Below, piece by piece: positions 1 to 64,000 of a stretch of 64,000 nucleotides of DNA; position 1 is the stretch's first letter; every line of letters begins with the position of its first letter. The notes under the pieces were generated by a model. The model had not been told where the DNA came from. It saw only the letters and a list, made by a program, of their open reading frames with translations, and did no database searches. This DNA is from Bacteroidaceae bacterium (GTDB lineage: Bacteria; Bacteroidota; Bacteroidia; Bacteroidales; Bacteroidaceae), in contig JAFYPU010000017.1 of assembly GCA_017547385.1 (NCBI GenBank), forward strand, positions 110,152 to 174,151. Reading direction: 5' to 3'. The position numbers were made by a program, and so were the translations under genes.

Positions 1-2
1 AA

Positions 3-161
3 TTACAGCAGGCGGAATCAGAAGTAACGAATTATGATGCATATCACGAACAGTTCCAAGCGGTGGCCATCATAGCATTGTTATTACTTATTATCGAATT
101 CTTTATCAGAGAAACCGAAAATCCGTTCTTCAACAAGTTTAAACTTTTTCATAAAAGATGA
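3..161 (+). CDS. batB: BatB-type VWA membrane protein, C-terminal end only
   Basis: The window opens inside a reading frame that ends at a TGA overlapping the next start codon (ATGA). The 52 visible residues contain the stretch YHEQFQAVAIIALLLLIIEF, a final transmembrane helix, followed by a short basic tail ending in FKLFHKR. This is how Bacteroidetes BatA/BatB von Willebrand factor A proteins end. BatB is the usual partner immediately before batC and batD. The VWA domain itself lies outside the window, so the identity rests on the C-terminus and gene order. Confidence 0.7.
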   Translation, partial: LQQAESEVTNYDAYHEQFQAVAIIALLLLIIEFFIRETENPFFNKFKLFHKR

Positions 162-826
162 AGCGATACTTATTATTTATATTTCTCCTAATGGGCGTAG
201 CTCATTCTGTTTCATTCTCAGAAGCACAAACAAGAGGATGGAAAATGTTACACATGGGTAACCGCTATTTTAACAAAGGACAATATGCAGAAGCGGAACG
301 ACATTATAATGAAGCTCTTAAAGAAAATCCGCAAGATGTAAGAGCACTCTTTAATTTAGGAGATACTTACTTGGCACAAAATAATGCGCAGGGTGCTATG
401 AAAATGTATGCAGGGGCAGCCAAAAATGAAAGTAACAAGGTGATAAAGGCCATGTCGTTTCATAACATGGGATATATTTACCATAAGAATAATCAGTTGG
501 AAGAAGCGATTAAATATTACAAAGAGGCTTTGCGCAATAATCCCAATGATGATGATACACGTTATAATTTAGCACTTTGTCAAAAACAGTTGAAAGACAA
601 ACAACAGCAGCAACAATCGCAAAGCGAACAAGGGCAAGGTAAAGAAGAGGAGCAACAACCCGAAGAACCGGAACAAAATCCTCAGAAGCAGCAAACCCAA
701 GGGGGAATGTCAAATGAAAATGCTGAACAATTATTGAACCTCTCAAGACAATCGGAAAGAGAAACACGTGAAAGAATTAACAATCAACCACAACCTCGCC
801 GAAAGCAATTTCCTAAAAATTGGTGA
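158..826 (+). CDS. batC: BatC-like TPR protein
   Basis: A 222-residue exported protein. Residues 1-23 are a signal peptide ending near SFSEAQ. At least two to three TPR units follow (about residues 30-140, with motifs such as YFNKGQYAEAERHYNEALKE and HNMGYIYHKNNQLEEAIKYY). Residues 145-180 are a Gln/Glu-rich low-complexity stretch, and the tail is basic. BatC proteins are periplasmic TPR partners of the BatA/BatB VWA proteins, linked to oxygen and oxidative stress tolerance. The start overlaps the upstream stop by 4 nt (ATGA), so the pair is translationally coupled, and batD follows after 37 nt. Confidence 0.85.
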   Translation: MKRYLLFIFLLMGVAHSVSFSEAQTRGWKMLHMGNRYFNKGQYAEAERHYNEALKENPQDVRALFNLGDTYLAQNNAQGAMKMYAGAAKNESNKVIKAMSFHNMGYIYHKNNQLEEAIKYYKEALRNNPNDDDTRYNLALCQKQLKDKQQQQQSQSEQGQGKEEEQQPEEPEQNPQKQQTQGGMSNENAEQLLNLSRQSERETRERINNQPQPRRKQFPKNW

Positions 827-863
827 TTGTCAGTCTGTCTTTTAGTTTATAATTACTAACTCT

Positions 864-3428
864 ATGAATTATCTCAGAATTCTTATTATATTGTGTGCTT
901 TTCCTGTATTATTAATTGCACAAATTCGTTTTACAACCAAAGTTCCTCAAACGGTATTCGTGGAAGAACCTTTTCAAGTTTCTTATGAGGTAAATTCCGC
1001 AGATGTGTCTTCTTTTTCACAACCCACTTTCAATGGGTTGGATTGTCTTAACGGCCCTGCAGTATCAGTGTTTTCCATGAGCGGATCGCATGGCAGTCAG
1101 CAATCGACCACGTACACTTACATGTTGATGGCCACAAAGGCTGGAAGTTATAATATACCCGCAGCAACAGTTTTTATTAATGGAAAAGCATATCGGTCGA
1201 AAGCTCTAACAGTAAAGGTTAAAGAAGATTCGAGAAATTCCAATCAAAATTCATCTCAAAGTCAATCTGCAGGTAAAAATAATAATAACGATTTAGCAGT
1301 TCAACCGGCCGGCAGCAGTATCACAAATCGTGATTTATTCTTGACAGTTACGACTAATAAGCGCAAGGTGTATGAACAAGAACCCGTTGTGCTGACATAT
1401 AAAGTTCACTCAAGAGTGGGAGTGGGTTTGAGAAATGTAATGCCAAAGAAAAAAACTGAGCTTGATGGTTTCCTTACGCAAGAAGTGGAACTTCCTGCAA
1501 ATATAAGCCCCACAACAGCTACGCATAATGGTGTATTATATAAAGAGGGCATTTATAGGCAATATGTTATTTTTCCACAAACAACAGGAACACTCACAAT
1601 ACCCTCTTTAGCTTTTGATTGTGAGGTTTTGCAGCAAAATGTGAGTATTGACGCTGTGGATGCGTTTTTCAATGGTGCCGGTATGTTGAGTGTTCGTGTA
1701 GAACGTACATCACCTGAGATGAAACTTGAAGTTCTGCCATTGCCGTCGCCACGTCCAAACAAATTCTCCGGAGGGGTGGGGAAGTTCTCAATTAGTAGTG
1801 AATTACTTACCTCACAACCCTTAACACATGAGCCTTGTACTTATAGACTCACACTGACTGGGGTTGGAAACTTAAAACTCATTAGTAATCCAAAGATTAC
1901 CTTCCCAGAAGATTTTGAGGCATTTGAACCTAAGATTACTGACGAAACCCAATTGACAGCAGAAGGTATTGCCGGGAAAATAGTTTATGATTATACGTTT
2001 GTGCCCAATAATGAAGGGAGTTATGTTATTCCCGCTACTGAATTCGTATACTTTGACAATGTAGAGAACAAGTATAAAACCATAAAAAGTCAACCGATAG
2101 AATTGACTGTAAAGAAAGGTAAACACTCCGCAGAAGATTGGGAAAAGGAACGTCGTTTTCGAGAAAGCGATATTGCCGCAATCAAAACAACAAAAGGAAA
2201 CTGGTGGAAAAATGGTTTACCTAACTTTTGGGGTAATGCTATTTACTGGAGTGTTTATCTATTGTTGATTATCTTATGTGTTATTATTAAATATCTGCTT
2301 TCAAAACATATCAAACGTAAGGCAGATATAGTAGGACGTAAAAGTAAAAAAGCAGGAAAGCTTGCACTGAAAAAATTGTCTGAGACTAAAACTTTAATTT
2401 CACATTCTGAGAATAATACTTTTTATATATCAGTGGCAGATGCAATCAATGAATATCTGAGAAATAAATACTCACTTTCATCAGCTGAACTTTCATGCGA
2501 AAAAATCACGACTGTTTTGAAAGAAAATAAATGTAACGAAAAGGTGATACAAAGTCTGAAAGAAGTAATGGATACATGCGAATACGCTCAGTTTGCGCCC
2601 AGTTCTGATATCGAACGTCAGCATCTTCTTCAGAAGGCGGTTGAAATAATTAATCAATTGGAAAATAAAGTATCTACATCAAAACGATTTTTTTCTTTCT
2701 GTTTAATAGCTTTCTTTTTTCTGTTTAGCTTAAACTTGATGGCTAATCAAAAAAGTCTGGGAGATAGTGCTTACAATAAGAAAAACTACGTCGAAGCAGT
2801 AACTCACTATGAATCTGCACTAAAACAGGATAGCAATTCAACTATATACTATAATTTGGGATGCGCTTATTATCGGTTGGAGCAGCTGCCGCAAACAATT
2901 CTTAATTTTGAACGTGCGCTGCGCCTTAATCCTGCTGATGAAAATACACGTTTCAATCTTGAAATATGTCGCCATCGCATCGTTGATCGCTTTAACCGAG
3001 CGGATGAAATGTTTTTTGCCACCTATTTAAAAGAACTGATAGCTACTCGTTCTTCCGGACAGTGGGGATTCTTGGCTTTATGGCTGTTTGTTTGTACACT
3101 TGTGCTTTTTGAAGTTTATTGGTTGGGAAGAAAAGTTTGGTTGCGAAAACTAACTTTTTTCACTGCCCTCATCGCATTTTTGTTCTGCATTTCATTCAAT
3201 ATATTTGCTGGTATTCAGCATCACACAGCGCAATCTCAAACAAAAGCTGTGGTCTTTACTAAAGACAACGTGTATAACAGTTCAACCGATGGTGCCAAAG
3301 CGTTAAGAGAAATCAATCCCGGAACCACTTTAATCATAACTGATATAAAGGTAAATGGTTGGTATGGCATCACGCTACCTGATGGCACAGAAGGGTGGGT
3401 GAGACGTAGATCTGTCAAAACAGTTTAA
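864..3428 (+). CDS. batD: BatD-BatE fusion protein (BatD oxygen-tolerance domain, TPR, SH3)
   Basis: This 854-residue protein is longer than usual for BatD. Residues 1-20 are a signal peptide. The BatD beta-rich periplasmic region runs to about residue 450, a transmembrane helix lies near 455-480, and a cytoplasmic C-terminal BatD region reaches about 600. A second hydrophobic, signal-peptide-like segment starts at K607 (FFSFCLIAFFFLFSLNLMAN). It is followed by TPR units (about 630-710), two transmembrane helices (about 730-785) and a bacterial SH3-like domain (about 795-854, ending GWYGITLPDGTEGWVRRRSV). That second half is the architecture of BatE, normally a separate gene. The gene is the last of the Bat cluster and is followed by a strong terminator. 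The fusion could be real or could reflect an error in the T7 run at the junction (2688-2694). Confidence 0.85.
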   Translation: MNYLRILIILCAFPVLLIAQIRFTTKVPQTVFVEEPFQVSYEVNSADVSSFSQPTFNGLDCLNGPAVSVFSMSGSHGSQQSTTYTYMLMATKAGSYNIPAATVFINGKAYRSKALTVKVKEDSRNSNQNSSQSQSAGKNNNNDLAVQPAGSSITNRDLFLTVTTNKRKVYEQEPVVLTYKVHSRVGVGLRNVMPKKKTELDGFLTQEVELPANISPTTATHNGVLYKEGIYRQYVIFPQTTGTLTIPSLAFDCEVLQQNVSIDAVDAFFNGAGMLSVRVERTSPEMKLEVLPLPSPRPNKFSGGVGKFSISSELLTSQPLTHEPCTYRLTLTGVGNLKLISNPKITFPEDFEAFEPKITDETQLTAEGIAGKIVYDYTFVPNNEGSYVIPATEFVYFDNVENKYKTIKSQPIELTVKKGKHSAEDWEKERRFRESDIAAIKTTKGNWWKNGLPNFWGNAIYWSVYLLLIILCVIIKYLLSKHIKRKADIVGRKSKKAGKLALKKLSETKTLISHSENNTFYISVADAINEYLRNKYSLSSAELSCEKITTVLKENKCNEKVIQSLKEVMDTCEYAQFAPSSDIERQHLLQKAVEIINQLENKVSTSKRFFSFCLIAFFFLFSLNLMANQKSLGDSAYNKKNYVEAVTHYESALKQDSNSTIYYNLGCAYYRLEQLPQTILNFERALRLNPADENTRFNLEICRHRIVDRFNRADEMFFATYLKELIATRSSGQWGFLALWLFVCTLVLFEVYWLGRKVWLRKLTFFTALIAFLFCISFNIFAGIQHHTAQSQTKAVVFTKDNVYNSSTDGAKALREINPGTTLIITDIKVNGWYGITLPDGTEGWVRRRSVKTV

Positions 3429-3465
3429 AGCCACATCCATCTGTCCCTTATAATTAGAAAAAGCC

Positions 3466-3502
3466 AACTGCCGCCTTTCTTACCCGAAGGCGGCAGTTTT
3501 TT
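3466..3502 (+). terminator. Rho-independent terminator after the Bat cluster
   Basis: A perfect 12-bp stem (AACTGCCGCCTT with AAGGCGGCAGTT) surrounds a 9-nt loop and is followed by a T run. It sits 38 nt after the batDE stop and ends the Bat transcript. Confidence 0.9.
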
Positions 3503-3536
3503 CAACATCTAGTTTTTTTAACAAAGCTTTATCCAC

Positions 3537-3544
3537 TATCTTTG
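3537..3544 (+). promoter_or_regulatory. Bacteroidetes -7 box for the PAP2 gene
   Basis: TATCTTTG matches the -7 consensus TAnnTTTG of the Bacteroidetes housekeeping sigma factor. It lies 50 nt before the ATG at 3595, in the short gap after the terminator. No clear TTTG is found at the -33 position. Confidence 0.6.
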
Positions 3545-3594
3545 CAGACAAATAGACAATTACATAAGACGTATCAGTCTAAATCAAAGACAAT

Positions 3595-4272
3595 ATGATG
3601 GACATCTTAAGCTTAGACACACAACTTACCTTACTTATCAATGGAAGCGATTCGGCTTTTGTCGACGGAATAGCTTGGTATGCTACACGCACCATTACAT
3701 GGATATTTATGGCTGTAGTGCTATTATATATCATCATTCGCAATAGTAAAGTACCAACATCTATCTTTATCATCATTGGCCTGGCGCTGTCCGTTCTCTT
3801 GGCTGATCAGGTAGCTTCAGGTATCTTCAAACCATTGGTTCAACGCTTTCGGCCCACACACGATCCCAATTTAGCTGGCCTCATCGACACTGTAAATGGA
3901 TACAAGGGCGGTCGTTATGGTTTCTTTAGCAGTCATGCATCCAACACCTTTGCAATAGCTACGTTCGTAACCTTGCTTATACGCAACAAATGGGTTGCAC
4001 TGACAGCTTATACCTTCGCGCTTATCAATTGCTGGACACGTGTATATCTTGGTGTGCATTTCGTAGGCGACATATTGGCAGGTATCGCATTCGGACTTTT
4101 GTCCGGATGGTTCTGCTACCAACTGTTCTGTAAGATAGACGCACATTTCACAAAGCATAATGCACTCCGTTCCACCTCAAATAGTGTTATATCATGCTCG
4201 CTGCAGGACATCGTATTTTTTGTTAGCTCTTTCATTCTAACCTTAATTTATATAGTTGTCCGCGCCTTATAA
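3595..4272 (+). CDS. PAP2-family membrane phosphatase
   Basis: A 225-residue integral membrane protein with five to six predicted helices. The three phosphatase signature segments are present in order: K-x(6)-RP in KPLVQRFRP (residues about 82-90), SSHAS in place of the usual PSGH (about 115), and TRVYLGVHFVGD (about 150-161), which supplies the catalytic His and Asp. Such enzymes remove phosphate from lipid phosphates such as undecaprenyl-PP or phosphatidylglycerol-P, or from lipid A. The substrate cannot be told from the sequence. The gene stands alone behind its own promoter. An ATG one codon downstream is an alternative start. Confidence 0.85.
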   Translation: MMDILSLDTQLTLLINGSDSAFVDGIAWYATRTITWIFMAVVLLYIIIRNSKVPTSIFIIIGLALSVLLADQVASGIFKPLVQRFRPTHDPNLAGLIDTVNGYKGGRYGFFSSHASNTFAIATFVTLLIRNKWVALTAYTFALINCWTRVYLGVHFVGDILAGIAFGLLSGWFCYQLFCKIDAHFTKHNALRSTSNSVISCSLQDIVFFVSSFILTLIYIVVRAL

Positions 4273-4667
4273 TAAGAGATCACCGATTCGCTAAGCAAAA
4301 ATTTTCTTCGCTATAGGGGATAAGTATTTTGAGATTTGAAAATGATATTAAACATAATATAAATACGTGCGGCATATGACCAAATTTTTAATATGTATCT
4401 GTAGGATTGGATATTAGGTTTATTTTATTTGAGCTTTTGTGTAGAATTGTAGGCTCGGCTATTTAAAATCTGTAACAAGTGTTTTCAAGTTCGGATGTGG
4501 TATTTTCGAAGGCGATTATAGTAAATGAGGTTGATATATCCGTGTTTGGGGATTATCATTGAGTAGAAATGATTTTTGTAAAAATTGCTTTGATGCTTTG
4601 TTGGCCAAGGCTCTTACAGTATCTTTGCATTATTTCAATGACATTTGTTTGCTTAAAAACATGGTAA
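4273..4667. other. Intergenic region, AT-rich, with the sugar-cassette promoter at its right end
   Basis: About 400 bp without a convincing coding frame. Its only clear element is a promoter near the right end: TTTG at 4597-4600, 19 nt, then TATCTTTG at 4620-4627, matching the Bacteroidetes -33/-7 consensus at the usual spacing. It points into the amino-sugar cassette. No terminator hairpin with a T run was seen after the PAP2 gene. Confidence 0.7.
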
Positions 4668-4697
4668 TTGGTTGAATGTTATTATAATTCACAAGCT

Positions 4698-5150
4698 ATG
4701 GCCTTTGATATAGAAATTCAAACATACAGTAACTCATTTCCTACGAACTGTCAGTTGATTGATTTTCCGCAATATAAAGATGCTAGAGGCAGTTTGTGCG
4801 TTGCTGAAAACGGTCAAAAAAATATCCCTATGGAGATTGGCCGTGTCTTCTGGATTTCTAATGTTCCTGAAAACAGCAACCGCGGAGAGCATGCCCATCG
4901 CACATGTTCGGAAATCATTGTGCCGGTTTGTGGCAGTTTTGAAGTTGAATTGACAGATGGAATTCGAAAAGTATCAGTAAGAATGGATAATCCAGCGCAA
5001 GGCTTGCTGATTGGCCCTATGGTTTGGTGCAGATTATTTCATTTCAGTGCAGATGCTGTTTGTTTGTGTTTAGCTTCCGGAAAATACGATTCAGAAGGCT
5101 ATATCAATCATTTTGAGGATTTCATAAAGGAAATTAAAAAATGCCGATGA
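4698..5150 (+). CDS. FdtA/QdtA-type cupin (dTDP-4-keto-6-deoxyhexose 3,4-ketoisomerase)
   Basis: A 150-residue single-domain cupin of the WxcM/FdtA family. The active-site signature NRGEHAHRT (His65, His67) follows RVFWISNVPENS, and the cupin strand SFEVELTDG comes after it. Family members move the keto group of dTDP-6-deoxy-4-hexulose from C4 to C3, which prepares it for transamination. A TTG 30 nt upstream would also be in frame, but the ATG at 4698 fits the family N-terminus better and leaves a leader of about 65 nt after the promoter. It overlaps the acyltransferase gene and is the first of three coupled genes. The residues that separate FdtA (fucose) from QdtA (quinovose) products were not assigned. 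Confidence 0.85.
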   Translation: MAFDIEIQTYSNSFPTNCQLIDFPQYKDARGSLCVAENGQKNIPMEIGRVFWISNVPENSNRGEHAHRTCSEIIVPVCGSFEVELTDGIRKVSVRMDNPAQGLLIGPMVWCRLFHFSADAVCLCLASGKYDSEGYINHFEDFIKEIKKCR

Positions 5151-6136
5151 AATGTGTAGTTTATAGTTCGCAGTATAAAGATGTATGGAATGATACCGTG
5201 CATCGTTCACGTAATGCTACGTTTCTGCATATACGTGATTATATGGATTATCATGCTGATCGTTTCGTAGATGCTTCATTGCTGTTCTTTAATGACAAGG
5301 GAAAATGCATTGCCTGTTTACCTGCAACTTTTCAGGAAGAAACTGCAACTATTTCTTCACATGCAGGTCTCACTTATGGTGGACTTTTGTTGACTCCGGA
5401 AGCAACTTCGGATGCTGTACGTCAAATACTGATTCTCACGGCCGAACATTTTTTATCTATAGGATATAATCGTCTAATTTTTAAACCAGTTCCGCATATT
5501 TATCATAGTATTCCTGCAGAAGAAGATTTGTATTGGCTTTTTCGTGCAGGTGCAGAGATTAATGCACGTTCAGTTTCTACAACTATTTCCTTGTTGCACC
5601 CTCTCCCACTCTCTACATTGCGTCGTCGCAAAGTAGCTCAAGCTAACAAAATTCCGTTTGTTGCTGATTTGAACGCAACGGCAAATTTTGCTGAGTGGCA
5701 ATCTTTTTGGGACATACTGCATGAGGTGTTGGTTATGCGCCATAACACAGTTCCGGTTCATAGCTATGAGGAAATAATGAAACTACGCGAAAAGTTTCCA
5801 CAAGAAATTCGCCTTTTCACCGTTAAAGATAATAACTCGCAAGTTGTTGGCGGCTGTGTTGTCTTCGAGACTGAAACTACTGCACATGTTCAGTATATCG
5901 CGGCCAACGAATTAGGAAGAAATGGTGGTGCGTTGGATTTACTTTTCTCCGAACTTATCTCATATTATTGTAAGCGAGGAAAGATCTACTTCGATTTCGG
6001 GATTTCCACAGAACAAGGTGGAAGATTCCTCAATGAAGGGTTGATTTTTCAAAAAGAAGGTTTTGGCGGACGTGCTGTGTGTTATGATATTTATGAAGTG
6101 GATTTAAAAAAATTGCAAGCAATAGGAGAACAATGA
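5147..6136 (+). CDS. FemAB/GNAT-like acyltransferase, probable amino-sugar N-acyltransferase
   Basis: A 329-residue cytoplasmic protein with the FemAB/GNAT look: a central segment RLFTVKDNNSQVVGGCVVFE, then AHVQYIAANELGRNGGALDLLF and YFDFGISTEQGGRFLNEGL near the C-terminus (residues about 225-300). Related proteins occur in Bacteroidetes polysaccharide loci between a 3,4-ketoisomerase and an aminotransferase. The inferred role is N-acylation of the 3-amino sugar. In the classical pathway that step is done by a left-handed beta-helix enzyme (FdtC/QdtC), so this would be a different fold for the same step. The ATG at 5147 overlaps the preceding stop (ATGA); an in-frame ATG at 5141 is also possible. 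Confidence 0.65.
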   Translation: MKCVVYSSQYKDVWNDTVHRSRNATFLHIRDYMDYHADRFVDASLLFFNDKGKCIACLPATFQEETATISSHAGLTYGGLLLTPEATSDAVRQILILTAEHFLSIGYNRLIFKPVPHIYHSIPAEEDLYWLFRAGAEINARSVSTTISLLHPLPLSTLRRRKVAQANKIPFVADLNATANFAEWQSFWDILHEVLVMRHNTVPVHSYEEIMKLREKFPQEIRLFTVKDNNSQVVGGCVVFETETTAHVQYIAANELGRNGGALDLLFSELISYYCKRGKIYFDFGISTEQGGRFLNEGLIFQKEGFGGRAVCYDIYEVDLKKLQAIGEQ

Positions 6137-7257
6137 AACAATCTGTTCCTTTTCTTAATTTACAAGGCATAACACAGCGGCATCAAACTGAAATCTCTGA
6201 GGCCGTCCAGCAAGTAATATCCTCCGGTTGGTATCTGAATGGAGAAAGTCTGGCACGTTTCGAAGCGAAGTTTGCTCGATATTGTGGAGTGCAATGGTGT
6301 GTGGGTGTGTCCAATGGATTGGATGCCTTAACCCTTGTATTGACTGCTCTCAAGCAACTGAAAGGTTGGTCCGACGACGCAGAAGTAATTCTGCCTGCAC
6401 ACACATTTATTGCTACGGCTTTGGCGGTTACGCGTGCCGGACTTCGACCTGTGTTCTGCGATGTTTCCGAACAAAATTATTTGATGCATGTTTCTACGAT
6501 AGCATCATGCATCACTCCCCAAACTCGAGCTTTGTTGCCGGTTCACCTCTATGGACAGATGTGCAACATGCCGGAAATCATGAAATTGGCCGATGAATAC
6601 GGCATAGATGTTGTGGAAGATGCAGCTCAAGCACATGGGGCAAAGTCTCAGGAGCAGAAAGCCGGGGCATGGGGCACTGCGGCAGCCTATAGCTTTTATC
6701 CTGGTAAGAATTTGGGGGCCTTGGGTGATGCCGGTGCCGTGGTTACCCGTGATGCGGCTTTGGCCGAGCGCGTAAGAGCTTTAGCGAATTATGGAGCAAC
6801 GCAGAAATATCATCATGAATTTGTGGGTTGCAACTGCCGTATGGATGAAATTCAAGCAGCCATTCTGTCGGTGAAATTGGACTTTTTGGATGCTGACAAC
6901 GAGCACCGTCGAGAACTCGCATCGCTGTATGCGCAACATATACATCATCCGGAAATTGTGCTACCCTACTCCGGAGAGACAGACGAAAGCGTATTTCATA
7001 TCTATCCCATTTTCTGTGAACGTAGAGAGGCTTTGCAAAAACACTTAGAACGTTGTGGCGTTTCCACATTGGTTCACTACCCTATTCCCTTGCATCGACA
7101 AAACGCTTACAAGGATTTGCCGGCTTGCAGTTGCCCGGTAGCCGAACGCTTGGCCGATACGGAATTAAGTCTTCCCATCAGTCCTATATTGACAAAGGAA
7201 GAAGTACTCTATGTATGCGAAGCTGTCAATTCGTTCAGAGGAAAGCCATGCCGCTGA
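6133..7257 (+). CDS. DegT/DnrJ/EryC1/StrS sugar aminotransferase
   Basis: A 374-residue PLP-dependent type I-fold enzyme. The catalytic lysine is K192 in SFYPGKNLGALGDAG, and the PLP-ring-stacking and aspartate motif is VVEDAAQAHGA (Asp163). The N-terminal VPFLNLQGITQRHQTEI and the segment NCRMDEIQAAILSVKL are typical of FdtB/QdtB and related 3-keto-sugar aminotransferases. It overlaps the acyltransferase by 4 nt, so ketoisomerase, acyltransferase and aminotransferase form one coupled operon for a dTDP-3-acylamino-3,6-dideoxyhexose used in surface glycans. The dTDP-glucose synthase and dehydratase that feed it are not in the window. A terminator follows the gene. Confidence 0.9.
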   Translation: MKQSVPFLNLQGITQRHQTEISEAVQQVISSGWYLNGESLARFEAKFARYCGVQWCVGVSNGLDALTLVLTALKQLKGWSDDAEVILPAHTFIATALAVTRAGLRPVFCDVSEQNYLMHVSTIASCITPQTRALLPVHLYGQMCNMPEIMKLADEYGIDVVEDAAQAHGAKSQEQKAGAWGTAAAYSFYPGKNLGALGDAGAVVTRDAALAERVRALANYGATQKYHHEFVGCNCRMDEIQAAILSVKLDFLDADNEHRRELASLYAQHIHHPEIVLPYSGETDESVFHIYPIFCERREALQKHLERCGVSTLVHYPIPLHRQNAYKDLPACSCPVAERLADTELSLPISPILTKEEVLYVCEAVNSFRGKPCR

Positions 7258-7303
7258 TGTGATGAAAGTTTCCTAAGCCTTATTTTATTGTATAAAGAAA
7301 AGC

Positions 7304-7346
7304 AATCGGGGAAATCCGTCATTTGTTTGGATTTCCCCGATTTGTT
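7304..7346. terminator. Bidirectional terminator between convergent genes
   Basis: A 14-bp stem (AATCGGGGAAATCC pairing with GGATTTCCCCGATT) with an 11-nt loop lies between the aminotransferase (plus) and the Spy-like gene (minus). T-rich sequence flanks it on both strands, so it can serve both transcripts. Confidence 0.85.
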
Positions 7347-7848
7347 ATTTAACTTTTCCGTCAAACACTTGTTTGGAAAATTTTCGGTCTGCGGAAAGAA
7401 TTTTGATAATTTTAGATGCACATAATTTCTTTCTCCATTTCTTGTAATAGGTAATTTCAAGATCAGTACTTTGTCTGCGCAGTTTTCCGATTTGTTCCAA
7501 ATACTCATCACACTGTTTTTCCGTGTGTGTTCCCTGTTCCATTTCTTTGGAAATCTTGTGCATGCTGCGACGAATTGCACGCTGTTTTTGTTTTAGTTCG
7601 TGAAAGAGTGGAAAGAAGAAACTAGCTTCTGTCTGCGACAATCCTGCATGTTGTGTGATGAAAGCTTCTTGTTTTCGTTTCAGTTCTTGCCAATCCATTC
7701 GGTAGCGCGGTTTTCTGGGATTCTGTTGCACATGTGTGTCGGAACAAGGTTCGATTATCTGCGAAGCGTGCGTGGGATGAGCATAGCTAAACATAAATAA
7801 AAGAACGGCTCCTCCCAATTTTAACAATGTGTACTTACTCTGTAGCAT
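7345..7848 (-). CDS. Spy/CpxP-like periplasmic protein
   Basis: A 167-residue exported protein with a signal peptide (about residues 1-29, cleaved near THAS). The rest is highly charged and helical, with the segment GLSQTEASFFFPLFHELKQK and many Lys/Arg/Glu residues. This resembles the helical, LTxxQ-related periplasmic proteins of the Spy/CpxP group that are often encoded behind ECF sigma factors in Bacteroidetes. It overlaps the end of the upstream membrane-protein gene by 14 nt. A role in envelope stress sensing or chaperoning is an inference from composition and context. Confidence 0.6.
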   Translation of the reverse strand: MLQSKYTLLKLGGAVLLFMFSYAHPTHASQIIEPCSDTHVQQNPRKPRYRMDWQELKRKQEAFITQHAGLSQTEASFFFPLFHELKQKQRAIRRSMHKISKEMEQGTHTEKQCDEYLEQIGKLRRQSTDLEITYYKKWRKKLCASKIIKILSADRKFSKQVFDGKVK

Positions 7849-8194
7849 AGTCGTAGATAGTTTCGTTGTCGAGTACTAAATAATCGTAAACACTTTCGAT
7901 GTTTCTGTCCGATATATCCTGCGTTATTTTTATTTCGGTAGCTGAATTTTCGCTAACAGAGGGAAGACTTTCGGGAGGTAAACCGACGATGACTAATGCC
8001 AAGATAACGGCAGCGGCAACTCCCACGAACGGCAATACGTGCCACAAGGGTTTCACTGAAGTTTTCCTTGTGGTTTGCACAGTTGTGCCAGGAGAAGCAA
8101 TGCGTTTCATAACGTTGCTCTCAAGGCTTTCAAAATATCCTTCGGGCACTTTGAAAGGACTGTGTTGATTATTGTTGTATTCCGATAAGGACAT
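7835..8194 (-). CDS. Single-TM membrane protein next to an ECF sigma factor, candidate anti-sigma factor
   Basis: A 119-residue protein. The N-terminal cytoplasmic part contains FKVPEGYFESLESNVMKRI, a motif shared by many small Bacteroidetes proteins encoded after ECF sigma genes. One transmembrane helix follows at about residues 50-70 (VLPFVGVAAAVILALVIVGL), then an acidic periplasmic tail of about 45 residues. No zinc-finger anti-sigma (HxxxCxxC) motif is present. Its position between a sigma factor and a Spy-like protein suggests it holds or tunes the sigma factor at the membrane. This is inferred, not shown by a recognised domain. Confidence 0.6.
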   Translation of the reverse strand: MSLSEYNNNQHSPFKVPEGYFESLESNVMKRIASPGTTVQTTRKTSVKPLWHVLPFVGVAAAVILALVIVGLPPESLPSVSENSATEIKITQDISDRNIESVYDYLVLDNETIYDYATE

Positions 8195-8239
8195 ATCGTT
8201 TGGGTTTATGCTTTTTAGATGTTGGAAGTTTCATTTGGT

Positions 8240-8776
8240 TTAATCTGCCTCCTCAAAATAACTTTCTATCTTCTTTACGGCGATATGGTAAGAGGCTTTG
8301 AGTGCTCCGACACTGGTTCCGAGAATTTGACTCATGGTTTCATATTTCTGCCCATCAAAGTATTTCATGCAGAACACCAGTTTTTGTTTCTCCGGCAGCA
8401 GGTCAATGGCTTCTTGCAGCAGTTGCTCGGCACGGTCTCCGTCGAAATATGGATCTGAAGCCAAATCGTATGTGGCTGCATCGTTGTCAGTGAGGCTTTG
8501 TTCAAGGTTTCGCTTTTGCAGAAAGGTGAGACTTTCGTTCATGGCAATTCTGTAAAGCCAGGTAGAGATTTGCGATTCGCCTCTGAAGCTGTCCAAGGCC
8601 TGCCATGCTTTGATAAAAGTGTTTTGAAGCACATCGTTGGCGTCGTCGTGCCATGTTACGAGGCGACGTATCTGCATGTAGAGTTGCCGGGAATGCGTGC
8701 GTACCACTTCGGCAAAAGCATCGTTGCGGGTCGATGGCTCTTGCAGACGTGCGAGCAGCTTTTCCGATGAACTCAT
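8240..8776 (-). CDS. ECF (sigma-70 family, group 4) RNA polymerase sigma factor
   Basis: A 178-residue protein with sigma region 2 (DDANDVLQNTFIKAWQALDSF and ISTWLYRIAMNESL, residues about 45-90) and region 4 (LLPEKQKLVFCMKYFDGQKY and MSQILGTSVGALKASYHIAVKK, about 120-170). It is the first gene of a three-gene minus-strand unit with a membrane protein and a Spy-like protein. The frame extends to a TTG at 8812, but the ATG at 8776 (MSSSEKLL) is preferred. Its regulon cannot be told from the sequence; envelope stress is plausible from the partners. Confidence 0.93.
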   Translation of the reverse strand: MSSSEKLLARLQEPSTRNDAFAEVVRTHSRQLYMQIRRLVTWHDDANDVLQNTFIKAWQALDSFRGESQISTWLYRIAMNESLTFLQKRNLEQSLTDNDAATYDLASDPYFDGDRAEQLLQEAIDLLPEKQKLVFCMKYFDGQKYETMSQILGTSVGALKASYHIAVKKIESYFEEAD

Positions 8777-8882
8777 GTTGTTGTGTGATTTTGAGAAAAA
8801 AAGAGAGGGCAAACGTCATTCCGTTTCGGATTTCGCTTGTCCTCCTATGATACTTGCATTATGTTTCTGAAAAAGCGTGAAA

Positions 8883-9200
8883 TCAGAGGATAGAGATTTT
8901 GCGTGCCACCTTACCCACTTTCACGATGTAGCAACCGCGTGTAAGTCCGGTGTTGATGGTTTTGTCAGGGCTGTCGATTTTGAAGTCAGCCACCTTCACT
9001 CCCGTGATGTTGTAAATTTCGAGTGTTGCTCCTTGGGCATTTTGCACACGCACATTGTTTCCACTCACAGAGATGCGCACATCTTCCATGCGGTTCACTT
9101 CCAATGTTTCCAACCACGATGGTGAAATCCAAGCTGCCGAAGCCTGGATGCTGAATGTGCTGAGAGATAACAACAAGATTGGGAGTAAAGATTTCTTCAT
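8883..9200 (-). CDS. Small secreted protein made almost only of a T9SS-type C-terminal domain
   Basis: A 105-residue protein. Residues 1-22 form a signal peptide ending ASA. The remaining 80 or so residues match the end of proteins exported by the type IX secretion system: SVSGNNVRVQNAQGATLEIYNITGVKVADFK, then GLTRGCYIVKVGKVARKISI at the C-terminus. Normally this domain is a tail on a much larger cargo; here the cargo is missing. A minus-strand -7 box lies 18 nt upstream, so it looks expressed on its own. Confidence 0.75.
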   Translation of the reverse strand: MKKSLLPILLLSLSTFSIQASAAWISPSWLETLEVNRMEDVRISVSGNNVRVQNAQGATLEIYNITGVKVADFKIDSPDKTINTGLTRGCYIVKVGKVARKISIL

Positions 9201-9217
9201 ATTGCCTTGTTTTATCG

Positions 9218-9225
9218 CAAAAGTA
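9218..9225 (-). promoter_or_regulatory. -7 box for the small T9SS-tail gene
   Basis: On the minus strand this reads TACTTTTG, matching TAnnTTTG. It lies 18 nt before the ATG at 9200, so the leader would be very short (about 10-13 nt). Confidence 0.5.
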
Positions 9226-9411
9226 TGCTTTTCTTTTCAATGTGGCAAGTTTATGTGCGCAAAAGTGCCGATTTTCAAGCTTTTTAGCATGTTGAAGTTC
9301 TGAAAGTTAGTTTTGTGTTATTCAGAACTGCGTGCGAAAGACATTTTGAAAGGATGAATAAACACTTCGTTCGCATGGCTCGTTCGCGCTGCTTTTCGTA
9401 CTTTTGCGCGA

Positions 9412-9771
9412 GTGAAACGATTGTATTTGACATTGGGATTTGTGTGCGTTGCACTTGGATTTGCTGGAATGGCACTGCCTTTTCTGCCCACCACGCCCTT
9501 TTTGTTATTGGCGGCAGGAGCTTTTCTGAAAAGTTCGCCTCGGTGGTATCGATGGTTGCTTCAGCACAGAGTTTTAGGTCCTTATCTCCGTAACTTTTTG
9601 CTCCATAAGGCCATTCCCCTGAAAGTAAAGGTCGTTTCCGTCTCTTTGGTGTGGATAACGTTGAGCTATTGTGCTGTTTTCCTGGTCGAGCACCTTATGT
9701 TTCGCCTTTTGTTTGTGTTGCTTGCCGCGGGCATTACCATTCACATTCTCTCTTATCGCACTTTGCGCTGA
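9412..9771 (+). CDS. YbaN/DUF454 family inner-membrane protein
   Basis: A 119-residue integral membrane protein. The family signature is clear: LGFAGMALPFLPTTPFLLLAAGAFLKSSPRWYRWLLQH, with LPTTPF at about residues 25-30, followed by further helices. The function of the family is not established. The start is a GTG; no ATG gives the conserved N-terminus. A TACTTTTG -7 box ends only 6 nt before this GTG (9399-9406), which would give a leaderless or near-leaderless mRNA. Confidence 0.85.
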   Translation: MKRLYLTLGFVCVALGFAGMALPFLPTTPFLLLAAGAFLKSSPRWYRWLLQHRVLGPYLRNFLLHKAIPLKVKVVSVSLVWITLSYCAVFLVEHLMFRLLFVLLAAGITIHILSYRTLR

Positions 9772-9795
9772 ACCATCGGCCGGTTGGCGAAAGTT

Positions 9796-10761
9796 TCAGT
9801 GCATCTTCACTTCATCGAGATGCACAATTCCTTGTGCGATGGCATAGATGGTGAGACCGGCCACGGAATGTATGTTGAGCTTACGCGAAATGTTTTTGCG
9901 GTGTGTCAGCACGGTGTTGATGGAGATGAAAAGTTGTTCGGCCGTTTCCTTGTTGGTAAGTCCGCGCACCACGTGTCGCAGCACTTCCACCTCGCGTTCT
10001 GAGAGTGCTTCGGCACCGGTCATACCGCCGGTGCGGGCATTCTCTTGGCTTGAGGGATTGTCTGCCGTCTCTTTGAGCGTTTCTTCCAGTAGTTTTACGG
10101 CAGGCACAAAGAGGTCGTTCTCCAGTGCACAGTGGGTGCGCAAATCTCCTTCACAAACAAAGATGTCGAAAAGCACGTTGTGCAGTAATTGTCCGTCTGC
10201 CGGTGCTGCGTAATACTTGATGATGATGTTTTTCAACTCCTGAAGCTTGTGGTCTATGTCCTTGTGGCTGTCGGCAAACTGGGTAATGCAGAAATCGGTG
10301 GGCTTTCGGCCGCTGAGCAATTGCTTCACGTAGGTGAACACACGCTTGTTTTCAAACTGCATGTGCCGCCGCACTTCGCTCATATATTCGTCGTAGAATT
10401 TCAGGATGAGGTAGGCCACTTCGTTCTGTTCGGAACAGTCGATGGCTTCGAGCAGTTTGCGACGAATGGCCGGCAACTGAAACGAGAGAAAATAGCTGTG
10501 CGCTTGTGCCAGATAGGCGGTGAGGGCTTCCACCGATACCTTTTCGATGTCGAGAATGGCGGTTGCGGCTCCGAGCTTCATGTAGTTGGCCACTGCCAAA
10601 AAGGTGGGTGTGTCCACATGATTGTCTTCGCAGACCTGAGCCACGGTTTTCTCGCCTACTCCAAGCGGGATGCCAAAACGCGACATCATTTGCAAAAGAT
10701 GATGGTCTTGGCTGATGATTTCACACAGGCGATCAGTGGCTTTGTAGGGTGCAGACATCAT
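9796..10761 (-). CDS. YtfE/ScdA-like di-iron (hemerythrin) domain fused to a LuxR-type HTH regulator
   Basis: A 321-residue protein. Residues 21-60 resemble the ScdA/YtfE N-terminal domain (FGIPLGVGEKTVAQVCEDN), but the usual Cys-Cys pair is replaced by Leu-Gly. Residues 85-220 form a hemerythrin-like bundle with candidate iron ligands H88, H133, E137, H166, H210 and E214. Their spacing closely follows that recalled for E. coli YtfE (H84, H129, E133, H160, H204, E208). Residues 255-312 are a LuxR-type HTH (LSEREVEVLRHVVRGLTNKETAEQLF). No phospho-receiver domain is present. The inferred role is a cytoplasmic transcription factor sensing NO, O2 or iron state. It is divergent from the ResB-CcsA gene. 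Confidence 0.85.
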   Translation of the reverse strand: MMSAPYKATDRLCEIISQDHHLLQMMSRFGIPLGVGEKTVAQVCEDNHVDTPTFLAVANYMKLGAATAILDIEKVSVEALTAYLAQAHSYFLSFQLPAIRRKLLEAIDCSEQNEVAYLILKFYDEYMSEVRRHMQFENKRVFTYVKQLLSGRKPTDFCITQFADSHKDIDHKLQELKNIIIKYYAAPADGQLLHNVLFDIFVCEGDLRTHCALENDLFVPAVKLLEETLKETADNPSSQENARTGGMTGAEALSEREVEVLRHVVRGLTNKETAEQLFISINTVLTHRKNISRKLNIHSVAGLTIYAIAQGIVHLDEVKMH

Positions 10762-10996
10762 ATTATAATATTATTGTATGGCGCAATCATCGTTGTGGGG
10801 ATGATTTAGCCCATCGTTTTTGCGGGGGCAAAGTAAGTAATTATTTCTCAAAACAGAGCTCACAGCAAATGGGTATTTTGGCTCATGAAGATGCCGACGG
10901 CTGTGGTGGTCTTGAGGTGGCCAAGGTGTGAAAGAAAGTGCGTGGGGCAAAATGCTGTTCGGTGTCGGGAACTTCAAGACTGCTTTTGAGGAAATT

Positions 10997-11090
10997 TGCC
11001 GGTGCTTTGAGGCAAAAGTGGCAGGCCTTGCCACTTTTGTGGCACGGCTTACCACAAAAGTGGCAAGGCCAGCCACTTTTTGCGAAACGC
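10997..11090. repeat. 21-bp phased palindromic array, locus 1
   Basis: About four units start near 10997, 11019, 11040 and 11061 (steps 22, 21, 21). The cores are CGGTGCTTTG, CAGGCCTTGCC, CACGGCTTACC and CAAGGCCAGCC, and the locus word is CACTTTTGTGG or its complement. The two central parts form a 29-bp inverted repeat with one mismatch (11014-11042 against 11052-11080, 9-nt loop). Each arm also holds its own 10-bp hairpin (AAAAGTGGCA with TGCCACTTTT). It lies in the divergent gap between the di-iron regulator and ccsA. Similar arrays occur at four other places in the window. Confidence 0.8.
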
Positions 11091-11237
11091 ACTATGATTA
11101 TTGCACGTTCCGATGCAGATTTTTGACGAAAGAGCCACAAGCTCACGCAGGCTATGCTTAAATTTGCTCGGTGAAAGTGAATGACGCTTCAAGCGAGGTT
11201 GCTAAACGTTTGCCCCACTCTCCCACCCGTCCCTACC

Positions 11238-13469
11238 ATGAATAAGCGTAAACTCCTCATTCTCGTCCTTTGGGTGCTTGTGCCCATGGTGCTGATTGTC
11301 GCTACCATTTGTGAGAAATGGCAGGGCACTCCCTTTGTGGCCGAGCATGTGTATGGCGCTCCCTGGTTCGTGATGTTATGGGCGGTGTGGGTGATTGCCG
11401 GTGGGGCTTACATTTTCCGTCGCGGTCTGCACTGCCGGCCGTTCACCTTTGCCCTTCATGCAGCCTTGGTGCTCATTTTGCTCGGGGCTTTCACCACATG
11501 GATGTGGGGTGAGCAGGGAACAATGCTGCTCCGTCAGGGAAAATCCGTATCGGGGTATCTCACGGACGAAGGCAGTGTGCGCCATTTTCCCTTTAGCGTG
11601 GTGCTCGACACATTCTTAGTGGAAAATTATGCCGGCACGGACACACCGCAGGACTACGTCAGCCGCATCACCATTACTGATGAAACAACGAAGCACGAAG
11701 AGTCGGCAGAAGTGTCGATGAACCGCATCTGTTCGTACCGAGGTTTCAGGCTCTATCAGTCGGGATATGATGCCGACGGCAAGGGCAGTACGCTGCGCGT
11801 GAGCCACGACCCGTGGGGCATCGGGCTGACCTACGCGGGTTATGCACTGCTGCTTGTTTCGATGATGGGCTTCTTCTTTGACAAACGCAGTATGTTTCGC
11901 CGTTCGCTCAAGCATTGGAAAACCTCGGCAACGGCATGTGTGTTTTTCCTCACAGGACTTTCAGCTTCGGCGCAAAATGTTCCCACTGCCTCAGTGCTGC
12001 CGCGTGATGTGGCCGAAGAGATGGGGCATCTCTACGTGAACCATAACGGACGCATCTGCCCACTGCAAACGGCTGCCCGCGACTTCAAGCTGAAGCTCTG
12101 CGGCTCCACAGAATATGAGGGGCTAAGCTCCGAACAAGTGCTCACGGGCTGGATGTTCCATTATGACACATGGAAAAACCAACCCATGTTGCGCATCAAG
12201 AGCCAAGCGGCACGTGAGGTGCTCGGCATCGAGGGAAAATATGCCACACTGCGCGACTTTGTGAGCCGAGAGGGAGCGGACAAAATAGCCTTTGCGCTCC
12301 AACATCTTTCGGATGCACAAACAGCAACGAAGCGTCAGCTCATGGAAACATACGAACAATTCATGTTGGTCAATCGCTTATGTCGGGGCGAATGGCTTAT
12401 GCTTTTTCCCATAGCCACCGGTAGCGACAATGGCATTGAATGGTGTGCGTGGAATGCAACGCTGACGGGCGAGCCGCAGGATGCCGAGGCACATCTCGTG
12501 CAGCGAATGATGAATGAACTGGCTGAACATGTGAAAAAACAAAACTGGGCAGAGGTGCGCAGCGTCACTGCACAAATTAAAGAATATCAGATTGAACAAT
12601 TGGGCAGCCACCGGCCGGATGATCTCACAGTGCAAGCCGAACTCCTCTATAACCGTTATGGCAACACCCGACCGCTGGCCTACATCTGTCTGCTCATCGG
12701 ACTATTGGCTTTTGCCTTTGTCTGCAGAGCCATGGTGCTTCGCCGAAGCATCCGTCATCGTATCATTTCGGCATGGGGTGTTTTCACCATCTTGGTGCTC
12801 CTTTGGCTGACATTCACCCTGACACTGCGCAGCATTATCAGCGGGCATCTGCCTTTCTCCAATGGATACGAAACGATGCAACTGATGGGCTTTGTAGCTC
12901 TACTCCTGGCTTTGGTCTTTTTACGTCGTTTCCCTTTGTTAGGTGCAACCGGATGGCTGACTTGCGGACTCACGCTGCTGGTGGCCGGCATGGGGCAGAG
13001 CCAACCGCAAATCACACCGCTCATGCCCGTGCTCCACTCCCCCTTGCTCAGCTGGCATGTAGTAGTAATCATGGCAGCCTATGTGCTCTTGGCCTTTGTG
13101 ATGCTGATCAGCCTGGCCGCACTCATCATTCACTACACCCGACGCGATGCCGATGAAGTGGTGGTGCGAATGCAAGCCTTCGGCCATGTGATGTTGGTGC
13201 CTGCCGTCTTCCTGCTGGCCATCGGCATCTTCATCGGTGCGGTGTGGGCCAACATCTCATGGGGACGCTATTGGGGTTGGGATCCCAAGGAAACCTGGGC
13301 ACTCATCACCCTGCTCGTATATGCGCTGCCGCTACATGCCGACAGCTACAGTGCTTTCCGTCGCCCCACCGTGTTCCACCTCTATTGTGTGGTGGCTTTC
13401 CTCTGTGTGCTGATGACCTATTTCGGCGTGAACCATCTGCTGGGCGGAATGCACAGTTACGCAGGATAA
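11238..13469 (+). CDS. ResB-CcsA fusion, cytochrome c biogenesis (system II-like)
   Basis: A 743-residue multi-spanning membrane protein. The N-terminal third is ResB-like (helices at about 5-25, 38-58, 67-90, a periplasmic part, then a helix near 205). The middle is a periplasmic region of about 260 residues. The C-terminal third is CcsA-like, with about eight helices and the heme-handling WWD signature WGRYWGWDPKETWALITLL at about residue 675. System II synthetases move heme across the membrane and attach it to CxxCH apocytochromes. In Bacteroidetes a ResB-CcsA pair commonly serves the nitrite reductase NrfHA, but nrfHA is not next to it here. The ATG at 11238 is preferred over an in-frame ATG 57 nt upstream because it starts directly with a basic residue pair and the first helix. 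Confidence 0.88.
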   Translation: MNKRKLLILVLWVLVPMVLIVATICEKWQGTPFVAEHVYGAPWFVMLWAVWVIAGGAYIFRRGLHCRPFTFALHAALVLILLGAFTTWMWGEQGTMLLRQGKSVSGYLTDEGSVRHFPFSVVLDTFLVENYAGTDTPQDYVSRITITDETTKHEESAEVSMNRICSYRGFRLYQSGYDADGKGSTLRVSHDPWGIGLTYAGYALLLVSMMGFFFDKRSMFRRSLKHWKTSATACVFFLTGLSASAQNVPTASVLPRDVAEEMGHLYVNHNGRICPLQTAARDFKLKLCGSTEYEGLSSEQVLTGWMFHYDTWKNQPMLRIKSQAAREVLGIEGKYATLRDFVSREGADKIAFALQHLSDAQTATKRQLMETYEQFMLVNRLCRGEWLMLFPIATGSDNGIEWCAWNATLTGEPQDAEAHLVQRMMNELAEHVKKQNWAEVRSVTAQIKEYQIEQLGSHRPDDLTVQAELLYNRYGNTRPLAYICLLIGLLAFAFVCRAMVLRRSIRHRIISAWGVFTILVLLWLTFTLTLRSIISGHLPFSNGYETMQLMGFVALLLALVFLRRFPLLGATGWLTCGLTLLVAGMGQSQPQITPLMPVLHSPLLSWHVVVIMAAYVLLAFVMLISLAALIIHYTRRDADEVVVRMQAFGHVMLVPAVFLLAIGIFIGAVWANISWGRYWGWDPKETWALITLLVYALPLHADSYSAFRRPTVFHLYCVVAFLCVLMTYFGVNHLLGGMHSYAG

Positions 13470-13525
13470 GCAGACAGATGTCGGGATAATTTCACTCAAA
13501 GCATACGGCGCACGCAAAAACTTCT

Positions 13526-13533
13526 TACCTTTG
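13526..13533 (+). promoter_or_regulatory. -7 box for nadE
   Basis: TACCTTTG matches TAnnTTTG and lies 23 nt before the nadE ATG at 13557. No good -33 TTTG was seen. Confidence 0.45.
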
Positions 13534-13556
13534 CCACACAATATATTATATATAGT

Positions 13557-15509
13557 ATGCAACAAGGATTTGTGAAAGTGGCCGCCGCAGTGCCTCATGT
13601 GGCAGTGGCCGATTGCAAACGCAACACCCAAGAGATAATGTCGATGCTGGCACGTGCCGAGGGCATGGGAGCCGAAGTGATTGTGCTGCCCGAACTCTGT
13701 ATTACGGCCTATACGTGTCAGGATCTTTTTCAACAACAAGTGCTTATTCAAGAAGCTGAGGCTTCGCTGCTTAAGTTGCTTGAGTTTACGCACAACTTGA
13801 ACATCATTGCCCTGGTCGGCGTTCCGATGGTGCACGAAGGCATGCTCTTCAATTGCGCAGCCGTTATCAGCCACGGAAAGATGCACGGACTTGTGCCGAA
13901 AACCTATCTTCCCAATTACAAAGAGTTCTACGAGCAACGTTGGTTTGCTTCTGCCAATTGTTTGCCAAAAGGAAGCATTCTCAAGTTTTGCGGACAGAAT
14001 GTTCCTATCGGTGCCGGCATGGTGTTCTGCACCCCGCACTTCAATTTCGGTATTGAGATTTGTGAAGACCTTTGGGCTGTGGTTCCGCCCAGTTCGCAAC
14101 AAGCACTGGGAGGTGCCGACATCATTTTCAACCTTTCGGCCAGCAACGAATTGATTGGGAAAACAAGTTATCTGCACGACCTTGTGCGTAACCAGAGTGC
14201 TCGTTGCATTTCGGGATATGTGTATGCCGGCTGCGGCTTCGGAGAAAGTACGCAAGACTTGGTATTCTCAGGTCGTGCATGCATTGCAGAAAACGGCCAC
14301 ATGCTGGCAGAAAGTAAGCGTTTCTCAATGGACGAACAGCTTGTGGTGAGTGAAATCGATGTGGAGCGACTCCGACTCGAACGCATGGTTAACACATCTT
14401 TCACCGTCGCAAAACAAAATATCCCCTCCCCGATTTGCATCGAAATACCCGATGCGCCGGTGCAAACAGAGCGTTTCGTGCTGACACGCCCGGTGGACGC
14501 CATGCCTTTTGTGCCGATGGGACGTGCGCTCGACGAACGCTGCGAAGAGATACTTTGCATTCAGAGTGAAGGCCTGGCCAAACGTATCAAACATACCGGT
14601 GCTCAAACCGTTGTGGTAGGCATCAGTGGTGGTCTTGACTCAACTTTGGCATTATTGGTGTGCGTGCATGCTTTCGATCGTCTCGGTATGAATCGCCGAG
14701 GTATCGTGGGAATTACCATGCCCGGCTTCGGTACAACTGACCGTACTTACACCAATGCCATCCAATTGATGAAAGGATTGGGCATAACCATCCGTGAAAT
14801 CAGTATCACCGATGCTTGTAAATTGCATTTCAATGATTTGGGACACGACATGGGTGTGCACGACGTTACTTACGAGAACTCACAAGCCCGTGAGCGGACA
14901 CAAATTTTGATGGATGCTGCCAACCAAATGAACGGCTTTGTGGTAGGTACAGGAGACCTGAGCGAATTGGCACTGGGATGGGCAACCTACAACGGAGACC
15001 ACATGAGCATGTATGCAGTGAACGCTTCCGTTCCCAAAACTTTGGTGAAGCATCTTGTGGCATGGATGGCAGAAAATTTGGCAGACGAAAGCAGTCGCAC
15101 CATCTTGCGAGACATCATTGCAACCCCCATCAGTCCGGAACTGATTCCTGCCGATGAAAACGGTGATATTGTGCAGAAAACCGAAGACTTGGTGGGACCC
15201 TATGAACTCCATGACTTCTTCCTTTATTATACGTTGCGCTTTGGCTTCCGTCCCGGCAAAATCTTCTATTTGGCTTGTCGGGCGTTTGATGGCAGCCGTG
15301 AAGGATTAAAGGCTTACAGCGGAGAAACAATAAAATCCTGGTTAACAGTTTTCTTCCGCCGTTTCTTCACTCAACAATTCAAGCGTAGCTGTTTGCCCGA
15401 CGGACCTAAAGTGGGCAGTTGTTCGCTCAGCCCGCGCGGCGATTGGCGTATGCCCAGCGATGCTTGTTCCACCCTTTGGCTTGACGAATGCGAACATCTC
15501 ATGGAATGA
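13557..15509 (+). CDS. nadE: Glutamine-hydrolysing NAD+ synthase
   Basis: A 650-residue two-domain enzyme that amidates nicotinic acid adenine dinucleotide to NAD+, using ammonia released from glutamine. The N-terminal nitrilase-type glutaminase (residues about 5-290) shows the Glu-Lys-Cys triad context: VLPELCITAY, VPKTYLPNYKEFYE and FGIEICEDLW. The C-terminal synthetase has the ATP-pyrophosphatase P-loop GISGGLDSTLALLV at about residue 356, and later GTGDLSELALGWATY. The length is typical of bacterial long-form NadE. The stop overlaps the start of the next gene. Confidence 0.96.
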   Translation: MQQGFVKVAAAVPHVAVADCKRNTQEIMSMLARAEGMGAEVIVLPELCITAYTCQDLFQQQVLIQEAEASLLKLLEFTHNLNIIALVGVPMVHEGMLFNCAAVISHGKMHGLVPKTYLPNYKEFYEQRWFASANCLPKGSILKFCGQNVPIGAGMVFCTPHFNFGIEICEDLWAVVPPSSQQALGGADIIFNLSASNELIGKTSYLHDLVRNQSARCISGYVYAGCGFGESTQDLVFSGRACIAENGHMLAESKRFSMDEQLVVSEIDVERLRLERMVNTSFTVAKQNIPSPICIEIPDAPVQTERFVLTRPVDAMPFVPMGRALDERCEEILCIQSEGLAKRIKHTGAQTVVVGISGGLDSTLALLVCVHAFDRLGMNRRGIVGITMPGFGTTDRTYTNAIQLMKGLGITIREISITDACKLHFNDLGHDMGVHDVTYENSQARERTQILMDAANQMNGFVVGTGDLSELALGWATYNGDHMSMYAVNASVPKTLVKHLVAWMAENLADESSRTILRDIIATPISPELIPADENGDIVQKTEDLVGPYELHDFFLYYTLRFGFRPGKIFYLACRAFDGSREGLKAYSGETIKSWLTVFFRRFFTQQFKRSCLPDGPKVGSCSLSPRGDWRMPSDACSTLWLDECEHLME

Positions 15510-16090
15510 TAACAAATAATCAAAATGCCGTTTTGACACAACATAATTCTCAAGGGTATCTGCGTCTATGCTTATGCGGCTTGTTTCTCATGCTGCTTCT
15601 GCCTCTTTCCGCCAAGAAGATAGACGATGGAATCGAGTTTTTCGTACAAGTACACACCGACAAGGAACATGTGAAACTGGGCGATAGTTGCACCGTAACC
15701 TATTTGCTCTATTCCTCTGTGCCTTTTCAGCAAATATCATGCGACACTGAATTTCGCATGAAGCATGCCCAAATTCGTCAAGTGCGTTTCCGACCGGAAA
15801 ACACGGTGCAACGTGTGATGATGAACGGCAGACGCTATTATCGTATGTTCTGGTCGCAACATGTGGTGTGCCCACAAAAGGACGGCAGACTGCAGTTGCC
15901 GGTTCGTAAGTTTAAGGCTCGGTATCATCTCTACCAAACATATACAGATGGCAATGGATATTATTTTGGAACGCCCCAAAAGAAAGAGATCAAAAAGAAG
16001 GCTCACAACTCTGCCACCTCTGTAACAATCGCCCCCGCCCCCCGACGCACCACACTGCAAATGCTTGAAAGCGGAAGCGCAGTGTTTTGA
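15506..16090 (+). CDS. Small BatD-like exported protein
   Basis: A 194-residue protein. A hydrophobic export segment (RLCLCGLFLMLLLPLSAKK, about residues 20-38) is followed by IEFFVQVHTDKEHVKLGDSCTVTYLLYSS, which resembles the first beta-domain of BatD (compare the similar FVEEPFQVSYEVNS near the N-terminus of the batDE product at 864). It lacks the transmembrane and C-terminal parts of BatD. The ATG at 15506 overlaps the nadE stop (ATGA), so the two are translationally coupled. Function unknown; it may be a stand-alone copy of the BatD periplasmic domain. Confidence 0.6.
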   Translation: MITNNQNAVLTQHNSQGYLRLCLCGLFLMLLLPLSAKKIDDGIEFFVQVHTDKEHVKLGDSCTVTYLLYSSVPFQQISCDTEFRMKHAQIRQVRFRPENTVQRVMMNGRRYYRMFWSQHVVCPQKDGRLQLPVRKFKARYHLYQTYTDGNGYYFGTPQKKEIKKKAHNSATSVTIAPAPRRTTLQMLESGSAVF

Positions 16091-16160
16091 GAAACGTCCG
16101 GATAGAGACTACGGATTCGTTTACATTATATATAAATACGCAACAACATCAACATAATTT

Positions 16161-16679
16161 ATGACACCCGATTTCCTTCAGCTATGCCAGCAACGCAAAA
16201 GTGTACGTGCCTTTCTTCCCGACCCTGTCAGCGATGAAGATTGGCAATACATCATGCAGTGCGTTAATCTGGCACCCTCGGCAGTTAACTTTCAGCCATG
16301 GCATTTTTACATAGTGCAAGATGCACATCAGCTCTCGCTATTGCAAGCATGTTATCCGCGTGAATGGTTTGCCACAGCGCCTGCATGCATCATTGCATGT
16401 AAGGATTGTGAAACGCAATGGGTGCGTCGTGAAGACGGAAAAGCACATGGCGATATCGATGTGGCCATTGCTGTTGAGCATCTTTGTTTGGCGGCAGCCG
16501 AACGAGGTCTCGGCACTTGTTGGGTGTGCAACTTCAGTGTTTCACAATTAGCTGAAACATTCCCACTTCCCTTGCATCACCAGCCGGTGGCACTTATTCC
16601 AATCGGACATCCTGTATCGGATGATGCAAATCCCATCAAAAAGCGTAAATCTTTGGATGAAATCATCACTTTTTTGTGA
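16161..16679 (+). CDS. Nitroreductase-family flavoprotein
   Basis: A 172-residue FMN-dependent oxidoreductase. Family motifs are RKSVRAFLPDPV at residues 11-22, with the FMN-contacting Arg and Ser, APSAVNFQPWHFYIV (about 37-51), and AAAERGLGTCWVCNF (about 113-127). It is at the short end of the family. It may reduce quinones, nitro-compounds or similar substrates with NAD(P)H; the substrate cannot be inferred. Confidence 0.88.
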   Translation: MTPDFLQLCQQRKSVRAFLPDPVSDEDWQYIMQCVNLAPSAVNFQPWHFYIVQDAHQLSLLQACYPREWFATAPACIIACKDCETQWVRREDGKAHGDIDVAIAVEHLCLAAAERGLGTCWVCNFSVSQLAETFPLPLHHQPVALIPIGHPVSDDANPIKKRKSLDEIITFL

Positions 16680-16824
16680 TGCAACATCGCTTGCGTGCTT
16701 GAAAAAAGTTAAATTGCTGTTACTAATGCTTACGTAAGGCGCTGAGCTATAGTTACAGTGTTAAAAGATATTGTTAAAAGACGATTTTTTTATTTCAGGA
16801 AGGCTTGATTGAAAAAAGCCACAC

Positions 16825-16832
16825 TAATTTTG
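16825..16832 (+). promoter_or_regulatory. -7 box for degP
   Basis: TAATTTTG matches TAnnTTTG. Transcription would begin close to 16838, which is itself an ATG. Either the message is leaderless from 16838 or translation begins at the in-frame ATG at 16868. Confidence 0.55.
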
Positions 16833-16837
16833 CAAGC

Positions 16838-18367
16838 ATGAAAACAAATCTCAAAACATATATCAGCATGAATAAGAAAACCATCGGCCTCATGGCCTTG
16901 GCCTTTTGCCTCGGATTGACACCGGCCATTTCAACCATTGTTTCGAATAACGAAGCCGAAAATACTGCAAGTACAGAACAAACGAGCAACCGCACTCCCG
17001 GTGGCCCTGTGGACCTTAGTTATGCAGCTGAACGCGCTGTCAATTCAGTGGTTTACATCAAAGTTACCACGCACAGCCGTGTGCAACAAGCTCCGTCCGG
17101 ATACCGCGATCCTTTCGAAGACTTCTTCAATGAATTCTTTGGTCGTGGCGGTGGCGGTTCCCAACGACGTTACGAAAGCCCCGAACGCAAAGGAGCCGGA
17201 AGTGGAGTTATTATCTCTGCTGATGGATACATCGTTACCAACAACCATGTGGTGGAAGGCGCTGACGAATTGCAAGTGAAACTTAATGACAACCGTGAAT
17301 TCAAAGCACGCATTATCGGCACAGACAAGAACACTGACCTTGCTCTCATCAAGGTTGAGGCCGAAGATCTCCCTGCAATCACAATCGGCGATAGCAATGA
17401 TCTGAAACTCGGAGAGTGGGTGCTTGCTATCGGAAATCCTTTCAGCTTGACATCCACCGTAACTGCCGGTATTATCTCGGCAAAGGCACGCACTCTCGGT
17501 GCAGGTGCCAACAGTATCGAGAGCTTTATCCAAACCGATGCGGCCATCAACCCCGGTAACTCAGGAGGAGCACTTGTCAATACTCGCGGCGAACTCATTG
17601 GTATCAATGCTATGATTTATTCGCAAACCGGTTCGTATAGCGGCTATGGCTTTGCCATTCCCACCACTATCATGCGCAAAGTGGTGGACGACCTTAAGGA
17701 ATTCGGAACTGTGCAGCGTGCCATGCTGGGTGTGATAGGAAAGGATGTAAGTGTCTATCTGGACGAACAGCATGAGAAAGGAAACAATGTGGACCTTGGA
17801 ACGCTCACCGGTGTCTATGTTAACGATGTCAGCCAAGACGGAGCAGCAGCTAAAGGTGGCCTGCAAAAAGGTGATGTTATCATAGCCATTGATGGCAATA
17901 CCATTGAAAAATTTGGACAACTGCAAGAGCTTATGGCCGGACACAGACCCGGAGATAAGGTGGAGGTTACTTATTTGCGAAACAAGAAGAAACACACAAC
18001 TCGCCTCACCCTGCGCAACGTGCAAGGCACAGAAGGAGTTGTTGAAAGCATCGGTGGCGACAAGATGGGGGCAGCCCTGCGTCCACTCAGCGACACTGAG
18101 AAACAACAATTAGCTTTGCGCCACGGATTGATGGTAACTGCTGTCAAGAATGGCAAAATGAGTGAGGCCGGTATCACAAAAGGAATTATCATCATGCAAG
18201 TCAATGACCGCGAGATGCACACTGTGGCTGATTTTGATGAAGCTGTACGTGCAGCCAACATGAGCACAGACCGCGTGCTTTGGATACGTGCAAAGACGCA
18301 GAGTGGTATCAATCGCAGTTATACAGTGGAATTGTCTGATAACGCAAATCTCAAAAACAAAAAGTAA
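16838..18367 (+). CDS. degP: DegP/HtrA-family periplasmic serine protease (Do protease)
   Basis: Up to 509 residues. A signal-like hydrophobic segment (residues about 15-35) is followed by the trypsin-like domain with the catalytic triad H137 (TNNHVVEG), D167 (NTDLALIKV) and S242 (NPGNSGGAL). Two PDZ domains follow (about 310-395, with GAAAKGGLQKGDVIIAIDG, and about 405-500). It degrades or refolds damaged envelope proteins. The predicted transcription start falls on the ATG at 16838, so the ATG at 16868 (MNKKTIGLMALAFCLG, a more standard signal peptide) may be the true start. A strong terminator follows. Confidence 0.93.
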   Translation: MKTNLKTYISMNKKTIGLMALAFCLGLTPAISTIVSNNEAENTASTEQTSNRTPGGPVDLSYAAERAVNSVVYIKVTTHSRVQQAPSGYRDPFEDFFNEFFGRGGGGSQRRYESPERKGAGSGVIISADGYIVTNNHVVEGADELQVKLNDNREFKARIIGTDKNTDLALIKVEAEDLPAITIGDSNDLKLGEWVLAIGNPFSLTSTVTAGIISAKARTLGAGANSIESFIQTDAAINPGNSGGALVNTRGELIGINAMIYSQTGSYSGYGFAIPTTIMRKVVDDLKEFGTVQRAMLGVIGKDVSVYLDEQHEKGNNVDLGTLTGVYVNDVSQDGAAAKGGLQKGDVIIAIDGNTIEKFGQLQELMAGHRPGDKVEVTYLRNKKKHTTRLTLRNVQGTEGVVESIGGDKMGAALRPLSDTEKQQLALRHGLMVTAVKNGKMSEAGITKGIIIMQVNDREMHTVADFDEAVRAANMSTDRVLWIRAKTQSGINRSYTVELSDNANLKNKK

Positions 18368-18426
18368 GGGTAGATTTGTTTACTCCCATAAAAACATTGT
18401 GGGAGATAATTTCTCAAAAAGTATTG

Positions 18427-18473
18427 AAGAGGAGGACAACACCATCAAAAGGTGGGCTTGTCCTCCTCTTTCT
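18427..18473 (+). terminator. Terminator after degP
   Basis: A 13-bp perfect stem (AAGAGGAGGACAA pairing with TTGTCCTCCTCTT) with an 18-nt loop, followed by a short T-rich tail, 60 nt after the degP stop. Confidence 0.85.
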
Positions 18474-18634
18474 ATGCAAATGTTTTGCGTCGAGAACTGT
18501 GCAGTTGCCGGAAAAAGCTAAAAAACATTGAGTTCCGGAATGCGTATTATATCATGTATCATTAAATTACTGATGCGTGTCGGAGTAACTCATAAAGTAT
18601 AAACAGGTATATTTGGTGGCACAATCAAAAAACA

Positions 18635-18760
18635 GCATGCGAATGCGTGAAAATCTGCAGTGCTTGTAGAATTTTTTGCAAGCACTGCAGAAATTTTTAC
18701 AAGGCGTGCGCAAAATCAATGGATGCTTATGTGATTTTTTACATTCGCATAAGATGTTTG
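18635..18760. repeat. 21-bp phased palindromic array, locus 2
   Basis: Six units at an exact 21-bp step begin at 18635, 18656, 18677, 18698, 18719 and 18740. The cores include GCATGCGAATGCGTG, TGCAGTGCTTGTAG, TGCAAGCACTGCAG and TACAAGGCGTGCG. Each is separated by an A/T run (GAATTTTT, GAAATTTT, CAAAATC). Neighbouring cores are inverted copies of each other (AGTGCTTG against CAAGCACT). The outer units are more degenerate. The array lies in the long non-coding gap between degP and the mini-prohibitin gene. Confidence 0.8.
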
Positions 18761-19244
18761 CGAGACTAATCAAGTATATCATGAAATCACGATATGTAAC
18801 GTGCTAATTCGCGCATGCTCACCATTATACTAACCATCATTTTGAATAATCTCTGTGATGTGCAGAAATAAGGAATTGTTTTGCTGAAAACTCACCGCAG
18901 TTTCACCTGTATAGCTCTTGAGAAGTTCATGTTTTTTCATATCGGAACCTTTAGCCTTAGCATAAATGAATTACAACCATTTTTGCTTTTTCTCTGCCTT
19001 GTATGGTTTCTTATTCAAAAGATTAAGAAGTTTGTATGATAAAAAACGTTCAGCATCGCGGCTGTTTGGATGAAAATTGTTAAGTTTGCAAAGTTGCATA
19101 AGTATGCACGCCAACATTCTGCTTTCAGCGCAAAAAGACGTGTTATGAGATGCTACATTTAGTAAAATAATGGTACAGAAAAAGCAGTGCATCATGCACA
19201 GCATTTTTAGGTATCTTGGAATAACAAAAGACAAATGATTTATT
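18761..19244. other. Intergenic region before the mini-prohibitin gene
   Basis: About 480 bp with low GC. Short open frames on the minus strand have no family features and were not accepted. No tRNA, terminator or clear TTTG-N19-TAnnTTTG promoter was identified. Together with the terminator and repeat array to its left, it makes an 877-bp gap, the largest gene-free stretch in this part of the window. Confidence 0.5.
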
Positions 19245-19676
19245 ATGAACAACTATAATAACGTAAGTTTCAATCCCGGTGCCGTTAAGGTGATCTTGTG
19301 GGGAATTGTCCTCATTGCAGTTTTTATTGTCAGTATGGCTTTTATCCTTCCTTGGTATAATGTTTGGTCGCAAGAAATGGAGGGTAAAGCAGAATTTGCA
19401 AAGGCTGAACAGAATCGTAAAATTAAGATTGAAGAAGCCCGTGCGAATCTTGAGGCTGAAAAGTTGAATGCTCAAGCTGAAATTGAGCGTGCCAAAGGAG
19501 CTGCAGAGGCTATACGAATTGAAAACGGAAGCATCACCCCCACATACATACAATATCTGTGGGTGCGTCAACAATCGGATTTGAGCAACAAGACCGTTAT
19601 TTATGTACCCACTGAGACCAACCTTCCCCTTCTTGAAGCTACAAGAATGAAACAGGTGGAGGGACAAAACAATTAG
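19245..19676 (+). CDS. Mini-prohibitin: membrane anchor plus SPFH C-terminal helix
   Basis: A 143-residue protein. One transmembrane helix (residues about 16-40, VILWGIVLIAVFIVSMAF) is followed by a coiled coil rich in Ala, Glu and Lys (about 50-95). The ending, ITPTYIQYLWVRQQSDLSNKTVIYVPTETNLPLLEATR, is very like the C-terminus of prohibitin/SPFH proteins. The SPFH (Band 7) domain itself is missing. The protein could join prohibitin-like rings made from a full-length gene elsewhere, or be a reduced relative. It precedes the PBP1A gene by 58 nt. Confidence 0.65.
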   Translation: MNNYNNVSFNPGAVKVILWGIVLIAVFIVSMAFILPWYNVWSQEMEGKAEFAKAEQNRKIKIEEARANLEAEKLNAQAEIERAKGAAEAIRIENGSITPTYIQYLWVRQQSDLSNKTVIYVPTETNLPLLEATRMKQVEGQNN

Positions 19677-19734
19677 CCTTGAAGCAAGATTAGAAATACA
19701 AAATAATTATTCTAAAGAGTAATCGGATTTCATC

Positions 19735-22089
19735 ATGAAGAAGCGTATAATCACATATATTTGGTTCATACCCGTCTTGTTTGTTCTGATAGCATTTATC
19801 GGAGTGGTAGGCGTAAAGAATGGTTGGATTGGCAACATGCCTCCTTTGGATGATTTGCAGAACCCCATCAATAGATTTGCCTCTCAAGTGATTTCGTCAG
19901 ATGGAAAGGTGCTGGGAACTTGGTCAAAGAGCGAAAATCGCATCTTTGTTGACCATGACAGCATTTCTTCTCACATGTTCGATGCATTGGTCGCTACTGA
20001 GGACGTTCGCTTTTTCGAACATTCGGGTATTGATGTGCGTGCTTTGGGACGCGCCATTGTGAAGACCGGCATCATGCAACAGAAAAGTGCAGGTGGTGGC
20101 AGTACCATCACACAACAGTTGGCCAAACAGTTGTATTCTGAAAGAGCTTCCAACAAATTGGAACGCTTAATGCAAAAACCTATCGAGTGGATTATTGCAG
20201 TAGAATTGGAGCGTTGCTATACGAAAGATGAGATACTGACACTTTATCTTAACTATTTCGACTTTCTTCATAACGCTGTGGGTATCAAAACGGCGGCTTT
20301 GGTGTATTTCAGTAAGCATCCACGTGATTTGACACTTACGGAATCTGCTTTGTTGGTGGGTATGTGTAAGAATCCCTCCTACTACAATCCGGTGCGTTAT
20401 CCCGAACGTGCGTTGAATCGTCGTGCCGTGGTGCTTGACCAAATGGTGAAAGCCGGATATATCACAGAGGCGGAGTGCGAACAAGCCAAGACACAACCTT
20501 TGGGTTTGAATTTTCATCGTGTGGACCATAAGGAAGGATCGGCTCCCTATCTCCGTGAATATCTGCGTCGCTTCATGATGGCCGACAGACCCGATCCCAA
20601 GGATTACGGAAAATCACCGGCTCGTCAACGGCAGTATTATGAAGATTCGCTTAATTGGGAAACAAATCCTCTTTACGGGTGGTGTAAAAAGAACTTCAAG
20701 AAAGACGGCTCGCCGTACGATATATACACTGATGGTCTTAAGATATACGTTACCATAGATTCACGCATGCAGCGATATGCTGAAGAGGCAATGCTCACGC
20801 ATGTTGGGCGTGATTTGCAGAAAGTCTTCTCGCGTGAAAAGCGCAATTCCCCCAACTTCCCCTATCCTCCTTCGCTTTCAAGAGAAAAGGTGGAGCGTTT
20901 CTTTAAGCATGCAATGCAAGAAAGCCATCGCTATAGGCAAATGAAAGAAGACGGAGCTGATGAAGCTACAATTGAAAGAGCATTCAACACACCGGTACAC
21001 ATGACGATTTATGCTTATGGTGGAGAACGCGACACAGTGATGACACCTATGGATAGTTTGCGTTACCAAAAATCAATGTTGCGTTCCGGATTAATGAGCA
21101 TTGATCCCGCAACCGGTTTCGTGAAAGCATATGTTGGCGGTCTGAACTATGAATACTTCCAACATGATATGTGTGCTGTGGGTCGCCGTCAGGTCGGTTC
21201 AACCATGAAGCCTTATGTTTACGCCATGGCTATGCAGGATGGACACTCCCCTTGCGACATGCTCACCAATGCGCAACGCACTTATCATACTGTGAATGGT
21301 TCTCCCTGGACACCTCGTAACGGAAGCCATGCCCGATATGGACAACAGGTTACGCTGAAGTGGGGTCTTTCACAATCAAACAACTGGATTACAGCAGACT
21401 TGATGAACAATGTCGACCCCACTGGAAATCGTTTGGTGAAGTTGTTGCGCGATTTTGGAGTGGCCGACAACCAAATACGACCTTCCATTGTGCTCTGTTT
21501 GGGTGCTTGTGAAATTACAGTGGCAGAAATGGCAAGCGGATATACTGCATTTGCCAATAAGGGCATTCGCTGTGCTCCTATCTTTGTTTCGCATATCGAA
21601 GATGCAAATGGTAACATTGTGGCTGAATTCAGACCTCGCATGAATGAGGTAATAAGTGAGGAAAGTTCCTACAAGATGATTGAGATGATGCGTGGTGTTA
21701 TCGATGCAGGAACCGGCCGTCGTTTGCGTAATCGTTATGGATTCACAGGTCCTATTGCCGGTAAAACAGGTACAACAAACAACAATGCAGACGGTTGGTT
21801 TGTCGGTGTAGTTCCGCGACTCGTAACAGCATGTTGGGTAGGCGGTGAAGATCCCAACATACGCTTCTATTCTACTGCTACCGGACAAGGTGCAGCTACA
21901 GCATTGCCAGTCTGGGCACTCTATATGAAACGTGTGTATGCGGACAAAGCATTAGGGTATTTGCCCAATGAGCCTTTCGATATCCCTGCAGACTTTCAAT
22001 CGTGTGAAGAGGGAATTGGTTTCACTTTGAACGAGGGAACCGACTCCATAGCTGGATTTAATGATGGTGTAGACATGTTGTTTGAATAA
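19735..22089 (+). CDS. mrcA: Class A penicillin-binding protein (PBP1A-type)
   Basis: A 784-residue bifunctional peptidoglycan synthase. An N-terminal transmembrane anchor (about 5-27) is followed by a GT51 glycosyltransferase domain with the catalytic Glu in TEDVRFFEHSGID (about residue 87) and GGSTITQQLAKQLYSER (about 120-137). The transpeptidase domain has the SxxK active site in GSTMKPYVYAM (Ser about 489), SQSNNW as the SxN motif, and KTGTTNNNADGWFVG (about 677). It polymerises and cross-links glycan strands outside the inner membrane. Confidence 0.95.
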   Translation: MKKRIITYIWFIPVLFVLIAFIGVVGVKNGWIGNMPPLDDLQNPINRFASQVISSDGKVLGTWSKSENRIFVDHDSISSHMFDALVATEDVRFFEHSGIDVRALGRAIVKTGIMQQKSAGGGSTITQQLAKQLYSERASNKLERLMQKPIEWIIAVELERCYTKDEILTLYLNYFDFLHNAVGIKTAALVYFSKHPRDLTLTESALLVGMCKNPSYYNPVRYPERALNRRAVVLDQMVKAGYITEAECEQAKTQPLGLNFHRVDHKEGSAPYLREYLRRFMMADRPDPKDYGKSPARQRQYYEDSLNWETNPLYGWCKKNFKKDGSPYDIYTDGLKIYVTIDSRMQRYAEEAMLTHVGRDLQKVFSREKRNSPNFPYPPSLSREKVERFFKHAMQESHRYRQMKEDGADEATIERAFNTPVHMTIYAYGGERDTVMTPMDSLRYQKSMLRSGLMSIDPATGFVKAYVGGLNYEYFQHDMCAVGRRQVGSTMKPYVYAMAMQDGHSPCDMLTNAQRTYHTVNGSPWTPRNGSHARYGQQVTLKWGLSQSNNWITADLMNNVDPTGNRLVKLLRDFGVADNQIRPSIVLCLGACEITVAEMASGYTAFANKGIRCAPIFVSHIEDANGNIVAEFRPRMNEVISEESSYKMIEMMRGVIDAGTGRRLRNRYGFTGPIAGKTGTTNNNADGWFVGVVPRLVTACWVGGEDPNIRFYSTATGQGAATALPVWALYMKRVYADKALGYLPNEPFDIPADFQSCEEGIGFTLNEGTDSIAGFNDGVDMLFE

Positions 22090-22223
22090 GTCTCATGCCT
22101 TCAAGAATGCTTCAAATGCAATTCTCATTTCTCCGGAAAGTCTCAAAAAGGTGCAACACACATAAAGCAGTATTCAACAATGCTCTACCATAGTTTTAAC
22201 GATAAATAAAAAAGTTCAAAGAT

Positions 22224-23342
22224 ATGTTCCATAAAGCCAAGTTGCTTCTCCTGTTCATGGCCGTTATAGGCATCAATACTTACGCCCAACGCATTCAAGT
22301 TGGCTCCTACACATTCAAAGATGGAGCCGTCTATTGTGGTGAGTTGGCAAGCGGAAAACCTAATGGACGTGGTACGACCAAATTTCCCAATGGCGATTTC
22401 TACGAAGGTGAATACCGCAAAGGAAAACGTGAAGGTCATGGTGTTTACAATTATGCCAATGGAGAAAAATATGATGGGGGTTGGGTTTCTGATGAGATGA
22501 CCGGAAAGGGCACTTATTACTACTTGAACAACAATCGTTATGAAGGTTTCTGGTTTCACGGAATGCGTCATGATGAAGGTACAATGTACTACTACAATGG
22601 AGATCGCTATGTTGGAACCTGGAAAGAGGATAAGCGTCAAGGGAAAGGCACTTACACCTTTGCACAGAATGGTGCCAGTTATACCGGTGATTGGGTAGAA
22701 GACAAGAAGCAGGGATACGGAACTTTTGATTGGAACGACGGCTCATCTTACACCGGTGGATGGTATAACAATCAACCCCATGGGCGTGGAAAATACGTGT
22801 ATGGCGATGGAAATATCTATGATGGAGAATGGAAAAATGGCGAAAAAGAGGGTCGCGGCATATACACATATCGCAACGGAGACAAGTATGAAGGCGCCTA
22901 CAAACAAGGTGAGCGTACAGGTGCCGGTATGTACTATTTTGCAAATGGCGACTCCTATAATGGTAATTTCTTGAAAGGGGCCCAACATGGCGAAGGCGTT
23001 TTTGTGTGGAAAGGTGTGGCACGTTACACCGGCCATTGGAAAAACGGACGTCGCGATGGCCATGGTGTCTACAAATGGAAAAATGGTGACGAATACAATG
23101 GAACATGGGTTAACGACCTTATGGAGGGAGAAGGAGTGCTGAAATATGCCAATGGTGACCGGTATAAGGGTGGATTTAAAGCCGGAAAGAAACATGGAAA
23201 GGCTGTTGAAATCATGGCGAATGGAACAAAGTTCGAAGGAAGTTATGAGAATGACGAGCGCCACGGCAAATTTGTGGAATACGATAAGCATGGAAATGTT
23301 GTTAAAAAAGGCAGCTATAATCATGGAAGGCTCGCAGAATAG
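22224..23342 (+). CDS. MORN-repeat exported protein
   Basis: A 372-residue protein with a short signal peptide (ending near TYAQ). It then consists of about 14 MORN repeats of 22-24 residues, each of the form YEGxWxxGxxxGxGxYxxxNGDxY, running almost from residue 30 to the end. MORN repeats form elongated beta-hairpin arrays, often used for membrane or protein contacts; in bacteria their roles are mostly unknown. It is followed 48 nt later by the branching enzyme in the same direction. Confidence 0.9.
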   Translation: MFHKAKLLLLFMAVIGINTYAQRIQVGSYTFKDGAVYCGELASGKPNGRGTTKFPNGDFYEGEYRKGKREGHGVYNYANGEKYDGGWVSDEMTGKGTYYYLNNNRYEGFWFHGMRHDEGTMYYYNGDRYVGTWKEDKRQGKGTYTFAQNGASYTGDWVEDKKQGYGTFDWNDGSSYTGGWYNNQPHGRGKYVYGDGNIYDGEWKNGEKEGRGIYTYRNGDKYEGAYKQGERTGAGMYYFANGDSYNGNFLKGAQHGEGVFVWKGVARYTGHWKNGRRDGHGVYKWKNGDEYNGTWVNDLMEGEGVLKYANGDRYKGGFKAGKKHGKAVEIMANGTKFEGSYENDERHGKFVEYDKHGNVVKKGSYNHGRLAE

Positions 23343-23390
23343 TCCATCTCCCTTTTGAAAAGAAATACACAACCTTAAAATTCTACATAT

Positions 23391-25433
23391 ATGAAGAGCG
23401 TAAAACAAAAAAAGGCCGTGAAGCCTCGCTTGAAGTTGGTAAAAAACGATCCATGGCTTGAGCCGTATAATGATGCCATTGAAGGGCGACATCAAGCAGT
23501 GGTCAATAAACTTCAAGAATTGACCGGAGGAAAAACATCTTTGGCAGATTTTGCTGAAGGGCACAACTATTTTGGTTTGCATCGCACCGCTCGTGGATGG
23601 GTCTTTCGTGAGTGGGCACCTAATGCCACTGACATATATCTTATAGGCGATTTCAATCAATGGGAAGAGAGTGAAGATTATCGTTTGAAGCCCGTGGGAA
23701 AATCCGGCTGTTGGGAAATCAAGTTACCCAAGAAAGCATTGAAGCATCTGGACCTCTACAAAATGAAAGTACATTGGGAAGGAGGTGAAGGTGAACGCAT
23801 TCCGGCATGGTGTCGACGTGTTGTGCAAGATGATACCACCAAGATTTTCAGTGCACAGGTATGGGCTCCAGAAACTCCTTATGAGTTCAAAAAGAAGAAC
23901 TTCAAGCCCAAACGTAATCCCCTGCTCATTTACGAGTGCCACATTGGTATGTCGCAAGATGCAGAGAAGGTGGGCACATACAATGAATTCCGCGAAAATG
24001 TTTTGCCACGCGTTGTGGCCGAAGGATACAACTGCCTTCAAATTATGGCCATACAGGAGCATCCTTATTATGGTAGCTTCGGTTATCATGTATCCAGTTT
24101 CTTTGCACCTTCCAGCCGCTTCGGTACTCCCGATGAACTAAAGCAACTCATTGACGAAGCGCATGCCGCAGGTCTGACAGTCATCATGGACATGGTGCAA
24201 AGTCATGCTGTGAAGAATGAAATCGAAGGTTTGGGTAATTTAGCCGGTGATCCTTGTCAGTTCTTCTACACCGGAGGCCGTCGTGAGCACCCCGCATGGG
24301 ATAGTCTCTGTTTTGATTATGGAAAGAATGAGGTAATCCATTTCCTTCTCTCCAATTGTAAATATTGGCTGGAAGAGTTCCAATTCGATGGTTTCCGCTT
24401 TGATGGTGTAACTTCAATGCTTTATTATAGTCATGGACTGGGAGAAGCATTTGGAGGATACGGCGACTATTACAACGGTCACCAGGACGATAATGCCATC
24501 TGCTATCTCACTTTGGCCAATCTCCTCATTCATGAAGTAAATCCCAATGCCATTACTATAGCCGAAGAAGTTTCCGGAATGCCCGGTCTTGCTCTTCCTT
24601 TCAAGGACGGCGGTTATGGATTTGATTATCGCTTGGCCATGAATGTGCCCGACTATTGGATCAAGATGATTAAGGAGAAACGTGATGAAGATTGGCATCC
24701 CAGCAGTCTCTTCTGGGAACTCACCAATCGTCGGGCCGATGAGTGCACCGTTTCATATTGTGAGAGCCACGACCAAGCGCTTGTAGGAGACAAGACACTC
24801 ATTTTCCGTCTTATCGACGCCGACATGTATTGGCACTTCCGCAAAGGTGATGAAAACGGAACCGTGCACCGAGGCATTGCTTTGCACAAAATGATAAGAT
24901 TGCTCACTTTGTCAACCATCAACGGAGGCTATCTCAATTTCATGGGTAACGAATTCGGACACCCCGAATGGATTGATTTCCCACGTGAAGGCAATGGCTG
25001 GAGCCACAAATACGCTCGTCGTCAATGGAACCTCGTAGATAATCACGATTTGTGCTATCATTACTTGGGCGACTTCGATCGTGCAATGCTCGAAACAGTA
25101 AAGAGCGTACGTATGTTCCAACGTAAGAAGGTGCAAGAGATTTGGCACAACGATGGTGACCAAATCTTGGCATACAGCCGTGGAGAACTGATTTTTGTCT
25201 TCAATTTCAGCCCCACTCGCAGTTATACCGACTATGGCTTCATGGTACCCGAAGGTGCTTACGAAGTGGTGCTCAACACTGATGCACCGGCTTATGGCGG
25301 AAATGGTCTCACTGACGATTCCATTTGCCACTTCACCAACTTCGACCCATTGCTTAAACGTGACGGAAAAGGCTGGCTCAAACTCTATATTCCTGCCCGT
25401 ACTGCTATAGTGCTGCGTCGGAAAGACGACTGA
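23391..25433 (+). CDS. glgB: 1,4-alpha-glucan branching enzyme, eukaryote-like GH13 type
   Basis: A 680-residue enzyme that makes alpha-1,6 branches in glycogen. An N-terminal CBM48 region (about 45-150, with GWVFREWAPNATDIYLIGDFNQW) precedes the GH13 barrel. The nucleophile is in FQFDGFRFDGVTSM (about residue 338), the acid/base is in ITIAEEVSGMPGL (about 391) and the third acid is in YCESHDQALVGD (about 459). The stretch INGGYLNFMGNEFGHPEWID closely resembles animal and fungal GBE1 proteins rather than enterobacterial GlgB. A terminator follows. Confidence 0.92.
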   Translation: MKSVKQKKAVKPRLKLVKNDPWLEPYNDAIEGRHQAVVNKLQELTGGKTSLADFAEGHNYFGLHRTARGWVFREWAPNATDIYLIGDFNQWEESEDYRLKPVGKSGCWEIKLPKKALKHLDLYKMKVHWEGGEGERIPAWCRRVVQDDTTKIFSAQVWAPETPYEFKKKNFKPKRNPLLIYECHIGMSQDAEKVGTYNEFRENVLPRVVAEGYNCLQIMAIQEHPYYGSFGYHVSSFFAPSSRFGTPDELKQLIDEAHAAGLTVIMDMVQSHAVKNEIEGLGNLAGDPCQFFYTGGRREHPAWDSLCFDYGKNEVIHFLLSNCKYWLEEFQFDGFRFDGVTSMLYYSHGLGEAFGGYGDYYNGHQDDNAICYLTLANLLIHEVNPNAITIAEEVSGMPGLALPFKDGGYGFDYRLAMNVPDYWIKMIKEKRDEDWHPSSLFWELTNRRADECTVSYCESHDQALVGDKTLIFRLIDADMYWHFRKGDENGTVHRGIALHKMIRLLTLSTINGGYLNFMGNEFGHPEWIDFPREGNGWSHKYARRQWNLVDNHDLCYHYLGDFDRAMLETVKSVRMFQRKKVQEIWHNDGDQILAYSRGELIFVFNFSPTRSYTDYGFMVPEGAYEVVLNTDAPAYGGNGLTDDSICHFTNFDPLLKRDGKGWLKLYIPARTAIVLRRKDD

Positions 25434-25469
25434 ACAGGTGTTAGCTTCTTGAAATAACTCAGAGATTTT

Positions 25470-25511
25470 ATAGTGTGTAAGGTGTCAACGTGCCTTACAC
25501 ACTATTTTTAT
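25470..25511 (+). terminator. Terminator after glgB
   Basis: A 13-bp perfect stem (ATAGTGTGTAAGG with CCTTACACACTAT), a 10-nt loop and a following T run. Confidence 0.88.
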
Positions 25512-25544
25512 ATGTAAGGCCATTCGCTTTCATCATGCTTTTGT

Positions 25545-25552
25545 TACATTTG
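25545..25552 (+). promoter_or_regulatory. -7 box for trmN6
   Basis: TACATTTG matches TAnnTTTG and ends 8 nt before the ATG at 25561. Transcription is predicted to start within a few bases of the start codon. Confidence 0.5.
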
Positions 25553-25560
25553 CAGATACT

Positions 25561-26262
25561 ATGTCTCATTTCGATTTTCGTCAATTTCGCATTTGTCATG
25601 ATCGGTGTTCCATGAAAGTGGGTACCGATGGAGTTTTGTTGGGTGCTTGGGCTGAAGTAGAAGGAGCACAACGCATCCTTGACATCGGCACCGGATCGGG
25701 ATTGATAGCACTTATGGCTGCTCAACGATCAAAAGCTGATGTTGTGGGTATCGATATCCATGTTTCTTCAGTGGAGCAAGCCCGTGAAAATGTGGAAAGT
25801 TCACCCTATGCCTCGCGTGTCCATATTGAAGTGTGCGATGTTCGCAGCTTCTCTCCTGACCAGAATTTTGATTGTGTACTTTCCAATCCCCCTTATTTTG
25901 AAGAAGATCTTTTACCACCCAATGAGGTGAGAGCCGGAGCACGCCACACACAAGGACTGCCTTTTGCCGAGTGTATAACAAATGCTCATAGGCTGTTGTG
26001 TGATGGAGGGAGTTTTCAAGTGATACTTCCTCACACAGCTGCCACTCGTTTCATTGCTTTGTGCATCGAACAAGGATTTTCGTTGCAGCGTTCCACAGAA
26101 GTACACACAGTGAGTCATAAACCACCCCGCCGCATACTTCTGCATTTTGTCAAGACACTTCATTTGCAAAATCCTGTGCAACGAAATTCTATCACGTTGA
26201 CAGCCGCAGACGGAAGCCGAAGTGAAGACTACAAACACCTGACGCAAGATTTCTATTTGTAG
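25561..26262 (+). CDS. trmN6: tRNA1(Val) (adenine37-N6)-methyltransferase-like protein
   Basis: A 233-residue SAM-dependent methyltransferase. Motif I is ILDIGTGSGLIALMAAQ (about residues 40-56), motif II/III is VVGIDIHVSSVEQA, and the N6-adenine catalytic motif is LSNPPYFEE (NPPY, about 110-113). The opening FRQFRICHDRCSMKVGTDGVLLGAWA is the conserved start of the TrmN6/YfiC family. It methylates A37 of tRNA1(Val). The gene has its own promoter and is followed by a tandem repeat. Confidence 0.9.
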   Translation: MSHFDFRQFRICHDRCSMKVGTDGVLLGAWAEVEGAQRILDIGTGSGLIALMAAQRSKADVVGIDIHVSSVEQARENVESSPYASRVHIEVCDVRSFSPDQNFDCVLSNPPYFEEDLLPPNEVRAGARHTQGLPFAECITNAHRLLCDGGSFQVILPHTAATRFIALCIEQGFSLQRSTEVHTVSHKPPRRILLHFVKTLHLQNPVQRNSITLTAADGSRSEDYKHLTQDFYL

Positions 26263-26269
26263 AACACTC

Positions 26270-26437
26270 CTTTGGCTATTGCCCAAGTTAGGTTGCGGCT
26301 CGGAAATAAAAGCAAATGCTTCGCGATTTGCTTTGTATTCCACTCGCCTTGCACTTTGGCTATTGCCCAAGTCAGGCTGCGGCTCGGAAATAAAAGCAAA
26401 TGCTTTGCGATTTGCTTTGTATTCCACTCGCCTTGCA
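26270..26437 (+). repeat. 84-bp tandem duplication with internal hairpin
   Basis: Two head-to-tail copies (26270-26353 and 26354-26437) differ at about three positions. Each starts CTTTGGCTATTGCCCAAGT and contains a 9-bp hairpin (AAAGCAAAT, loop GCTTCGCG or GCTTTGCG, ATTTGCTTT), then TGTATTCCACTCGCCTTGCA. The right edge of copy 2 joins the -7 box of the DUF3078 gene. The duplicated unit looks like a dispersed promoter-associated repeat. Confidence 0.9.
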
Positions 26438-26446
26438 CTAACTTTG
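26416..26446 (+). promoter_or_regulatory. Promoter of the DUF3078 gene
   Basis: TTTG at 26416-26419, a 19-nt spacer and TAACTTTG at 26439-26446: a full Bacteroidetes -33/-7 match. The -33 lies in the second copy of the 84-bp repeat. The first copy has the same TTTG but continues into TTTGGC instead of a -7 box, so only the second copy makes a promoter. Confidence 0.75.
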
Positions 26447-26471
26447 TCGCAAATTCATAATTTGCAAATAT

Positions 26472-27812
26472 ATGAAACGTTTTTTCACTCTCTTTCTCAT
26501 TGCTGTTGTCTGCTTTCCGCTGATGGCTCAGAAGCCTACAGATGCTGCAACAAGCGATTCAGCGATTGTGTATCCCACGACCCAGAAATATCTTGCCCAA
26601 TTGGATTCTTTGAGGTCTCAATTTGATAAATGGGAATACACGGGGGCTGATACCCTGGGCAATCCTTATTATTTCTATTTGTTCTCATCTCCCACTTTCT
26701 ACGCAGCCCCCGTCAGACGCAGCATCGGTCAGCTTTCATATTCCGATTCGTTGTCGTCTGCAGGATATAACACTGCATTTCCGAGCTATTTGTCGCGTCG
26801 GGCATTGGATGAACAAATCGATAGAGAACTTCTGTATGTATACACAACCAGCCCTTGGTTAATCCGAAACGATGAGCATCAGGGCGAAGGGGCTGATGGC
26901 ATCCGCACAGACTTGCCCACAGAAGTGAAACCCAAAGTGAGACTCACCGATCGCTTTGCTTCTGCTGTGGAAACAACTCCCGGCGAACCCGGTGGCGATG
27001 GACTGGAAATTGAGGTGCGCAAACCCAATTTTTGGAAGTTCAGTGCCGATTTCGCATTGCAATTTCTGCAAAACTATGTTACCGACAACTGGTATAACGG
27101 TGGTGAAAGCAACTATTCTCTCAAGGCCGACATGACCATCCGTGCCAATTACGACAACAAACAAAAGTTCAAGTTTCTCAACACCTTGGAGATGCGTCTC
27201 GGCTTTCAGAAGTCGCAAAATGACAATACCCACAAGTTTCGCACCAACAGCGACCTCATACGTCTGACCAACAAGTTGAATATCACAGCCGTGAAGCGTT
27301 GGGACTACACAGTGATGTTGCAATCGTGGACACAGTTCTATCCGGGCTATCACGCCAATGACACGAAGGTCTATTCCGACTTTATGTCTCCCTTCGAGTC
27401 TGTGCTCTCTGTCGGTATGACTTACACGCTTGATGTGAAGAACTTTCACTTTGATGCCACCCTCTCGCCCATTGCCGGCAACTTCAAGTATGTTGACCGT
27501 CTCTCGCTCTCCACATCTTTCGGTCTGAAAGAAGGAAAGCACTGCCGCCTGGATTATGGTTCGAATATCACAGCCAATTATCGTTGGAACATGTTCAAGA
27601 ATGTGGAATGGCGTGGCCGCATCTACTACTTCACCGACTATTCACGAACACAGGTGGAATGGGAAAACACATTCAACTTGAAAATCAACAAGTACCTTAC
27701 GACAAGATTGTTCCTCTATCCCCGTTTCGACGACTCCGGCAAGCGTAGCAAGAATGGCAGCTACTTTCAGTTCCTCGAAGAACTTTCGGTGGGTTTCAAC
27801 ATCACTTTCTGA
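26472..27812 (+). CDS. DUF3078 outer-membrane beta-barrel protein
   Basis: A 446-residue exported protein with a signal peptide (1-19, ending PLMAQ). The C-terminal two thirds (about 185-446) shows the DUF3078 pattern: NFWKFSADFALQFLQNYVTDNWYNGGESNYS, alternating aromatic strands, and a terminal Phe (VGFNITF) typical of outer-membrane barrels. The family is found in Bacteroidetes; the function is unknown. Confidence 0.85.
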   Translation: MKRFFTLFLIAVVCFPLMAQKPTDAATSDSAIVYPTTQKYLAQLDSLRSQFDKWEYTGADTLGNPYYFYLFSSPTFYAAPVRRSIGQLSYSDSLSSAGYNTAFPSYLSRRALDEQIDRELLYVYTTSPWLIRNDEHQGEGADGIRTDLPTEVKPKVRLTDRFASAVETTPGEPGGDGLEIEVRKPNFWKFSADFALQFLQNYVTDNWYNGGESNYSLKADMTIRANYDNKQKFKFLNTLEMRLGFQKSQNDNTHKFRTNSDLIRLTNKLNITAVKRWDYTVMLQSWTQFYPGYHANDTKVYSDFMSPFESVLSVGMTYTLDVKNFHFDATLSPIAGNFKYVDRLSLSTSFGLKEGKHCRLDYGSNITANYRWNMFKNVEWRGRIYYFTDYSRTQVEWENTFNLKINKYLTTRLFLYPRFDDSGKRSKNGSYFQFLEELSVGFNITF

Positions 27813-27869
27813 TGCCTCACTCCCTTCTTGAAACCTAAGGACTCTTTTATAATTAAATACAAACATCCC

Positions 27870-29027
27870 GTGGAACATCAATCATACAAGGGCGCTCCCC
27901 TGCCCTGCTATATCATCGAAGAAGAGAAGCTGCGCCGCAACCTGTCGCTCATTCGCAGCATAGCCGAAGAAGCCGACGTGGAATTCATTCTTGCCTTTAA
28001 GGCTTTTGCCCTTTGGAAAACATTCCCCATCTTCCGCGAGTATATCACGCACACCACAGCTTCGAGTGTTTACGAGGCTCGTTTGGCATTAGAGGAATTT
28101 GGTTCAAAAGCCCATACCTACAGTCCGGCCTACGAAGAGGCAACCTTCGACGAGATAGTGCGATGTTCAAGTCATATCTCCTTCAACTCGCTTTCGCAAT
28201 ACGAACGTTTTGCCACGAAAGCCCAAGGTGTGTCATGCGGCTTGCGCATCAATCCCGAGTATAGCGAGATTGAAACCGAGCTCTACAACCCTTGTGCTCC
28301 CGGCTCGCGCTTCGGTGTTTTGGCCAAGGACTTGCCTGAAACGCTTCCGGTTGATGTCGAAGGTTTTCATTGCCACTGCCATTGCGAGAGCAGCAGTTAT
28401 GCATTGGAAAACACATTGCAACACATTGAGGAGAAGTTTGGCAAATGGCTGGACAGCATCAAGTGGCTCAACCTGGGCGGCGGCCACCTCGTTACCCGCA
28501 AGGACTACGATGTGCCCCACCTCATCGCTCTGCTCAAAGCCTTCCGCGCCAAGCATCCCGGCTTGCAGATTATTCTGGAGCCCGGTTCGGCATTTGCCTG
28601 GCAGACCGGTCCACTCGTGGCACAGGTTGTGGACATTGTGGAGAACCATGGCATCAAAACGGCCATTCTCAACGTGTCGTTCACCTGCCACATGCCCGAT
28701 TGCCTGGAAATGCCTTATCATCCCGCCGTGCGTGGTGCCGAAACCTTGGCCGACGAAGACGCTCACGGACACGAAACCGAAGCCTGCGTTTATCGCTTGG
28801 GCGGCAACTCATGCCTCTCCGGCGACTTCATGGGCTATTGGCGCTTCCCTGCCCCCCTTTCCGTGGGCGATATGGTGATTTTTGAAGATATGATACACTA
28901 CACCACGGTCAAGACCAACATGTTCAACGGAATTCATCATCCGTCGTTGATGATGCAACACACGGATGGCAGTTTGGAACTGCTACGCGAATATCGATAT
29001 GAGGATTATCGTGACCGTATGGACTAA
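27870..29027 (+). CDS. nspC: Carboxynorspermidine decarboxylase
   Basis: A 385-residue PLP enzyme of the fold III (alanine racemase-like) decarboxylase family. APLPCYIIEEEKLRRNL at the N-terminus carries the family start, ILAFKAFALWK holds the PLP lysine, GFHCHCHCESSSYALE and WLNLGGGHLVTR are PLP-phosphate contacts, and CVYRLGGNSCLSGDFMG carries the conserved Cys-x-x-Gly/Asp C-terminal motif. It forms spermidine or norspermidine from the carboxy precursor. No ATG exists at the right place; the GTG at 27870 fits the family start. A TTG at 27828 would add 14 residues. Confidence 0.9.
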   Translation: MEHQSYKGAPLPCYIIEEEKLRRNLSLIRSIAEEADVEFILAFKAFALWKTFPIFREYITHTTASSVYEARLALEEFGSKAHTYSPAYEEATFDEIVRCSSHISFNSLSQYERFATKAQGVSCGLRINPEYSEIETELYNPCAPGSRFGVLAKDLPETLPVDVEGFHCHCHCESSSYALENTLQHIEEKFGKWLDSIKWLNLGGGHLVTRKDYDVPHLIALLKAFRAKHPGLQIILEPGSAFAWQTGPLVAQVVDIVENHGIKTAILNVSFTCHMPDCLEMPYHPAVRGAETLADEDAHGHETEACVYRLGGNSCLSGDFMGYWRFPAPLSVGDMVIFEDMIHYTTVKTNMFNGIHHPSLMMQHTDGSLELLREYRYEDYRDRMD

Positions 29028-29065
29028 AGATTGAAACAAATAAACCTAATTCACAGATTTACAAG

Positions 29066-29503
29066 ATGAATAAAATTGAGAAAGTACCGGCTTATTTCGC
29101 CTGCTGTTTCCAACAGGGATGCGCGAAAGAGGCTACTTGCTTGCACAAACTGGCTTGCCAATATGTGCAGAAAGAAAAGCAGCAAATCATCTGCATCAAC
29201 CCGCTCCACGTGGAGGGGAAAGAGGGCGAAGACTGCCCGTGCTATAAGGAGGCGGTTCGGGTGCGCATGGCCCGCGGCTTCCTTCGTGCCATCGGCACAG
29301 TGCCGTCGGCCAAGGTGGACGACGTTGCGCAGCAGCTCAGCGAGAAGTTCAACCGCGCCTATTACTATCGCATGCGCAAGGGCACAATGCCGCTCACACC
29401 CAAGCAGCAGGAAATCGTTGCCAAAGTGCTTATCAAAGCCGGTGCAAGCCAACCCGTGGAATTCGATGCCTACGAAGAAGATTATCTTTGGGACAGAGAA
29501 TAG
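29066..29503 (+). CDS. DUF6078-like cysteine-rich cytoplasmic protein
   Basis: A 145-residue protein without signal or membrane segment. The N-terminal half is Cys-rich (ACCFQQGCAKEATCLHKLAC and EDCPCYKEA), which suggests metal binding. The C-terminal half includes KFNRAYYYRMRKGTMPLTPKQQEIV, a possible DNA- or RNA-facing helical region. It resembles small hypothetical proteins of Prevotella and relatives grouped as DUF6078. Function unknown. It follows nspC by 38 nt and may be co-transcribed. Confidence 0.6.
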   Translation: MNKIEKVPAYFACCFQQGCAKEATCLHKLACQYVQKEKQQIICINPLHVEGKEGEDCPCYKEAVRVRMARGFLRAIGTVPSAKVDDVAQQLSEKFNRAYYYRMRKGTMPLTPKQQEIVAKVLIKAGASQPVEFDAYEEDYLWDRE

Positions 29504-29525
29504 CCTCAATGCGCTTCCGAGCGTA

Positions 29526-29660
29526 TCAACCGCGTTGACACTTTTTTCTCATGCGCTTGAGACAAAAATATCAAGGCCTTGACACGCGCGTATCAAGTGC
29601 TTGACACTGCAGTGTCATGCCGTGATACTGCAGTGTCAAGGCGTGAGAAATTTCTTACGC
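29526..29660. repeat. 22-bp phased palindromic array, locus 3
   Basis: Six units start near 29526, 29549, 29571, 29593, 29615 and 29636 (steps 23, 22, 22, 22, 21), with a degenerate seventh after 29655. The cores are TCAACCGCGTTGA, TCATGCGCTTGA, TCAAGGCCTTGA, TCAAGTGCTTGA, TCATGCCGTGA and TCAAGGCGTGA. Between them lie words such as CACGCGCGTA and CACTGCAGTG, so that TGACACTGCAGTGTCA is a perfect 16-bp palindrome. The array fills the gap between the DUF6078-like gene and the acetyltransferase. Confidence 0.85.
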
Positions 29661-29768
29661 GCACCTACGTTCAATCAAAGCAGGTTTGCTCATCTGAAGA
29701 TATGCTTCAAACATCAGCGTAGTGCGTCCTATAAATACAACGCTACCACCCACAATCATTGAGCTAAG

Positions 29769-30332
29769 ATGACCGAGAAAGAGAAAATGCTCCAACAGAT
29801 GCTCTATAATGCCAACTATGATGCCGAACTCATTGAGGAGCGACGCCTGGCCAAGGAGCTTTGTTACGACTACAATGCACTGCGCCCTTCGGATGAAGAA
29901 GGACAACAGGAGTTGCTGGGCAAACTACTTGGAAAGAAAGGAAAGGGTTGTTACATCCTGGCCCCATTCTGGTGCGACTATGGATACAACATAGAAGTGG
30001 GCGACAACTTTTTTGCCAACCACAACATGGTTATCCTTGACGGTGCGAAGGTAACCTTTGGCAACAACGTGTTTATCGCACCCAATTGCGGTTTCTATAC
30101 CGCCGGCCACCCCATCGATGCCCAACAACGCAAAGCCGGAATCGAATACGCCTACCCCATCACCGTAGGCAACGACGTGTGGATAGGTGCCGGCGCACAA
30201 ATTATGCGGGGCGTCAGCATTGGCAACAACGTGGTTATCGGCTCAGGAAGTGTCGTCACCAAAGACATCCCCGACAATAGCGTAGCCGTAGGAAACCCCT
30301 GCCGCGTTATTCGAACAATAGATAAATGCTAA
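29769..30332 (+). CDS. Maltose/galactoside O-acetyltransferase family protein
   Basis: A 187-residue acetyl-CoA-dependent enzyme with an N-terminal Mac domain (MTEKEKMLQQMLYNANYDAEL) and a left-handed beta-helix of hexapeptide repeats (about 75-180). The segments ILAPFWCDYGYNIEVGDNFFANHNMVILD, ring motif CGFYTAGHPID (catalytic His), and VWIGAGAQIMRGVSIGNNVVIGSGSVVTKDIP are typical of Maa/LacA. The sugar acceptor is unknown. Confidence 0.92.
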   Translation: MTEKEKMLQQMLYNANYDAELIEERRLAKELCYDYNALRPSDEEGQQELLGKLLGKKGKGCYILAPFWCDYGYNIEVGDNFFANHNMVILDGAKVTFGNNVFIAPNCGFYTAGHPIDAQQRKAGIEYAYPITVGNDVWIGAGAQIMRGVSIGNNVVIGSGSVVTKDIPDNSVAVGNPCRVIRTIDKC

Positions 30333-30361
30333 TAAATTACTAATTAAATACTATACAACCA

Positions 30362-32329
30362 ATGAAAGAAACCAATCTTCCCGACAACGCCTTTCGCGAA
30401 CTGCGCGAAGGCGAAGAGTACACTCCGCTGATGAAGCCGGAACGTACCTACAGAGAAGTAACCCCCTGGAGCATCTTCTGGGGCATCTTGATGGCTGTTA
30501 TCTTCTCGGCAGCCACCGCCTATCTGGGCTTGAAGGTGGGCCAAGTGTTCGAAGCCGCCATTCCCATCACCATCATTGCCGTGGGTCTCTCGGGTGCCAC
30601 ACATCGCAAAGACCCTTTGGGAGAAAACGTAATCATTCAGAGCATCGGTGCTTGCTCAGGTATGATTGTGGCAGGTGCCATTTTCACTTTGCCCGCGCTT
30701 TACATTCTGCAGTCAAAGTATCCTGACATCACCGTAGACTTCTTCCAAGTTTTCATGGCTTCATTGCTTGGAGGTGTGCTCGGCATATTATTCCTCATCC
30801 CCTTCCGCAAGTATTTCGTGAAGGACATGCACGGAAAATATCCCTTCCCCGAAGCTACGGCTTCAACGCAAGTGTTGCTTTCCGGCGAAAAGAGCGGCAG
30901 CCAAACCAAGCCTCTTTTGGTGGCCGGACTCATTGGCGGACTTTACGACTTTGCCGTGGCATCTTTCGGTGCTTGGAGCGAAAACTTCACCAGTCGTGCC
31001 ACAGAACTGGGTTGTACCATTGCAGAAAAAACAAAGTTGATGTTTAGCGTTAACACCAGTGCAGCCCTGCTCGGTATGGGTTACATCGTAGGATTGAAAT
31101 ACGCTGCCATCATTTGCGCCGGCTCTGTCGCTGTTTGGTGGGTGATTGTTCCTGGAATTTCTCTCATCTTCCCCGAAGTGGAAGTAGCCAATGGAGTGGC
31201 TGCTAATGCTGCTTCGCCCGAACAAATCTTCGGCTACGCTAAGAGCATCGGTATCGGAGGCATCGCCATGGCAGGTATCATCGGTGTGATCAAGAGCTGG
31301 GGCGTTATCAAGAGTGCTTTCGGACTCGTGGGTAAGATTTTCAAAGGCGGCGCTGCGGAGGAGAAAGCCGTTCGCACACAGAAAGATCTTTCCATGAAGA
31401 TTATCGCCATCGGTTCGTTGCTCACCATTGTTATCACCACGCTCTTCTTCTATTTCGGCGTAATGGGTGGCAATCTCTTGTTCACGGTGGTAGGTATCCT
31501 CATCGTGGCCGTGATTTCATTCCTCTTCACCACCGTGGCAGCCAATGCCATTGCCATTGTGGGCTCCAACCCCGTGAGCGGTATGACGCTGATGACCCTT
31601 ATCCTCTCCTCCATCATCATGGTGCTGGTGGGCCTCAAAGGCACAGGCGGAATGGTGGCAGCCCTCATCATGGGCGGTGTGGTTTGCACAGCATTGGCCA
31701 GTGCCGGCGCGTTCATCACCGACTTGAAGATTGGCTACTGGCTCGGCTCTACCCCCAAGCATCAGGAAACATTCAAGTTCCTCGGCATCCTTGTCAGCGC
31801 AGCCACCGTGGGCGGTGTCATCATGATTCTGAACAAGGCCTACGGGTTTACGCCTGACAATTCCGACGTGATGGCTGCCCCCCAAGCCCGTGCGATGGCC
31901 GCTGTCATTGAGCCGTTGATGTCGGGCCAAGGCGCACCCTGGTTGCTCTATGGTATCGGCGCTGTGCTTGCCATTGTACTGAATGCTTGCGGTATCTCTG
32001 CCCTCGCTTTTGCCCTTGGCATGTTCATTCCCTTGCAGCTCAACTTGCCGCTCATTGTGGGTGGTGCCGTTAACTGGTATGTAAACAGTCGCAGCAAGGA
32101 TTCTGAAGTAAATCGCTTGCGCAATGAGAAAGGCACTCTGCTTGCCTCTGGTTTCATCGCCGGTGGCGCCTTGATGGGCGTGGTAAGTGCCGGCCTGCAA
32201 TTCGGCGGCATCAGCCTCACCATTCCCGGATGGGCCGAGACCTCTGCTGCTCAATGGCTCTCGCTCGGCATGTACCTGGTGCTCATCGGCTATCTGGCCA
32301 AGGCTTCGATGAGCGTGAAGAAAGCATAA
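30362..32329 (+). CDS. OPT-family oligopeptide transporter
   Basis: A 655-residue integral membrane protein with about 14-16 helices. Family motifs are EVTPWSIFWGILMAVIFSAA at the N-terminus, KYPFPEATASTQVLLSGEK (about 160-178), and GSNPVSGMTLMTL (NPxSG, about residue 400). OPT proteins move small peptides or metal chelates with protons. It starts 30 nt after the acetyltransferase stop, perhaps on the same transcript, and is followed by a terminator. Confidence 0.92.
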   Translation: MKETNLPDNAFRELREGEEYTPLMKPERTYREVTPWSIFWGILMAVIFSAATAYLGLKVGQVFEAAIPITIIAVGLSGATHRKDPLGENVIIQSIGACSGMIVAGAIFTLPALYILQSKYPDITVDFFQVFMASLLGGVLGILFLIPFRKYFVKDMHGKYPFPEATASTQVLLSGEKSGSQTKPLLVAGLIGGLYDFAVASFGAWSENFTSRATELGCTIAEKTKLMFSVNTSAALLGMGYIVGLKYAAIICAGSVAVWWVIVPGISLIFPEVEVANGVAANAASPEQIFGYAKSIGIGGIAMAGIIGVIKSWGVIKSAFGLVGKIFKGGAAEEKAVRTQKDLSMKIIAIGSLLTIVITTLFFYFGVMGGNLLFTVVGILIVAVISFLFTTVAANAIAIVGSNPVSGMTLMTLILSSIIMVLVGLKGTGGMVAALIMGGVVCTALASAGAFITDLKIGYWLGSTPKHQETFKFLGILVSAATVGGVIMILNKAYGFTPDNSDVMAAPQARAMAAVIEPLMSGQGAPWLLYGIGAVLAIVLNACGISALAFALGMFIPLQLNLPLIVGGAVNWYVNSRSKDSEVNRLRNEKGTLLASGFIAGGALMGVVSAGLQFGGISLTIPGWAETSAAQWLSLGMYLVLIGYLAKASMSVKKA

Positions 32330-32364
32330 CCCGGCGCGAATATATCCAAACGCTGATACACATT

Positions 32365-32402
32365 CTCCCCAAGCATGCCCGTGCTGCTTGGGGAGAGTTT
32401 TA
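32365..32402 (+). terminator. Terminator after the OPT transporter
   Basis: A 10-bp stem (CTCCCCAAGC with GCTTGGGGAG), an 11-nt loop and an AGTTTT tail, 36 nt after the stop codon. Confidence 0.85.
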
Positions 32403-32616
32403 ATCACTTTGTCCATGCAAATCATTTCTTGGTAAGCTTTCCAAACAATCGTTGGTCCATTTTGGTGCTTTTTCAAAACATCTTGGAAATATATTCCTTC
32501 CATCCAAACGTTCTATCTCTTTATCACTATATTTGTCGCATCAGTGAACAATATCTTGGCAACAGGAAGCACTTTTCGCATACCATTTATTATTTATTTA
32601 ATACATAACAAGCATT

Positions 32617-33252
32617 ATGAAAAAGACATTTTGGGCCATCTGCCTGTTCATCGGAGCAACAGCCTTTGCAGCTTGCTCCGGCAAAACCACACAAGAGAAC
32701 AATAACGAAGCCGACAGCGTTGCAGCAGCTCCCACCGTGGATTATGCAGCTACCGTTGAGAAAGAAATTCCTTCCATCGAAACCATTGACAATTTGGTGT
32801 TGAAATTCGTGGAGGTAACAAGCAATTTGGGGCATCCTTATGGCAAGAAGAACTTGGCACACGTAAAGAACGTGTTGCAGGGATTCGATGTTACCGACAC
32901 AAAAGGTGAATTCTTCATCAAAGCAGTAAAGAATGCTACAGTGCAGCGCAACGAAGAGACATATGAGTTTGAGGGGGCGGTGGTCAATCCCGACAGCTTG
33001 GGAGTGGCGATATGGATTTTTCCCATGGGTGATTTTTACGACTTAGTCACCATTGCTATGTTCGACGACAACATCTTTGCTGCTCAGGTGAAGCGTTTGG
33101 AAGCAGCCGGTTACGCTCTTGAAAATCCTGAAGAAGGCATGGCCGATGATCAAGGGCAAACTTATAAGAAGAAAGACGGAAAGTGTTATTGGGTTGTCTA
33201 TCCCCAAAAACGCAAAATGGAAGCCCACTACGATTTCCAGAATTGTATGTAA
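32617..33252 (+). CDS. Hypothetical lipoprotein
   Basis: A 211-residue protein with a lipoprotein signal (ATAFAACSGK; Cys20). An acidic linker follows, then a globular domain that ends with KKDGKCYWVVYPQKRKMEAHYDF. No recognised domain. It has its own upstream region with a TATATTTG -7-like box near 32528, and a terminator downstream. Confidence 0.7.
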   Translation: MKKTFWAICLFIGATAFAACSGKTTQENNNEADSVAAAPTVDYAATVEKEIPSIETIDNLVLKFVEVTSNLGHPYGKKNLAHVKNVLQGFDVTDTKGEFFIKAVKNATVQRNEETYEFEGAVVNPDSLGVAIWIFPMGDFYDLVTIAMFDDNIFAAQVKRLEAAGYALENPEEGMADDQGQTYKKKDGKCYWVVYPQKRKMEAHYDFQNCM

Positions 33253-33298
33253 CAGCTTACTTGATTTTCGTACCGTTATCGGTATAATTGCATAGACA

Positions 33299-33345
33299 GA
33301 AAAAGCAGGACGAGCCTACTGAAAAGTTCGTCCTGCTTTGTTGTT
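33299..33345. terminator. Bidirectional terminator between convergent lipoprotein genes
   Basis: A 12-bp stem (AAAGCAGGACGA with TCGTCCTGCTTT) with a 14-nt loop; A-rich on the left and T-rich on the right, serving both converging genes. Confidence 0.85.
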
Positions 33346-33401
33346 TCATTTTCCGAAGTTTGGCCTTCGGCAAGGTTTAAGTGTGAAAATACTGAGAGAA
33401 C

Positions 33402-33986
33402 TTATTTCTTGCCTTCTTTGTGTTCCCACTTCAAACCCTCGATATTAAAAGTGAAAGTGCGTGTCCCCTCATTCCAGAATTCGCAACTAATCTTCAATGT
33501 TTTAGATTGTTTGAGTTGAGGGAGCAATTTTTTGAAGTTGGTAAGGAACAACAAGTCAGAACTTCCATCGCTTGCAGTTTTGCAGTTGAGGTCGAATGCC
33601 TTGTTCTCATCAAAATGCATTTTGATTTTCTGACCATAGATGCCAGAGTTGAATTGTCCTTTTGATATTTTTATGTAGATATCCGAACCATACTGAGGAC
33701 TCTTTCGCACAGTCAGCATAAGGGTGCTACCACCATCGTAAGGAAAATCAAAGTCGACAGCATTCTCCGAAACAACATGAGCGAGATAAGTCGTGTCGTC
33801 CGTCATTTCGTCCGGTATTTCATTGTATTCCCAGTTGCTGTCATCAATCTTTTCTTCCATTGTAGAAGCCACCGAATCCGTTGGGGCAGTGCCACCACTT
33901 GTTCCTGAACCTGTTTCACCGCATGCCCACACAATGGTAAGCCCTAAGGTCATTACCAGTCCCATTTTCAAAACTTGTTTTTTCAT
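33402..33986 (-). CDS. Hypothetical lipoprotein
   Basis: A 194-residue protein with a lipobox at LTIVWACGE (Cys22), then a Gly/Ser/Thr-rich linker and a beta-rich domain (YGSDIYIKISKGQFNSGIYG and ending RTFTFNIEGLKWEHKEGKK). Not recognised as a named family. Convergent with the other lipoprotein gene; a structured intergenic element lies upstream of its start. Confidence 0.7.
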   Translation of the reverse strand: MKKQVLKMGLVMTLGLTIVWACGETGSGTSGGTAPTDSVASTMEEKIDDSNWEYNEIPDEMTDDTTYLAHVVSENAVDFDFPYDGGSTLMLTVRKSPQYGSDIYIKISKGQFNSGIYGQKIKMHFDENKAFDLNCKTASDGSSDLLFLTNFKKLLPQLKQSKTLKISCEFWNEGTRTFTFNIEGLKWEHKEGKK

Positions 33987-34054
33987 AGTTTATAATTGTT
34001 GCGCCCTTGCCAGTCCCCGCAAAAGCCTATTAGGTATTTCCTTTATAGATGCAC

Positions 34055-34222
34055 GAAGCGTGGAACTGTATGCCACGTTCTAAGTCGGAGGTCGTAGGAA
34101 AACCTTTTATCAGAGAATATGGAAATAGCAGCCCACGCTATACGCGTGAGAACCACTATGCCTTCTCTCTGATAAGTCTTGAATTTCCTACGTTCCCGAC
34201 TTTGAGATAAGCATAACGCTTC
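34055..34222. other. Nested long-hairpin element, structured RNA or MITE-like
   Basis: Perfect pairings nest inside each other: GAAGCGT (34055-34061) with ACGCTTC (34216-34222); AAGTCGG (34082-34088) with CCGACTT (34196-34202); CGTAGGAAA (34093-34101) with TTTCCTACG (34184-34192); TTATCAGAGA (34107-34116) with TCTCTGATAA (34166-34175); ATAG (34125-34128) with CTAT (34155-34158); and CACGC (34134-34138) with GCGTG (34144-34148). A local hairpin (CGTGG with CCACG, 34059-34078) competes with the outermost pair. The element sits between two minus-strand genes, upstream of the lipoprotein start at 33986. It could be a structured RNA, a cis-regulator, or a small mobile palindromic element. Confidence 0.65.
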
Positions 34223-34369
34223 TTACTTTTTTCGATATGTAGTTAGCAGCTTGTAGGCCACTTGTGTGCAAATTTATGAACTTTCCTGATTATAAGGATG
34301 AGCCTATAGCAGTTTTTTGTTGTTAGCTTCTGGCTCTCAAAGACTATTGCACAGTTTTCACCTCTCTTC

Positions 34370-35617
34370 CTAATTTTCCAACGAAGCAGCTATAGCTCCG
34401 GCTGCCACATAGGCGGTTGTCCAAGCAGCTTGAAAATTGAAGCCTCCTGTAACAGCATCAATATCGAGTACCTCACCGGCAAAATAGAGTCCGGGACAAG
34501 ATTTGCTTTCGAGCGTTCGCATAGACACAGACTCAAGACTGACACCACCGCACGTTACAAATTCATCGCGATATGCGCCCTTGCCTGCGACAGCATAACT
34601 GTCTGAAGTCAGCACATGCACCAATCGGTTGATGCCTTTGCTTCCCAGTTCACCACAAGGCTTCTCCGAAGTTAATCCAGCCCTTTCGAGCAAATATACC
34701 CACAAACGATTTTGCAGCCCAAAGGGATGAAGGTTACCCAATTGTCGGCGCGGTGCTTCGTTCTGCAAGTTGCGAAGTTCCTGCGCTACTTGCTCAACAT
34801 TTGTTTCTCCGGTCCAATTGATAAGCAAAGGCACTTCGTAAGCCTGTTCATCCATATATCGCGCTGCATAGGATGAGAGGCGAAGAATTGCCGGGCCACT
34901 CACACCCCAATGGGTAATAAGCAAAGCACCCTCAGCACGGAACTTGGTAGCGGCAATCCCCACGGAGACATTTTCCACGACTATTCCCATCAACGAAGTG
35001 AGTGCGGGTGTATTTATATTAAATGTATAAAGTGACGGGCAGGGCTTTTCAATTTTGTGACCTAAAGCCGATAACCAATCGTGTCCCTCACCTCGCGGTG
35101 CCCCACCGGTGGTGAGAGCTACGCGATCAAACAAACAAGGAGTTGTAGCACCTCCATCAAAAACAAGTTGCAAACCTCCATTATCGCTGCGCTCAATAGA
35201 TTGAACCGGACATCCTGTTCTGATTTCCACTCCGGCACTCTCAGCCTCACGTTTTAAGCAAAGAATAACTGATTCCGAATTTTGTGATTGCGGAAAAACA
35301 CACTCATCTTCTTGTGTCGTGAGTGGAACTCCATGTGTCTCGAACCAACAATAAGCATCTTCATGACTGAATTCGCGCAACAAACGTTTCATCAACTTAT
35401 GGCCACGCGGATAAACATGACAAAGATCACTCACCCCGGCAAAGCTATTGGTAAGGTTACAGCGACCACCGCCGGAAACTTTGACTTTGGCAAGCACACG
35501 CGACGAACGCTCAAACAAAACCACACGAGCTTCCGGCAAAAGTCGTTTCAACCTAGCGGAAAGAAAAAAACCGGCGGCTCCACCGCCCATAACTGCTACT
35601 TTCATTTTCTCTGTCAA
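34370..35617 (-). CDS. HI0933-family NAD(P)/FAD-dependent oxidoreductase
   Basis: A 415-residue flavoprotein. The FAD-binding GxGxxG is AVMGGGAAGFFLSARLKR at residues 8-25, followed by VKVSGGGRCNLTN, which is diagnostic of the HI0933/YhiN family. The C-terminus TCGGVSLESVSMRTLESK and PGLYFAGEVLDIDAVTGGFN is also typical. The substrate is unknown for most members. Confidence 0.9.
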   Translation of the reverse strand: MTEKMKVAVMGGGAAGFFLSARLKRLLPEARVVLFERSSRVLAKVKVSGGGRCNLTNSFAGVSDLCHVYPRGHKLMKRLLREFSHEDAYCWFETHGVPLTTQEDECVFPQSQNSESVILCLKREAESAGVEIRTGCPVQSIERSDNGGLQLVFDGGATTPCLFDRVALTTGGAPRGEGHDWLSALGHKIEKPCPSLYTFNINTPALTSLMGIVVENVSVGIAATKFRAEGALLITHWGVSGPAILRLSSYAARYMDEQAYEVPLLINWTGETNVEQVAQELRNLQNEAPRRQLGNLHPFGLQNRLWVYLLERAGLTSEKPCGELGSKGINRLVHVLTSDSYAVAGKGAYRDEFVTCGGVSLESVSMRTLESKSCPGLYFAGEVLDIDAVTGGFNFQAAWTTAYVAAGAIAASLEN

Positions 35618-35922
35618 TCAGATAATCTCTCGAAATAACTATTACAAACTTCGGAACACAAGTATTGGTGCAAAATTAGCTATTAAGCACGAAGAAGCCG
35701 CACAGCAAATATCAAAAAAGCTGTTCAATCAAAAAGCAAAAAGTTTTATTATCTTTCCACATGGAAAAATGAATACGTCATAGAGTAATCTTATTAATGT
35801 AAGTTTATGAAAATTCATTCGCTTAAGTATTGATTATAACAACAATCGTAACTCCATTTAGAATTGATTAACTGAGAAAAACTCATCAGGAGAATAAAAA
35901 AGCAATAAAAATTGTCATAAAA
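35618..35922. other. Intergenic region before the initiator tRNA
   Basis: About 300 bp, AT-rich. No convincing gene. The tRNA promoter follows directly to the right. Confidence 0.5.
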
Positions 35923-35954
35923 TTTGGAGAATAGAATAATAAACCCTACCTTTG
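35923..35954 (+). promoter_or_regulatory. Promoter of the initiator tRNA
   Basis: TTTG at 35923-35926, 20 nt, TACCTTTG at 35947-35954; close to the Bacteroidetes consensus, 34 nt before the tRNA. Confidence 0.75.
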
Positions 35955-35988
35955 CACTCGCAAACAAGAAACAAACACTCTTGAACAT

Positions 35989-36061
35989 CGCGGAGTGGAG
36001 CAGTTGGTAGCTCGCCAGGCTCATAACCTGGAGGTCATCCGTTCGAGTCGGGTCTCCGCAA
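35989..36061 (+). tRNA. Initiator tRNA-fMet (anticodon CAT)
   Basis: A complete 73-nt cloverleaf. The acceptor stem CGCGGAG/CTCCGCA has a C1-A72 mismatch, and the D stem has A11-U24; both mark an initiator rather than an elongator tRNA. The anticodon arm is CCAGG-CTCATAA-CCTGG and the T arm is ATCCG-TTCGAGT-CGGGT. The 3' CCA is not encoded (the genome reads CTC after A73). An accessory-looking stretch begins directly downstream. Confidence 0.93.
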
Positions 36062-36073
36062 CTCAAACAACAA

Positions 36074-36127
36074 GCAAATGTAGAATGTGGTCAGCTTTTA
36101 GAGCTTGACCACATTCTGCTTATTTGC
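36074..36127 (+). terminator. Large hairpin after the tRNA, probable terminator
   Basis: AGAATGTGGTCA (36082-36093) pairs perfectly with TGACCACATTCT (36106-36117). The flanks GCAAAT and ATTTGC extend the stem with a small internal loop. No strong T run follows on the plus strand, so it may also be a recombination-type or processing structure. Confidence 0.55.
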
Positions 36128-36565
36128 CCACCTCAAAATCTCATGGACGAAAGGTGGACGAAAATTAACGGCTAAGTAGCAATTTAGTGGGGATAGGCAT
36201 GCCCCCACCCCCTCCGCTAGTAAACTCATTACCTAAAACGAAGAAAAGCGGAATATGCACCGACTACGCAATCAAATCGCCGCACGTGAGGGCGAACTGC
36301 GATTTGAAGTGCGCTCCGAGTTCTGGGCGTATCGATTCGGGCGAAGGTCGAACAGATTGGAGTGGTTGGGCAGAACACGAGGAGCGCACACATATCGCTT
36401 CCGGCAACTGGTCAGAAGTCTGAAGTAATGAGATTCTCTTCAGCGATTGGAAAGGTTGTCAAGTAATAACGTTATTCTTGCTGAATAATCCTCTACATTA
36501 TTGTAGTCCTATAATCGATATTCTTATTTCATTTATTACTTTTGCTTATTAAAAAATTATAAACA
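36128..36565. other. Non-coding stretch after the tRNA, possible remnant
   Basis: About 440 bp. It begins with the short direct repeat TGGACGAAA-ggtGGACGAAA, then a C-rich patch (36199-36219). A 56-codon plus-strand frame (36257-36427, Arg-rich) has no recognised family. The right part is AT-rich and leads into the lipoprotein gene. The lack of core genes next to a tRNA suggests an old insertion point, but no integrase or repeated tRNA end is visible. Confidence 0.4.
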
Positions 36566-37312
36566 ATGAATACTAAAGGAATATTATTTGCAAAGTTGAT
36601 AATCATACTTGTCTGTGTCGTGGGGTGTAAAGACTCGAATGATATAGCTTCTCACGAAAGAGAATCAAGTTCAGAGATACTAGATTATGTTGAACGGGTG
36701 GATACGCTCGGTGCAATTGTGCTTTATCCAAACTTTTCACGTGTGGATTTAACATGTAGTAAGATGCCTTCAAAGCAAGATACTTCTGTGATTTTGATGG
36801 TGGCAGGCGCGTTTACCGGAGAATTTCTTAAAGAGTTTAAGCACAGCAATATTGCTGGCGACCATGTGTCAAACGGTAAGCGCTATAAAGGATATAAATG
36901 CAAGCGAAATACAGGTGCATTTGTCTTCTACAAAGGAAAATGGAATTTCCTATACAAAGATTTTAGTGCTGCTTTAGATGAAGCGGCAAAGCAAGGTGGG
37001 GCTGGTTTCTCACAGGAAATGATTATGCATAAATCAGAAATCAAACCAATGAAACGCCCTGCGAATAACAAAAATATCTTCCGTGCTCTATGTGAGATTA
37101 ATAATCGTTTGTGCGTTGTGCAATCAAAAAATGTTGTTCAATTTAAGGACTTTGTAGCGTTATTGCAACAACTTGGCGCAAGCGAAGCCCTTTACCTCGA
37201 TATGGGGACAGGATGGAATTATGGTTGGTATCGTGAAAAGGATGGAAAAGCTCATGAACTTTTTAAAAGATATACTCCGCACAGCACCAATTGGGTGACT
37301 TTCTATAAATAA
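36566..37312 (+). CDS. Hypothetical lipoprotein, possible phosphodiester glycosidase-like
   Basis: A 248-residue protein with a lipoprotein signal (IILVCVVGCKDS; Cys21). Several segments, such as NTGAFVFYKGKWNFLYKDFSAALDEA and the late ASEALYLDMGTGWNYGWYRE, recall the NAGPA/DUF2233 phosphodiester glycosidase fold, in which a LDGG-like motif sits near the C-terminus. This similarity is weak and judged by eye. It forms a likely pair with the next gene (9-nt gap) in the accessory stretch downstream of the tRNA. Confidence 0.6.
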   Translation: MNTKGILFAKLIIILVCVVGCKDSNDIASHERESSSEILDYVERVDTLGAIVLYPNFSRVDLTCSKMPSKQDTSVILMVAGAFTGEFLKEFKHSNIAGDHVSNGKRYKGYKCKRNTGAFVFYKGKWNFLYKDFSAALDEAAKQGGAGFSQEMIMHKSEIKPMKRPANNKNIFRALCEINNRLCVVQSKNVVQFKDFVALLQQLGASEALYLDMGTGWNYGWYREKDGKAHELFKRYTPHSTNWVTFYK

Positions 37313-37321
37313 GGTAACTCT

Positions 37322-38146
37322 ATGAAAGACATATACAAATGGTTGCTTGACTTCTGTAGTTACTATGGTGTAGAAAATGGGACAGAGGTCGATGATGATT
37401 TCAACATGTTCTGCAATTATGAGCAAGTTTGGGTCAAAAAACTATCTCGCTGGGATTTTTCACTCTCCGAATTCAATGAGTATATCCATTACGGACTTGA
37501 GGATTTTAACAAAGATGATGGAGTGCCCATGACCTTGAAAGTGATACTTTTCAATCGTTACATGCACTGGAGTTATGGCGGTAATGCTGAAGGGTTCAAG
37601 AAGTGGTATTTTACACACTACAAGAACCGTTTGAAGGGAAAGAAACTCAGCAAAGGGAAAAGGATACTCAACCAGTATCGTCTTGCCTTTTTAGAATACC
37701 GTTGTGATTGGCAAACTGTGAAGGACATTACTCCAGAACAGGAATACATGCACGAAATCGCAAATGCTGTAGATACAGAGCACGGATTTGACAAACCTAT
37801 TTCTGAGGGCGTAATGTGTAGAGCACTTGCCCATGCGGATACGCATGGTTACACGATAGAGTTGGTTCCCGACTCTGATTGTGTTATTAGCAAGCGTATC
37901 GATGGATGGAGTTACCATCCAGAGTATAAGGAAATCAGAGAGCGTGTCCTTAAATTCATTGAAGATGAAGATTGGATGTACGATGCAGCAGAGTATATAG
38001 GGCGATGGAATGGTAAGTATGTTTACCTTCCCTATCTCAATTCTGGAGAAGTGCTTGTAGTTGGATTACCGCATTATATATTAGTTGATAAAGAAAGTAT
38101 AGATTGGTTTGTAGATACTGAGTTTGAAGTAAAACCGAGAAGATAA
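37322..38146 (+). CDS. Hypothetical protein, unrecognised
   Basis: A 274-residue soluble protein, rich in Tyr, Trp and acidic residues, with no signal peptide. Notable segments are WDFSLSEFNEYIHYGLEDF and FNRYMHWSYGGNAEGFKKWY in the first half, and a second half with WNGKYVYLPYLNSGEVLVVGLPHYILVD. I do not recognise a family. It starts 9 nt after the lipoprotein gene and is followed by a strong terminator, so the two make a two-gene unit. Confidence 0.65.
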   Translation: MKDIYKWLLDFCSYYGVENGTEVDDDFNMFCNYEQVWVKKLSRWDFSLSEFNEYIHYGLEDFNKDDGVPMTLKVILFNRYMHWSYGGNAEGFKKWYFTHYKNRLKGKKLSKGKRILNQYRLAFLEYRCDWQTVKDITPEQEYMHEIANAVDTEHGFDKPISEGVMCRALAHADTHGYTIELVPDSDCVISKRIDGWSYHPEYKEIRERVLKFIEDEDWMYDAAEYIGRWNGKYVYLPYLNSGEVLVVGLPHYILVDKESIDWFVDTEFEVKPRR

Positions 38147-38148
38147 CA

Positions 38149-38185
38149 AATCAGCCACTGAGTTAAAGTTCAGTGGCTGATTTTA
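38149..38185 (+). terminator. Terminator after the two-gene accessory unit
   Basis: A 13-bp stem (AATCAGCCACTGA with TCAGTGGCTGATT) followed by a T run. Confidence 0.88.
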
Positions 38186-38322
38186 TTAGTTGCCAAAATT
38201 TCCTTGTAGGAATACTTCACATAGTTCTTTTAGATATCCATTCATGTGTTTGGGACAAAATACAGGGTCGTTGCTTATTTTCATTGACCCACTTTCAAAA
38301 CTTTATAAAGTATCTCCCCATA

Positions 38323-39258
38323 TTATTTTATACTTAGTAATTCAACCTCATATATAGCAGGGGAAAAAGGATTAAATATTTCTGAATGTTTGGTAAAGCC
38401 ATAACCTAGATAAGAAGGTATATAAAAATTATATTTTGAACCTACAGATTGGAGCTGGATACCTTCTTGTAGTCCAGGTATAAGATAGTCTAAATTAGAT
38501 TCTATAACCCCCTTGTCTATTATAGAATCTGAAACAGAAACAGAATAAGCAATTTTAACCTTATTGGAAATATAAGGTTTATTTCCTTTCCCTTCTTTGA
38601 TAACTAAATATCTCAATCCACTACTTGTCTTTTTTATTGAGCAGATTTTATCAACTTTTTCAAAAAACACTTTGTCGTTCTGGTGATAATAGAGTTCTTC
38701 CTCAACAATTGTTTCAGATGATTTCATATCTCCCTTTATATCTACACATGCTCTTAGTGTTCCGGAAAGGTACTTAAGAAAATCTGTGTTAGCAACAAAA
38801 CTAAAATCGTCCTTATGTTTTAAATCTATATGGATTTCCCAATCTTTTGCTTCATTTGTTTTTGCAGTAATGGAAAGTCCTCCATTATTAGACACGGAAA
38901 AAGCTTTATTATATGAAATGGGTTGTGATACTATCTGAATCACCGAATCAATTTTTAAACACAAATTATTAACCTCAGAGGGAAGAATAATTGCACATCC
39001 TTCAAATCCTTTATTAACTTTCCCTCTAATTAAGAAGAATTTTAAGGAGTCATTGCTAGTTATAATTCGGTCAGCTGTAAAAACTATTAGATGTGAATTA
39101 TATAAATCAATAGACTCCATGGTCACAGAGCTATTATTCAACGAAAGGATGCTATCAATTAAAGCGATTTTTTCCTGAGTTGAAAATTCTTCCTGAATAT
39201 CTTTTTTACTACATCCAACAACTAATACTAGCACTAAGAAGAGAAATATTTTTTTCAT
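38323..39258 (-). CDS. Lipoprotein with C-terminal FKBP-type peptidyl-prolyl isomerase domain
   Basis: A 311-residue protein. The ATG at 39258 gives a clean lipoprotein signal (MKKIFLFLVLVLVVGCSKK; Cys16); the longer frame upstream lacks one at its start. The central part (about 20-210) is unrecognised. The C-terminal 100 residues are FKBP-like (SGLRYLVIKEGKGNKPYISN, YLIPGLQEGIQLQSVGSKYN, FYIPSYLGYG, PAIYEVELLSIK), although several active-site aromatics are altered. It probably acts on protein folding in the envelope. AT-rich compared with the core genes on either side of this stretch. Confidence 0.75.
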   Translation of the reverse strand: MKKIFLFLVLVLVVGCSKKDIQEEFSTQEKIALIDSILSLNNSSVTMESIDLYNSHLIVFTADRIITSNDSLKFFLIRGKVNKGFEGCAIILPSEVNNLCLKIDSVIQIVSQPISYNKAFSVSNNGGLSITAKTNEAKDWEIHIDLKHKDDFSFVANTDFLKYLSGTLRACVDIKGDMKSSETIVEEELYYHQNDKVFFEKVDKICSIKKTSSGLRYLVIKEGKGNKPYISNKVKIAYSVSVSDSIIDKGVIESNLDYLIPGLQEGIQLQSVGSKYNFYIPSYLGYGFTKHSEIFNPFSPAIYEVELLSIK

Positions 39259-39366
39259 ATCGTTTTTGATTAGATTAAATGCGTAGGAATTGATAGTCCT
39301 TTTGGATTTGGACTGTGTCTGAATATTCTGAATATTAGCCAAAGACCAACCGTAGAATTCTCCCCA

Positions 39367-40285
39367 TTATTCCATTTTCTTAAAAACCCTTTTTGTCTTA
39401 ATAGCATTTTCTACAAACCAAGCATATGCTTCTTCCCATTTCGTTTCGTTATAGAGGTCAAATCCTTTATAAATTACAATGCGAGTTGCTTTAGCTGCTT
39501 CTTTCCAATCACCATCTTCGCCAAATTCTTTTTGGGAAAATATCCTTATTATCTTCGAAGGTATGGAATAAATCTTTGTTGTCAGGAATATAAACCCCGC
39601 AACTTAGGCGCTTCTTTTGAGCACTAATGGTCATGCAAATGTGATATGAAGAATTACCAACACTTAAATCATACCAATGATCAGGTTGCGCTTTTCTGAT
39701 TGTAAAGTCATTTTTGAAAATGTCGCTTTTAGCAATATAATCATTAAATCCGTTCCAGAACTTAAGCAACATTTGCTTTCTGTCACTTAAGTTCTCACTA
39801 TTCTTCATTTGCTTGGCCCAATCATTAGGACGCTCTATAACATTAAACTTGGGAGCTATTGCTGAATCGTCAATCTGCCAAAGTTCAATCTCAACCAAGA
39901 AAAACCCAAGGCTTGTATCAGTATGCTGATTAAGCCATTCTATAGCCTGTCTATGTTCATCGCGAGCTCGTTTTACTACCCACACAATAACTTCTGCACC
40001 TTTTCCTGAAGCATAAGTTATCAACTTACCTAAATGGTCGTGGTCTGTATCTTCAAGTTGGTTTTCAATAATAACTTTCCTACCGGTACTTTCTTCATTC
40101 GCAAATATGTCAACACTAAAGTTACCAACAGATGATTCTCTTTCTTCAAGTACAAGGTCAATACCTATATCTTCACCTAACTTAGAGAGATTTTCTTCTT
40201 TGGCTAGCCACTTCGTAAAGCTATTTGCTTCGTGTGGCCATATCATTCTTAAATCATGAATACGTTTGATTTTTCCTAATTTCAT
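39367..40285 (-). pseudogene. DUF4268-type nuclease-like protein with a frameshift near the C-terminus
   Basis: The open frame (39509-40285) encodes 258 residues and ends FPKRIWRRW. The DUF4268 family continues, and the missing end is present in another frame: KEFGEDGDWKEAAKATRIV, then YNETKWEEAYAWFVENAI and RVFKKME, to the stop at 39367-39369. One extra A in the A5 run (plus strand T run near 39529-39533) explains the shift. The N-terminal half carries a PD-(D/E)xK-like core (SVDIFANEESTGRKVIIENQLEDTDHDHLGKLITYA), as in restriction-related nucleases. It may be a decaying gene, a sequencing error, or a tolerated late truncation. Confidence 0.8.
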
Positions 40286-40353
40286 AATACAACTATGTAT
40301 TTATTAATTTGAAAGAGTTGAAAATGAAGTGCTTTCTGAATTTTGGTAGAACT

Positions 40354-41220
40354 TCACTCCTCTCCGATGGTCAATTGACGTAAATCGTACATAGAGCCAT
40401 TATAGACATTCAGGTCGACATCTCCTTTTATTCCCGGCAATTTTCCACAATCGGTGTGCTGCCAAAATTTCCAATCTCCTTTGTAAGCCACTTCTTTCAC
40501 ATAATAGTGAGCCAACCAATAGGGATAGACCTCAAATTCAGGCGTATTCAGATATTGGGTGCGGAATTTGTAATAGGTGTAGAGTATCGGTTTAACTCCA
40601 CAATTTTGCTCTACAATTTTTAGCCATGTAAGTGCACATTCGCGCAAGGCTTGCGGAGAAAGCCCACCGGTTTCCTCAATGTCGAGCACCGGAGGAAGAT
40701 CTCCCTCTTCCAAATGCACTTGTTTGAGAAAATACTCCGCTTGCTGTCGGGCTGAAACTTTAGGTTTGAAATAATGGTACGCGCCTCGAATGAAACCATA
40801 TTCGCGGGCTTTATAGAAGTTGTCGTTAAAGTTAACGTCCAACATGCTTCTTCCTTCTGTGGCTTTAATAAAAACAAAGCGCACCGGTTCATCTCCAATG
40901 GTAGCTGTTTGCAATTTTTCCCAGTCGATGCTCCCTTGATGATGACTTATGTCAATTCCTCGAATAGAGTATTCGGTGGGATAATCGGCTTCTCCATAAA
41001 GACCTTTCCATCTCAGTTTCAAAGGTGATACTACATAAACGTGGAAAACATACACATAGAATATCACAATCGCAATAACACCCAACCATCTGACCCAAGC
41101 CGTTTTTGTGCCGAAGAGTTTCTTCATCGGCGAGATGCTTGCATTTCTGGTATGCTTGCGTACGGCATTTTTTTTTCGCCTTCCTGATTTCTCGGCGGTA
41201 CTGTTATTGCGTTTTACCAC
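40354..41220 (-). CDS. GH25 lysozyme (muramidase), membrane-anchored
   Basis: A 288-residue protein. A basic N-terminus is followed by one transmembrane helix (about 40-66, WLGVIAIVIFYVYVFHVYVV) and a GH25 domain (about 85-288). The first active-site Asp is in RGIDISHHQGSIDW and the DxE pair is in LPPVLDIEETGG; FIKATEGRSMLDVNF is also typical. It cleaves the MurNAc-GlcNAc bond and could remodel the cell wall. An ATG at residue 32 is an alternative start. Confidence 0.9.
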   Translation of the reverse strand: MVKRNNSTAEKSGRRKKNAVRKHTRNASISPMKKLFGTKTAWVRWLGVIAIVIFYVYVFHVYVVSPLKLRWKGLYGEADYPTEYSIRGIDISHHQGSIDWEKLQTATIGDEPVRFVFIKATEGRSMLDVNFNDNFYKAREYGFIRGAYHYFKPKVSARQQAEYFLKQVHLEEGDLPPVLDIEETGGLSPQALRECALTWLKIVEQNCGVKPILYTYYKFRTQYLNTPEFEVYPYWLAHYYVKEVAYKGDWKFWQHTDCGKLPGIKGDVDLNVYNGSMYDLRQLTIGEE

Positions 41221-41241
41221 GTTTCTGTTGGTTTAAGACAA

Positions 41242-41283
41242 GAAAGGGGTAGATGGCATATTGCACCCACCTACCCCTTTTTC
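41242..41283. terminator. Terminator between pfp and the GH25 gene
   Basis: A stem of AAAGGGGTAG-aTGG with CCAc-CTACCCCTTT, with one mismatch, about 40 nt downstream of the pfp stop. A T run is clearest on the plus strand, and the minus strand continues CTTTCTTG. Confidence 0.65.
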
Positions 41284-41322
41284 ATATGCTAATTGTTTGA
41301 GACGGCTTATAGCCAATCATGC

Positions 41323-42963
41323 TTACTTGCCTTGTTCGAGCTTCAGCGTCATGGTGCATTGGTCGCACACTTCGGTCGGACCGAAATACTGAATGGGGCC
41401 GGGGTAAACAAAGCTTGTTTTTTCTGCCCACTCTTCACGATTGGCTGCAAACTCTTTGAAAGGTGCTCCATCGAGACGCACCAAAGCTTTACGGATTACG
41501 GGCTTCATAGCACCATGACGACGTTCCATGTTCATCATCATTGTGATGGGCACACCACCTGCAACCCATTCAGAAGCAGGAGCTGTTGTATTCTTCACGA
41601 TAGCCATGTAACCAGTCTTGCCGTTGGCAACGAGTTGTGCGGCACTTGTTCCGAGTGCATAGCAGTAGTCAGCGTCGTAGTTAGAGGGAGCTGCGCAACG
41701 TCCTTCGTAACCGAAGAAGTGGTGCTGAGCTGCAAACTTACCGTTGAACTTACCTTCTTTCTTCCATGCAGCGAGCTTAGCAGCCACCATTTCAGAGAGG
41801 AGCTTTTCAGTTTCGATGAGTGACACTTGAACGTTGCCGTGGGGGTCACGGTCGAGTGTGAGCTGCTTTGCCACACCTTCGGGAAGGCTTTCGTAGAGTG
41901 CTGCGTTTGTTGCAGAAAGCTTTTCGAGTACGAAAGCACGGAGACCAGCAACACCTACAGTCTTTGCTTCTTCAGTAGCGAGAAGGTCGTTGAGTTCAGC
42001 AATGAGCGCCTTGAATGCGGGAATGAATTCGATAAGACCTTCGGGGATGAGTACAGTACCGAAGTTGTTTCCGGCTGCAGCACGCTTGGCCACAGCAGAA
42101 GCGATGTATGTTACAACGTCGTCGAGTGTCTGGTTCTTTTCTTCCACTTCTTCGCTGATGATACATACATTGGGCTGACACTGCAATGCACACTCTAAAG
42201 CAATGTGGCTGGCCGAACGACCCATCAACTTGATGAAGTGCCAGTACTTACGAGCAGAGTTGGCATCACGCTGGATGTTACCAATTACTTCAGCATAAGT
42301 CTTACAAGCTGTATCGAAACCGAATGAAGTTTCAATCTGATCGTTCTTCAAGTCACCATCGATGGTCTTGGGGCATCCGATTACCTGCACGCCATAGTTC
42401 TTAGCTGCATAGTATTCAGCGAGCACACAAGCATTAGTGTTAGAGTCGTCACCACCGATAATTACGATAGCGTTGAGACCGAGTTCGCGGATGATTTCCA
42501 TACCCTTTTCGAACTGCTCAACTTCTTCGAGTTTTGTACGACCTGAACCAATCATGTCGAAACCACCGGTGTTGCGGTATTCGTCGATGAGTTCGTCAGT
42601 CATTTCAATATACTTGTGATCTACGAGACCGCCAGGACCCATCAAGAAGCCGTAGAGCTTGCTTGCAGGATTCTGCTTCTTCAAACCGTCGTAGAGACCA
42701 CAGATAACATTGTGACCACCAGGAGCCTGACCACCAGAAAGGATGATACCGATGTTGATGGGAGCGTATTCCTTTGCTTCATCTGTAGGAACAAACTCTA
42801 CCAAAGGCATACCATAAGTATTGGGGAAAAGAGCCTTAATCTCTTCCTGATTACCAACACTCTGTGTGGGTTCACCTTCCTTTACTGCAACGTTACCACG
42901 CAAACCTGCGGGAAGCTTGGGTTGATAAGCGGCACGCGCAATTTGCAATGCACTTTTTTCCAT
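41323..42963 (-). CDS. pfp: Pyrophosphate-dependent 6-phosphofructokinase
   Basis: A 546-residue long-type PPi-PFK, which interconverts fructose-6-phosphate and fructose-1,6-bisphosphate using pyrophosphate. The first glycine-rich loop is [34 protein letters not shown] carries the GGDD form (second Asp) that marks PPi rather than ATP use. [11 protein letters not shown] holds the catalytic Asp, and [19 protein letters not shown] is the MGR motif. Typical of Bacteroidales glycolysis. It has its own promoter. Confidence 0.95.
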
Positions 42964-42998
42964 AATCTGTTTTTAATTATAGGGTTTGTAAAGTTCTG

Positions 42999-43028
42999 CA
43001 AAAGTAGTTTTTTATTGTGAAACGCAAA
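42999..43028 (-). promoter_or_regulatory. Promoter of pfp
   Basis: On the minus strand TTTG (43025-43028), an 18-nt spacer, then TACTTTTG (42999-43006). Leader of about 30 nt. Confidence 0.65.
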
Positions 43029-43062
43029 AGCAAAAAGCATCATTTCTGTTTTGAAAATGCTT

Positions 43063-43920
43063 TTATAGCTCCTTACCTCCATGATAGCGTAGCAGCCCTT
43101 CCATGGGCGAACGCAACACGTTGCCTATGCGAAAACCGGAGTGGCTCGCTGCTTCTTCCAATTGAGACTTGAAGAACCACGCAATGCTTCCCACAAAATT
43201 CACGGGTAGGTCGGGACGTTTGTAGACGCAAACATTTCGTTCAAAGAATCGTACAAATTCTTCTACAATAAATTTCTGTATTTCTGCGTATTGAATATGC
43301 TTTCCTAAAAACTCAGTAAAGGTTGCCAAATAGCGGTTGGGGGCGGGCTCACGGTAAACTCGCTGCACCAATGTGTCAATATCGGGACACACTTCTCGTC
43401 TGAATTTTTCGCAAATAGTTTCGGGCAACTGTTGTTTGAACACATCGCCGGCCAAACGCTTGCCTAAAACCGCCCCACTGCCTTCGTCTCCCAGGATATA
43501 GCCAAGAGGGGAAACGTTATGCGCAATATCTTTACCGTCGTACAAACAGCTGTTCGAGCCGGTACCGAGTATGCAAACCAAACCGCATTCATCGCCACAC
43601 AAAGCACGTGCAGCAGCCAGCAAATCGGTATGCACATTCACCTTGGTTGTGGGGTAAAGTGAAACAAAAGCATCATGCATGATTTGGGCAGATTTTCCTC
43701 GACATCCCGCACCATAAAAATAAATTTCATCAACGGCTGAAAAGGAATTTAGTTCCAACGTTAAACACTTATTCAACAGTTCCATAACTTCACTCTGTTG
43801 AAGTAAAGCAGGATTGATGCCCGGTGATGAAAAGCGCAGTGCTTCTTGTTCGTCCTTCAGCAAAGCCCAATCAATTTTTGTGCTGCCTCCGTCGGCCACC
43901 AATGTATATTTGTTTTTCAT
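43063..43920 (-). CDS. BadF/BadG/BcrA/BcrD-type ATPase, N-acetylglucosamine kinase-like
   Basis: A 285-residue ASKHA-fold kinase. Phosphate-1 motif is LVADGGSTKIDWAL at the N-terminus; GLVCILGTGSNSCLYDG is the phosphate-2 motif; GDEGSGAVLGKRL follows; and VNFVGSIAWFF is the adenosine region. Stand-alone members of this family in Bacteroidetes are likely amino-sugar kinases. The upstream reading frame continues, but the ATG at 43920 starts directly at the family N-terminus and agrees with the promoter at 44029-44059. Confidence 0.85.
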   Translation of the reverse strand: MKNKYTLVADGGSTKIDWALLKDEQEALRFSSPGINPALLQQSEVMELLNKCLTLELNSFSAVDEIYFYGAGCRGKSAQIMHDAFVSLYPTTKVNVHTDLLAAARALCGDECGLVCILGTGSNSCLYDGKDIAHNVSPLGYILGDEGSGAVLGKRLAGDVFKQQLPETICEKFRREVCPDIDTLVQRVYREPAPNRYLATFTEFLGKHIQYAEIQKFIVEEFVRFFERNVCVYKRPDLPVNFVGSIAWFFKSQLEEAASHSGFRIGNVLRSPMEGLLRYHGGKEL

Positions 43921-44028
43921 AAGGATGGATAGATTTTTATGGAAACGATTTAGAATTAAGATAAGGCATACATGGAAAACAATCAACCTTTGTTCATTCC
44001 TTGCAACGCCCATCTCAAAAGCTCGAAG

Positions 44029-44059
44029 CAAAGATAGTGAAAGGCGAGAGCAGGACAAA
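44029..44059 (-). promoter_or_regulatory. Promoter of the BadF-type kinase gene
   Basis: On the minus strand TTTG (44056-44059), a 19-nt spacer, then TATCTTTG (44029-44036), an exact Bacteroidetes consensus. Predicted leader of about 100 nt. Confidence 0.75.
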
Positions 44060-44275
44060 GGAAAAGCCTGCTTTTTCTTTTCATGCCAAGCCGCATCCTA
44101 TCTTGCGCAAGCGCAATTCATCGAGAATTTTCTCCAAACACGCCTTTCGTCATAAGCAAAAGAAGATTTTCCGCATGATATTTCCCCTTTTTATCGGCAT
44201 TTTCCGACACAACAGAGAGGAACACGAAAATGCTTACGTTTTGCTCAGAATTCACCCATATTAGCGACAAAAATT

Positions 44276-44340
44276 TACAAGCACTGCAGAATTTTCCGCA
44301 GTGCTTGCAGAAAATTCTGCAGTGCTTCCGGATTTTCAGC
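44276..44340. repeat. 21-bp phased palindromic array, locus 4
   Basis: Three units at an exact 21-bp step start at 44276, 44297 and 44318: TACAAGCACTGCAG, CGCAGTGCTTGCAG and TGCAGTGCTTCCGG, with A/T words AATTTTC, AAAATTC and ATTTTC between. TGCAGAAAATTCTGCA is a palindrome spanning two units. It lies in the divergent gap between the kinase gene and clpC, upstream of both promoters. Confidence 0.8.
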
Positions 44341-44453
44341 CAAAGGGGTCAGCGTTATCCATCCCACATAGCAACTTTTTTTGCTCTCAAATCGCAATCT
44401 TTGCTTTACGAATTAGGGATATTTTCGTGCAGGAAAAGTCAAAAAGAAGGCAA

Positions 44454-44461
44454 TATCTTTG
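44454..44461 (+). promoter_or_regulatory. -7 box for clpC
   Basis: TATCTTTG, 49 nt before the ATG at 44511. No clear -33 TTTG at 19-20 nt upstream. Confidence 0.55.
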
Positions 44462-44510
44462 CTTTTACGCGGCATATTATTATTTTCGCGCATTATTTAT
44501 ACACACGCGC

Positions 44511-47021
44511 ATGACTAACAACGAAATATCAAAAGAACTTCAACGCATTGTGCAATGCAGCAGTCGCGAAGCACGCAAGCTGCGCCATCGCACCATCGGC
44601 GCCTCACATTTGCTGTTGGGCATCTTGAAAGATGGCAACAGCCGCGCCGCCGAGGCGCTTCAGCAATTGATACCTCAAACGGCACAATTTGTGCAAGGCC
44701 TCGAACAAGCAGAGGGTGAAGAACACGTTCCCGAGACCGAAGATTATGTACCCACACTCAGCACTGAGAGCCACCGAATCATGAAACTCACCTTGCTGGA
44801 AGCACGCTGGGCTAAAAGTGAACAACCGTTGGGCGAACACCTGCTGTTGGCCCTGTTGCGAGACTTCAACAACGAAGGTCGGCGCCGGCTCAATGCTTTA
44901 GACATTACCTACGACAAAGTGGCCGGAGCACTCAATGCCAAGCCCAGTGTTCACTCCGCTTTCGGATTTGCAGACGATGACAATGTTGGCGAATTTCCAC
45001 AGGAAGGCACCTCGTCTCCCCAGAATGCCGGACGCAACACTGTGGGAGTTAAAAGTGCCAAGAACAATAGCGACACTCCCATCATCGATAATTACGGAAC
45101 CGACCTCACTCGGGCTGCAGCCGATGGCTGTTTGGATCCTGTGGTTGGGCGAAAAAAAGAAATCGAACGCATTGCACAGATTTTGTGTCGACGCAAGAAA
45201 AACAACCCCGTGCTTATTGGCGAACCCGGTGTGGGCAAAAGTGCCATTGTCGAGGGGTTGGCACAACTCATAGCCGACAAGAAAGCACCACGATTGCTCT
45301 GTAACAAACGCATTGTGGCTTTGGAAATGACAAGCATCGTGGCTGGAACGCAGTATCGCGGACAATTTGAAGAACGCTTGCGTCGCCTCATTGAGGAACT
45401 GCGTTCGCATCCCGAAATTGTGCTGTTCATCGATGAAATACACACCATCATCGGAGCCGGTTCGGCACCCGGCAGTCTTGATGCCGCCAACATATTGAAA
45501 CCGGCTTTGGCACGCGGAGAGGTACAGTGCATCGGAGCCACCACCACAGGCGAATACCGCAAAACCATCGAAAAGGATGGAGCACTCGAACGCCGCTTTC
45601 AGAAAGTGTTGCTCGAGCCCACCACCCCCGAAGAGACTTTGCAAATCCTGCAGAACATCAAAGATAAATACGAAGCGCATCACCATGTTCAATACACCGA
45701 TGAAGCACTGAAGGCCTGCGTCGAACTGACTGACCGATACATCTCCGAACGTTCGCTCCCCGACAAAGCCATCGACGCCCTTGACGAAGCCGGCAGTCGC
45801 TCGCACCTGACCGAAAATAGCATCCCGGCTGAAATCGAACACATGGAGCAGGAAATCGCACAATTGCGCGAAAAGAAAACCGAAGCGGCGCAAAACCAAA
45901 ACTATGAACTGGCAGCAAAACTGCGCGATGACATGCAGATGCGCCAACAAGAACTCGACAAAATCACTGCCGAATGGCAGGCCAAACAAGCCGAACACCG
46001 AAAAGTGGTGGACGAGGAAGCCATTGCCCAAGTGGTGTCGATGATGAGCGGTGTGCCTGTTAGCAAAATGGCTGAAAACGAAGGCGAACGTCTCAAAGGA
46101 TTGAAAAACGTCCTACAGGCCAAGGTGATAGCCCAAAACAGAGCCATCGAACAGTTGGTGCGAGCCATCACACGCAGCCGTCTGGGCATAAAAGCCCCCA
46201 ACCGACCTGTGGGAACCTTCATGTTTGTGGGACCGACGGGTGTGGGTAAGACATATCTCGTGAAGCTTTTGGCAGAACACATGTTTGGTTCTGCAGATGC
46301 CCTCATCCGTGTTGACATGTCCGAATATGGAGAAAAACACAGTGCCAGCCGTTTGGTGGGTGCGCCTCCGGGATATGTGGGATATGAAGAGGGAGGACAA
46401 CTCACAGAGAAAGTGCGCCGCCACCCCTACTCTGTGGTGCTGTTCGATGAAATCGAGAAGGCGCACGGCGACATCTACAACACATTGTTGCAAGTGATGG
46501 ACGAAGGACGCCTCACCGATGGTAATGGTCGCACCGTCGATTTCAGAAACACCATCATTGTGATGACATCCAACAGCGGTTCACGCCAACTGAAAGACTT
46601 TGGAGTCGGCATTGGTTTCAACACCCAAGGCGAAATGAACACCACACAGGCTGAAAACATTGTGCGCAAGGCTTTGCAAAAACAGTTCGCTCCTGAATTT
46701 CTGAACCGTTTGGACGACATCATCATGTTTGATCCGCTCAATAAAGAAAGCGCACAACAAATTGCAGACATCGAACTGAAAGAACTCGGCGAAAGAGTGA
46801 AACGGATGGGATACACACTCCAATTGTCCGATGCAATGAGCCGTTTCATCACCGACAAGGGCTTTGATTTGCAATACGGTGCACGTTCCCTCAAACGCAC
46901 AGTGCAGACTTACATCGAAGACCTGATTTGTGATCTCATCATGTCAGGAAACAATCATGCCGAGAACAAAGGCGTGGTGGCCGAACTTCAAGACAATAAC
47001 ATCAAAATCGCAACAAATTAA
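44511..47021 (+). CDS. clpC: ClpC-type AAA+ unfoldase, ATP-binding subunit of Clp protease
   Basis: An 836-residue two-ring AAA+ protein. The N-domain (1-140) starts ISKELQRIVQCSSREARKLRHRTIGASHLLLG. D1 has Walker A GEPGVGKS (about 236) and Walker B VLFIDEIH (about 303). A UVR-like middle stretch (QNYELAAKLRDDM, about 462) marks ClpC rather than ClpB. D2 has GPTGVGKT (about 574) and VVLFDEIEKAH. It feeds substrates into ClpP. An in-frame GTG at 44301 would extend it by 70 residues into the repeat array, but the ATG at 44511 matches the family start and the promoter. Confidence 0.94.
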   Translation: MTNNEISKELQRIVQCSSREARKLRHRTIGASHLLLGILKDGNSRAAEALQQLIPQTAQFVQGLEQAEGEEHVPETEDYVPTLSTESHRIMKLTLLEARWAKSEQPLGEHLLLALLRDFNNEGRRRLNALDITYDKVAGALNAKPSVHSAFGFADDDNVGEFPQEGTSSPQNAGRNTVGVKSAKNNSDTPIIDNYGTDLTRAAADGCLDPVVGRKKEIERIAQILCRRKKNNPVLIGEPGVGKSAIVEGLAQLIADKKAPRLLCNKRIVALEMTSIVAGTQYRGQFEERLRRLIEELRSHPEIVLFIDEIHTIIGAGSAPGSLDAANILKPALARGEVQCIGATTTGEYRKTIEKDGALERRFQKVLLEPTTPEETLQILQNIKDKYEAHHHVQYTDEALKACVELTDRYISERSLPDKAIDALDEAGSRSHLTENSIPAEIEHMEQEIAQLREKKTEAAQNQNYELAAKLRDDMQMRQQELDKITAEWQAKQAEHRKVVDEEAIAQVVSMMSGVPVSKMAENEGERLKGLKNVLQAKVIAQNRAIEQLVRAITRSRLGIKAPNRPVGTFMFVGPTGVGKTYLVKLLAEHMFGSADALIRVDMSEYGEKHSASRLVGAPPGYVGYEEGGQLTEKVRRHPYSVVLFDEIEKAHGDIYNTLLQVMDEGRLTDGNGRTVDFRNTIIVMTSNSGSRQLKDFGVGIGFNTQGEMNTTQAENIVRKALQKQFAPEFLNRLDDIIMFDPLNKESAQQIADIELKELGERVKRMGYTLQLSDAMSRFITDKGFDLQYGARSLKRTVQTYIEDLICDLIMSGNNHAENKGVVAELQDNNIKIATN

Positions 47022-47033
47022 ACATACAACCGA

Positions 47034-47588
47034 ATGAACTACATTCCCACCGACATAGAAGGGGTTTGGATTTTGGAACCTCGCCTTTTTGAAGACGCAC
47101 GTGGCTACTTCATGGAGACTTACCGCAAAGAGGATTTCGACAAATCCATAGGCCATGAAGTGAATTTCATACAAGACAACCAATCAAAATCTTCGCGCGG
47201 TGTGTTGCGAGGACTTCACTATCAAAAAGGTGAAACATCGCAAGCCAAATTGGTGCGAGTGCTGCACGGAAGTGTGGTGGACGTAGCTGTGGATCTTCGT
47301 CGCAATTCGCCCACATTTGGTCGCCATGTGATGGTGGAGCTAAGTGCTGAAAACAATCGCCAATTGTTCATACCACGCGGTTTTGCCCACGGATTTCAGG
47401 TCTTGTCGGACGAAGCGGTTTTCACCTACAAGGTAGACAATCGCTATGCCCCCGAAGCCGAATGCAGCATCCGCTTTGATGATCCGCAATTGGATATCAA
47501 ATGGCCCATCAGCCATCCCGAAGAAATGCTTCTTTCGGAAAAAGATTTGAAGCATGCGGTGGCATTTTCTGAAGCCGAATTGTTCTGA
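47034..47588 (+). CDS. rfbC: dTDP-4-dehydrorhamnose 3,5-epimerase
   Basis: A 184-residue cupin enzyme that epimerises C3 and C5 of dTDP-4-keto-6-deoxyglucose on the way to dTDP-rhamnose. The signature is DARGYFMETYRKEDF, QDNQSKSSRGVLRGLHYQKG (catalytic His) and FIPRGFAHGFQVLSDEAVFTYKVDN. Full length for the family. It lies 12 nt after clpC, so it may be on the same transcript. Its sugar-nucleotide partners (rmlA, rmlB, rmlD) are not in the window. Confidence 0.95.
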   Translation: MNYIPTDIEGVWILEPRLFEDARGYFMETYRKEDFDKSIGHEVNFIQDNQSKSSRGVLRGLHYQKGETSQAKLVRVLHGSVVDVAVDLRRNSPTFGRHVMVELSAENNRQLFIPRGFAHGFQVLSDEAVFTYKVDNRYAPEAECSIRFDDPQLDIKWPISHPEEMLLSEKDLKHAVAFSEAELF

Positions 47589-47632
47589 ATTAACAACAAC
47601 TACCTCAACACTCACAACGTATATTATCCCAC

Positions 47633-49414
47633 ATGAAACACATACGCAATTTCTGCATCATTGCTCACATCGACCACGGAAAGAGTACGCTGGCCGACAG
47701 ACTGCTGGAACGCACCCAGACTATCAACGTTACGAACGGACAGATGCTCGACGATATGGATTTGGAGAAAGAACGTGGCATCACCATCAAGAGCCACGCC
47801 ATCCAAATGCAATACAAACTCGATGGTGAGGAATACACACTTAACCTTATCGACACTCCGGGACACGTGGACTTCTCATACGAGGTTTCACGAAGTATTG
47901 CTGCTTGCGAGGGTTGCTTGCTCGTGGTTGATTCAACACAAGGCGTACAGGCACAAACCATCTCCAATCTTTATATGGCCATCGAGCACGACTTGGAGAT
48001 TATCCCTGTGCTTAACAAATGCGACATGATAAACTCAATGCCCGAGGAGGTGGAGGACGAAATCATCGAACTGCTCGGTTGTAAGCGCGAGGAAATCATC
48101 CGTGCCTCCGGAAAAACCGGCGAAGGCGTTGATGACATTTTGCGAGCCGTCATCGAGCGCATCCCACACCCCGAAGGTGATGAGGATGCCCCTTTGCAAG
48201 CCCTGATTTTCGACAGTGTTTTCAATTCCTTCAGAGGCATTATTGCCTACTTCAAGATTGTAAACGGAAGTATCAAGCAAGGACAAGATGTATTGTTCGT
48301 AAACACTCAGAAACGTTATTCGGCAGACGAAATCGGCGTTCTGAAAATGGACCTCTCGCCTAAGAAAGAACTGCACTGCGGTGATGTGGGTTACATCGTG
48401 AGTGGTATCAAAACAGCCACCGAGGTAAAAGTGGGCGATACCATCACCACAGTGGCCAACCCGTGCGAAAAAGCAATCGAAGGCTTCGAAGAAGTGAAAC
48501 CCATGGTATTTGCCGGTGTCTACCCCATTGAGACTGAAGATTTCGAGCAGCTTAGAGCGAGCCTTGAGAAGCTCCAACTCAATGATGCCTCACTTACGTT
48601 CAGCCCAGAGTCGTCAGTAGCTTTAGGCTTTGGTTTCCGGTGTGGTTTCTTGGGATTGCTGCACATGGAAATCATTCAGGAACGTTTGGACCGTGAGTTT
48701 AATATGAACGTAATCACAACCGTACCCAACGTAAGCTACCACATCTACGACAAGCACGGCGAGATGAAAGAGGTGCACAACCCCGCAGGAATGCCCGATG
48801 CAACAGAAATCGACCACATCGAAGAACCCTATATTCGTGCTTCCATCATCACACGCACAGACTACATTGGCAACATCATGACGCTCTGTTTGGGAAAACG
48901 CGGAGAGCTTGTCAAACAAGAATATGTGTCGGGCGACAGAGTGGAACTCTATTATGACATGCCGCTGGCCGAAATTGTGATTGATTTCTACGACAAACTG
49001 AAATCCATCTCCAAAGGCTATGCTTCGTTTGACTATCACCCCATTGAGTTCCGCCCTTCCAAACTTGTGAAACTTGACATTTTGCTCAACGGTGAGCCTG
49101 TCGATGCTCTCTCAACGCTTACACACGTTGATAACTCCGTTTACTTCGGTCGTCGCATGTGCGAAAAACTCAAAGAACTGCTGCCGCGTCAACAGTTTGA
49201 CATTGCCATTCAAGCAGCCATCGGTGCAAAAATCATTGCTCGCGAAACAGTGAAACAAGTGCGCAAAGACGTAACTGCCAAATGTTATGGCGGTGATATC
49301 AGTCGTAAACGAAAGTTGTTGGAAAAGCAAAAGCGAGGAAAAAAACGCATGAAGGAAATCGGTAACGTGCAAGTACCACAAAAGGCATTCCTTGCCGTAC
49401 TGAAACTCGATTGA
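47633..49414 (+). CDS. lepA: Elongation factor 4 (LepA), ribosomal back-translocase GTPase
   Basis: A 593-residue translational GTPase. G1 is [16 protein letters not shown] (residues about 11-26), G2/Switch I is [10 protein letters not shown]3 is [15 protein letters not shown] and G4 is NKCDM. The LepA-specific C-terminal domain ends [19 protein letters not shown]. Length and start match the family. Confidence 0.97.
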
Positions 49415-49460
49415 TGCCAATTTTCATAGACCTCTCACATTACCTTAACAAATACCCATT

Positions 49461-50153
49461 ATGCTGATACAACTCAAAGACACAAATATCTGCCAAAAGG
49501 ACAAAACTGTGCTTGAGAACATCGAATTTCATGTCGACGAGAACGAGTTTGTCTATATCATAGGTAAAGTCGGCTCCGGCAAAAGTTCACTGCTGAAAAC
49601 GCTTTATGGAGAACTACCCCTCGCAAGTGGCAGTGGTGAGATACTGGGCTTTGATCTCCGCAAGCTGAAGCGGAAACATATCCCTGACTTGCGCAAACAA
49701 TTGGGAATAATCTTTCAAGATTTCCAATTGTTGGCAGATCACACTGTACGCGAAAATTTGGATTTTGTACTCAGAGCCACAGGATGGAAACGCAAAGCCG
49801 AACGTAGTCAACGCATCGATGAAGTGTTGAACCTCGTGGAACTTCCCGAAAAAATCGATAAATATCCTCACGAACTCAGTGGCGGCGAACAGCAACGCAT
49901 CTCCATTGCACGAGCACTGCTTAACACGCCTCGCATCATCTTGGCCGACGAGCCCACAGGCAACTTAGACCAAGAAACCGGCAAGAAGATTGTTTCCATA
50001 CTCAAACAAATATGTGAGCAAGGCACTTCCGTCATCATGATAACCCACAACCTGAATTTGCTGCAACAATTCCCCGGAATTGTGTATCGCTGTGAGGACA
50101 AGCAGATGTCAGAGGTAACGAGCGAATATAATGTTCCAATCGAGATAGAATAG
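49461..50153 (+). CDS. ftsE: FtsE-like ABC transporter ATPase
   Basis: A 230-residue ABC ATPase. Walker A is GKVGSGKSSLL (about 36-46), Q-loop is FQDFQLL, signature is HELSGGEQQRISIARALL, Walker B is IILADEPTGNLD and the H-loop is MITHN. The order and spacing match the FtsE/LolD group; in Bacteroidetes such a stand-alone gene near lepA is usually called FtsE, the cell-division partner of FtsX. ftsX is not in the window. Confidence 0.8.
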   Translation: MLIQLKDTNICQKDKTVLENIEFHVDENEFVYIIGKVGSGKSSLLKTLYGELPLASGSGEILGFDLRKLKRKHIPDLRKQLGIIFQDFQLLADHTVRENLDFVLRATGWKRKAERSQRIDEVLNLVELPEKIDKYPHELSGGEQQRISIARALLNTPRIILADEPTGNLDQETGKKIVSILKQICEQGTSVIMITHNLNLLQQFPGIVYRCEDKQMSEVTSEYNVPIEIE

Positions 50154-50301
50154 TTTTCAAAACCCACAACCTCAAATACCATTTGATAACGTCCCATGTT
50201 AGAAAAATGGTAACCCACAACTGAACTCTCCAAAGGTATCCTCCCTTGCAGAGAAACATTATAAGAAAATAAACATATAATAATAAATAATACACACGCA
50301 C

Positions 50302-51615
50302 ATGAAAGTAATGAAATTCGGCGGTACGTCCGTCGGCTCCCCCAAAAGAATAAAGGAGGTAGCACAACTCATTTCCGATAATGAGAGCAAAATTGTTGTA
50401 CTCTCAGCGATGTCGGGCACAACCAACTCTTTGGTTGAGATTTCAGACTATCTGCGCAAACGCAACCCTGAAGCAGCCAACAACATCATCAATGCGCTGC
50501 GCACCAAATACCTTGGTCATGTTCGCGAACTCTATTCCACCGAAGAAATGGCAGAGCGCACACGCGACTTCCTGGAGGATGAGTTTATGTACCTGCACTC
50601 TTTTGCCAACCGCAACTTTGTGGACAGCGATGAGAAAGTAATTCTCGCACAAGGCGAAATCATCAGCACAAACATGATGACCAACTATCTGCGTGAACAA
50701 GGCGTGAAAGTTTGTCTCATTTCAGCCCTCGATTTCATGCGCACCAATATTGAAGGCGAACCCGACCTTAACTATATTCGCGAGCACCTTCAAGAAACAC
50801 TCAGCACGCATCCCGGTTATGACCTCTACATCACACAAGGTTTCATCTGCCGTAACCACACCGGTGCAGTGGACAACCTTCAACGTGGAGGCTCTGATTA
50901 TACAGCCAGCCTTATTGGTGCCGTTTTGCGTTGCGAAGAAATTCAAATTTGGACCGACATTGACGGAATGCACAACAACGACCCGCGCTTCGTCGAGAAC
51001 ACCACACCTTTGCGTCAGCTTAACTTTGAAGAAGCTGCCGAATTGGCATATTTCGGAGCCAAGATTCTGCACCCCACCTGTGTACAGCCGGCTCGTTTTG
51101 CCGGAGTTCCGGTTCGTCTGCTCAACACCATGGATCCGAAAGTGCCCGGCACCATCATCAACAACGAGATGCAAAGTGGAAAGATCAAGGCTGTTGCAGC
51201 CAAAGATAACATCACGGTTATCAAGATTGTATCGAGCCGAATGCTTCTTGCTACCGGCTTTATGCGTAAAATTTTTGAAATTTTTGAAACCTACAACACA
51301 AGTGTCGACATGGTAACCACCTCCGAAGTAGGTGTATCGCTCAGCATCGATAATACCAGTCGCCTTGCTGCGATTTTGGACGAGCTGAAAAAATACGGCA
51401 CAGTGGAAGTGGACGAAGGCATGTGCATCATCTGTGTGGTAGGCGATCTGAGTTGGCACAACGTAGGATTTGAAAGCAAAGTGGCCGAGGCTTTTGCCGA
51501 AATTCCCGTCCGTATGATTTCATACGGTGGTAGCAATCACAACATTTCTTTCCTCGTTAAAGAAACCGATAAGAAGGCAGCTTTGCAATCGTTGAGCAAC
51601 AAGCTGTTCAGTTAA
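50302..51615 (+). CDS. lysC: Aspartate kinase
   Basis: A 437-residue monofunctional enzyme that phosphorylates aspartate, the first step to lysine, threonine and methionine. The kinase signature [17 protein letters not shown] is at residues 4-20, and [27 protein letters not shown] lies in the middle. Two ACT domains (about 300-437) indicate feedback control by an amino acid. lysA follows after 18 nt, so the two lysine genes are probably co-transcribed. Confidence 0.95.
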
Positions 51616-51633
51616 GAAAGTTTTTCAGCTACC

Positions 51634-52803
51634 ATGCAAACACATTTCTCTTCTGAGCAATTTTTGTTGCAAGGAACTCCTTTTTATTACTACGACATTG
51701 CTCTGCTCGATGCAACGCTTGCCGAAATCAAGCGTTGCATCGAAAGCGATGCTCATTGGCACGTGCATTATGCAGTGAAGGCCAATGCCAATCCCACCAT
51801 TCTGTCGCACATTGCCCACGCTGAATTGGGAGCTGATTGTGTGAGTGGAGGTGAAATAGAAGCAGCTATCGCAGCCGGCATACCGGCTTCACGCATCGTT
51901 TATGCCGGAGTTGGAAAAAGCGATTGGGAAATTGAAATCGGGCTCAAGCACAACATTTCTTGCTTCAATGTGGAAAGCGTTGAGGAACTGCAAGTCATTA
52001 ACGAACTTGCAACACGGCGGAATATTGTGGCACGTGTGGCCTTTCGTATCAATCCCAATGTGGATGCGCACACTCACGAGAAAATCACTACCGGTCTGAG
52101 TGAAAACAAATTCGGCATTGATATGTGTGATATGGAAGAAGCCATATATTTGGCGCAGAGCCTTTCGCACGTTGAGTACATCGGTTTGCATTTTCACATA
52201 GGTTCTCAAATTCTTGACAACGAGCCGTTCCGACAACTCTGCTTGCGCATCAACGAACTGCAAGAGCGTTTGGAAAAATCCAACATATACACCCCAAACA
52301 TCAATGTGGGAGGGGGATTGGGTATTAACTACGAAGATCCCGATGCCGAAAGTATTCCCAACTTCGAAAGCTATTTCCGCACTTTCCGCGAAGCATTGCA
52401 ATTGCGTGAAGGTCAGCAATTGCATTTCGAACTGGGACGTTCCATTGTTGCACAATGTGGATCACTAATTTCCCGTGTGCTCTATATCAAGAAAGGACAC
52501 ACCAAACAATTTCTCATTCTTGATGCAAGCATGACCGAATTGGTAAGACCGGCCATGTATGGTGCTTTTCACAAAGTACAACGTATTTCCATTGAAAACG
52601 AAACTACCGTTTTAGAGAAAAAAGATAGCATCTATGATGTTGTGGGACCGGTGTGCGAAAGCAGTGATGTCTTTGTGAAAAACTATTCCTTGCCTTCGTG
52701 TGAGCGTGGCGACCTTATTGCCATCCGTTCGGCCGGAGCTTATGGTGAGAGTATGGCATCCACTTATAACTTGCGTCCTCTTCCGTCTTCTCTCCTTGGG
52801 TAA
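51634..52803 (+). CDS. lysA: Diaminopimelate decarboxylase
   Basis: A 389-residue PLP fold III enzyme, the last step of lysine synthesis. The PLP lysine is in VHYAVKANANPTIL (about 50); GADCVSGGEIEAAI, GLHFHIGSQI (His) and VGGGLGINYEDP (PLP phosphate) follow; the substrate-side Cys is in GPVCESSDVF. Length slightly short for LysA but complete. Confidence 0.94.
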   Translation: MQTHFSSEQFLLQGTPFYYYDIALLDATLAEIKRCIESDAHWHVHYAVKANANPTILSHIAHAELGADCVSGGEIEAAIAAGIPASRIVYAGVGKSDWEIEIGLKHNISCFNVESVEELQVINELATRRNIVARVAFRINPNVDAHTHEKITTGLSENKFGIDMCDMEEAIYLAQSLSHVEYIGLHFHIGSQILDNEPFRQLCLRINELQERLEKSNIYTPNINVGGGLGINYEDPDAESIPNFESYFRTFREALQLREGQQLHFELGRSIVAQCGSLISRVLYIKKGHTKQFLILDASMTELVRPAMYGAFHKVQRISIENETTVLEKKDSIYDVVGPVCESSDVFVKNYSLPSCERGDLIAIRSAGAYGESMASTYNLRPLPSSLLG

Positions 52804-52857
52804 AGGAAAAAGTAATTATATTTAATATAATAATGAACTGTATCTAAAATCTTGTTT

Positions 52858-54141
52858 ATGTTGACAAAGATATTCGGTTTCAATCCTAAAGAAACCAAAC
52901 TACGTACTGAAATCATGGCCGGGCTTACCACATTCCTGACCATGGCATACATTTTGGCCGTCAATCCCAACATTTTGGGCGAAACCGGTATGGACAAAGG
53001 TGCACTTTTTACGACCACTGCACTGATGGCAGGTTTGGCTACCATTTTCATGGGAGTATATGCCAAGTTACCACTGGCCTTGGCACCGGGAATGGGGCTT
53101 AACGCCTTCTTTGCTTATACCGTGTGTTTGGTTATGGGACATTCTTGGCAGTTTGCACTCACTGCCGTTTTTTTGGAAGGAATCTTATTTATTCTGCTCA
53201 CAGTTACCAATCTTCGTGAAAAGATTGTGGATGTTATTCCAGACACGCTGAAGAAAGCCATCAGTGCCGGTATCGGTCTCTATATAGCTTTCATCGGTTT
53301 GCAAAGTGCCGGTATCATTGTTGACAACCAAGCCACACTCGTAAGTTTGGGCAATGTAACCCAAGGCAGTGCTTTGCTCGGAATTATAGGCATCGTGCTA
53401 ACTGCTATATTCTTGGTTAAGAATGTCAAAGGAGCACTACTCTTTGGTATCATTGCCACTACGTTGATTGGTATCCCCTTGGGCGTAACCCAATATAACG
53501 GTGTGGTAAGTACTCCACCCAGCATAGAACCTATCTTCATGAAAATTCAATGGGACAGCATCCTGTCAAAAGATATGTTCGTCATAGTCTTCACTTTCCT
53601 ATTTGTAGACTTGTTCGACTGCATCGGCACTGTGATTGGTGTAACCGAACGTGCCGGAATGTCAAAGGACGGTAAAATTCCCAATCTCAAAGAAGTGTTT
53701 GTGGTCGATTCGGTGGCAACAACCGCAGGAGCCATGATGGGAACCAGCACCGTTGCTGTATATGTTGAAAGTGCTGCCGGTGTTAATGAAGGAGGTCGTA
53801 GTGGTTTAACTGCTGTAACCACCGGCATCTTCTTCCTGTTAGCATTGTTCCTCTCTCCCCTATTCTTATCTATCCCTGCTGCAGCCACAACTCCCGTACT
53901 CGTATTGGTGGGATTGATGATGATGGGGTCGGTTCTCAACGTTAATTTCTCCGATTATTTAGAGGCTGTTCCGGCTTTCGTATGCATCCTGTTCATGCCG
54001 CTTTGCTATAGTATTTCTGACGGCATTGTGCTCGGTCATCTTTCTTACATCTTCATCAATCTTTTGAGTGGCAATTACAAGAAAGTGAGCATCGGCATGC
54101 TGATTTTGGCTGTGTTCTTCCTGATTAAATTCTTTATTTAA
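52858..54141 (+). CDS. NCS2-family purine permease (AzgA/GhxP-type)
   Basis: A 427-residue membrane protein with 12-14 helices. Family motifs: AGLTTFLTMAYILAVNPNIL near the N-terminus, ALAPGMGLNAFFAYTV, FVDLFDCIGTVIGVTERAGM, and TSTVAVYVESAAGVNEGGRSGLTA. These mark the AzgA-like adenine/guanine/hypoxanthine proton symporters. The ATG at 52858 is used; a TTG two codons upstream is less likely. It follows lysA by 54 nt and precedes the DUF5020 gene by 25 nt. Confidence 0.9.
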   Translation: MLTKIFGFNPKETKLRTEIMAGLTTFLTMAYILAVNPNILGETGMDKGALFTTTALMAGLATIFMGVYAKLPLALAPGMGLNAFFAYTVCLVMGHSWQFALTAVFLEGILFILLTVTNLREKIVDVIPDTLKKAISAGIGLYIAFIGLQSAGIIVDNQATLVSLGNVTQGSALLGIIGIVLTAIFLVKNVKGALLFGIIATTLIGIPLGVTQYNGVVSTPPSIEPIFMKIQWDSILSKDMFVIVFTFLFVDLFDCIGTVIGVTERAGMSKDGKIPNLKEVFVVDSVATTAGAMMGTSTVAVYVESAAGVNEGGRSGLTAVTTGIFFLLALFLSPLFLSIPAAATTPVLVLVGLMMMGSVLNVNFSDYLEAVPAFVCILFMPLCYSISDGIVLGHLSYIFINLLSGNYKKVSIGMLILAVFFLIKFFI

Positions 54142-54166
54142 CTTTCTCACAAAAGCATTTCAAACA

Positions 54167-54886
54167 ATGAAAAGATATGTCCTGACAACTCTCGTGGCTT
54201 TTATTGCAACCGTGGCCACAGCTCAGTTAAACATACAATTGCACTATGATTTGGGCGATGCGCTCTACGGAAAACAACTCTCCAACCGCCAACATTGGAC
54301 AGCCACTATCGAAAACTATTCTGCCGACCCATGGGGTAGCACCTACTTCTTCGTAGATGCCAACTTCGGCGACAATGTTCTGGAAAGTGCTTACACTGAA
54401 ATTTCACGCGGATTGAAATTCTGGGATGCCCCCGTAGCCGTTCAAGTGGAGTATAACGGTGGACTTTCAAACACCGGAAGCTATAGTGACGCCTATTTGC
54501 TGGGAGCGGCCTACAATTGGGCCAACAAGGATTTCAGCCGTACATTCACAGCACAAGCTTTTTATCGTTATCAAGCCAAGGACAGATGCGGATCCAAGCA
54601 CACTTGGCAGCTCACCGGTGTTTGGGGCATTCATTTTGCAAAGAGATTGTGCAGCTTCACGGGATATGTGGACCTCATTCACGACAACAGCGTGAATGGT
54701 TCCTTGATTCTCACTTCCGAACCTCAATTTTGGATAAACCTGAATGCCTTAAAGAAAGTGAACGACAAGTTTAACCTCAGTGTCGGCACGGAATTGGAAA
54801 TCTCCAACAATTTTGTATGGCCCACTGATGGCAGGAACAATCGCTTCTACGTCATCCCGACATTGGCTGCCAAATGGACTTTCTGA
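54167..54886 (+). CDS. DUF5020-family (Tsx-like) outer-membrane protein
   Basis: A 239-residue exported protein (signal peptide 1-19, ending ATAQ). Alternating strands, aromatic girdles and a terminal Phe (IPTLAAKWTF) mark an outer-membrane barrel; LNIQLHYDLGDALYGKQLSNRQHWTATIENY is the family opening. The family is compared with Tsx nucleoside channels. Its position directly after a purine permease suggests outer-membrane passage of nucleosides or bases, by inference. Confidence 0.8.
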   Translation: MKRYVLTTLVAFIATVATAQLNIQLHYDLGDALYGKQLSNRQHWTATIENYSADPWGSTYFFVDANFGDNVLESAYTEISRGLKFWDAPVAVQVEYNGGLSNTGSYSDAYLLGAAYNWANKDFSRTFTAQAFYRYQAKDRCGSKHTWQLTGVWGIHFAKRLCSFTGYVDLIHDNSVNGSLILTSEPQFWINLNALKKVNDKFNLSVGTELEISNNFVWPTDGRNNRFYVIPTLAAKWTF

Positions 54887-55079
54887 GCCATGCGCTGAAG
54901 ATGCACTTTTGAGGCTCACAAACCTCACCCCCATAAAAGAACAAAGATGGAACGCTCATGCAGCAGTTTCATCTTTCTTTTTTGTGTGTTATCCAAGAGG
55001 TTAAAAACTTTTTCCAACACAAATGAAACGCACTCCAATGAAGTAACAACGCTACAACTCCGATAATTAAAGAAAAGAA

Positions 55080-55116
55080 AAACTGCACAAGGAAAACATA
55101 ATTCCTTGTGCAGTCT
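55080..55116 (-). terminator. Terminator of the DUF1846 gene
   Basis: A 13-bp perfect stem (ACTGCACAAGGAA with TTCCTTGTGCAGT) with a 7-nt loop. The T run (TTTTTCTTTTCTTT) is on the minus strand, which ends the DUF1846 transcript; it may also stop the DUF5020 transcript. Confidence 0.88.
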
Positions 55117-55159
55117 CATTCACAATGTTCTTAAAAAGCTAATAGGTAGCTTTCGGTTT

Positions 55160-56620
55160 TTATTTCTTCACCGGATCACACGTAAGTCCGATGCCCAGTT
55201 TTTTGAATATCTTGCGGTCCACCTCGCTCAGCATCACAGTGCTATGCACTTGGCATCCATCAAACTTGGGCAGTTGTTCGAGCGCACGTCGACAGTTTTC
55301 GTCCGTGGTACTCAGCAATGATAATGCCACCAACACTTCGTCAGTGTGCAAGCGTGGATTGCGACCATGCAAAAACGACACTTTGGTGCGCTGAATAGGC
55401 TCAATCATGGATTGTGGAATGAGTTTCACTTCGTGCGGAATACCTGCCAAATGTTTTGTGGCATTGAGGATGAGCGCAGCACTCGGCCCCAGCAATTCGC
55501 TCGAACCGGCTGTGATAATGGTGCCGTCTTCCAACTCAATGGCTGCAGCCGGACAATCCCACATCTCCTTGCGATCACGCGCAGCCACTGTGGTGCGGCG
55601 ATATTCGGTGGTGAGTTTGGCTTGCTTCATGATGAGCGCAATTTTGTTCACCTCTTGCTCATTGTCAGCTCCCAAAGCGTAGCGATTCAGCGCATCATAG
55701 TGGCGACGGATGATTTCGTCGCGGGCTGCATCACAACACACGTCCTCCGCGCTCATGCAGAAACCGAGCATGTTCACTCCCATATCGGTGGGCGACTTAT
55801 AAGGATTCTCACCATAAATACCCTCAAAGAGAGAATTGAGCACGGGGAATATCTCAATGTCGCGATTGTAGTTCACGGCTATGTCACCATAGGCTTCAAG
55901 ATGGAACGGGTCAATCATGTTCACGTCATTGAGATCGGCCGTGGCAGCCTCATAGGCAATGTTCACAGGGTGCTTCAACGGAAGGTTCCACACGGGGAAA
56001 GTTTCAAACTTGGCATATCCGGCTTTCACGCCACGCTTGTGCTCATGATAGAGTTGGCTGAGACAAACTGCCATCTTGCCGCTGCCGGGACCGGGAGCCG
56101 TTACCACCACCAACGGCCGTGAAGTTTCAACATAGTCGTTGCGACCGAAACCCTCGTCTGAGTCGATGAGTGCCACGTTGTTGGGATAGCCATCAATGGT
56201 GTAATGATAACAAACTTTTATGCCTTGACGTTCCAGACGTGCACGATAGGCCTCGGCACTGGCCTGACCATTGTAGTGAGTGATAACCACTGCACCCGAG
56301 TACAAACCTACCTTGTCGAACTCCGTACGAAGTCGCAACACGTCCTCATCATAGGTGATGCCCAAATCGCCGCGCACCTTGTTTTTTTCAATGTCGCGTG
56401 CACTGATAACCTGTATGACTTCCGCATAATCGGCCAACTGCATCAACATGCGCAGTTTGCTGTCGGGATGAAAGCCGGGCAACACCCGACTGGCATGATA
56501 GTCATCAAACAATTTTCCGCCAAATTCCAAATAAAGCTTATCGCCAAAACGTGCGATGCGTTGCTTGATGTTTTCCGACTGAATGGAAAGGTATTTATCG
56601 TTGTCGAAGCCGTATTTCAT
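55160..56620 (-). CDS. DUF1846-family protein
   Basis: A 486-residue soluble protein matching the DUF1846 family: MKYGFDNDKYLSIQSENI at the start, LYLEFGGKLFDDYHASRVLPGF, VVVTAPGPGSGKMAVCLSQL (a P-loop-like GPGSGKMA) and SAALILNATKHLAGI. A structure is known for the family, but the role is not settled; a link to phosphate or nucleotide metabolism has been suggested. The start codon at 56620 gives the family N-terminus; the frame upstream runs into the repeat array and is not part of the protein. Confidence 0.9.
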   Translation of the reverse strand: MKYGFDNDKYLSIQSENIKQRIARFGDKLYLEFGGKLFDDYHASRVLPGFHPDSKLRMLMQLADYAEVIQVISARDIEKNKVRGDLGITYDEDVLRLRTEFDKVGLYSGAVVITHYNGQASAEAYRARLERQGIKVCYHYTIDGYPNNVALIDSDEGFGRNDYVETSRPLVVVTAPGPGSGKMAVCLSQLYHEHKRGVKAGYAKFETFPVWNLPLKHPVNIAYEAATADLNDVNMIDPFHLEAYGDIAVNYNRDIEIFPVLNSLFEGIYGENPYKSPTDMGVNMLGFCMSAEDVCCDAARDEIIRRHYDALNRYALGADNEQEVNKIALIMKQAKLTTEYRRTTVAARDRKEMWDCPAAAIELEDGTIITAGSSELLGPSAALILNATKHLAGIPHEVKLIPQSMIEPIQRTKVSFLHGRNPRLHTDEVLVALSLLSTTDENCRRALEQLPKFDGCQVHSTVMLSEVDRKIFKKLGIGLTCDPVKK

Positions 56621-56739
56621 AAAAAGGAGTTGTGATGTATACGGAAGGCAAAGGTAAAACTTTCCCTCCGAAAATGCCACACTAAAACGGTGTTTTAAGA
56701 ATAAAAAAATGCAACAACGAGATAATAAGAAACTTGCTG

Positions 56740-56749
56740 CCCCCCCCCC
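56740..56749. repeat. C10 homopolymer next to array locus 5
   Basis: Ten consecutive C bases, about 120 nt upstream of the DUF1846 start (minus-strand G10). Such tracts can vary in length by slipped-strand pairing. Confidence 0.9.
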
Positions 56750-56835
56750 TGCAAGCATTGGGGTGAAATCTGCACGCCTTGCAGAAATTTCTGCAGTGCT
56801 TGCAAAAAAATCTACAAGGCGTGCAGATTTTCGCA
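56750..56835. repeat. 21-bp phased palindromic array, locus 5
   Basis: Four units at an exact 21-bp step start at 56750, 56771, 56792 and 56813: TGCAAGCATTGGGG, TGCACGCCTTGCAG, TGCAGTGCTTGCAA and TACAAGGCGTGCAG. The A/T words are GAAATC, AAATTTC, AAAAAATC and ATTTTC. GCAGAAATTTCTGC is a perfect 14-bp palindrome across two units, and CTGCACGCCTTG is matched by CAAGGCGTGCAG at the far end. It lies between the DUF1846 gene and the MFS gene. Confidence 0.8.
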
Positions 56836-56892
56836 CATCTCACTGCTTTCGGCACAAAGGCTATAAATGCAGCCGGAGAAGGCACAAAAGCA

Positions 56893-56929
56893 GCAGCGCA
56901 TTGCTCCCCCAAGGAAAGCAATGCGCTGC
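56893..56929 (-). terminator. Terminator of the MFS transporter gene
   Basis: A 13-bp perfect stem (GCAGCGCATTGCT with AGCAATGCGCTGC) with an 11-nt loop; the minus strand continues TGCTTTTGTG. A second small hairpin (AGACGGA with TCCGTCT, 56945-56967) lies closer to the stop. Confidence 0.7.
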
Positions 56930-56972
56930 ACAGTTTCTAAATCAAGACGGAGAATTTTGTTCCGTCTGCGTT

Positions 56973-58343
56973 TTATTTCACGATGTTGGCTTTTTCAAGT
57001 CCGTAACCTTTCTTCTTGTCTTCAAGCTTCAAGCTGATTGCGAGGAAGAGTGCCACCAAACCGAAGACGGCAAAGACAAGCATGGGCAAAGTGTAATCGT
57101 ATTGAATCACCTCGCGACCATCGCGAATGGTCATACCTTCTATGCAATACTCATTCAGCAACCAACCAATCAGCAGAGGCACGAAACCGAGGCCGATGTT
57201 CTGCACCCAGAAAATCAAAGCGTAGGCCGAACCCAACAGCTTCTCAGGAATGATTTTGGGAACACTGGGCCACATGGCTGAAGGTACAAGCGAGAAAGCC
57301 ACACCCAGTATGATGGCAATGAAAGCAGCGAACCACCAATAGTTCAGCATGGGAAGTGCAAAGAGCAGATGCACCATGATGAGCATGGAAGAGCCAATGA
57401 TCATGATGGTGGCTCCCTTGCCGTGCTTATCATAAATGCCTCCGAAAAGCGGTGTCATAATCAGGTTGCCCATCGGGATGAGGGCAGGAATCCAGCCGGC
57501 CCATTCGTTGGCCATTCCATACTTGTTTTCCATCAACGAGGTGGCATACTTCATGAAGGGGAACACGGCAGAATAGAACATCAGACACAACAAAGCAATC
57601 AACCAAAAGCCGCGGTTGCTCACAATGGCCTTGAGATCGGAAATGTGGAACGTATCGTCTTCGCTCTGCTCTGCAGTGATTTGTCGGTCGAGCTTCGTGT
57701 CCATCACACAGAACACAACATAAGCCAAGAAGCCCACCACCAACAAAATCAAGGCAAAGAGCAACGGTGCAGACATGCTGAAGTTCTTAACGATGAGCGG
57801 GCTGACAATCATGGCCAAAGCCGTTCCCAAACGAGCCACAGCCACTTGCGAACCCATGGCCAAAGCCATTTCATTACCCTTGAACCACTTGGCAATCACT
57901 TTGGTTACAGTGATGCCACAGTTCTCAGTGCCGACAGCAAAAATAGCATAGCCCAAACTGGCTACGAAAACCTGTGTGCGAATGCCGAAAATCGTACCGG
58001 CATCGGCAGCAGGCGAAATGTATTCCACTGCATAGTATTTGATGAATGCACCCACAACCATTAGCATACAGGTCATCAGACCGGTGAAACGCACACCGAG
58101 CTTGTCCAAAATGATACCTCCAAAGATGAGCATCAGCAGGAACACATTGAACCAGCAGTATGCCCAGTTGAAAATTCCAAAGTCCGAGCTGGACCAATTC
58201 ATTTCCACTTCCAACATCGTCATCAGGGGCGACATGGCATCCGTGAGGAAGTAACCCCACATCATCGTGAAGCTGACGATGACGAGAGCCGTCCAGCGAG
58301 CGGCTTTCGAATCACGTAAAGTTTTCTTGATTTGTTCAGTCAT
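56973..58343 (-). CDS. Major facilitator superfamily transporter
   Basis: A 456-residue protein with 12 helices in two halves, separated by a cytoplasmic loop (about 210-235, DTKLDRQITAEQSEDDTFH). LTDAMSPLMTMLE and the loop GGIILDKLGVRFTG (motif A-like) belong to the first half, and FGGIYDKHGKGATIM is the matching loop in the second. The substrate cannot be inferred; the general layout is similar to organic-anion or sugar-phosphate MFS carriers of Bacteroidetes. Confidence 0.88.
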   Translation of the reverse strand: MTEQIKKTLRDSKAARWTALVIVSFTMMWGYFLTDAMSPLMTMLEVEMNWSSSDFGIFNWAYCWFNVFLLMLIFGGIILDKLGVRFTGLMTCMLMVVGAFIKYYAVEYISPAADAGTIFGIRTQVFVASLGYAIFAVGTENCGITVTKVIAKWFKGNEMALAMGSQVAVARLGTALAMIVSPLIVKNFSMSAPLLFALILLVVGFLAYVVFCVMDTKLDRQITAEQSEDDTFHISDLKAIVSNRGFWLIALLCLMFYSAVFPFMKYATSLMENKYGMANEWAGWIPALIPMGNLIMTPLFGGIYDKHGKGATIMIIGSSMLIMVHLLFALPMLNYWWFAAFIAIILGVAFSLVPSAMWPSVPKIIPEKLLGSAYALIFWVQNIGLGFVPLLIGWLLNEYCIEGMTIRDGREVIQYDYTLPMLVFAVFGLVALFLAISLKLEDKKKGYGLEKANIVK

Positions 58344-58431
58344 GATTTTATTGAGTTTTTATACGTACGTTTACTCTATTTATTTTTATATGATATATTA
58401 TCAATAATAACAATATAACGACTAATTATTA

Positions 58432-58953
58432 TTATTTATTTGCTCTATTATATGCAGCTGTAAAACCTGTAAGTGAAATTTTTATAGTTATAAATGCATC
58501 TATAAACGGATTTTCTATACGAGCCGTTAAATATTGTCCTTTTTTTAACAAATCCGGGTCTATTTCAATGTCTAAGTAACCTCCAAATAAATCTCCAGCA
58601 TTATCAAAATCTGTAAAGCACATAAGATATGTATCAGCGAATTCATGATATGTCCTATCAGAATTTATCACTCTAAAACTTGCATAAACATGTTTACTGC
58701 TTAAAACACCATTGTTGTATAATATTGCATTCCAAGTCTGATCAAAATACTTGATGCCTTCAAAATAGTATGCTATTCGAATCTTATCAATATCTGGAAA
58801 ATAGACGGCATATAATGTCTTTTTACTATTAGTATATGTAAGTATGCTTTCTTTCTCTAGTGTATATTCGTTCTCATTAGTCTCAACTCTCCATTGAGCG
58901 AATGATGGAGTACTGAAAAATATCAATAAAAAGATTATAATAATTTTATACAT
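58432..58953 (-). CDS. Hypothetical exported protein
   Basis: A 173-residue protein with a signal peptide (1-19, ending SFAQ). The mature part is beta-rich with many Tyr, Phe and Asp residues (WRVETNENEYTLEKESIL, FTDFDNAGDLFGGYLDIEID). Base composition is clearly more AT-rich than its neighbours, which may mean recent acquisition. No family recognised. Confidence 0.7.
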   Translation of the reverse strand: MYKIIIIFLLIFFSTPSFAQWRVETNENEYTLEKESILTYTNSKKTLYAVYFPDIDKIRIAYYFEGIKYFDQTWNAILYNNGVLSSKHVYASFRVINSDRTYHEFADTYLMCFTDFDNAGDLFGGYLDIEIDPDLLKKGQYLTARIENPFIDAFITIKISLTGFTAAYNRANK

Positions 58954-59001
58954 TGTTTCCTCTATTTCTACTTTGTTTAATTATTTGTTCTTTATGCTTC
59001 T

Positions 59002-61185
59002 TCATTTCTTCAACCACTTGTCCAGCCAGCGGAAGAAAGTGCGTTGCCAAAGAATACCGTTTTGCGGTTTGAGCACCCAGTGGTTTTCGTCGGGGAAGAG
59101 CAAAAGTTGTGCAGGGATACCGCGCATTCTTGCTGCGGTGAAAGCACTTTCGGCTTGCGTGTATTCAATGCGGAAATCCTTCTGACCGTGTATGCAAAGA
59201 ATGGGGGTGTCCCATTTGTCAACATAGAGGTGTGGAGAAGTTTCGAACACGCGCTGAGCCCTACCCTCGGCATCTCTGTGCCAGGGAGCTGCTCCCATAT
59301 CCCAGTTGGGGAACCACAATTCTTCGGTTTCGAGATATTGCTGTTGAGTGTTGAAAATTCCATCGTGCGAAATGAAAGCCTTAAAACGCTTTTCGTGGTT
59401 ACCGGCCAACCAATAAACGCTATATCCGCCAAAGCTGGCTCCGACGGCTCCCAGACGTTCACGGTCAACATAGCTTTCGCGGCAAATGTCATCGATGGCC
59501 GATAGATAATCCTGCATGCACTGACCGCTGTAATCGCCACTGATTTGTTCCAGCCACTCCATGCCGAAACCGGGAAGACCGCGGCGATTGGGGGCAATGA
59601 TGATGTAGCCCTGAGCAGCCATCACCTGGAAATTCCAGCGATAGCTCCAGAACTGACTGACGGGCGACTGCGGACCGCCTTCGCAGAAAAGCAAGGTGGG
59701 ATACTTCTTGGAAGCATCGAAATGCGGCGGATAAATCACCCATGCCAACATGTCTTTACCGTCAGTGGTTTTCACCCAGCGTTCCTTCACTTCGCCAAAC
59801 TTCAGCTGGTCGTAGAAAATTTTGTTTTCCTCCGTGAGTTGCTGCGGAACAACTTTTTGCTTTTTCAGTTCGAGTCGGAACACTTCGTCGGCTGCACTCA
59901 TGCTATGGCGTTTGGCAATGAGGTTTTTGCCATCAGGCATCAGCCCCAGCAGACTGTAGTCATATTGCCCTTCGGTGAGCTGACGCACTTCGCCCTTGAA
60001 GTTGGTGCTATACACATGCGTCTTTCCATGCCACACACCGGTGAAATAAAGCTGTCGGCCGTCTTTTGACCAGCAAAACTCGTTCACACCGCTCTCAAAA
60101 CTCTCTGTGAGATACTGCTTTTTTCCTGTAGCGAATTCATACACGCAAAGGCGGGTGCGGTCGCTTTCATATCCGTCGCGCTCCATGCTGCTCCATGCCA
60201 CATAACGACCGTCGGGCGAAAATTGCGGGTTTTGGTCGTAACCCATGTTGCAGTCTGCCTCCAGGCAATTGGGTGCCTGATGCTCGAGCGAACGAGTGCT
60301 GTCCACCGCTGCAGTGATGCGGAAATCAGCCGGTTTGCATAAATTCTTGGTGGTGCGACTTTGCAAATCATACAAATAAATGTCGCTATCGGTGCTGATG
60401 GCATAATCCTTACCCACCTTTTTGCGGCAAGTGTATGCCAGGCTCTTGCCGTCCGGACTCCAAGCCAATTGTTCTACACCGCCGAAGGGCAGCATGGGGC
60501 ATTCGTAAGGCTCACCTTCAAGCACATCACACACCACCGTAACCTTCTTTCCATCAAATTCGGCCACAAAAGGATGAGGGGCGGACTTCGTGTAGTGGTC
60601 CCAATGTTTGTACATCAAGTCATTGCACACCATGCCCGAAGTCAGCGGCAGGTCCTCATCATTGGCTTGAATGCTTGCATGATTGGGCACTTCCTTCACC
60701 AGTATCACTTTGCTGCCATCGGGCGAAAACAGATAGTCAAGCACATCGTCGGCCTCAAAGCTGAGCTGACGACGCTCGCTTCCGTCCACATTCATCTCCC
60801 ACAACTGACTGCTGCCGCTCTCCGAGGAAAGATAAGCCACCTTCTCGCCGTTTTTGATAAACGTCGGCGACATTTCACTCTTCACGGACGAAGTGAGCAA
60901 ACGCGAAGCACGTGTCGCCATATCCATGGCATAAATCACGCTGTGGCTTTTGTTTTGCTTCACGCTGTAATACGTAACAGAATAAACTGCATTCTTGCCA
61001 TCCGGAGACACCGCAAACGACCCGATGCGCCCCATGGCCCAAAGCGCTTCGGGTGTCAACACATCTTCTGCCGGCACCACCATGGTTTTACCGATGAATG
61101 AATTTGTTTCTCCTGCATTTTGAGCCGCCCCATCGGCAAAGGGCAAAACGAAAGCTGTGGCTGCTAACATTTGTCGAATGTTCAT
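59002..61185 (-). CDS. S9-family prolyl oligopeptidase / dipeptidyl peptidase
   Basis: A 727-residue exported serine peptidase with a signal peptide (about 1-21). A beta-propeller with repeated SPDG motifs spans about 45-440 (FAVSPDGKNAVYS, LFSPDGSKVIL, AWSPDGKSLAY, QFSPDGRYVAW). The alpha/beta hydrolase domain follows, with catalytic S584 (GASFGGY), D670 (GQKDFRIEY) and H702 (DENHWVL). It probably trims peptides in the periplasm during protein catabolism. It is a complete, canonical member. Confidence 0.94.
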   Translation of the reverse strand: MNIRQMLAATAFVLPFADGAAQNAGETNSFIGKTMVVPAEDVLTPEALWAMGRIGSFAVSPDGKNAVYSVTYYSVKQNKSHSVIYAMDMATRASRLLTSSVKSEMSPTFIKNGEKVAYLSSESGSSQLWEMNVDGSERRQLSFEADDVLDYLFSPDGSKVILVKEVPNHASIQANDEDLPLTSGMVCNDLMYKHWDHYTKSAPHPFVAEFDGKKVTVVCDVLEGEPYECPMLPFGGVEQLAWSPDGKSLAYTCRKKVGKDYAISTDSDIYLYDLQSRTTKNLCKPADFRITAAVDSTRSLEHQAPNCLEADCNMGYDQNPQFSPDGRYVAWSSMERDGYESDRTRLCVYEFATGKKQYLTESFESGVNEFCWSKDGRQLYFTGVWHGKTHVYSTNFKGEVRQLTEGQYDYSLLGLMPDGKNLIAKRHSMSAADEVFRLELKKQKVVPQQLTEENKIFYDQLKFGEVKERWVKTTDGKDMLAWVIYPPHFDASKKYPTLLFCEGGPQSPVSQFWSYRWNFQVMAAQGYIIIAPNRRGLPGFGMEWLEQISGDYSGQCMQDYLSAIDDICRESYVDRERLGAVGASFGGYSVYWLAGNHEKRFKAFISHDGIFNTQQQYLETEELWFPNWDMGAAPWHRDAEGRAQRVFETSPHLYVDKWDTPILCIHGQKDFRIEYTQAESAFTAARMRGIPAQLLLFPDENHWVLKPQNGILWQRTFFRWLDKWLKK

Positions 61186-61254
61186 ACAATAATTATATTA
61201 TGAAAATGTGAAACATAAAAATAACGAATAGCCAAACGCTACCCTCAAACAAAA

Positions 61255-61313
61255 AAAACTGACGAGCCGACAAGCGTATGCCGGGCGCATGCCCACACTT
61301 GTCGACTCGTCAG
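61255..61313 (-). terminator. Terminator of yidC
   Basis: A long stem, CTGACGAG-c-CGACAAG (61259-61274) with CTTGTCG-a-CTCGTCAG (61298-61313), 15 of 16 paired. On the minus strand it is followed by TTTTTTTT, 10 nt past the yidC stop. Confidence 0.92.
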
Positions 61314-61322
61314 GTCAAATAC

Positions 61323-63206
61323 TTATTGGTTGTTCTTGCGCTTTTGAGCCTCCATCATGGCCTCTTGCTGCTTTTGCAAAGCTTCAAGACGCGCAGCTAA
61401 ACCGCTCACCTTCTTATTGGGATTGTTCTTATTGGCCTTATAGTTCTCTTCCAACTTGGCCAAAAGCTTCGCATCATCAGTGGTCTTGCGCAGATACCAC
61501 ATGGTGAGCGCACTGGCAAGGAGCGAAATGAAATAATAATAATTCAATCCGGCCGAGTACTTGTTGAACATAAAGAAGAAGAACACCGGCATGAGATACA
61601 TCATCCACTGCATGATCTTCATCTGCTGCGCCTGCTCCGCACTCATCGTGTCGCGCTGTTGGCGCATCGACATGTAGCTATACAGAATATTGGTGGCGCA
61701 AAAGAGCAAACAGAACAGGCTGAGGTGATTGCCGATGAACGGAAGTTCCACACCCCACGAAATGAGGTCATCGTAGGTGGAAAGGTCGTCAGCCCAGAGG
61801 AAGCCCTGCTGGCGTAACTCAATGGCATTAGGCACAAAGTTGAACATCGCAATCCAGATGGGCATCTGTATCAGCATGGGCAGACAGCCTCCCATCGGCG
61901 ACACGCCATATTGGCTGTAGAGCGTCATCGTTTCCTGCTGTCGGCGCATGGCATCCTCCTGCTTGGGATATTTCTTCGCAATCTCGTCCACCTTCGGTTT
62001 CAGCACGCGCATCTTGGCACTGCTCATGAAGCTCTTCTTGGTCGGCACATACACGATGAAACGCAGCAAGATGGTGATGAGCAGCAACACCACGCCCATG
62101 GGCAGATGCAAGCGCGTCAGGAAGTCGAACACATAAATGGTGAAATAACGGTTAATCCACTTGAAGAGCGGCCAACCCAGGTATACCAATTCCTCCAACT
62201 CACTGTCATCGCCCGCAATGCTATGTTCGTCCATGGTCTGCAACAAGCGATAATTGTTCGGTCCGAAATAGAACTGAAACTCCGAGGCCTGCCCACCCGT
62301 GGGGTCAAAAGCAGCCGTCATCTCGGCACTGTAGTTCTTCAGATAACCCGTCTTGGCCTCTTCATCCTCCTGCACACTCTTGAGCTGCACCTCCTTCATT
62401 GCCTGCTTGGCAATGAGCACGCTGCTGAAGTATTGGTTCTTGAAAGCCACCCAGCTCACATCGCCCTCGGCCGCTTTCTCCTCCGTCTCCATTTCGCTCA
62501 ATTTCTCAGTGTCGCCACCGGCCAACTTATAAGTCAGCGTGCTATACATGTTCTCGAAATAGAATCCCTTCTCCAGCTGACGCACGCGGTCCGTCCAGCG
62601 CACCAGGAAATTGTTGGTCTTGGCCGAGACAACATCCTTCATGCCCTCCGTTCGCACCTTGAAGTCCACCAGATAGCCGGCTGCATTCAGCGCATAGTCA
62701 AAGTGGATGGCAGTTCCCTTGATGCTGTCGCTTAATGTCATCGTCACAGTGGAGTCTGTCAAGTTGGCCACCGTGAAATAATAATCGGCCACATCGATAT
62801 TGGCCTCCTTCGTCTCGAAAACCAATTGCAGCGCAGCATCCTTGGCACTATAAAGATGCAAGGGCGCATCATTGCCCGCGTTGAAGTCCGAATAACTCTT
62901 ATATTCCTTCAGCCTCACATCGCTGATGAGTCCCCCCTTTCGGGAGATGCTCACCTGCACCTTGTCATTCTGCAGAACCACCTCGCCCGCCTCGCCTTGA
63001 GCCGAGGCAAAAAACAAGGCCGAACTGTCCTTCACCGCCACCGCCGCCGATGCACTCTGCTCCTTCACCGGTGTAACGGTTTGTGCAGACGGTTTTACAT
63101 GCTCCGTTTGAGCCGGCATTTCGGGTTGCTGACTCGTATTCCAAAAGCTGAATCCAATCAGCACAGCGGCCATCAGAATCAGGCCAATCACAGTGTTTTT
63201 ATCCAT
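61323..63206 (-). CDS. yidC: Membrane protein insertase YidC
   Basis: A 627-residue inner-membrane insertase. The N-terminal helix (MDKNTVIGLILMAAVLIGFSFW) is followed by a long periplasmic domain (about 30-350) and the conserved five-helix insertase core (about 360-600). The core includes TILLRFIVYVPTKKSFMSSAKM, with the hydrophilic-groove Arg, MGGCLPMLIQMPIWIAMFNF and YLMPVFFFFMFNKYSAGLNYYYF. The C-terminus is basic and coiled. The ATG at 63206 is chosen because it opens with MDKNTV; an upstream extension has no family likeness. Confidence 0.96.
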   Translation of the reverse strand: MDKNTVIGLILMAAVLIGFSFWNTSQQPEMPAQTEHVKPSAQTVTPVKEQSASAAVAVKDSSALFFASAQGEAGEVVLQNDKVQVSISRKGGLISDVRLKEYKSYSDFNAGNDAPLHLYSAKDAALQLVFETKEANIDVADYYFTVANLTDSTVTMTLSDSIKGTAIHFDYALNAAGYLVDFKVRTEGMKDVVSAKTNNFLVRWTDRVRQLEKGFYFENMYSTLTYKLAGGDTEKLSEMETEEKAAEGDVSWVAFKNQYFSSVLIAKQAMKEVQLKSVQEDEEAKTGYLKNYSAEMTAAFDPTGGQASEFQFYFGPNNYRLLQTMDEHSIAGDDSELEELVYLGWPLFKWINRYFTIYVFDFLTRLHLPMGVVLLLITILLRFIVYVPTKKSFMSSAKMRVLKPKVDEIAKKYPKQEDAMRRQQETMTLYSQYGVSPMGGCLPMLIQMPIWIAMFNFVPNAIELRQQGFLWADDLSTYDDLISWGVELPFIGNHLSLFCLLFCATNILYSYMSMRQQRDTMSAEQAQQMKIMQWMMYLMPVFFFFMFNKYSAGLNYYYFISLLASALTMWYLRKTTDDAKLLAKLEENYKANKNNPNKKVSGLAARLEALQKQQEAMMEAQKRKNNQ

Positions 63207-63361
63207 AAAATCTTCGTTTTGTTTATTTTCTGAGCGACCACGTCGCATCCATTCTTTACATTGAAAATCCATATCCGGCAGGACATCCGCCCCCCCTCTT
63301 TCCCTCATCAACCCACCGAAGTGCGGGAGCACAAGTCAGAGGCCGTAGGCCTTCGGAGCCG

Positions 63362-63393
63362 CAAAATTACGCAAAAACGCCCGAACATTCAAA
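63362..63393 (-). promoter_or_regulatory. Promoter of yidC
   Basis: On the minus strand TTTG (63390-63393), a 20-nt spacer, then TAATTTTG (63362-63369). This predicts a leader of about 150 nt. The rest of 63207-63492 shows no gene. Confidence 0.6.
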
Positions 63394-63492
63394 CCGAAAA
63401 ACAAAATTGTGCTGAGCCGGAGGGAGAACCGCCGCACAGGGGTGCCGCTCTGCAGCCAAGAGAAGACACGCCTCATGCGTGAACCGCAGCAC

Positions 63493-63539
63493 TGTGCGGA
63501 TGGCTTTCAGATGAGTGTTTTTGCATGGGAGAAAGCATT
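63493..63539 (+). repeat. Degenerate CRISPR repeat at the transcription-upstream end
   Basis: Aligned without gaps, 32 of 47 positions match the array repeat, with an exact internal match GCTTTCAGAT and a conserved TTTTTGCAT region. It is separated from the first perfect repeat by 29 nt, nearly the normal spacer length of 30. Degenerate end repeats are the oldest, non-acquiring end of an array. Confidence 0.75.
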
Positions 63540-63568
63540 GGCAAATTTACTACTTTCGCGGATTGAAA

Positions 63569-64000
63569 GTTGTGAATTGCTTTCAGATTAGTATCTTTGC
63601 ATTGGTAAGAACAACAAACAATCTTAGGAATACCAAATACTGGCAGTTGTGAATTGCTTTCAGATTAGTATCTTTGCATTGGTAAGAACAACTTGGCTGC
63701 ATAATTTATAGCAGCTCCTCCGGTTGTGAATTGCTTTCAGATTAGTATCTTTGCATTGGTAAGAACAACCTGATGATGTTTTTTTTACTCGCCGGGGGCG
63801 TTGTGAATTGCTTTCAGATTAGTATCTTTGCATTGGTAAGAACAACTGCACCGCTTGCGCTTTCAAACATATTGGTGTTGTGAATTGCTTTCAGATTAGT
63901 ATCTTTGCATTGGTAAGAACAACGTTCGGCCTTTCGCGCCTTTCAGCCAAACAGTTGTGAATTGCTTTCAGATTAGTATCTTTGCATTGGTAAGAACAAC
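63569..64000 (+). CRISPR. Type II-C-like CRISPR array, six repeats, cut by the window end
   Basis: Six identical 47-nt repeats start at 63569, 63646, 63723, 63800, 63877 and 63954, separated by five unique 30-nt spacers. The repeat starts GTTGTGAATTGCTTTCAGAT and ends GGTAAGAACAAC, closely similar in length and layout to Bacteroidetes type II-C (Cas9) repeats. By analogy with other Cas9 crRNAs, the GTTGTG end follows the spacer in the crRNA, so transcription should run on the plus strand. Each repeat contains TATCTTTG (repeat positions 24-31) with TTG at 2-4, a Bacteroidetes promoter arrangement. No cas genes or tracrRNA are seen in the window; they are expected beyond 64000. The last repeat ends exactly at the window edge. 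Confidence 0.97.

What the first reader, a model, noticed from the sequence alone, without database searches (positions are those of the whole stretch)
10997..56835. Five intergenic arrays of 21-22 bp units that share cores but differ in their spacer words
Seen directly: arrays at 10997-11090, 18635-18760, 29526-29660, 44276-44340 and 56750-56835 all have a period of 21 or 22 bp. Their cores are drawn from a small set (CAAGGCCTTG, CAGTGCTTG or its complement, CAAGGCGTG or its complement). Between cores each locus has its own word (CACTTTTGTG; AAATTTTT; ACACTGCAGTG; AAAATTC; AAATTTC), and the words form palindromes across unit borders. A period of about 21 bp is two turns of B-DNA, so cores and A/T tracts face one side of the helix. 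That would suit bending, cooperative protein binding, or a stack of hairpins in RNA. All five are outside genes, and none contains a transposase or looks like REP, ERIC or CRISPR. I do not recognise the class. Five copies in 64 kb suggests hundreds per genome.
Basis: partly seen in the sequence, partly recalled or inferred. Interest (0 to 1): 0.8.

Follow-up and report, generated by a model that had tools for sequence, protein, structure and literature searches.

The report
Evenly spaced hairpin repeats between genes
Two related uncultured gut bacteria carry an estimated three hundred short palindromic DNA elements each, lying between genes at strikingly even distances of several thousand bases, which points to a chromosome-wide spacing rule whose cause is still open.

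Summary
The five arrays are real, and a profile built here finds these five loci in the window. They belong to a dispersed superfamily, about 300 loci per genome by extrapolation (110 in 842 kb). The usual form is a fixed element of about 75 bp with three 9-bp cores 21 bp apart; two rarer word families have three to six cores. The strict core-gap-core pattern matches 89 times in this genome, 58 in a sister species and 0 in 56 other genomes of the genus. No Rfam family matches the arrays, and the REP test (cognate transposase) was not met.

The surprise is the spacing. Elements are far more evenly placed than intergenic-only random placement gives (CV 0.39 against 0.73-0.82; 0.32 against 0.54-0.75). 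Gaps under 3 kb: 8 of 104, 36 expected. 58 of 72 testable elements have an element at the matched spot in the sister species, and the middle core is inverted in 8 of 21 orthologous pairs.

I favour structure-recognised chromosomal marks that work like BIMEs (supercoil or nucleoid organisation). Main rival: a palindromic mobile element barred from inserting near existing copies. Spacing is measured; mechanism is inferred.

The parts
11010..11085 (.). Three-core element, word family A (CCACTTTTGTGG / CCACAAAAGTGG). Cores at 11022 (CAGGCCTTG), 11043 (CACGGCTTA), 11064 (CAAGGCCAG); cores 1 and 3 are near-inverted copies.
   Evidence: Sequence; cores; profile locus; DNA fold -36 kcal/mol, z -8.6.
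18645..18716 (.). Three-core element, word family C. Cores at 18658 (CAGTGCTTG), 18679 (CAAGCACTG), 18700 (CAAGGCGTG).
   Evidence: DNA fold z -3.5.
29540..29661 (.). Five-core array, word family B (ACACTGCAGTRT), steps 22, 22, 22 and 21. Cores at 29550, 29572, 29594, 29616, 29637.
   Evidence: a B array at the matched place in the sister genome (row G0_C4 139712); DNA fold z -6.4.
44267..44340 (.). Three-core element, word family C. Cores at 44278 (CAAGCACTG), 44299 (CAGTGCTTG), 44320 (CAGTGCTTC).
   Evidence: an element at the matched spot in G008 (row G0_C4 154418); DNA fold z -6.5.
56762..56836 (.). Three-core element, word family C. Cores at 56773 (CACGCCTTG), 56794 (CAGTGCTTG), 56815 (CAAGGCGTG).
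   Evidence: DNA fold z -5.7.

Best explanation
The arrays are members of a clade-specific superfamily of mosaic palindromic intergenic elements, usually about 75 bp: outer arms, then three 9-bp cores of the form CA-N5-TG set 21 bp apart by 12-bp words, often with dyad symmetry overall. Measured: number, even spacing, conserved position, drift and inversion of the parts. Inferred: they act as structure-recognised chromosomal marks, one kept per several kb. They could work either as palindromes that extrude under negative supercoiling or as a row of helically phased dyads bound by a nucleoid or topoisomerase protein. They would work like BIMEs as gyrase or architectural sites; they are not shown to be BIMEs.
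For: Even spacing: CV 0.39 (32 elements) against 0.73-0.82 when as many are dropped into real intergenic regions (p 0.0003). Second zone: CV 0.32 for 25 elements against 0.54-0.75, and 0.21 for the 22 shared with the sister species against 0.57-0.77 (p 0.0002). Gaps <3 kb: 8 of 104 (null 36.1, lowest 22) in G000 and 4 of 113 (null 30.6, lowest 18) in G008.
Controls, small in number, are not even: another dispersed repeat has CV 0.83 (16 gaps) and 1.23 (18 gaps); terminator-like hairpins 1.01 (19 gaps) and 0.87 (25 gaps).
Position kept: 58 of 72 testable elements (49 of 60 where the matched interval is at most 1 kb), against 4 of 14 for the other repeat.
Middle core inverted in 8 of 21 orthologous pairs, outer cores in 4 of 42, as hairpin extrusion or template switching would give.
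In the 228-kb zone no clear preference for gene orientation: 14 codirectional, 9 divergent, 6 convergent.
All five window arrays fold better than all 200 shuffles as single-stranded DNA.
Against: No binding protein or topological effect was tested. No match in 56 other genomes of the genus, so whatever it does is dispensable in relatives. No covariation beyond consensus in the stems of family C. In the C9 zone the 23 elements shared by both species are not even (CV 0.76); only the G000 set (0.38) and the union (0.41) are. G008 has gaps of 20-40 kb, its pooled CV (0.77) does not fall below the lowest null (0.76), and two of ten contigs show no evenness (G0_C21 p 0.56, G8_C6 p 0.32). A blind exclusion rule with saturation gives similar number and evenness, so evenness does not prove function. 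Crowded elements are lost only somewhat more often: nearest neighbour <3.5 kb in 6 of 14 unmatched and 12 of 58 matched. A leader on some copies is polar to GC skew (36 of 44), which a symmetric mark does not predict.
Confidence: 0.36

Rival explanations
1. A non-autonomous palindromic mobile element (MITE- or REPIN-like) whose insertion is barred within a few kb of an existing copy (target immunity); the genome filled up towards saturation in the ancestor of the two species.
For: Random filling of real intergenic sites with 2-3 kb (dense zone) or 4-5 kb (C9) exclusion gives about the observed number, with CV 0.28-0.34 and 0.24-0.26 against 0.32 and 0.38 observed. Overall dyad symmetry and partly inverted ends (8-bp ends match in at least 6 of 8 positions in 25 of 51 C and 8 of 12 A elements). 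Presence/absence differences between species (14 of 72 unmatched). Leader orientation follows GC skew, as expected for elements that insert into one strand at the fork.
Against: No clean empty site or target duplication seen by eye in the 7 gaps aligned, of 11 listed; 4 were too long. No near-identical copies among the 38 elements compared: nearest paralogue scores at most 69 of 75. No transposase linked: the single Y1 transposase match of each genome has other repeats at its sides. One element as query has no match in the plasmid or phage collections. The smallest gap in contig C4 is 7 kb, so exclusion would have to vary or filling be incomplete.
Confidence: 0.28
2. Bidirectional transcription terminators or insulators: GC stem with A/T tracts on both sides.
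For: Families A and C read A-tract, GC-containing stem, T-tract on both strands in many rows. Other terminator-like hairpins are scarce in my simple scan (at most 25 loci in 842 kb of G000 and 29 in 1,192 kb of G008, places beside arrays left out). In the C26 zone 6 of 9 convergent regions of 60 bp or more hold an element, against 3 of 7 divergent and 13 of 32 codirectional.
Against: In the 228-kb zone elements are as dense in divergent regions (9 in 10.5 kb) as in convergent ones (6 in 7.6 kb). B and D do not show the tract-stem-tract form. Even spacing is not explained, and the terminator-like hairpins counted as control are not even.
Confidence: 0.14
3. DNA uptake sequences: frequent, spaced marks that label self DNA for transformation.
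For: Frequent, spaced, intergenic. USS in Haemophilus average about 1 kb apart (PMC7811141, summary passage); that USS are evenly spaced is recalled, not seen in a call.
Against: No single conserved word: at least four word families and several core types. Density five to ten times lower than USS. Competence genes were not looked for.
Confidence: 0.07
4. Neutral accumulation of palindromes by replication slippage and template switching, with deletion between close copies removing neighbours.
For: Core inversions and rapid change of words. Orthologues score lower (59.4 of 75) than nearest paralogues within G000 (64.4), so parts are shuffled or homogenised. No stem covariation in family C.
Against: Position kept at 58 of 72; fixed three-core form (63 of 106 chains); deletion between copies several kb apart would remove the genes in between.
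Confidence: 0.13

Closest known systems
BIMEs (bacterial interspersed mosaic elements) of E. coli
   Same: Intergenic mosaics of short palindromic modules in alternating orientation; BIME-2 strongly binds DNA gyrase (PMC2817692, passages).
   Different: BIMEs are built of REPs tied to RAYT transposases; here the modules are 21 bp units without that link, and spacing along the chromosome is even. A survey saw no clear clustering or periodicity of REPs along the genome it mapped (PMC12306157, passage).
REP / REPIN elements with RAYT transposases
   Same: Short palindromes, extragenic, clade-specific, high copy number.
   Different: The single Y1 transposase match of each genome is flanked by different repeats. 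No constant GTAG head (TAG, CAG and CGG alternate in family C words).
BrickBuilt minisatellite-MITE of Porphyromonas gingivalis
   Same: Bacteroidales (recalled), intergenic element with 23-nt direct repeats and predicted stem-loops (PMC4596501, passages).
   Different: 19 elements with 1 to 22.8 repeats and a different sequence: its published repeat consensus has no match in the window with up to 3 mismatches.
DNA uptake sequences (USS/DUS)
   Same: Frequent short sequence marks; even spacing recalled.
   Different: One fixed word about 1 kb apart in Haemophilus (PMC7811141, passage); here many words, mean gap 7.5-9.8 kb.
Small hairpin-loop inversions of chloroplast genomes
   Same: Loops flanked by inverted repeats flip between relatives (recalled; of the papers only a search listing was seen).
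   Different: Here the inversions recur within one repeat family of a bacterial chromosome.

Membership tests
REP/RAYT | Element flanks its own RAYT gene as an inverted pair | tested here: not met
   One Y1_Tnp match in each of G000 and G008. Both have other repeats at their sides (by eye). In G000 the nearest array begins about 2.8 kb past the gene's end (cores at +3255 and +3276 from its start) with one stray core at -1880; in G008 there is one stray core at +896.
REP/RAYT | Constant GTAG (or CGTC) tetranucleotide at one end of the palindrome | tested here: not met
   By inspection of the 63 three-core rows and the B and D listings: words begin TAG, CAG or CGG in family C, CCA in A, other in B and D.
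BIME | Palindromic modules in mosaic combinations, intergenic | tested here: met
   Core types combine in many ways; core 1 and core 3 inverted in 28, same in 6, tied in 17 of 51 (family C), inverted in 12 of 12 (A).
BIME | Modules are REPs | tested here: not met
   As in the two REP/RAYT rows.
BIME | Binds gyrase, IHF or Pol I | not testable with these tools
   Needs binding data.
CRISPR array | Conserved repeat with unique spacers of constant length beside cas genes | tested here: not met
   Words recur among loci and are near-palindromic; the elements are dispersed, 110 loci in 842 kb. Cas genes were not searched for.
MITE | Terminal inverted repeats | tested here: inconclusive
   8-bp ends match as inverted copies in at least 6 of 8 positions in 25 of 51 C and 8 of 12 A elements. 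Over 12 bp, outer arms match no better than shuffled partners in C (p 0.97) and somewhat better in A (p 0.02).
MITE | Target-site duplication and precise empty sites | tested here: inconclusive
   None seen in the 7 of 11 gaps aligned; the two species are too diverged between genes.
Known structured RNA (Rfam) | Match at the gathering score | tested here: not met
   Only one tRNA in the whole window; the permissive threshold was not run.
Intrinsic terminator | Found at 3' ends of genes, depleted in divergent regions | tested here: not met
   9 of the 29 arrays assigned to an intergenic region in the 228-kb zone lie in divergent regions, with similar density per kb; two of the 9 are weak two-core calls. 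In the C26 zone 3 of 22 are divergent and 6 convergent, so a mild preference is not excluded.

The most novel reading that the evidence does not exclude
The chromosome carries a sequence-flexible ruler: about 300 palindromic elements, interchangeable in sequence but fixed in architecture, mark the DNA every several kb, perhaps densest near the replication origin and sparsest near the terminus, and set the size of topological or packaging units.
Probability: 0.25. Interest if true: 0.88.

Novelty: new variant of a known kind. Interest (0 to 1): 0.62.

Why it matters
Dispersed palindromic repeats are known in many bacteria, and whether they serve the host or only themselves is an old question. 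Here position and spacing can be measured in two sister species; position is largely kept while sequence drifts. That gives a clean handle: either there is a spacing requirement of the chromosome (supercoil or nucleoid units), or a mobile element with an exclusion rule has nearly saturated a genome. The two readings make different predictions for strain genomes and for deletions.

Tried and rejected
Cognate RAYT: one Y1_Tnp match in each array-bearing genome, but with other repeats at its sides. Terminators: location test not met in the 228-kb zone, a mild convergent preference in the C26 zone. Covariation as proof of hairpins: negative in family C. A finder of perfect hairpins was too strict: one cluster in the window, one in ten shuffles. 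CA-N6-TG pairs at gaps 8 and 14 show no recurrent cores and were dropped as probably coding, not tested. G017, which looked enriched for one pattern (17 against 1), has no array words among its 17 matches; 5 lie at 21- or 42-bp steps and may be coding repeats, not checked by translation. G004, 400 kb: gap 12 has the highest pair count of all gaps (18 against 4-16), but by eye none of the 18 is array-like, and there are no three-dyad runs. Mapping the contigs on the complete chromosome of G004 to place origin and terminus failed because gene order is not kept. dnaA lies on G000:C24 and G008:C6; C24 was not read, and C6 has a sparse set (11 loci in 152 kb), which does not help the origin reading.

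Limits of the counts: contigs were chosen because earlier pattern hits had shown them, so the estimate of 300 may be high; the whole-genome pattern counts (89 and 58) are free of this, but some palindromic places count on both strands there. B and D loci (9 and 8) were added by hand from a listing, dropping regex hits that did not look like arrays. Profiles were trained on part of the sequence they were run on. One of the 44 leader calls (G8_C4 124582) is doubtful.

Full report
What is there. The five intervals contain tandem palindromic units with a 21 or 22 bp step. Cores have the form CA-N5-TG; in gap-12 pairs the commonest 5-nt centre is AGCAC (or GTGCT), with AGGCC and AGGCG and their complements next among the array cores. 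Between cores stands a 12-bp word. In 454 kb of this genome the pair CA-N5-TG ... CA-N5-TG occurs 69 times at gap 12 and 5-19 times at every other gap from 4 to 29; in 400 kb of a sister genome 61 times against 4-19. A pattern search of the whole genome gave 52 matches against 5 for the pattern read backwards.

Anatomy. Core chains in 854 kb of both genomes number 106; 63 have exactly three 9-mer cores at exact 21 bp steps. Of these, 51 belong to word family C (YRGAAWWTTCYR) and 12 to family A (CCA, A/T tract, TGG). Families B (ACACTGCAGTRT) and D (AATATATATT) have three to six cores. Core 1 and core 3 are inverted copies in 28, same orientation in 6 and tied in 17 of 51 (C), and inverted in 12 of 12 (A). 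The outer 8 bp match as inverted copies in at least 6 positions in 25 of 51 C and 8 of 12 A elements. So A and C are mostly a three-core element of about 75 bp with a tendency to dyad symmetry. Some copies carry a leader (consensus CTKACACTTTG..GAAAAACG ... GCAAAAATTTACA): 20 of 47 leader-like words are followed by an array within 120 bp, 17 of them at one and the same distance of 44 bp (printed as 34 on the minus strand because of how I counted). All five window arrays fold better than each of 200 shuffles as single-stranded DNA, z -3.5 to -8.6.

Against pairing selection. Words 1 and 2 do not pair across the middle core better than randomly dealt partners in family C (9.45 of 12 against 9.29, p 0.15) and only weakly in family A (p 0.05); words are less self-palindromic than shuffled partners; outer arms do not pair over 12 bp in C (p 0.97) and do so somewhat in A (p 0.02). 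In family C the pairing lies in the shared consensus, not in covariation.

Distribution. The strict pattern CAAGCACTG-N12-CARKSMYTG has 89 matches in this genome (G000), 58 in G008 (some palindromic places count on both strands) and none in the other 56 genomes of the genus; reversed controls gave 0. Of 201 genomes drawn from the family (G000 and 12 others of its genus included), four others have one match each, none with an array word. G008 corresponds to MAG Bacteroidaceae bacterium RGIG4240 from roe deer colon by shared contig lengths (for example 564,007). One element as query found no match in 72,556 plasmid and 50,697 phage records. Rfam at gathering scores gave one tRNA in the window and nothing else.

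Number. Profiles for C and A plus hand-listed B and D loci give 110 loci in 842 kb of G000 and 117 in 1,192 kb of G008, about 300 per G000 genome by extrapolation. The profiles gave no match in reversed sequence.

Even spacing. In G000, gaps between neighbours have mean 7.5 kb and pooled CV 0.61 (null 1.03, lowest of 2000 0.77); 8 of 104 are under 3 kb (null 36.1, lowest 22). In G008 the mean is 9.8 kb and 4 of 113 are under 3 kb (null 30.6, lowest 18); its pooled CV of 0.77 (null 1.02, lowest 0.76) is less telling. Of ten contigs, eight have p 0.035 or less; G0_C21 (6 loci, p 0.56) and G8_C6 (11 loci, p 0.32) show no evenness. Because elements sit between genes, I drew the null from real intergenic regions. 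In 228 kb of contig C9 the CV is 0.39 against 0.73-0.82 (p 0.0003 in 3000 draws, three region sets; 31 of 32 elements in a listed region). In 114 kb of contig C26 it is 0.32 for 25 elements against 0.54-0.75, and 0.21 for the 22 shared with G008 against 0.57-0.77 (p 0.0002 in 5000 draws; 3 of 25 not in a listed region). Two controls, each with few gaps, are not even: another dispersed repeat (CV 0.83 and 1.23) and terminator-like hairpins (1.01 and 0.87). A local measure that ignores density trends (Poisson 1) gives 0.44 and 0.59.

Conservation of position. G000 and G008 are collinear over most of C9, 82.9% identical over 199 kb. Of 110 G000 loci, 72 have aligned flanks in G008; 58 of these have an element in the matched interval (C26 22 of 25, C9 23 of 32, C4 8 of 10, C21 5 of 5), and in 57 of the 58 the two share a word family. 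Intervals up to 5 kb were allowed; within 1 kb the count is 49 of 60. For the other dispersed repeat it is 4 of 14 and for the leader word 7 of 17. Identity inside 48 aligned element pairs is 0.79, in 60-bp flanks 0.54; but unrelated C elements of the two species already score 54.5 of 75, so the first figure mostly reflects the shared consensus. Orthologues score 59.4 of 75 and are best matches in 9 of 38 (about 1 expected), yet nearest paralogues within G000 score 64.4, at most 69: inheritance in place, turnover of parts, no recent burst among those 38. Where three cores could be read in both, the middle core is inverted in 8 and replaced in 2 of 21, outer cores inverted in 4 and replaced in 8 of 42.

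What crowding shows. In C26 the three elements absent from G008 make short gaps; without them the gaps run from 3.4 to 7.9 kb. Elsewhere this is weaker: nearest neighbour under 3.5 kb in 6 of 14 unmatched and 12 of 58 matched elements overall. In C9 the G000 set (CV 0.38) and the union of both species (0.41) are even, the shared set (0.76) and the G008 set (0.81) are not; loss in G008 from an evenly filled ancestor is one reading. Random filling of intergenic sites with an exclusion of 2-3 kb (C26) or 4-5 kb (C9) up to saturation gives similar numbers and CVs. Both the functional and the immunity reading need such a rule, so it does not decide.

Gene context. In 228 kb, of 34 core chains 14 lie in codirectional, 9 in divergent and 6 in convergent regions and 5 overlap gene calls; per intergenic kb 1.0, 0.9 and 0.8. 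Some are weak two-core calls, two of them inside conserved genes. In C26, of 25 elements 13 are codirectional (32 regions, 6.6 kb), 6 convergent (9 regions, 1.7 kb), 3 divergent (7 regions, 1.5 kb) and 3 unassigned, a mild convergent preference. Taken together this does not look like terminators or promoter-linked regulation, though the first is not excluded.

Replication. Leader orientation agrees with the sign of local GC skew in 36 of 44 cases (20 of 23 in G000, 16 of 21 in G008; orthologues are not independent); leaders have no single relation to the neighbouring genes. Density is highest in C26, which has a minus-to-plus skew change, and low in C4, the window's contig, which has a plus-to-minus change. 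This hints at a gradient from origin to terminus, but neither was located: mapping on G004 failed, and dnaA lies elsewhere.

Mechanism. Shown: architecture, number in the sampled part, restriction to two species among the genomes searched, even spacing, conserved position, inversion of cores. Inferred: recognition by structure rather than sequence, because four word families share one layout and position outlasts sequence; a role that needs one mark per several kb. The nearest working model is the BIME as gyrase or nucleoid-protein site (PMC2817692, passages). Membership in REP/BIME fails on the cognate transposase and the GTAG head. A survey of REPs saw no clear clustering or periodicity in the genome it mapped, though some regions fell outside its confidence interval (PMC12306157, passage), so evenness would be a new property for such elements. 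That these elements are undescribed rests on the library searches, of which only listings and passages were seen, and covers only that library.

Noticed in passing
window 63569-64000: CRISPR-like tandem array with a period of about 77 bp and a repeat of roughly 47 bp, running to the window end (cas genes not looked for).
   Followed up: no
window 26270-26439: 84-bp direct repeat, two copies at 96% match, containing the GCTGCGGCTCGG word of another dispersed intergenic repeat, which is present at the matched spot in 4 of 14 testable cases.
   Followed up: partly
L184-L191: Y1 (IS200/IS605-type) transposase matches in 28 of 58 genomes of the genus (26 over the cut-off). In the eight loci read, the flanks hold palindromic repeats that differ from genome to genome, by eye RAYT/REP-like. 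A 2010 paper reported no RAYT homologues in other major lineages than the gammaproteobacterial one (PMC2817692, passage).
   Followed up: partly
L135 and L142: A contig filed under Ruminococcus RGIG4258 has the same printed sequence around an element as Bacteroidaceae RGIG4240, so it may be mis-binned.
   Followed up: no
G000 and G008 leaders: A leader on some elements has an orientation opposite to the sign of local GC skew in 36 of 44 cases.
   Followed up: partly
window 20000-40000 (around G000:C4 140 kb): GC skew changes from plus to minus, as near a replication terminus; a simple dif-like pattern search over the sampled contigs printed no match.
   Followed up: partly
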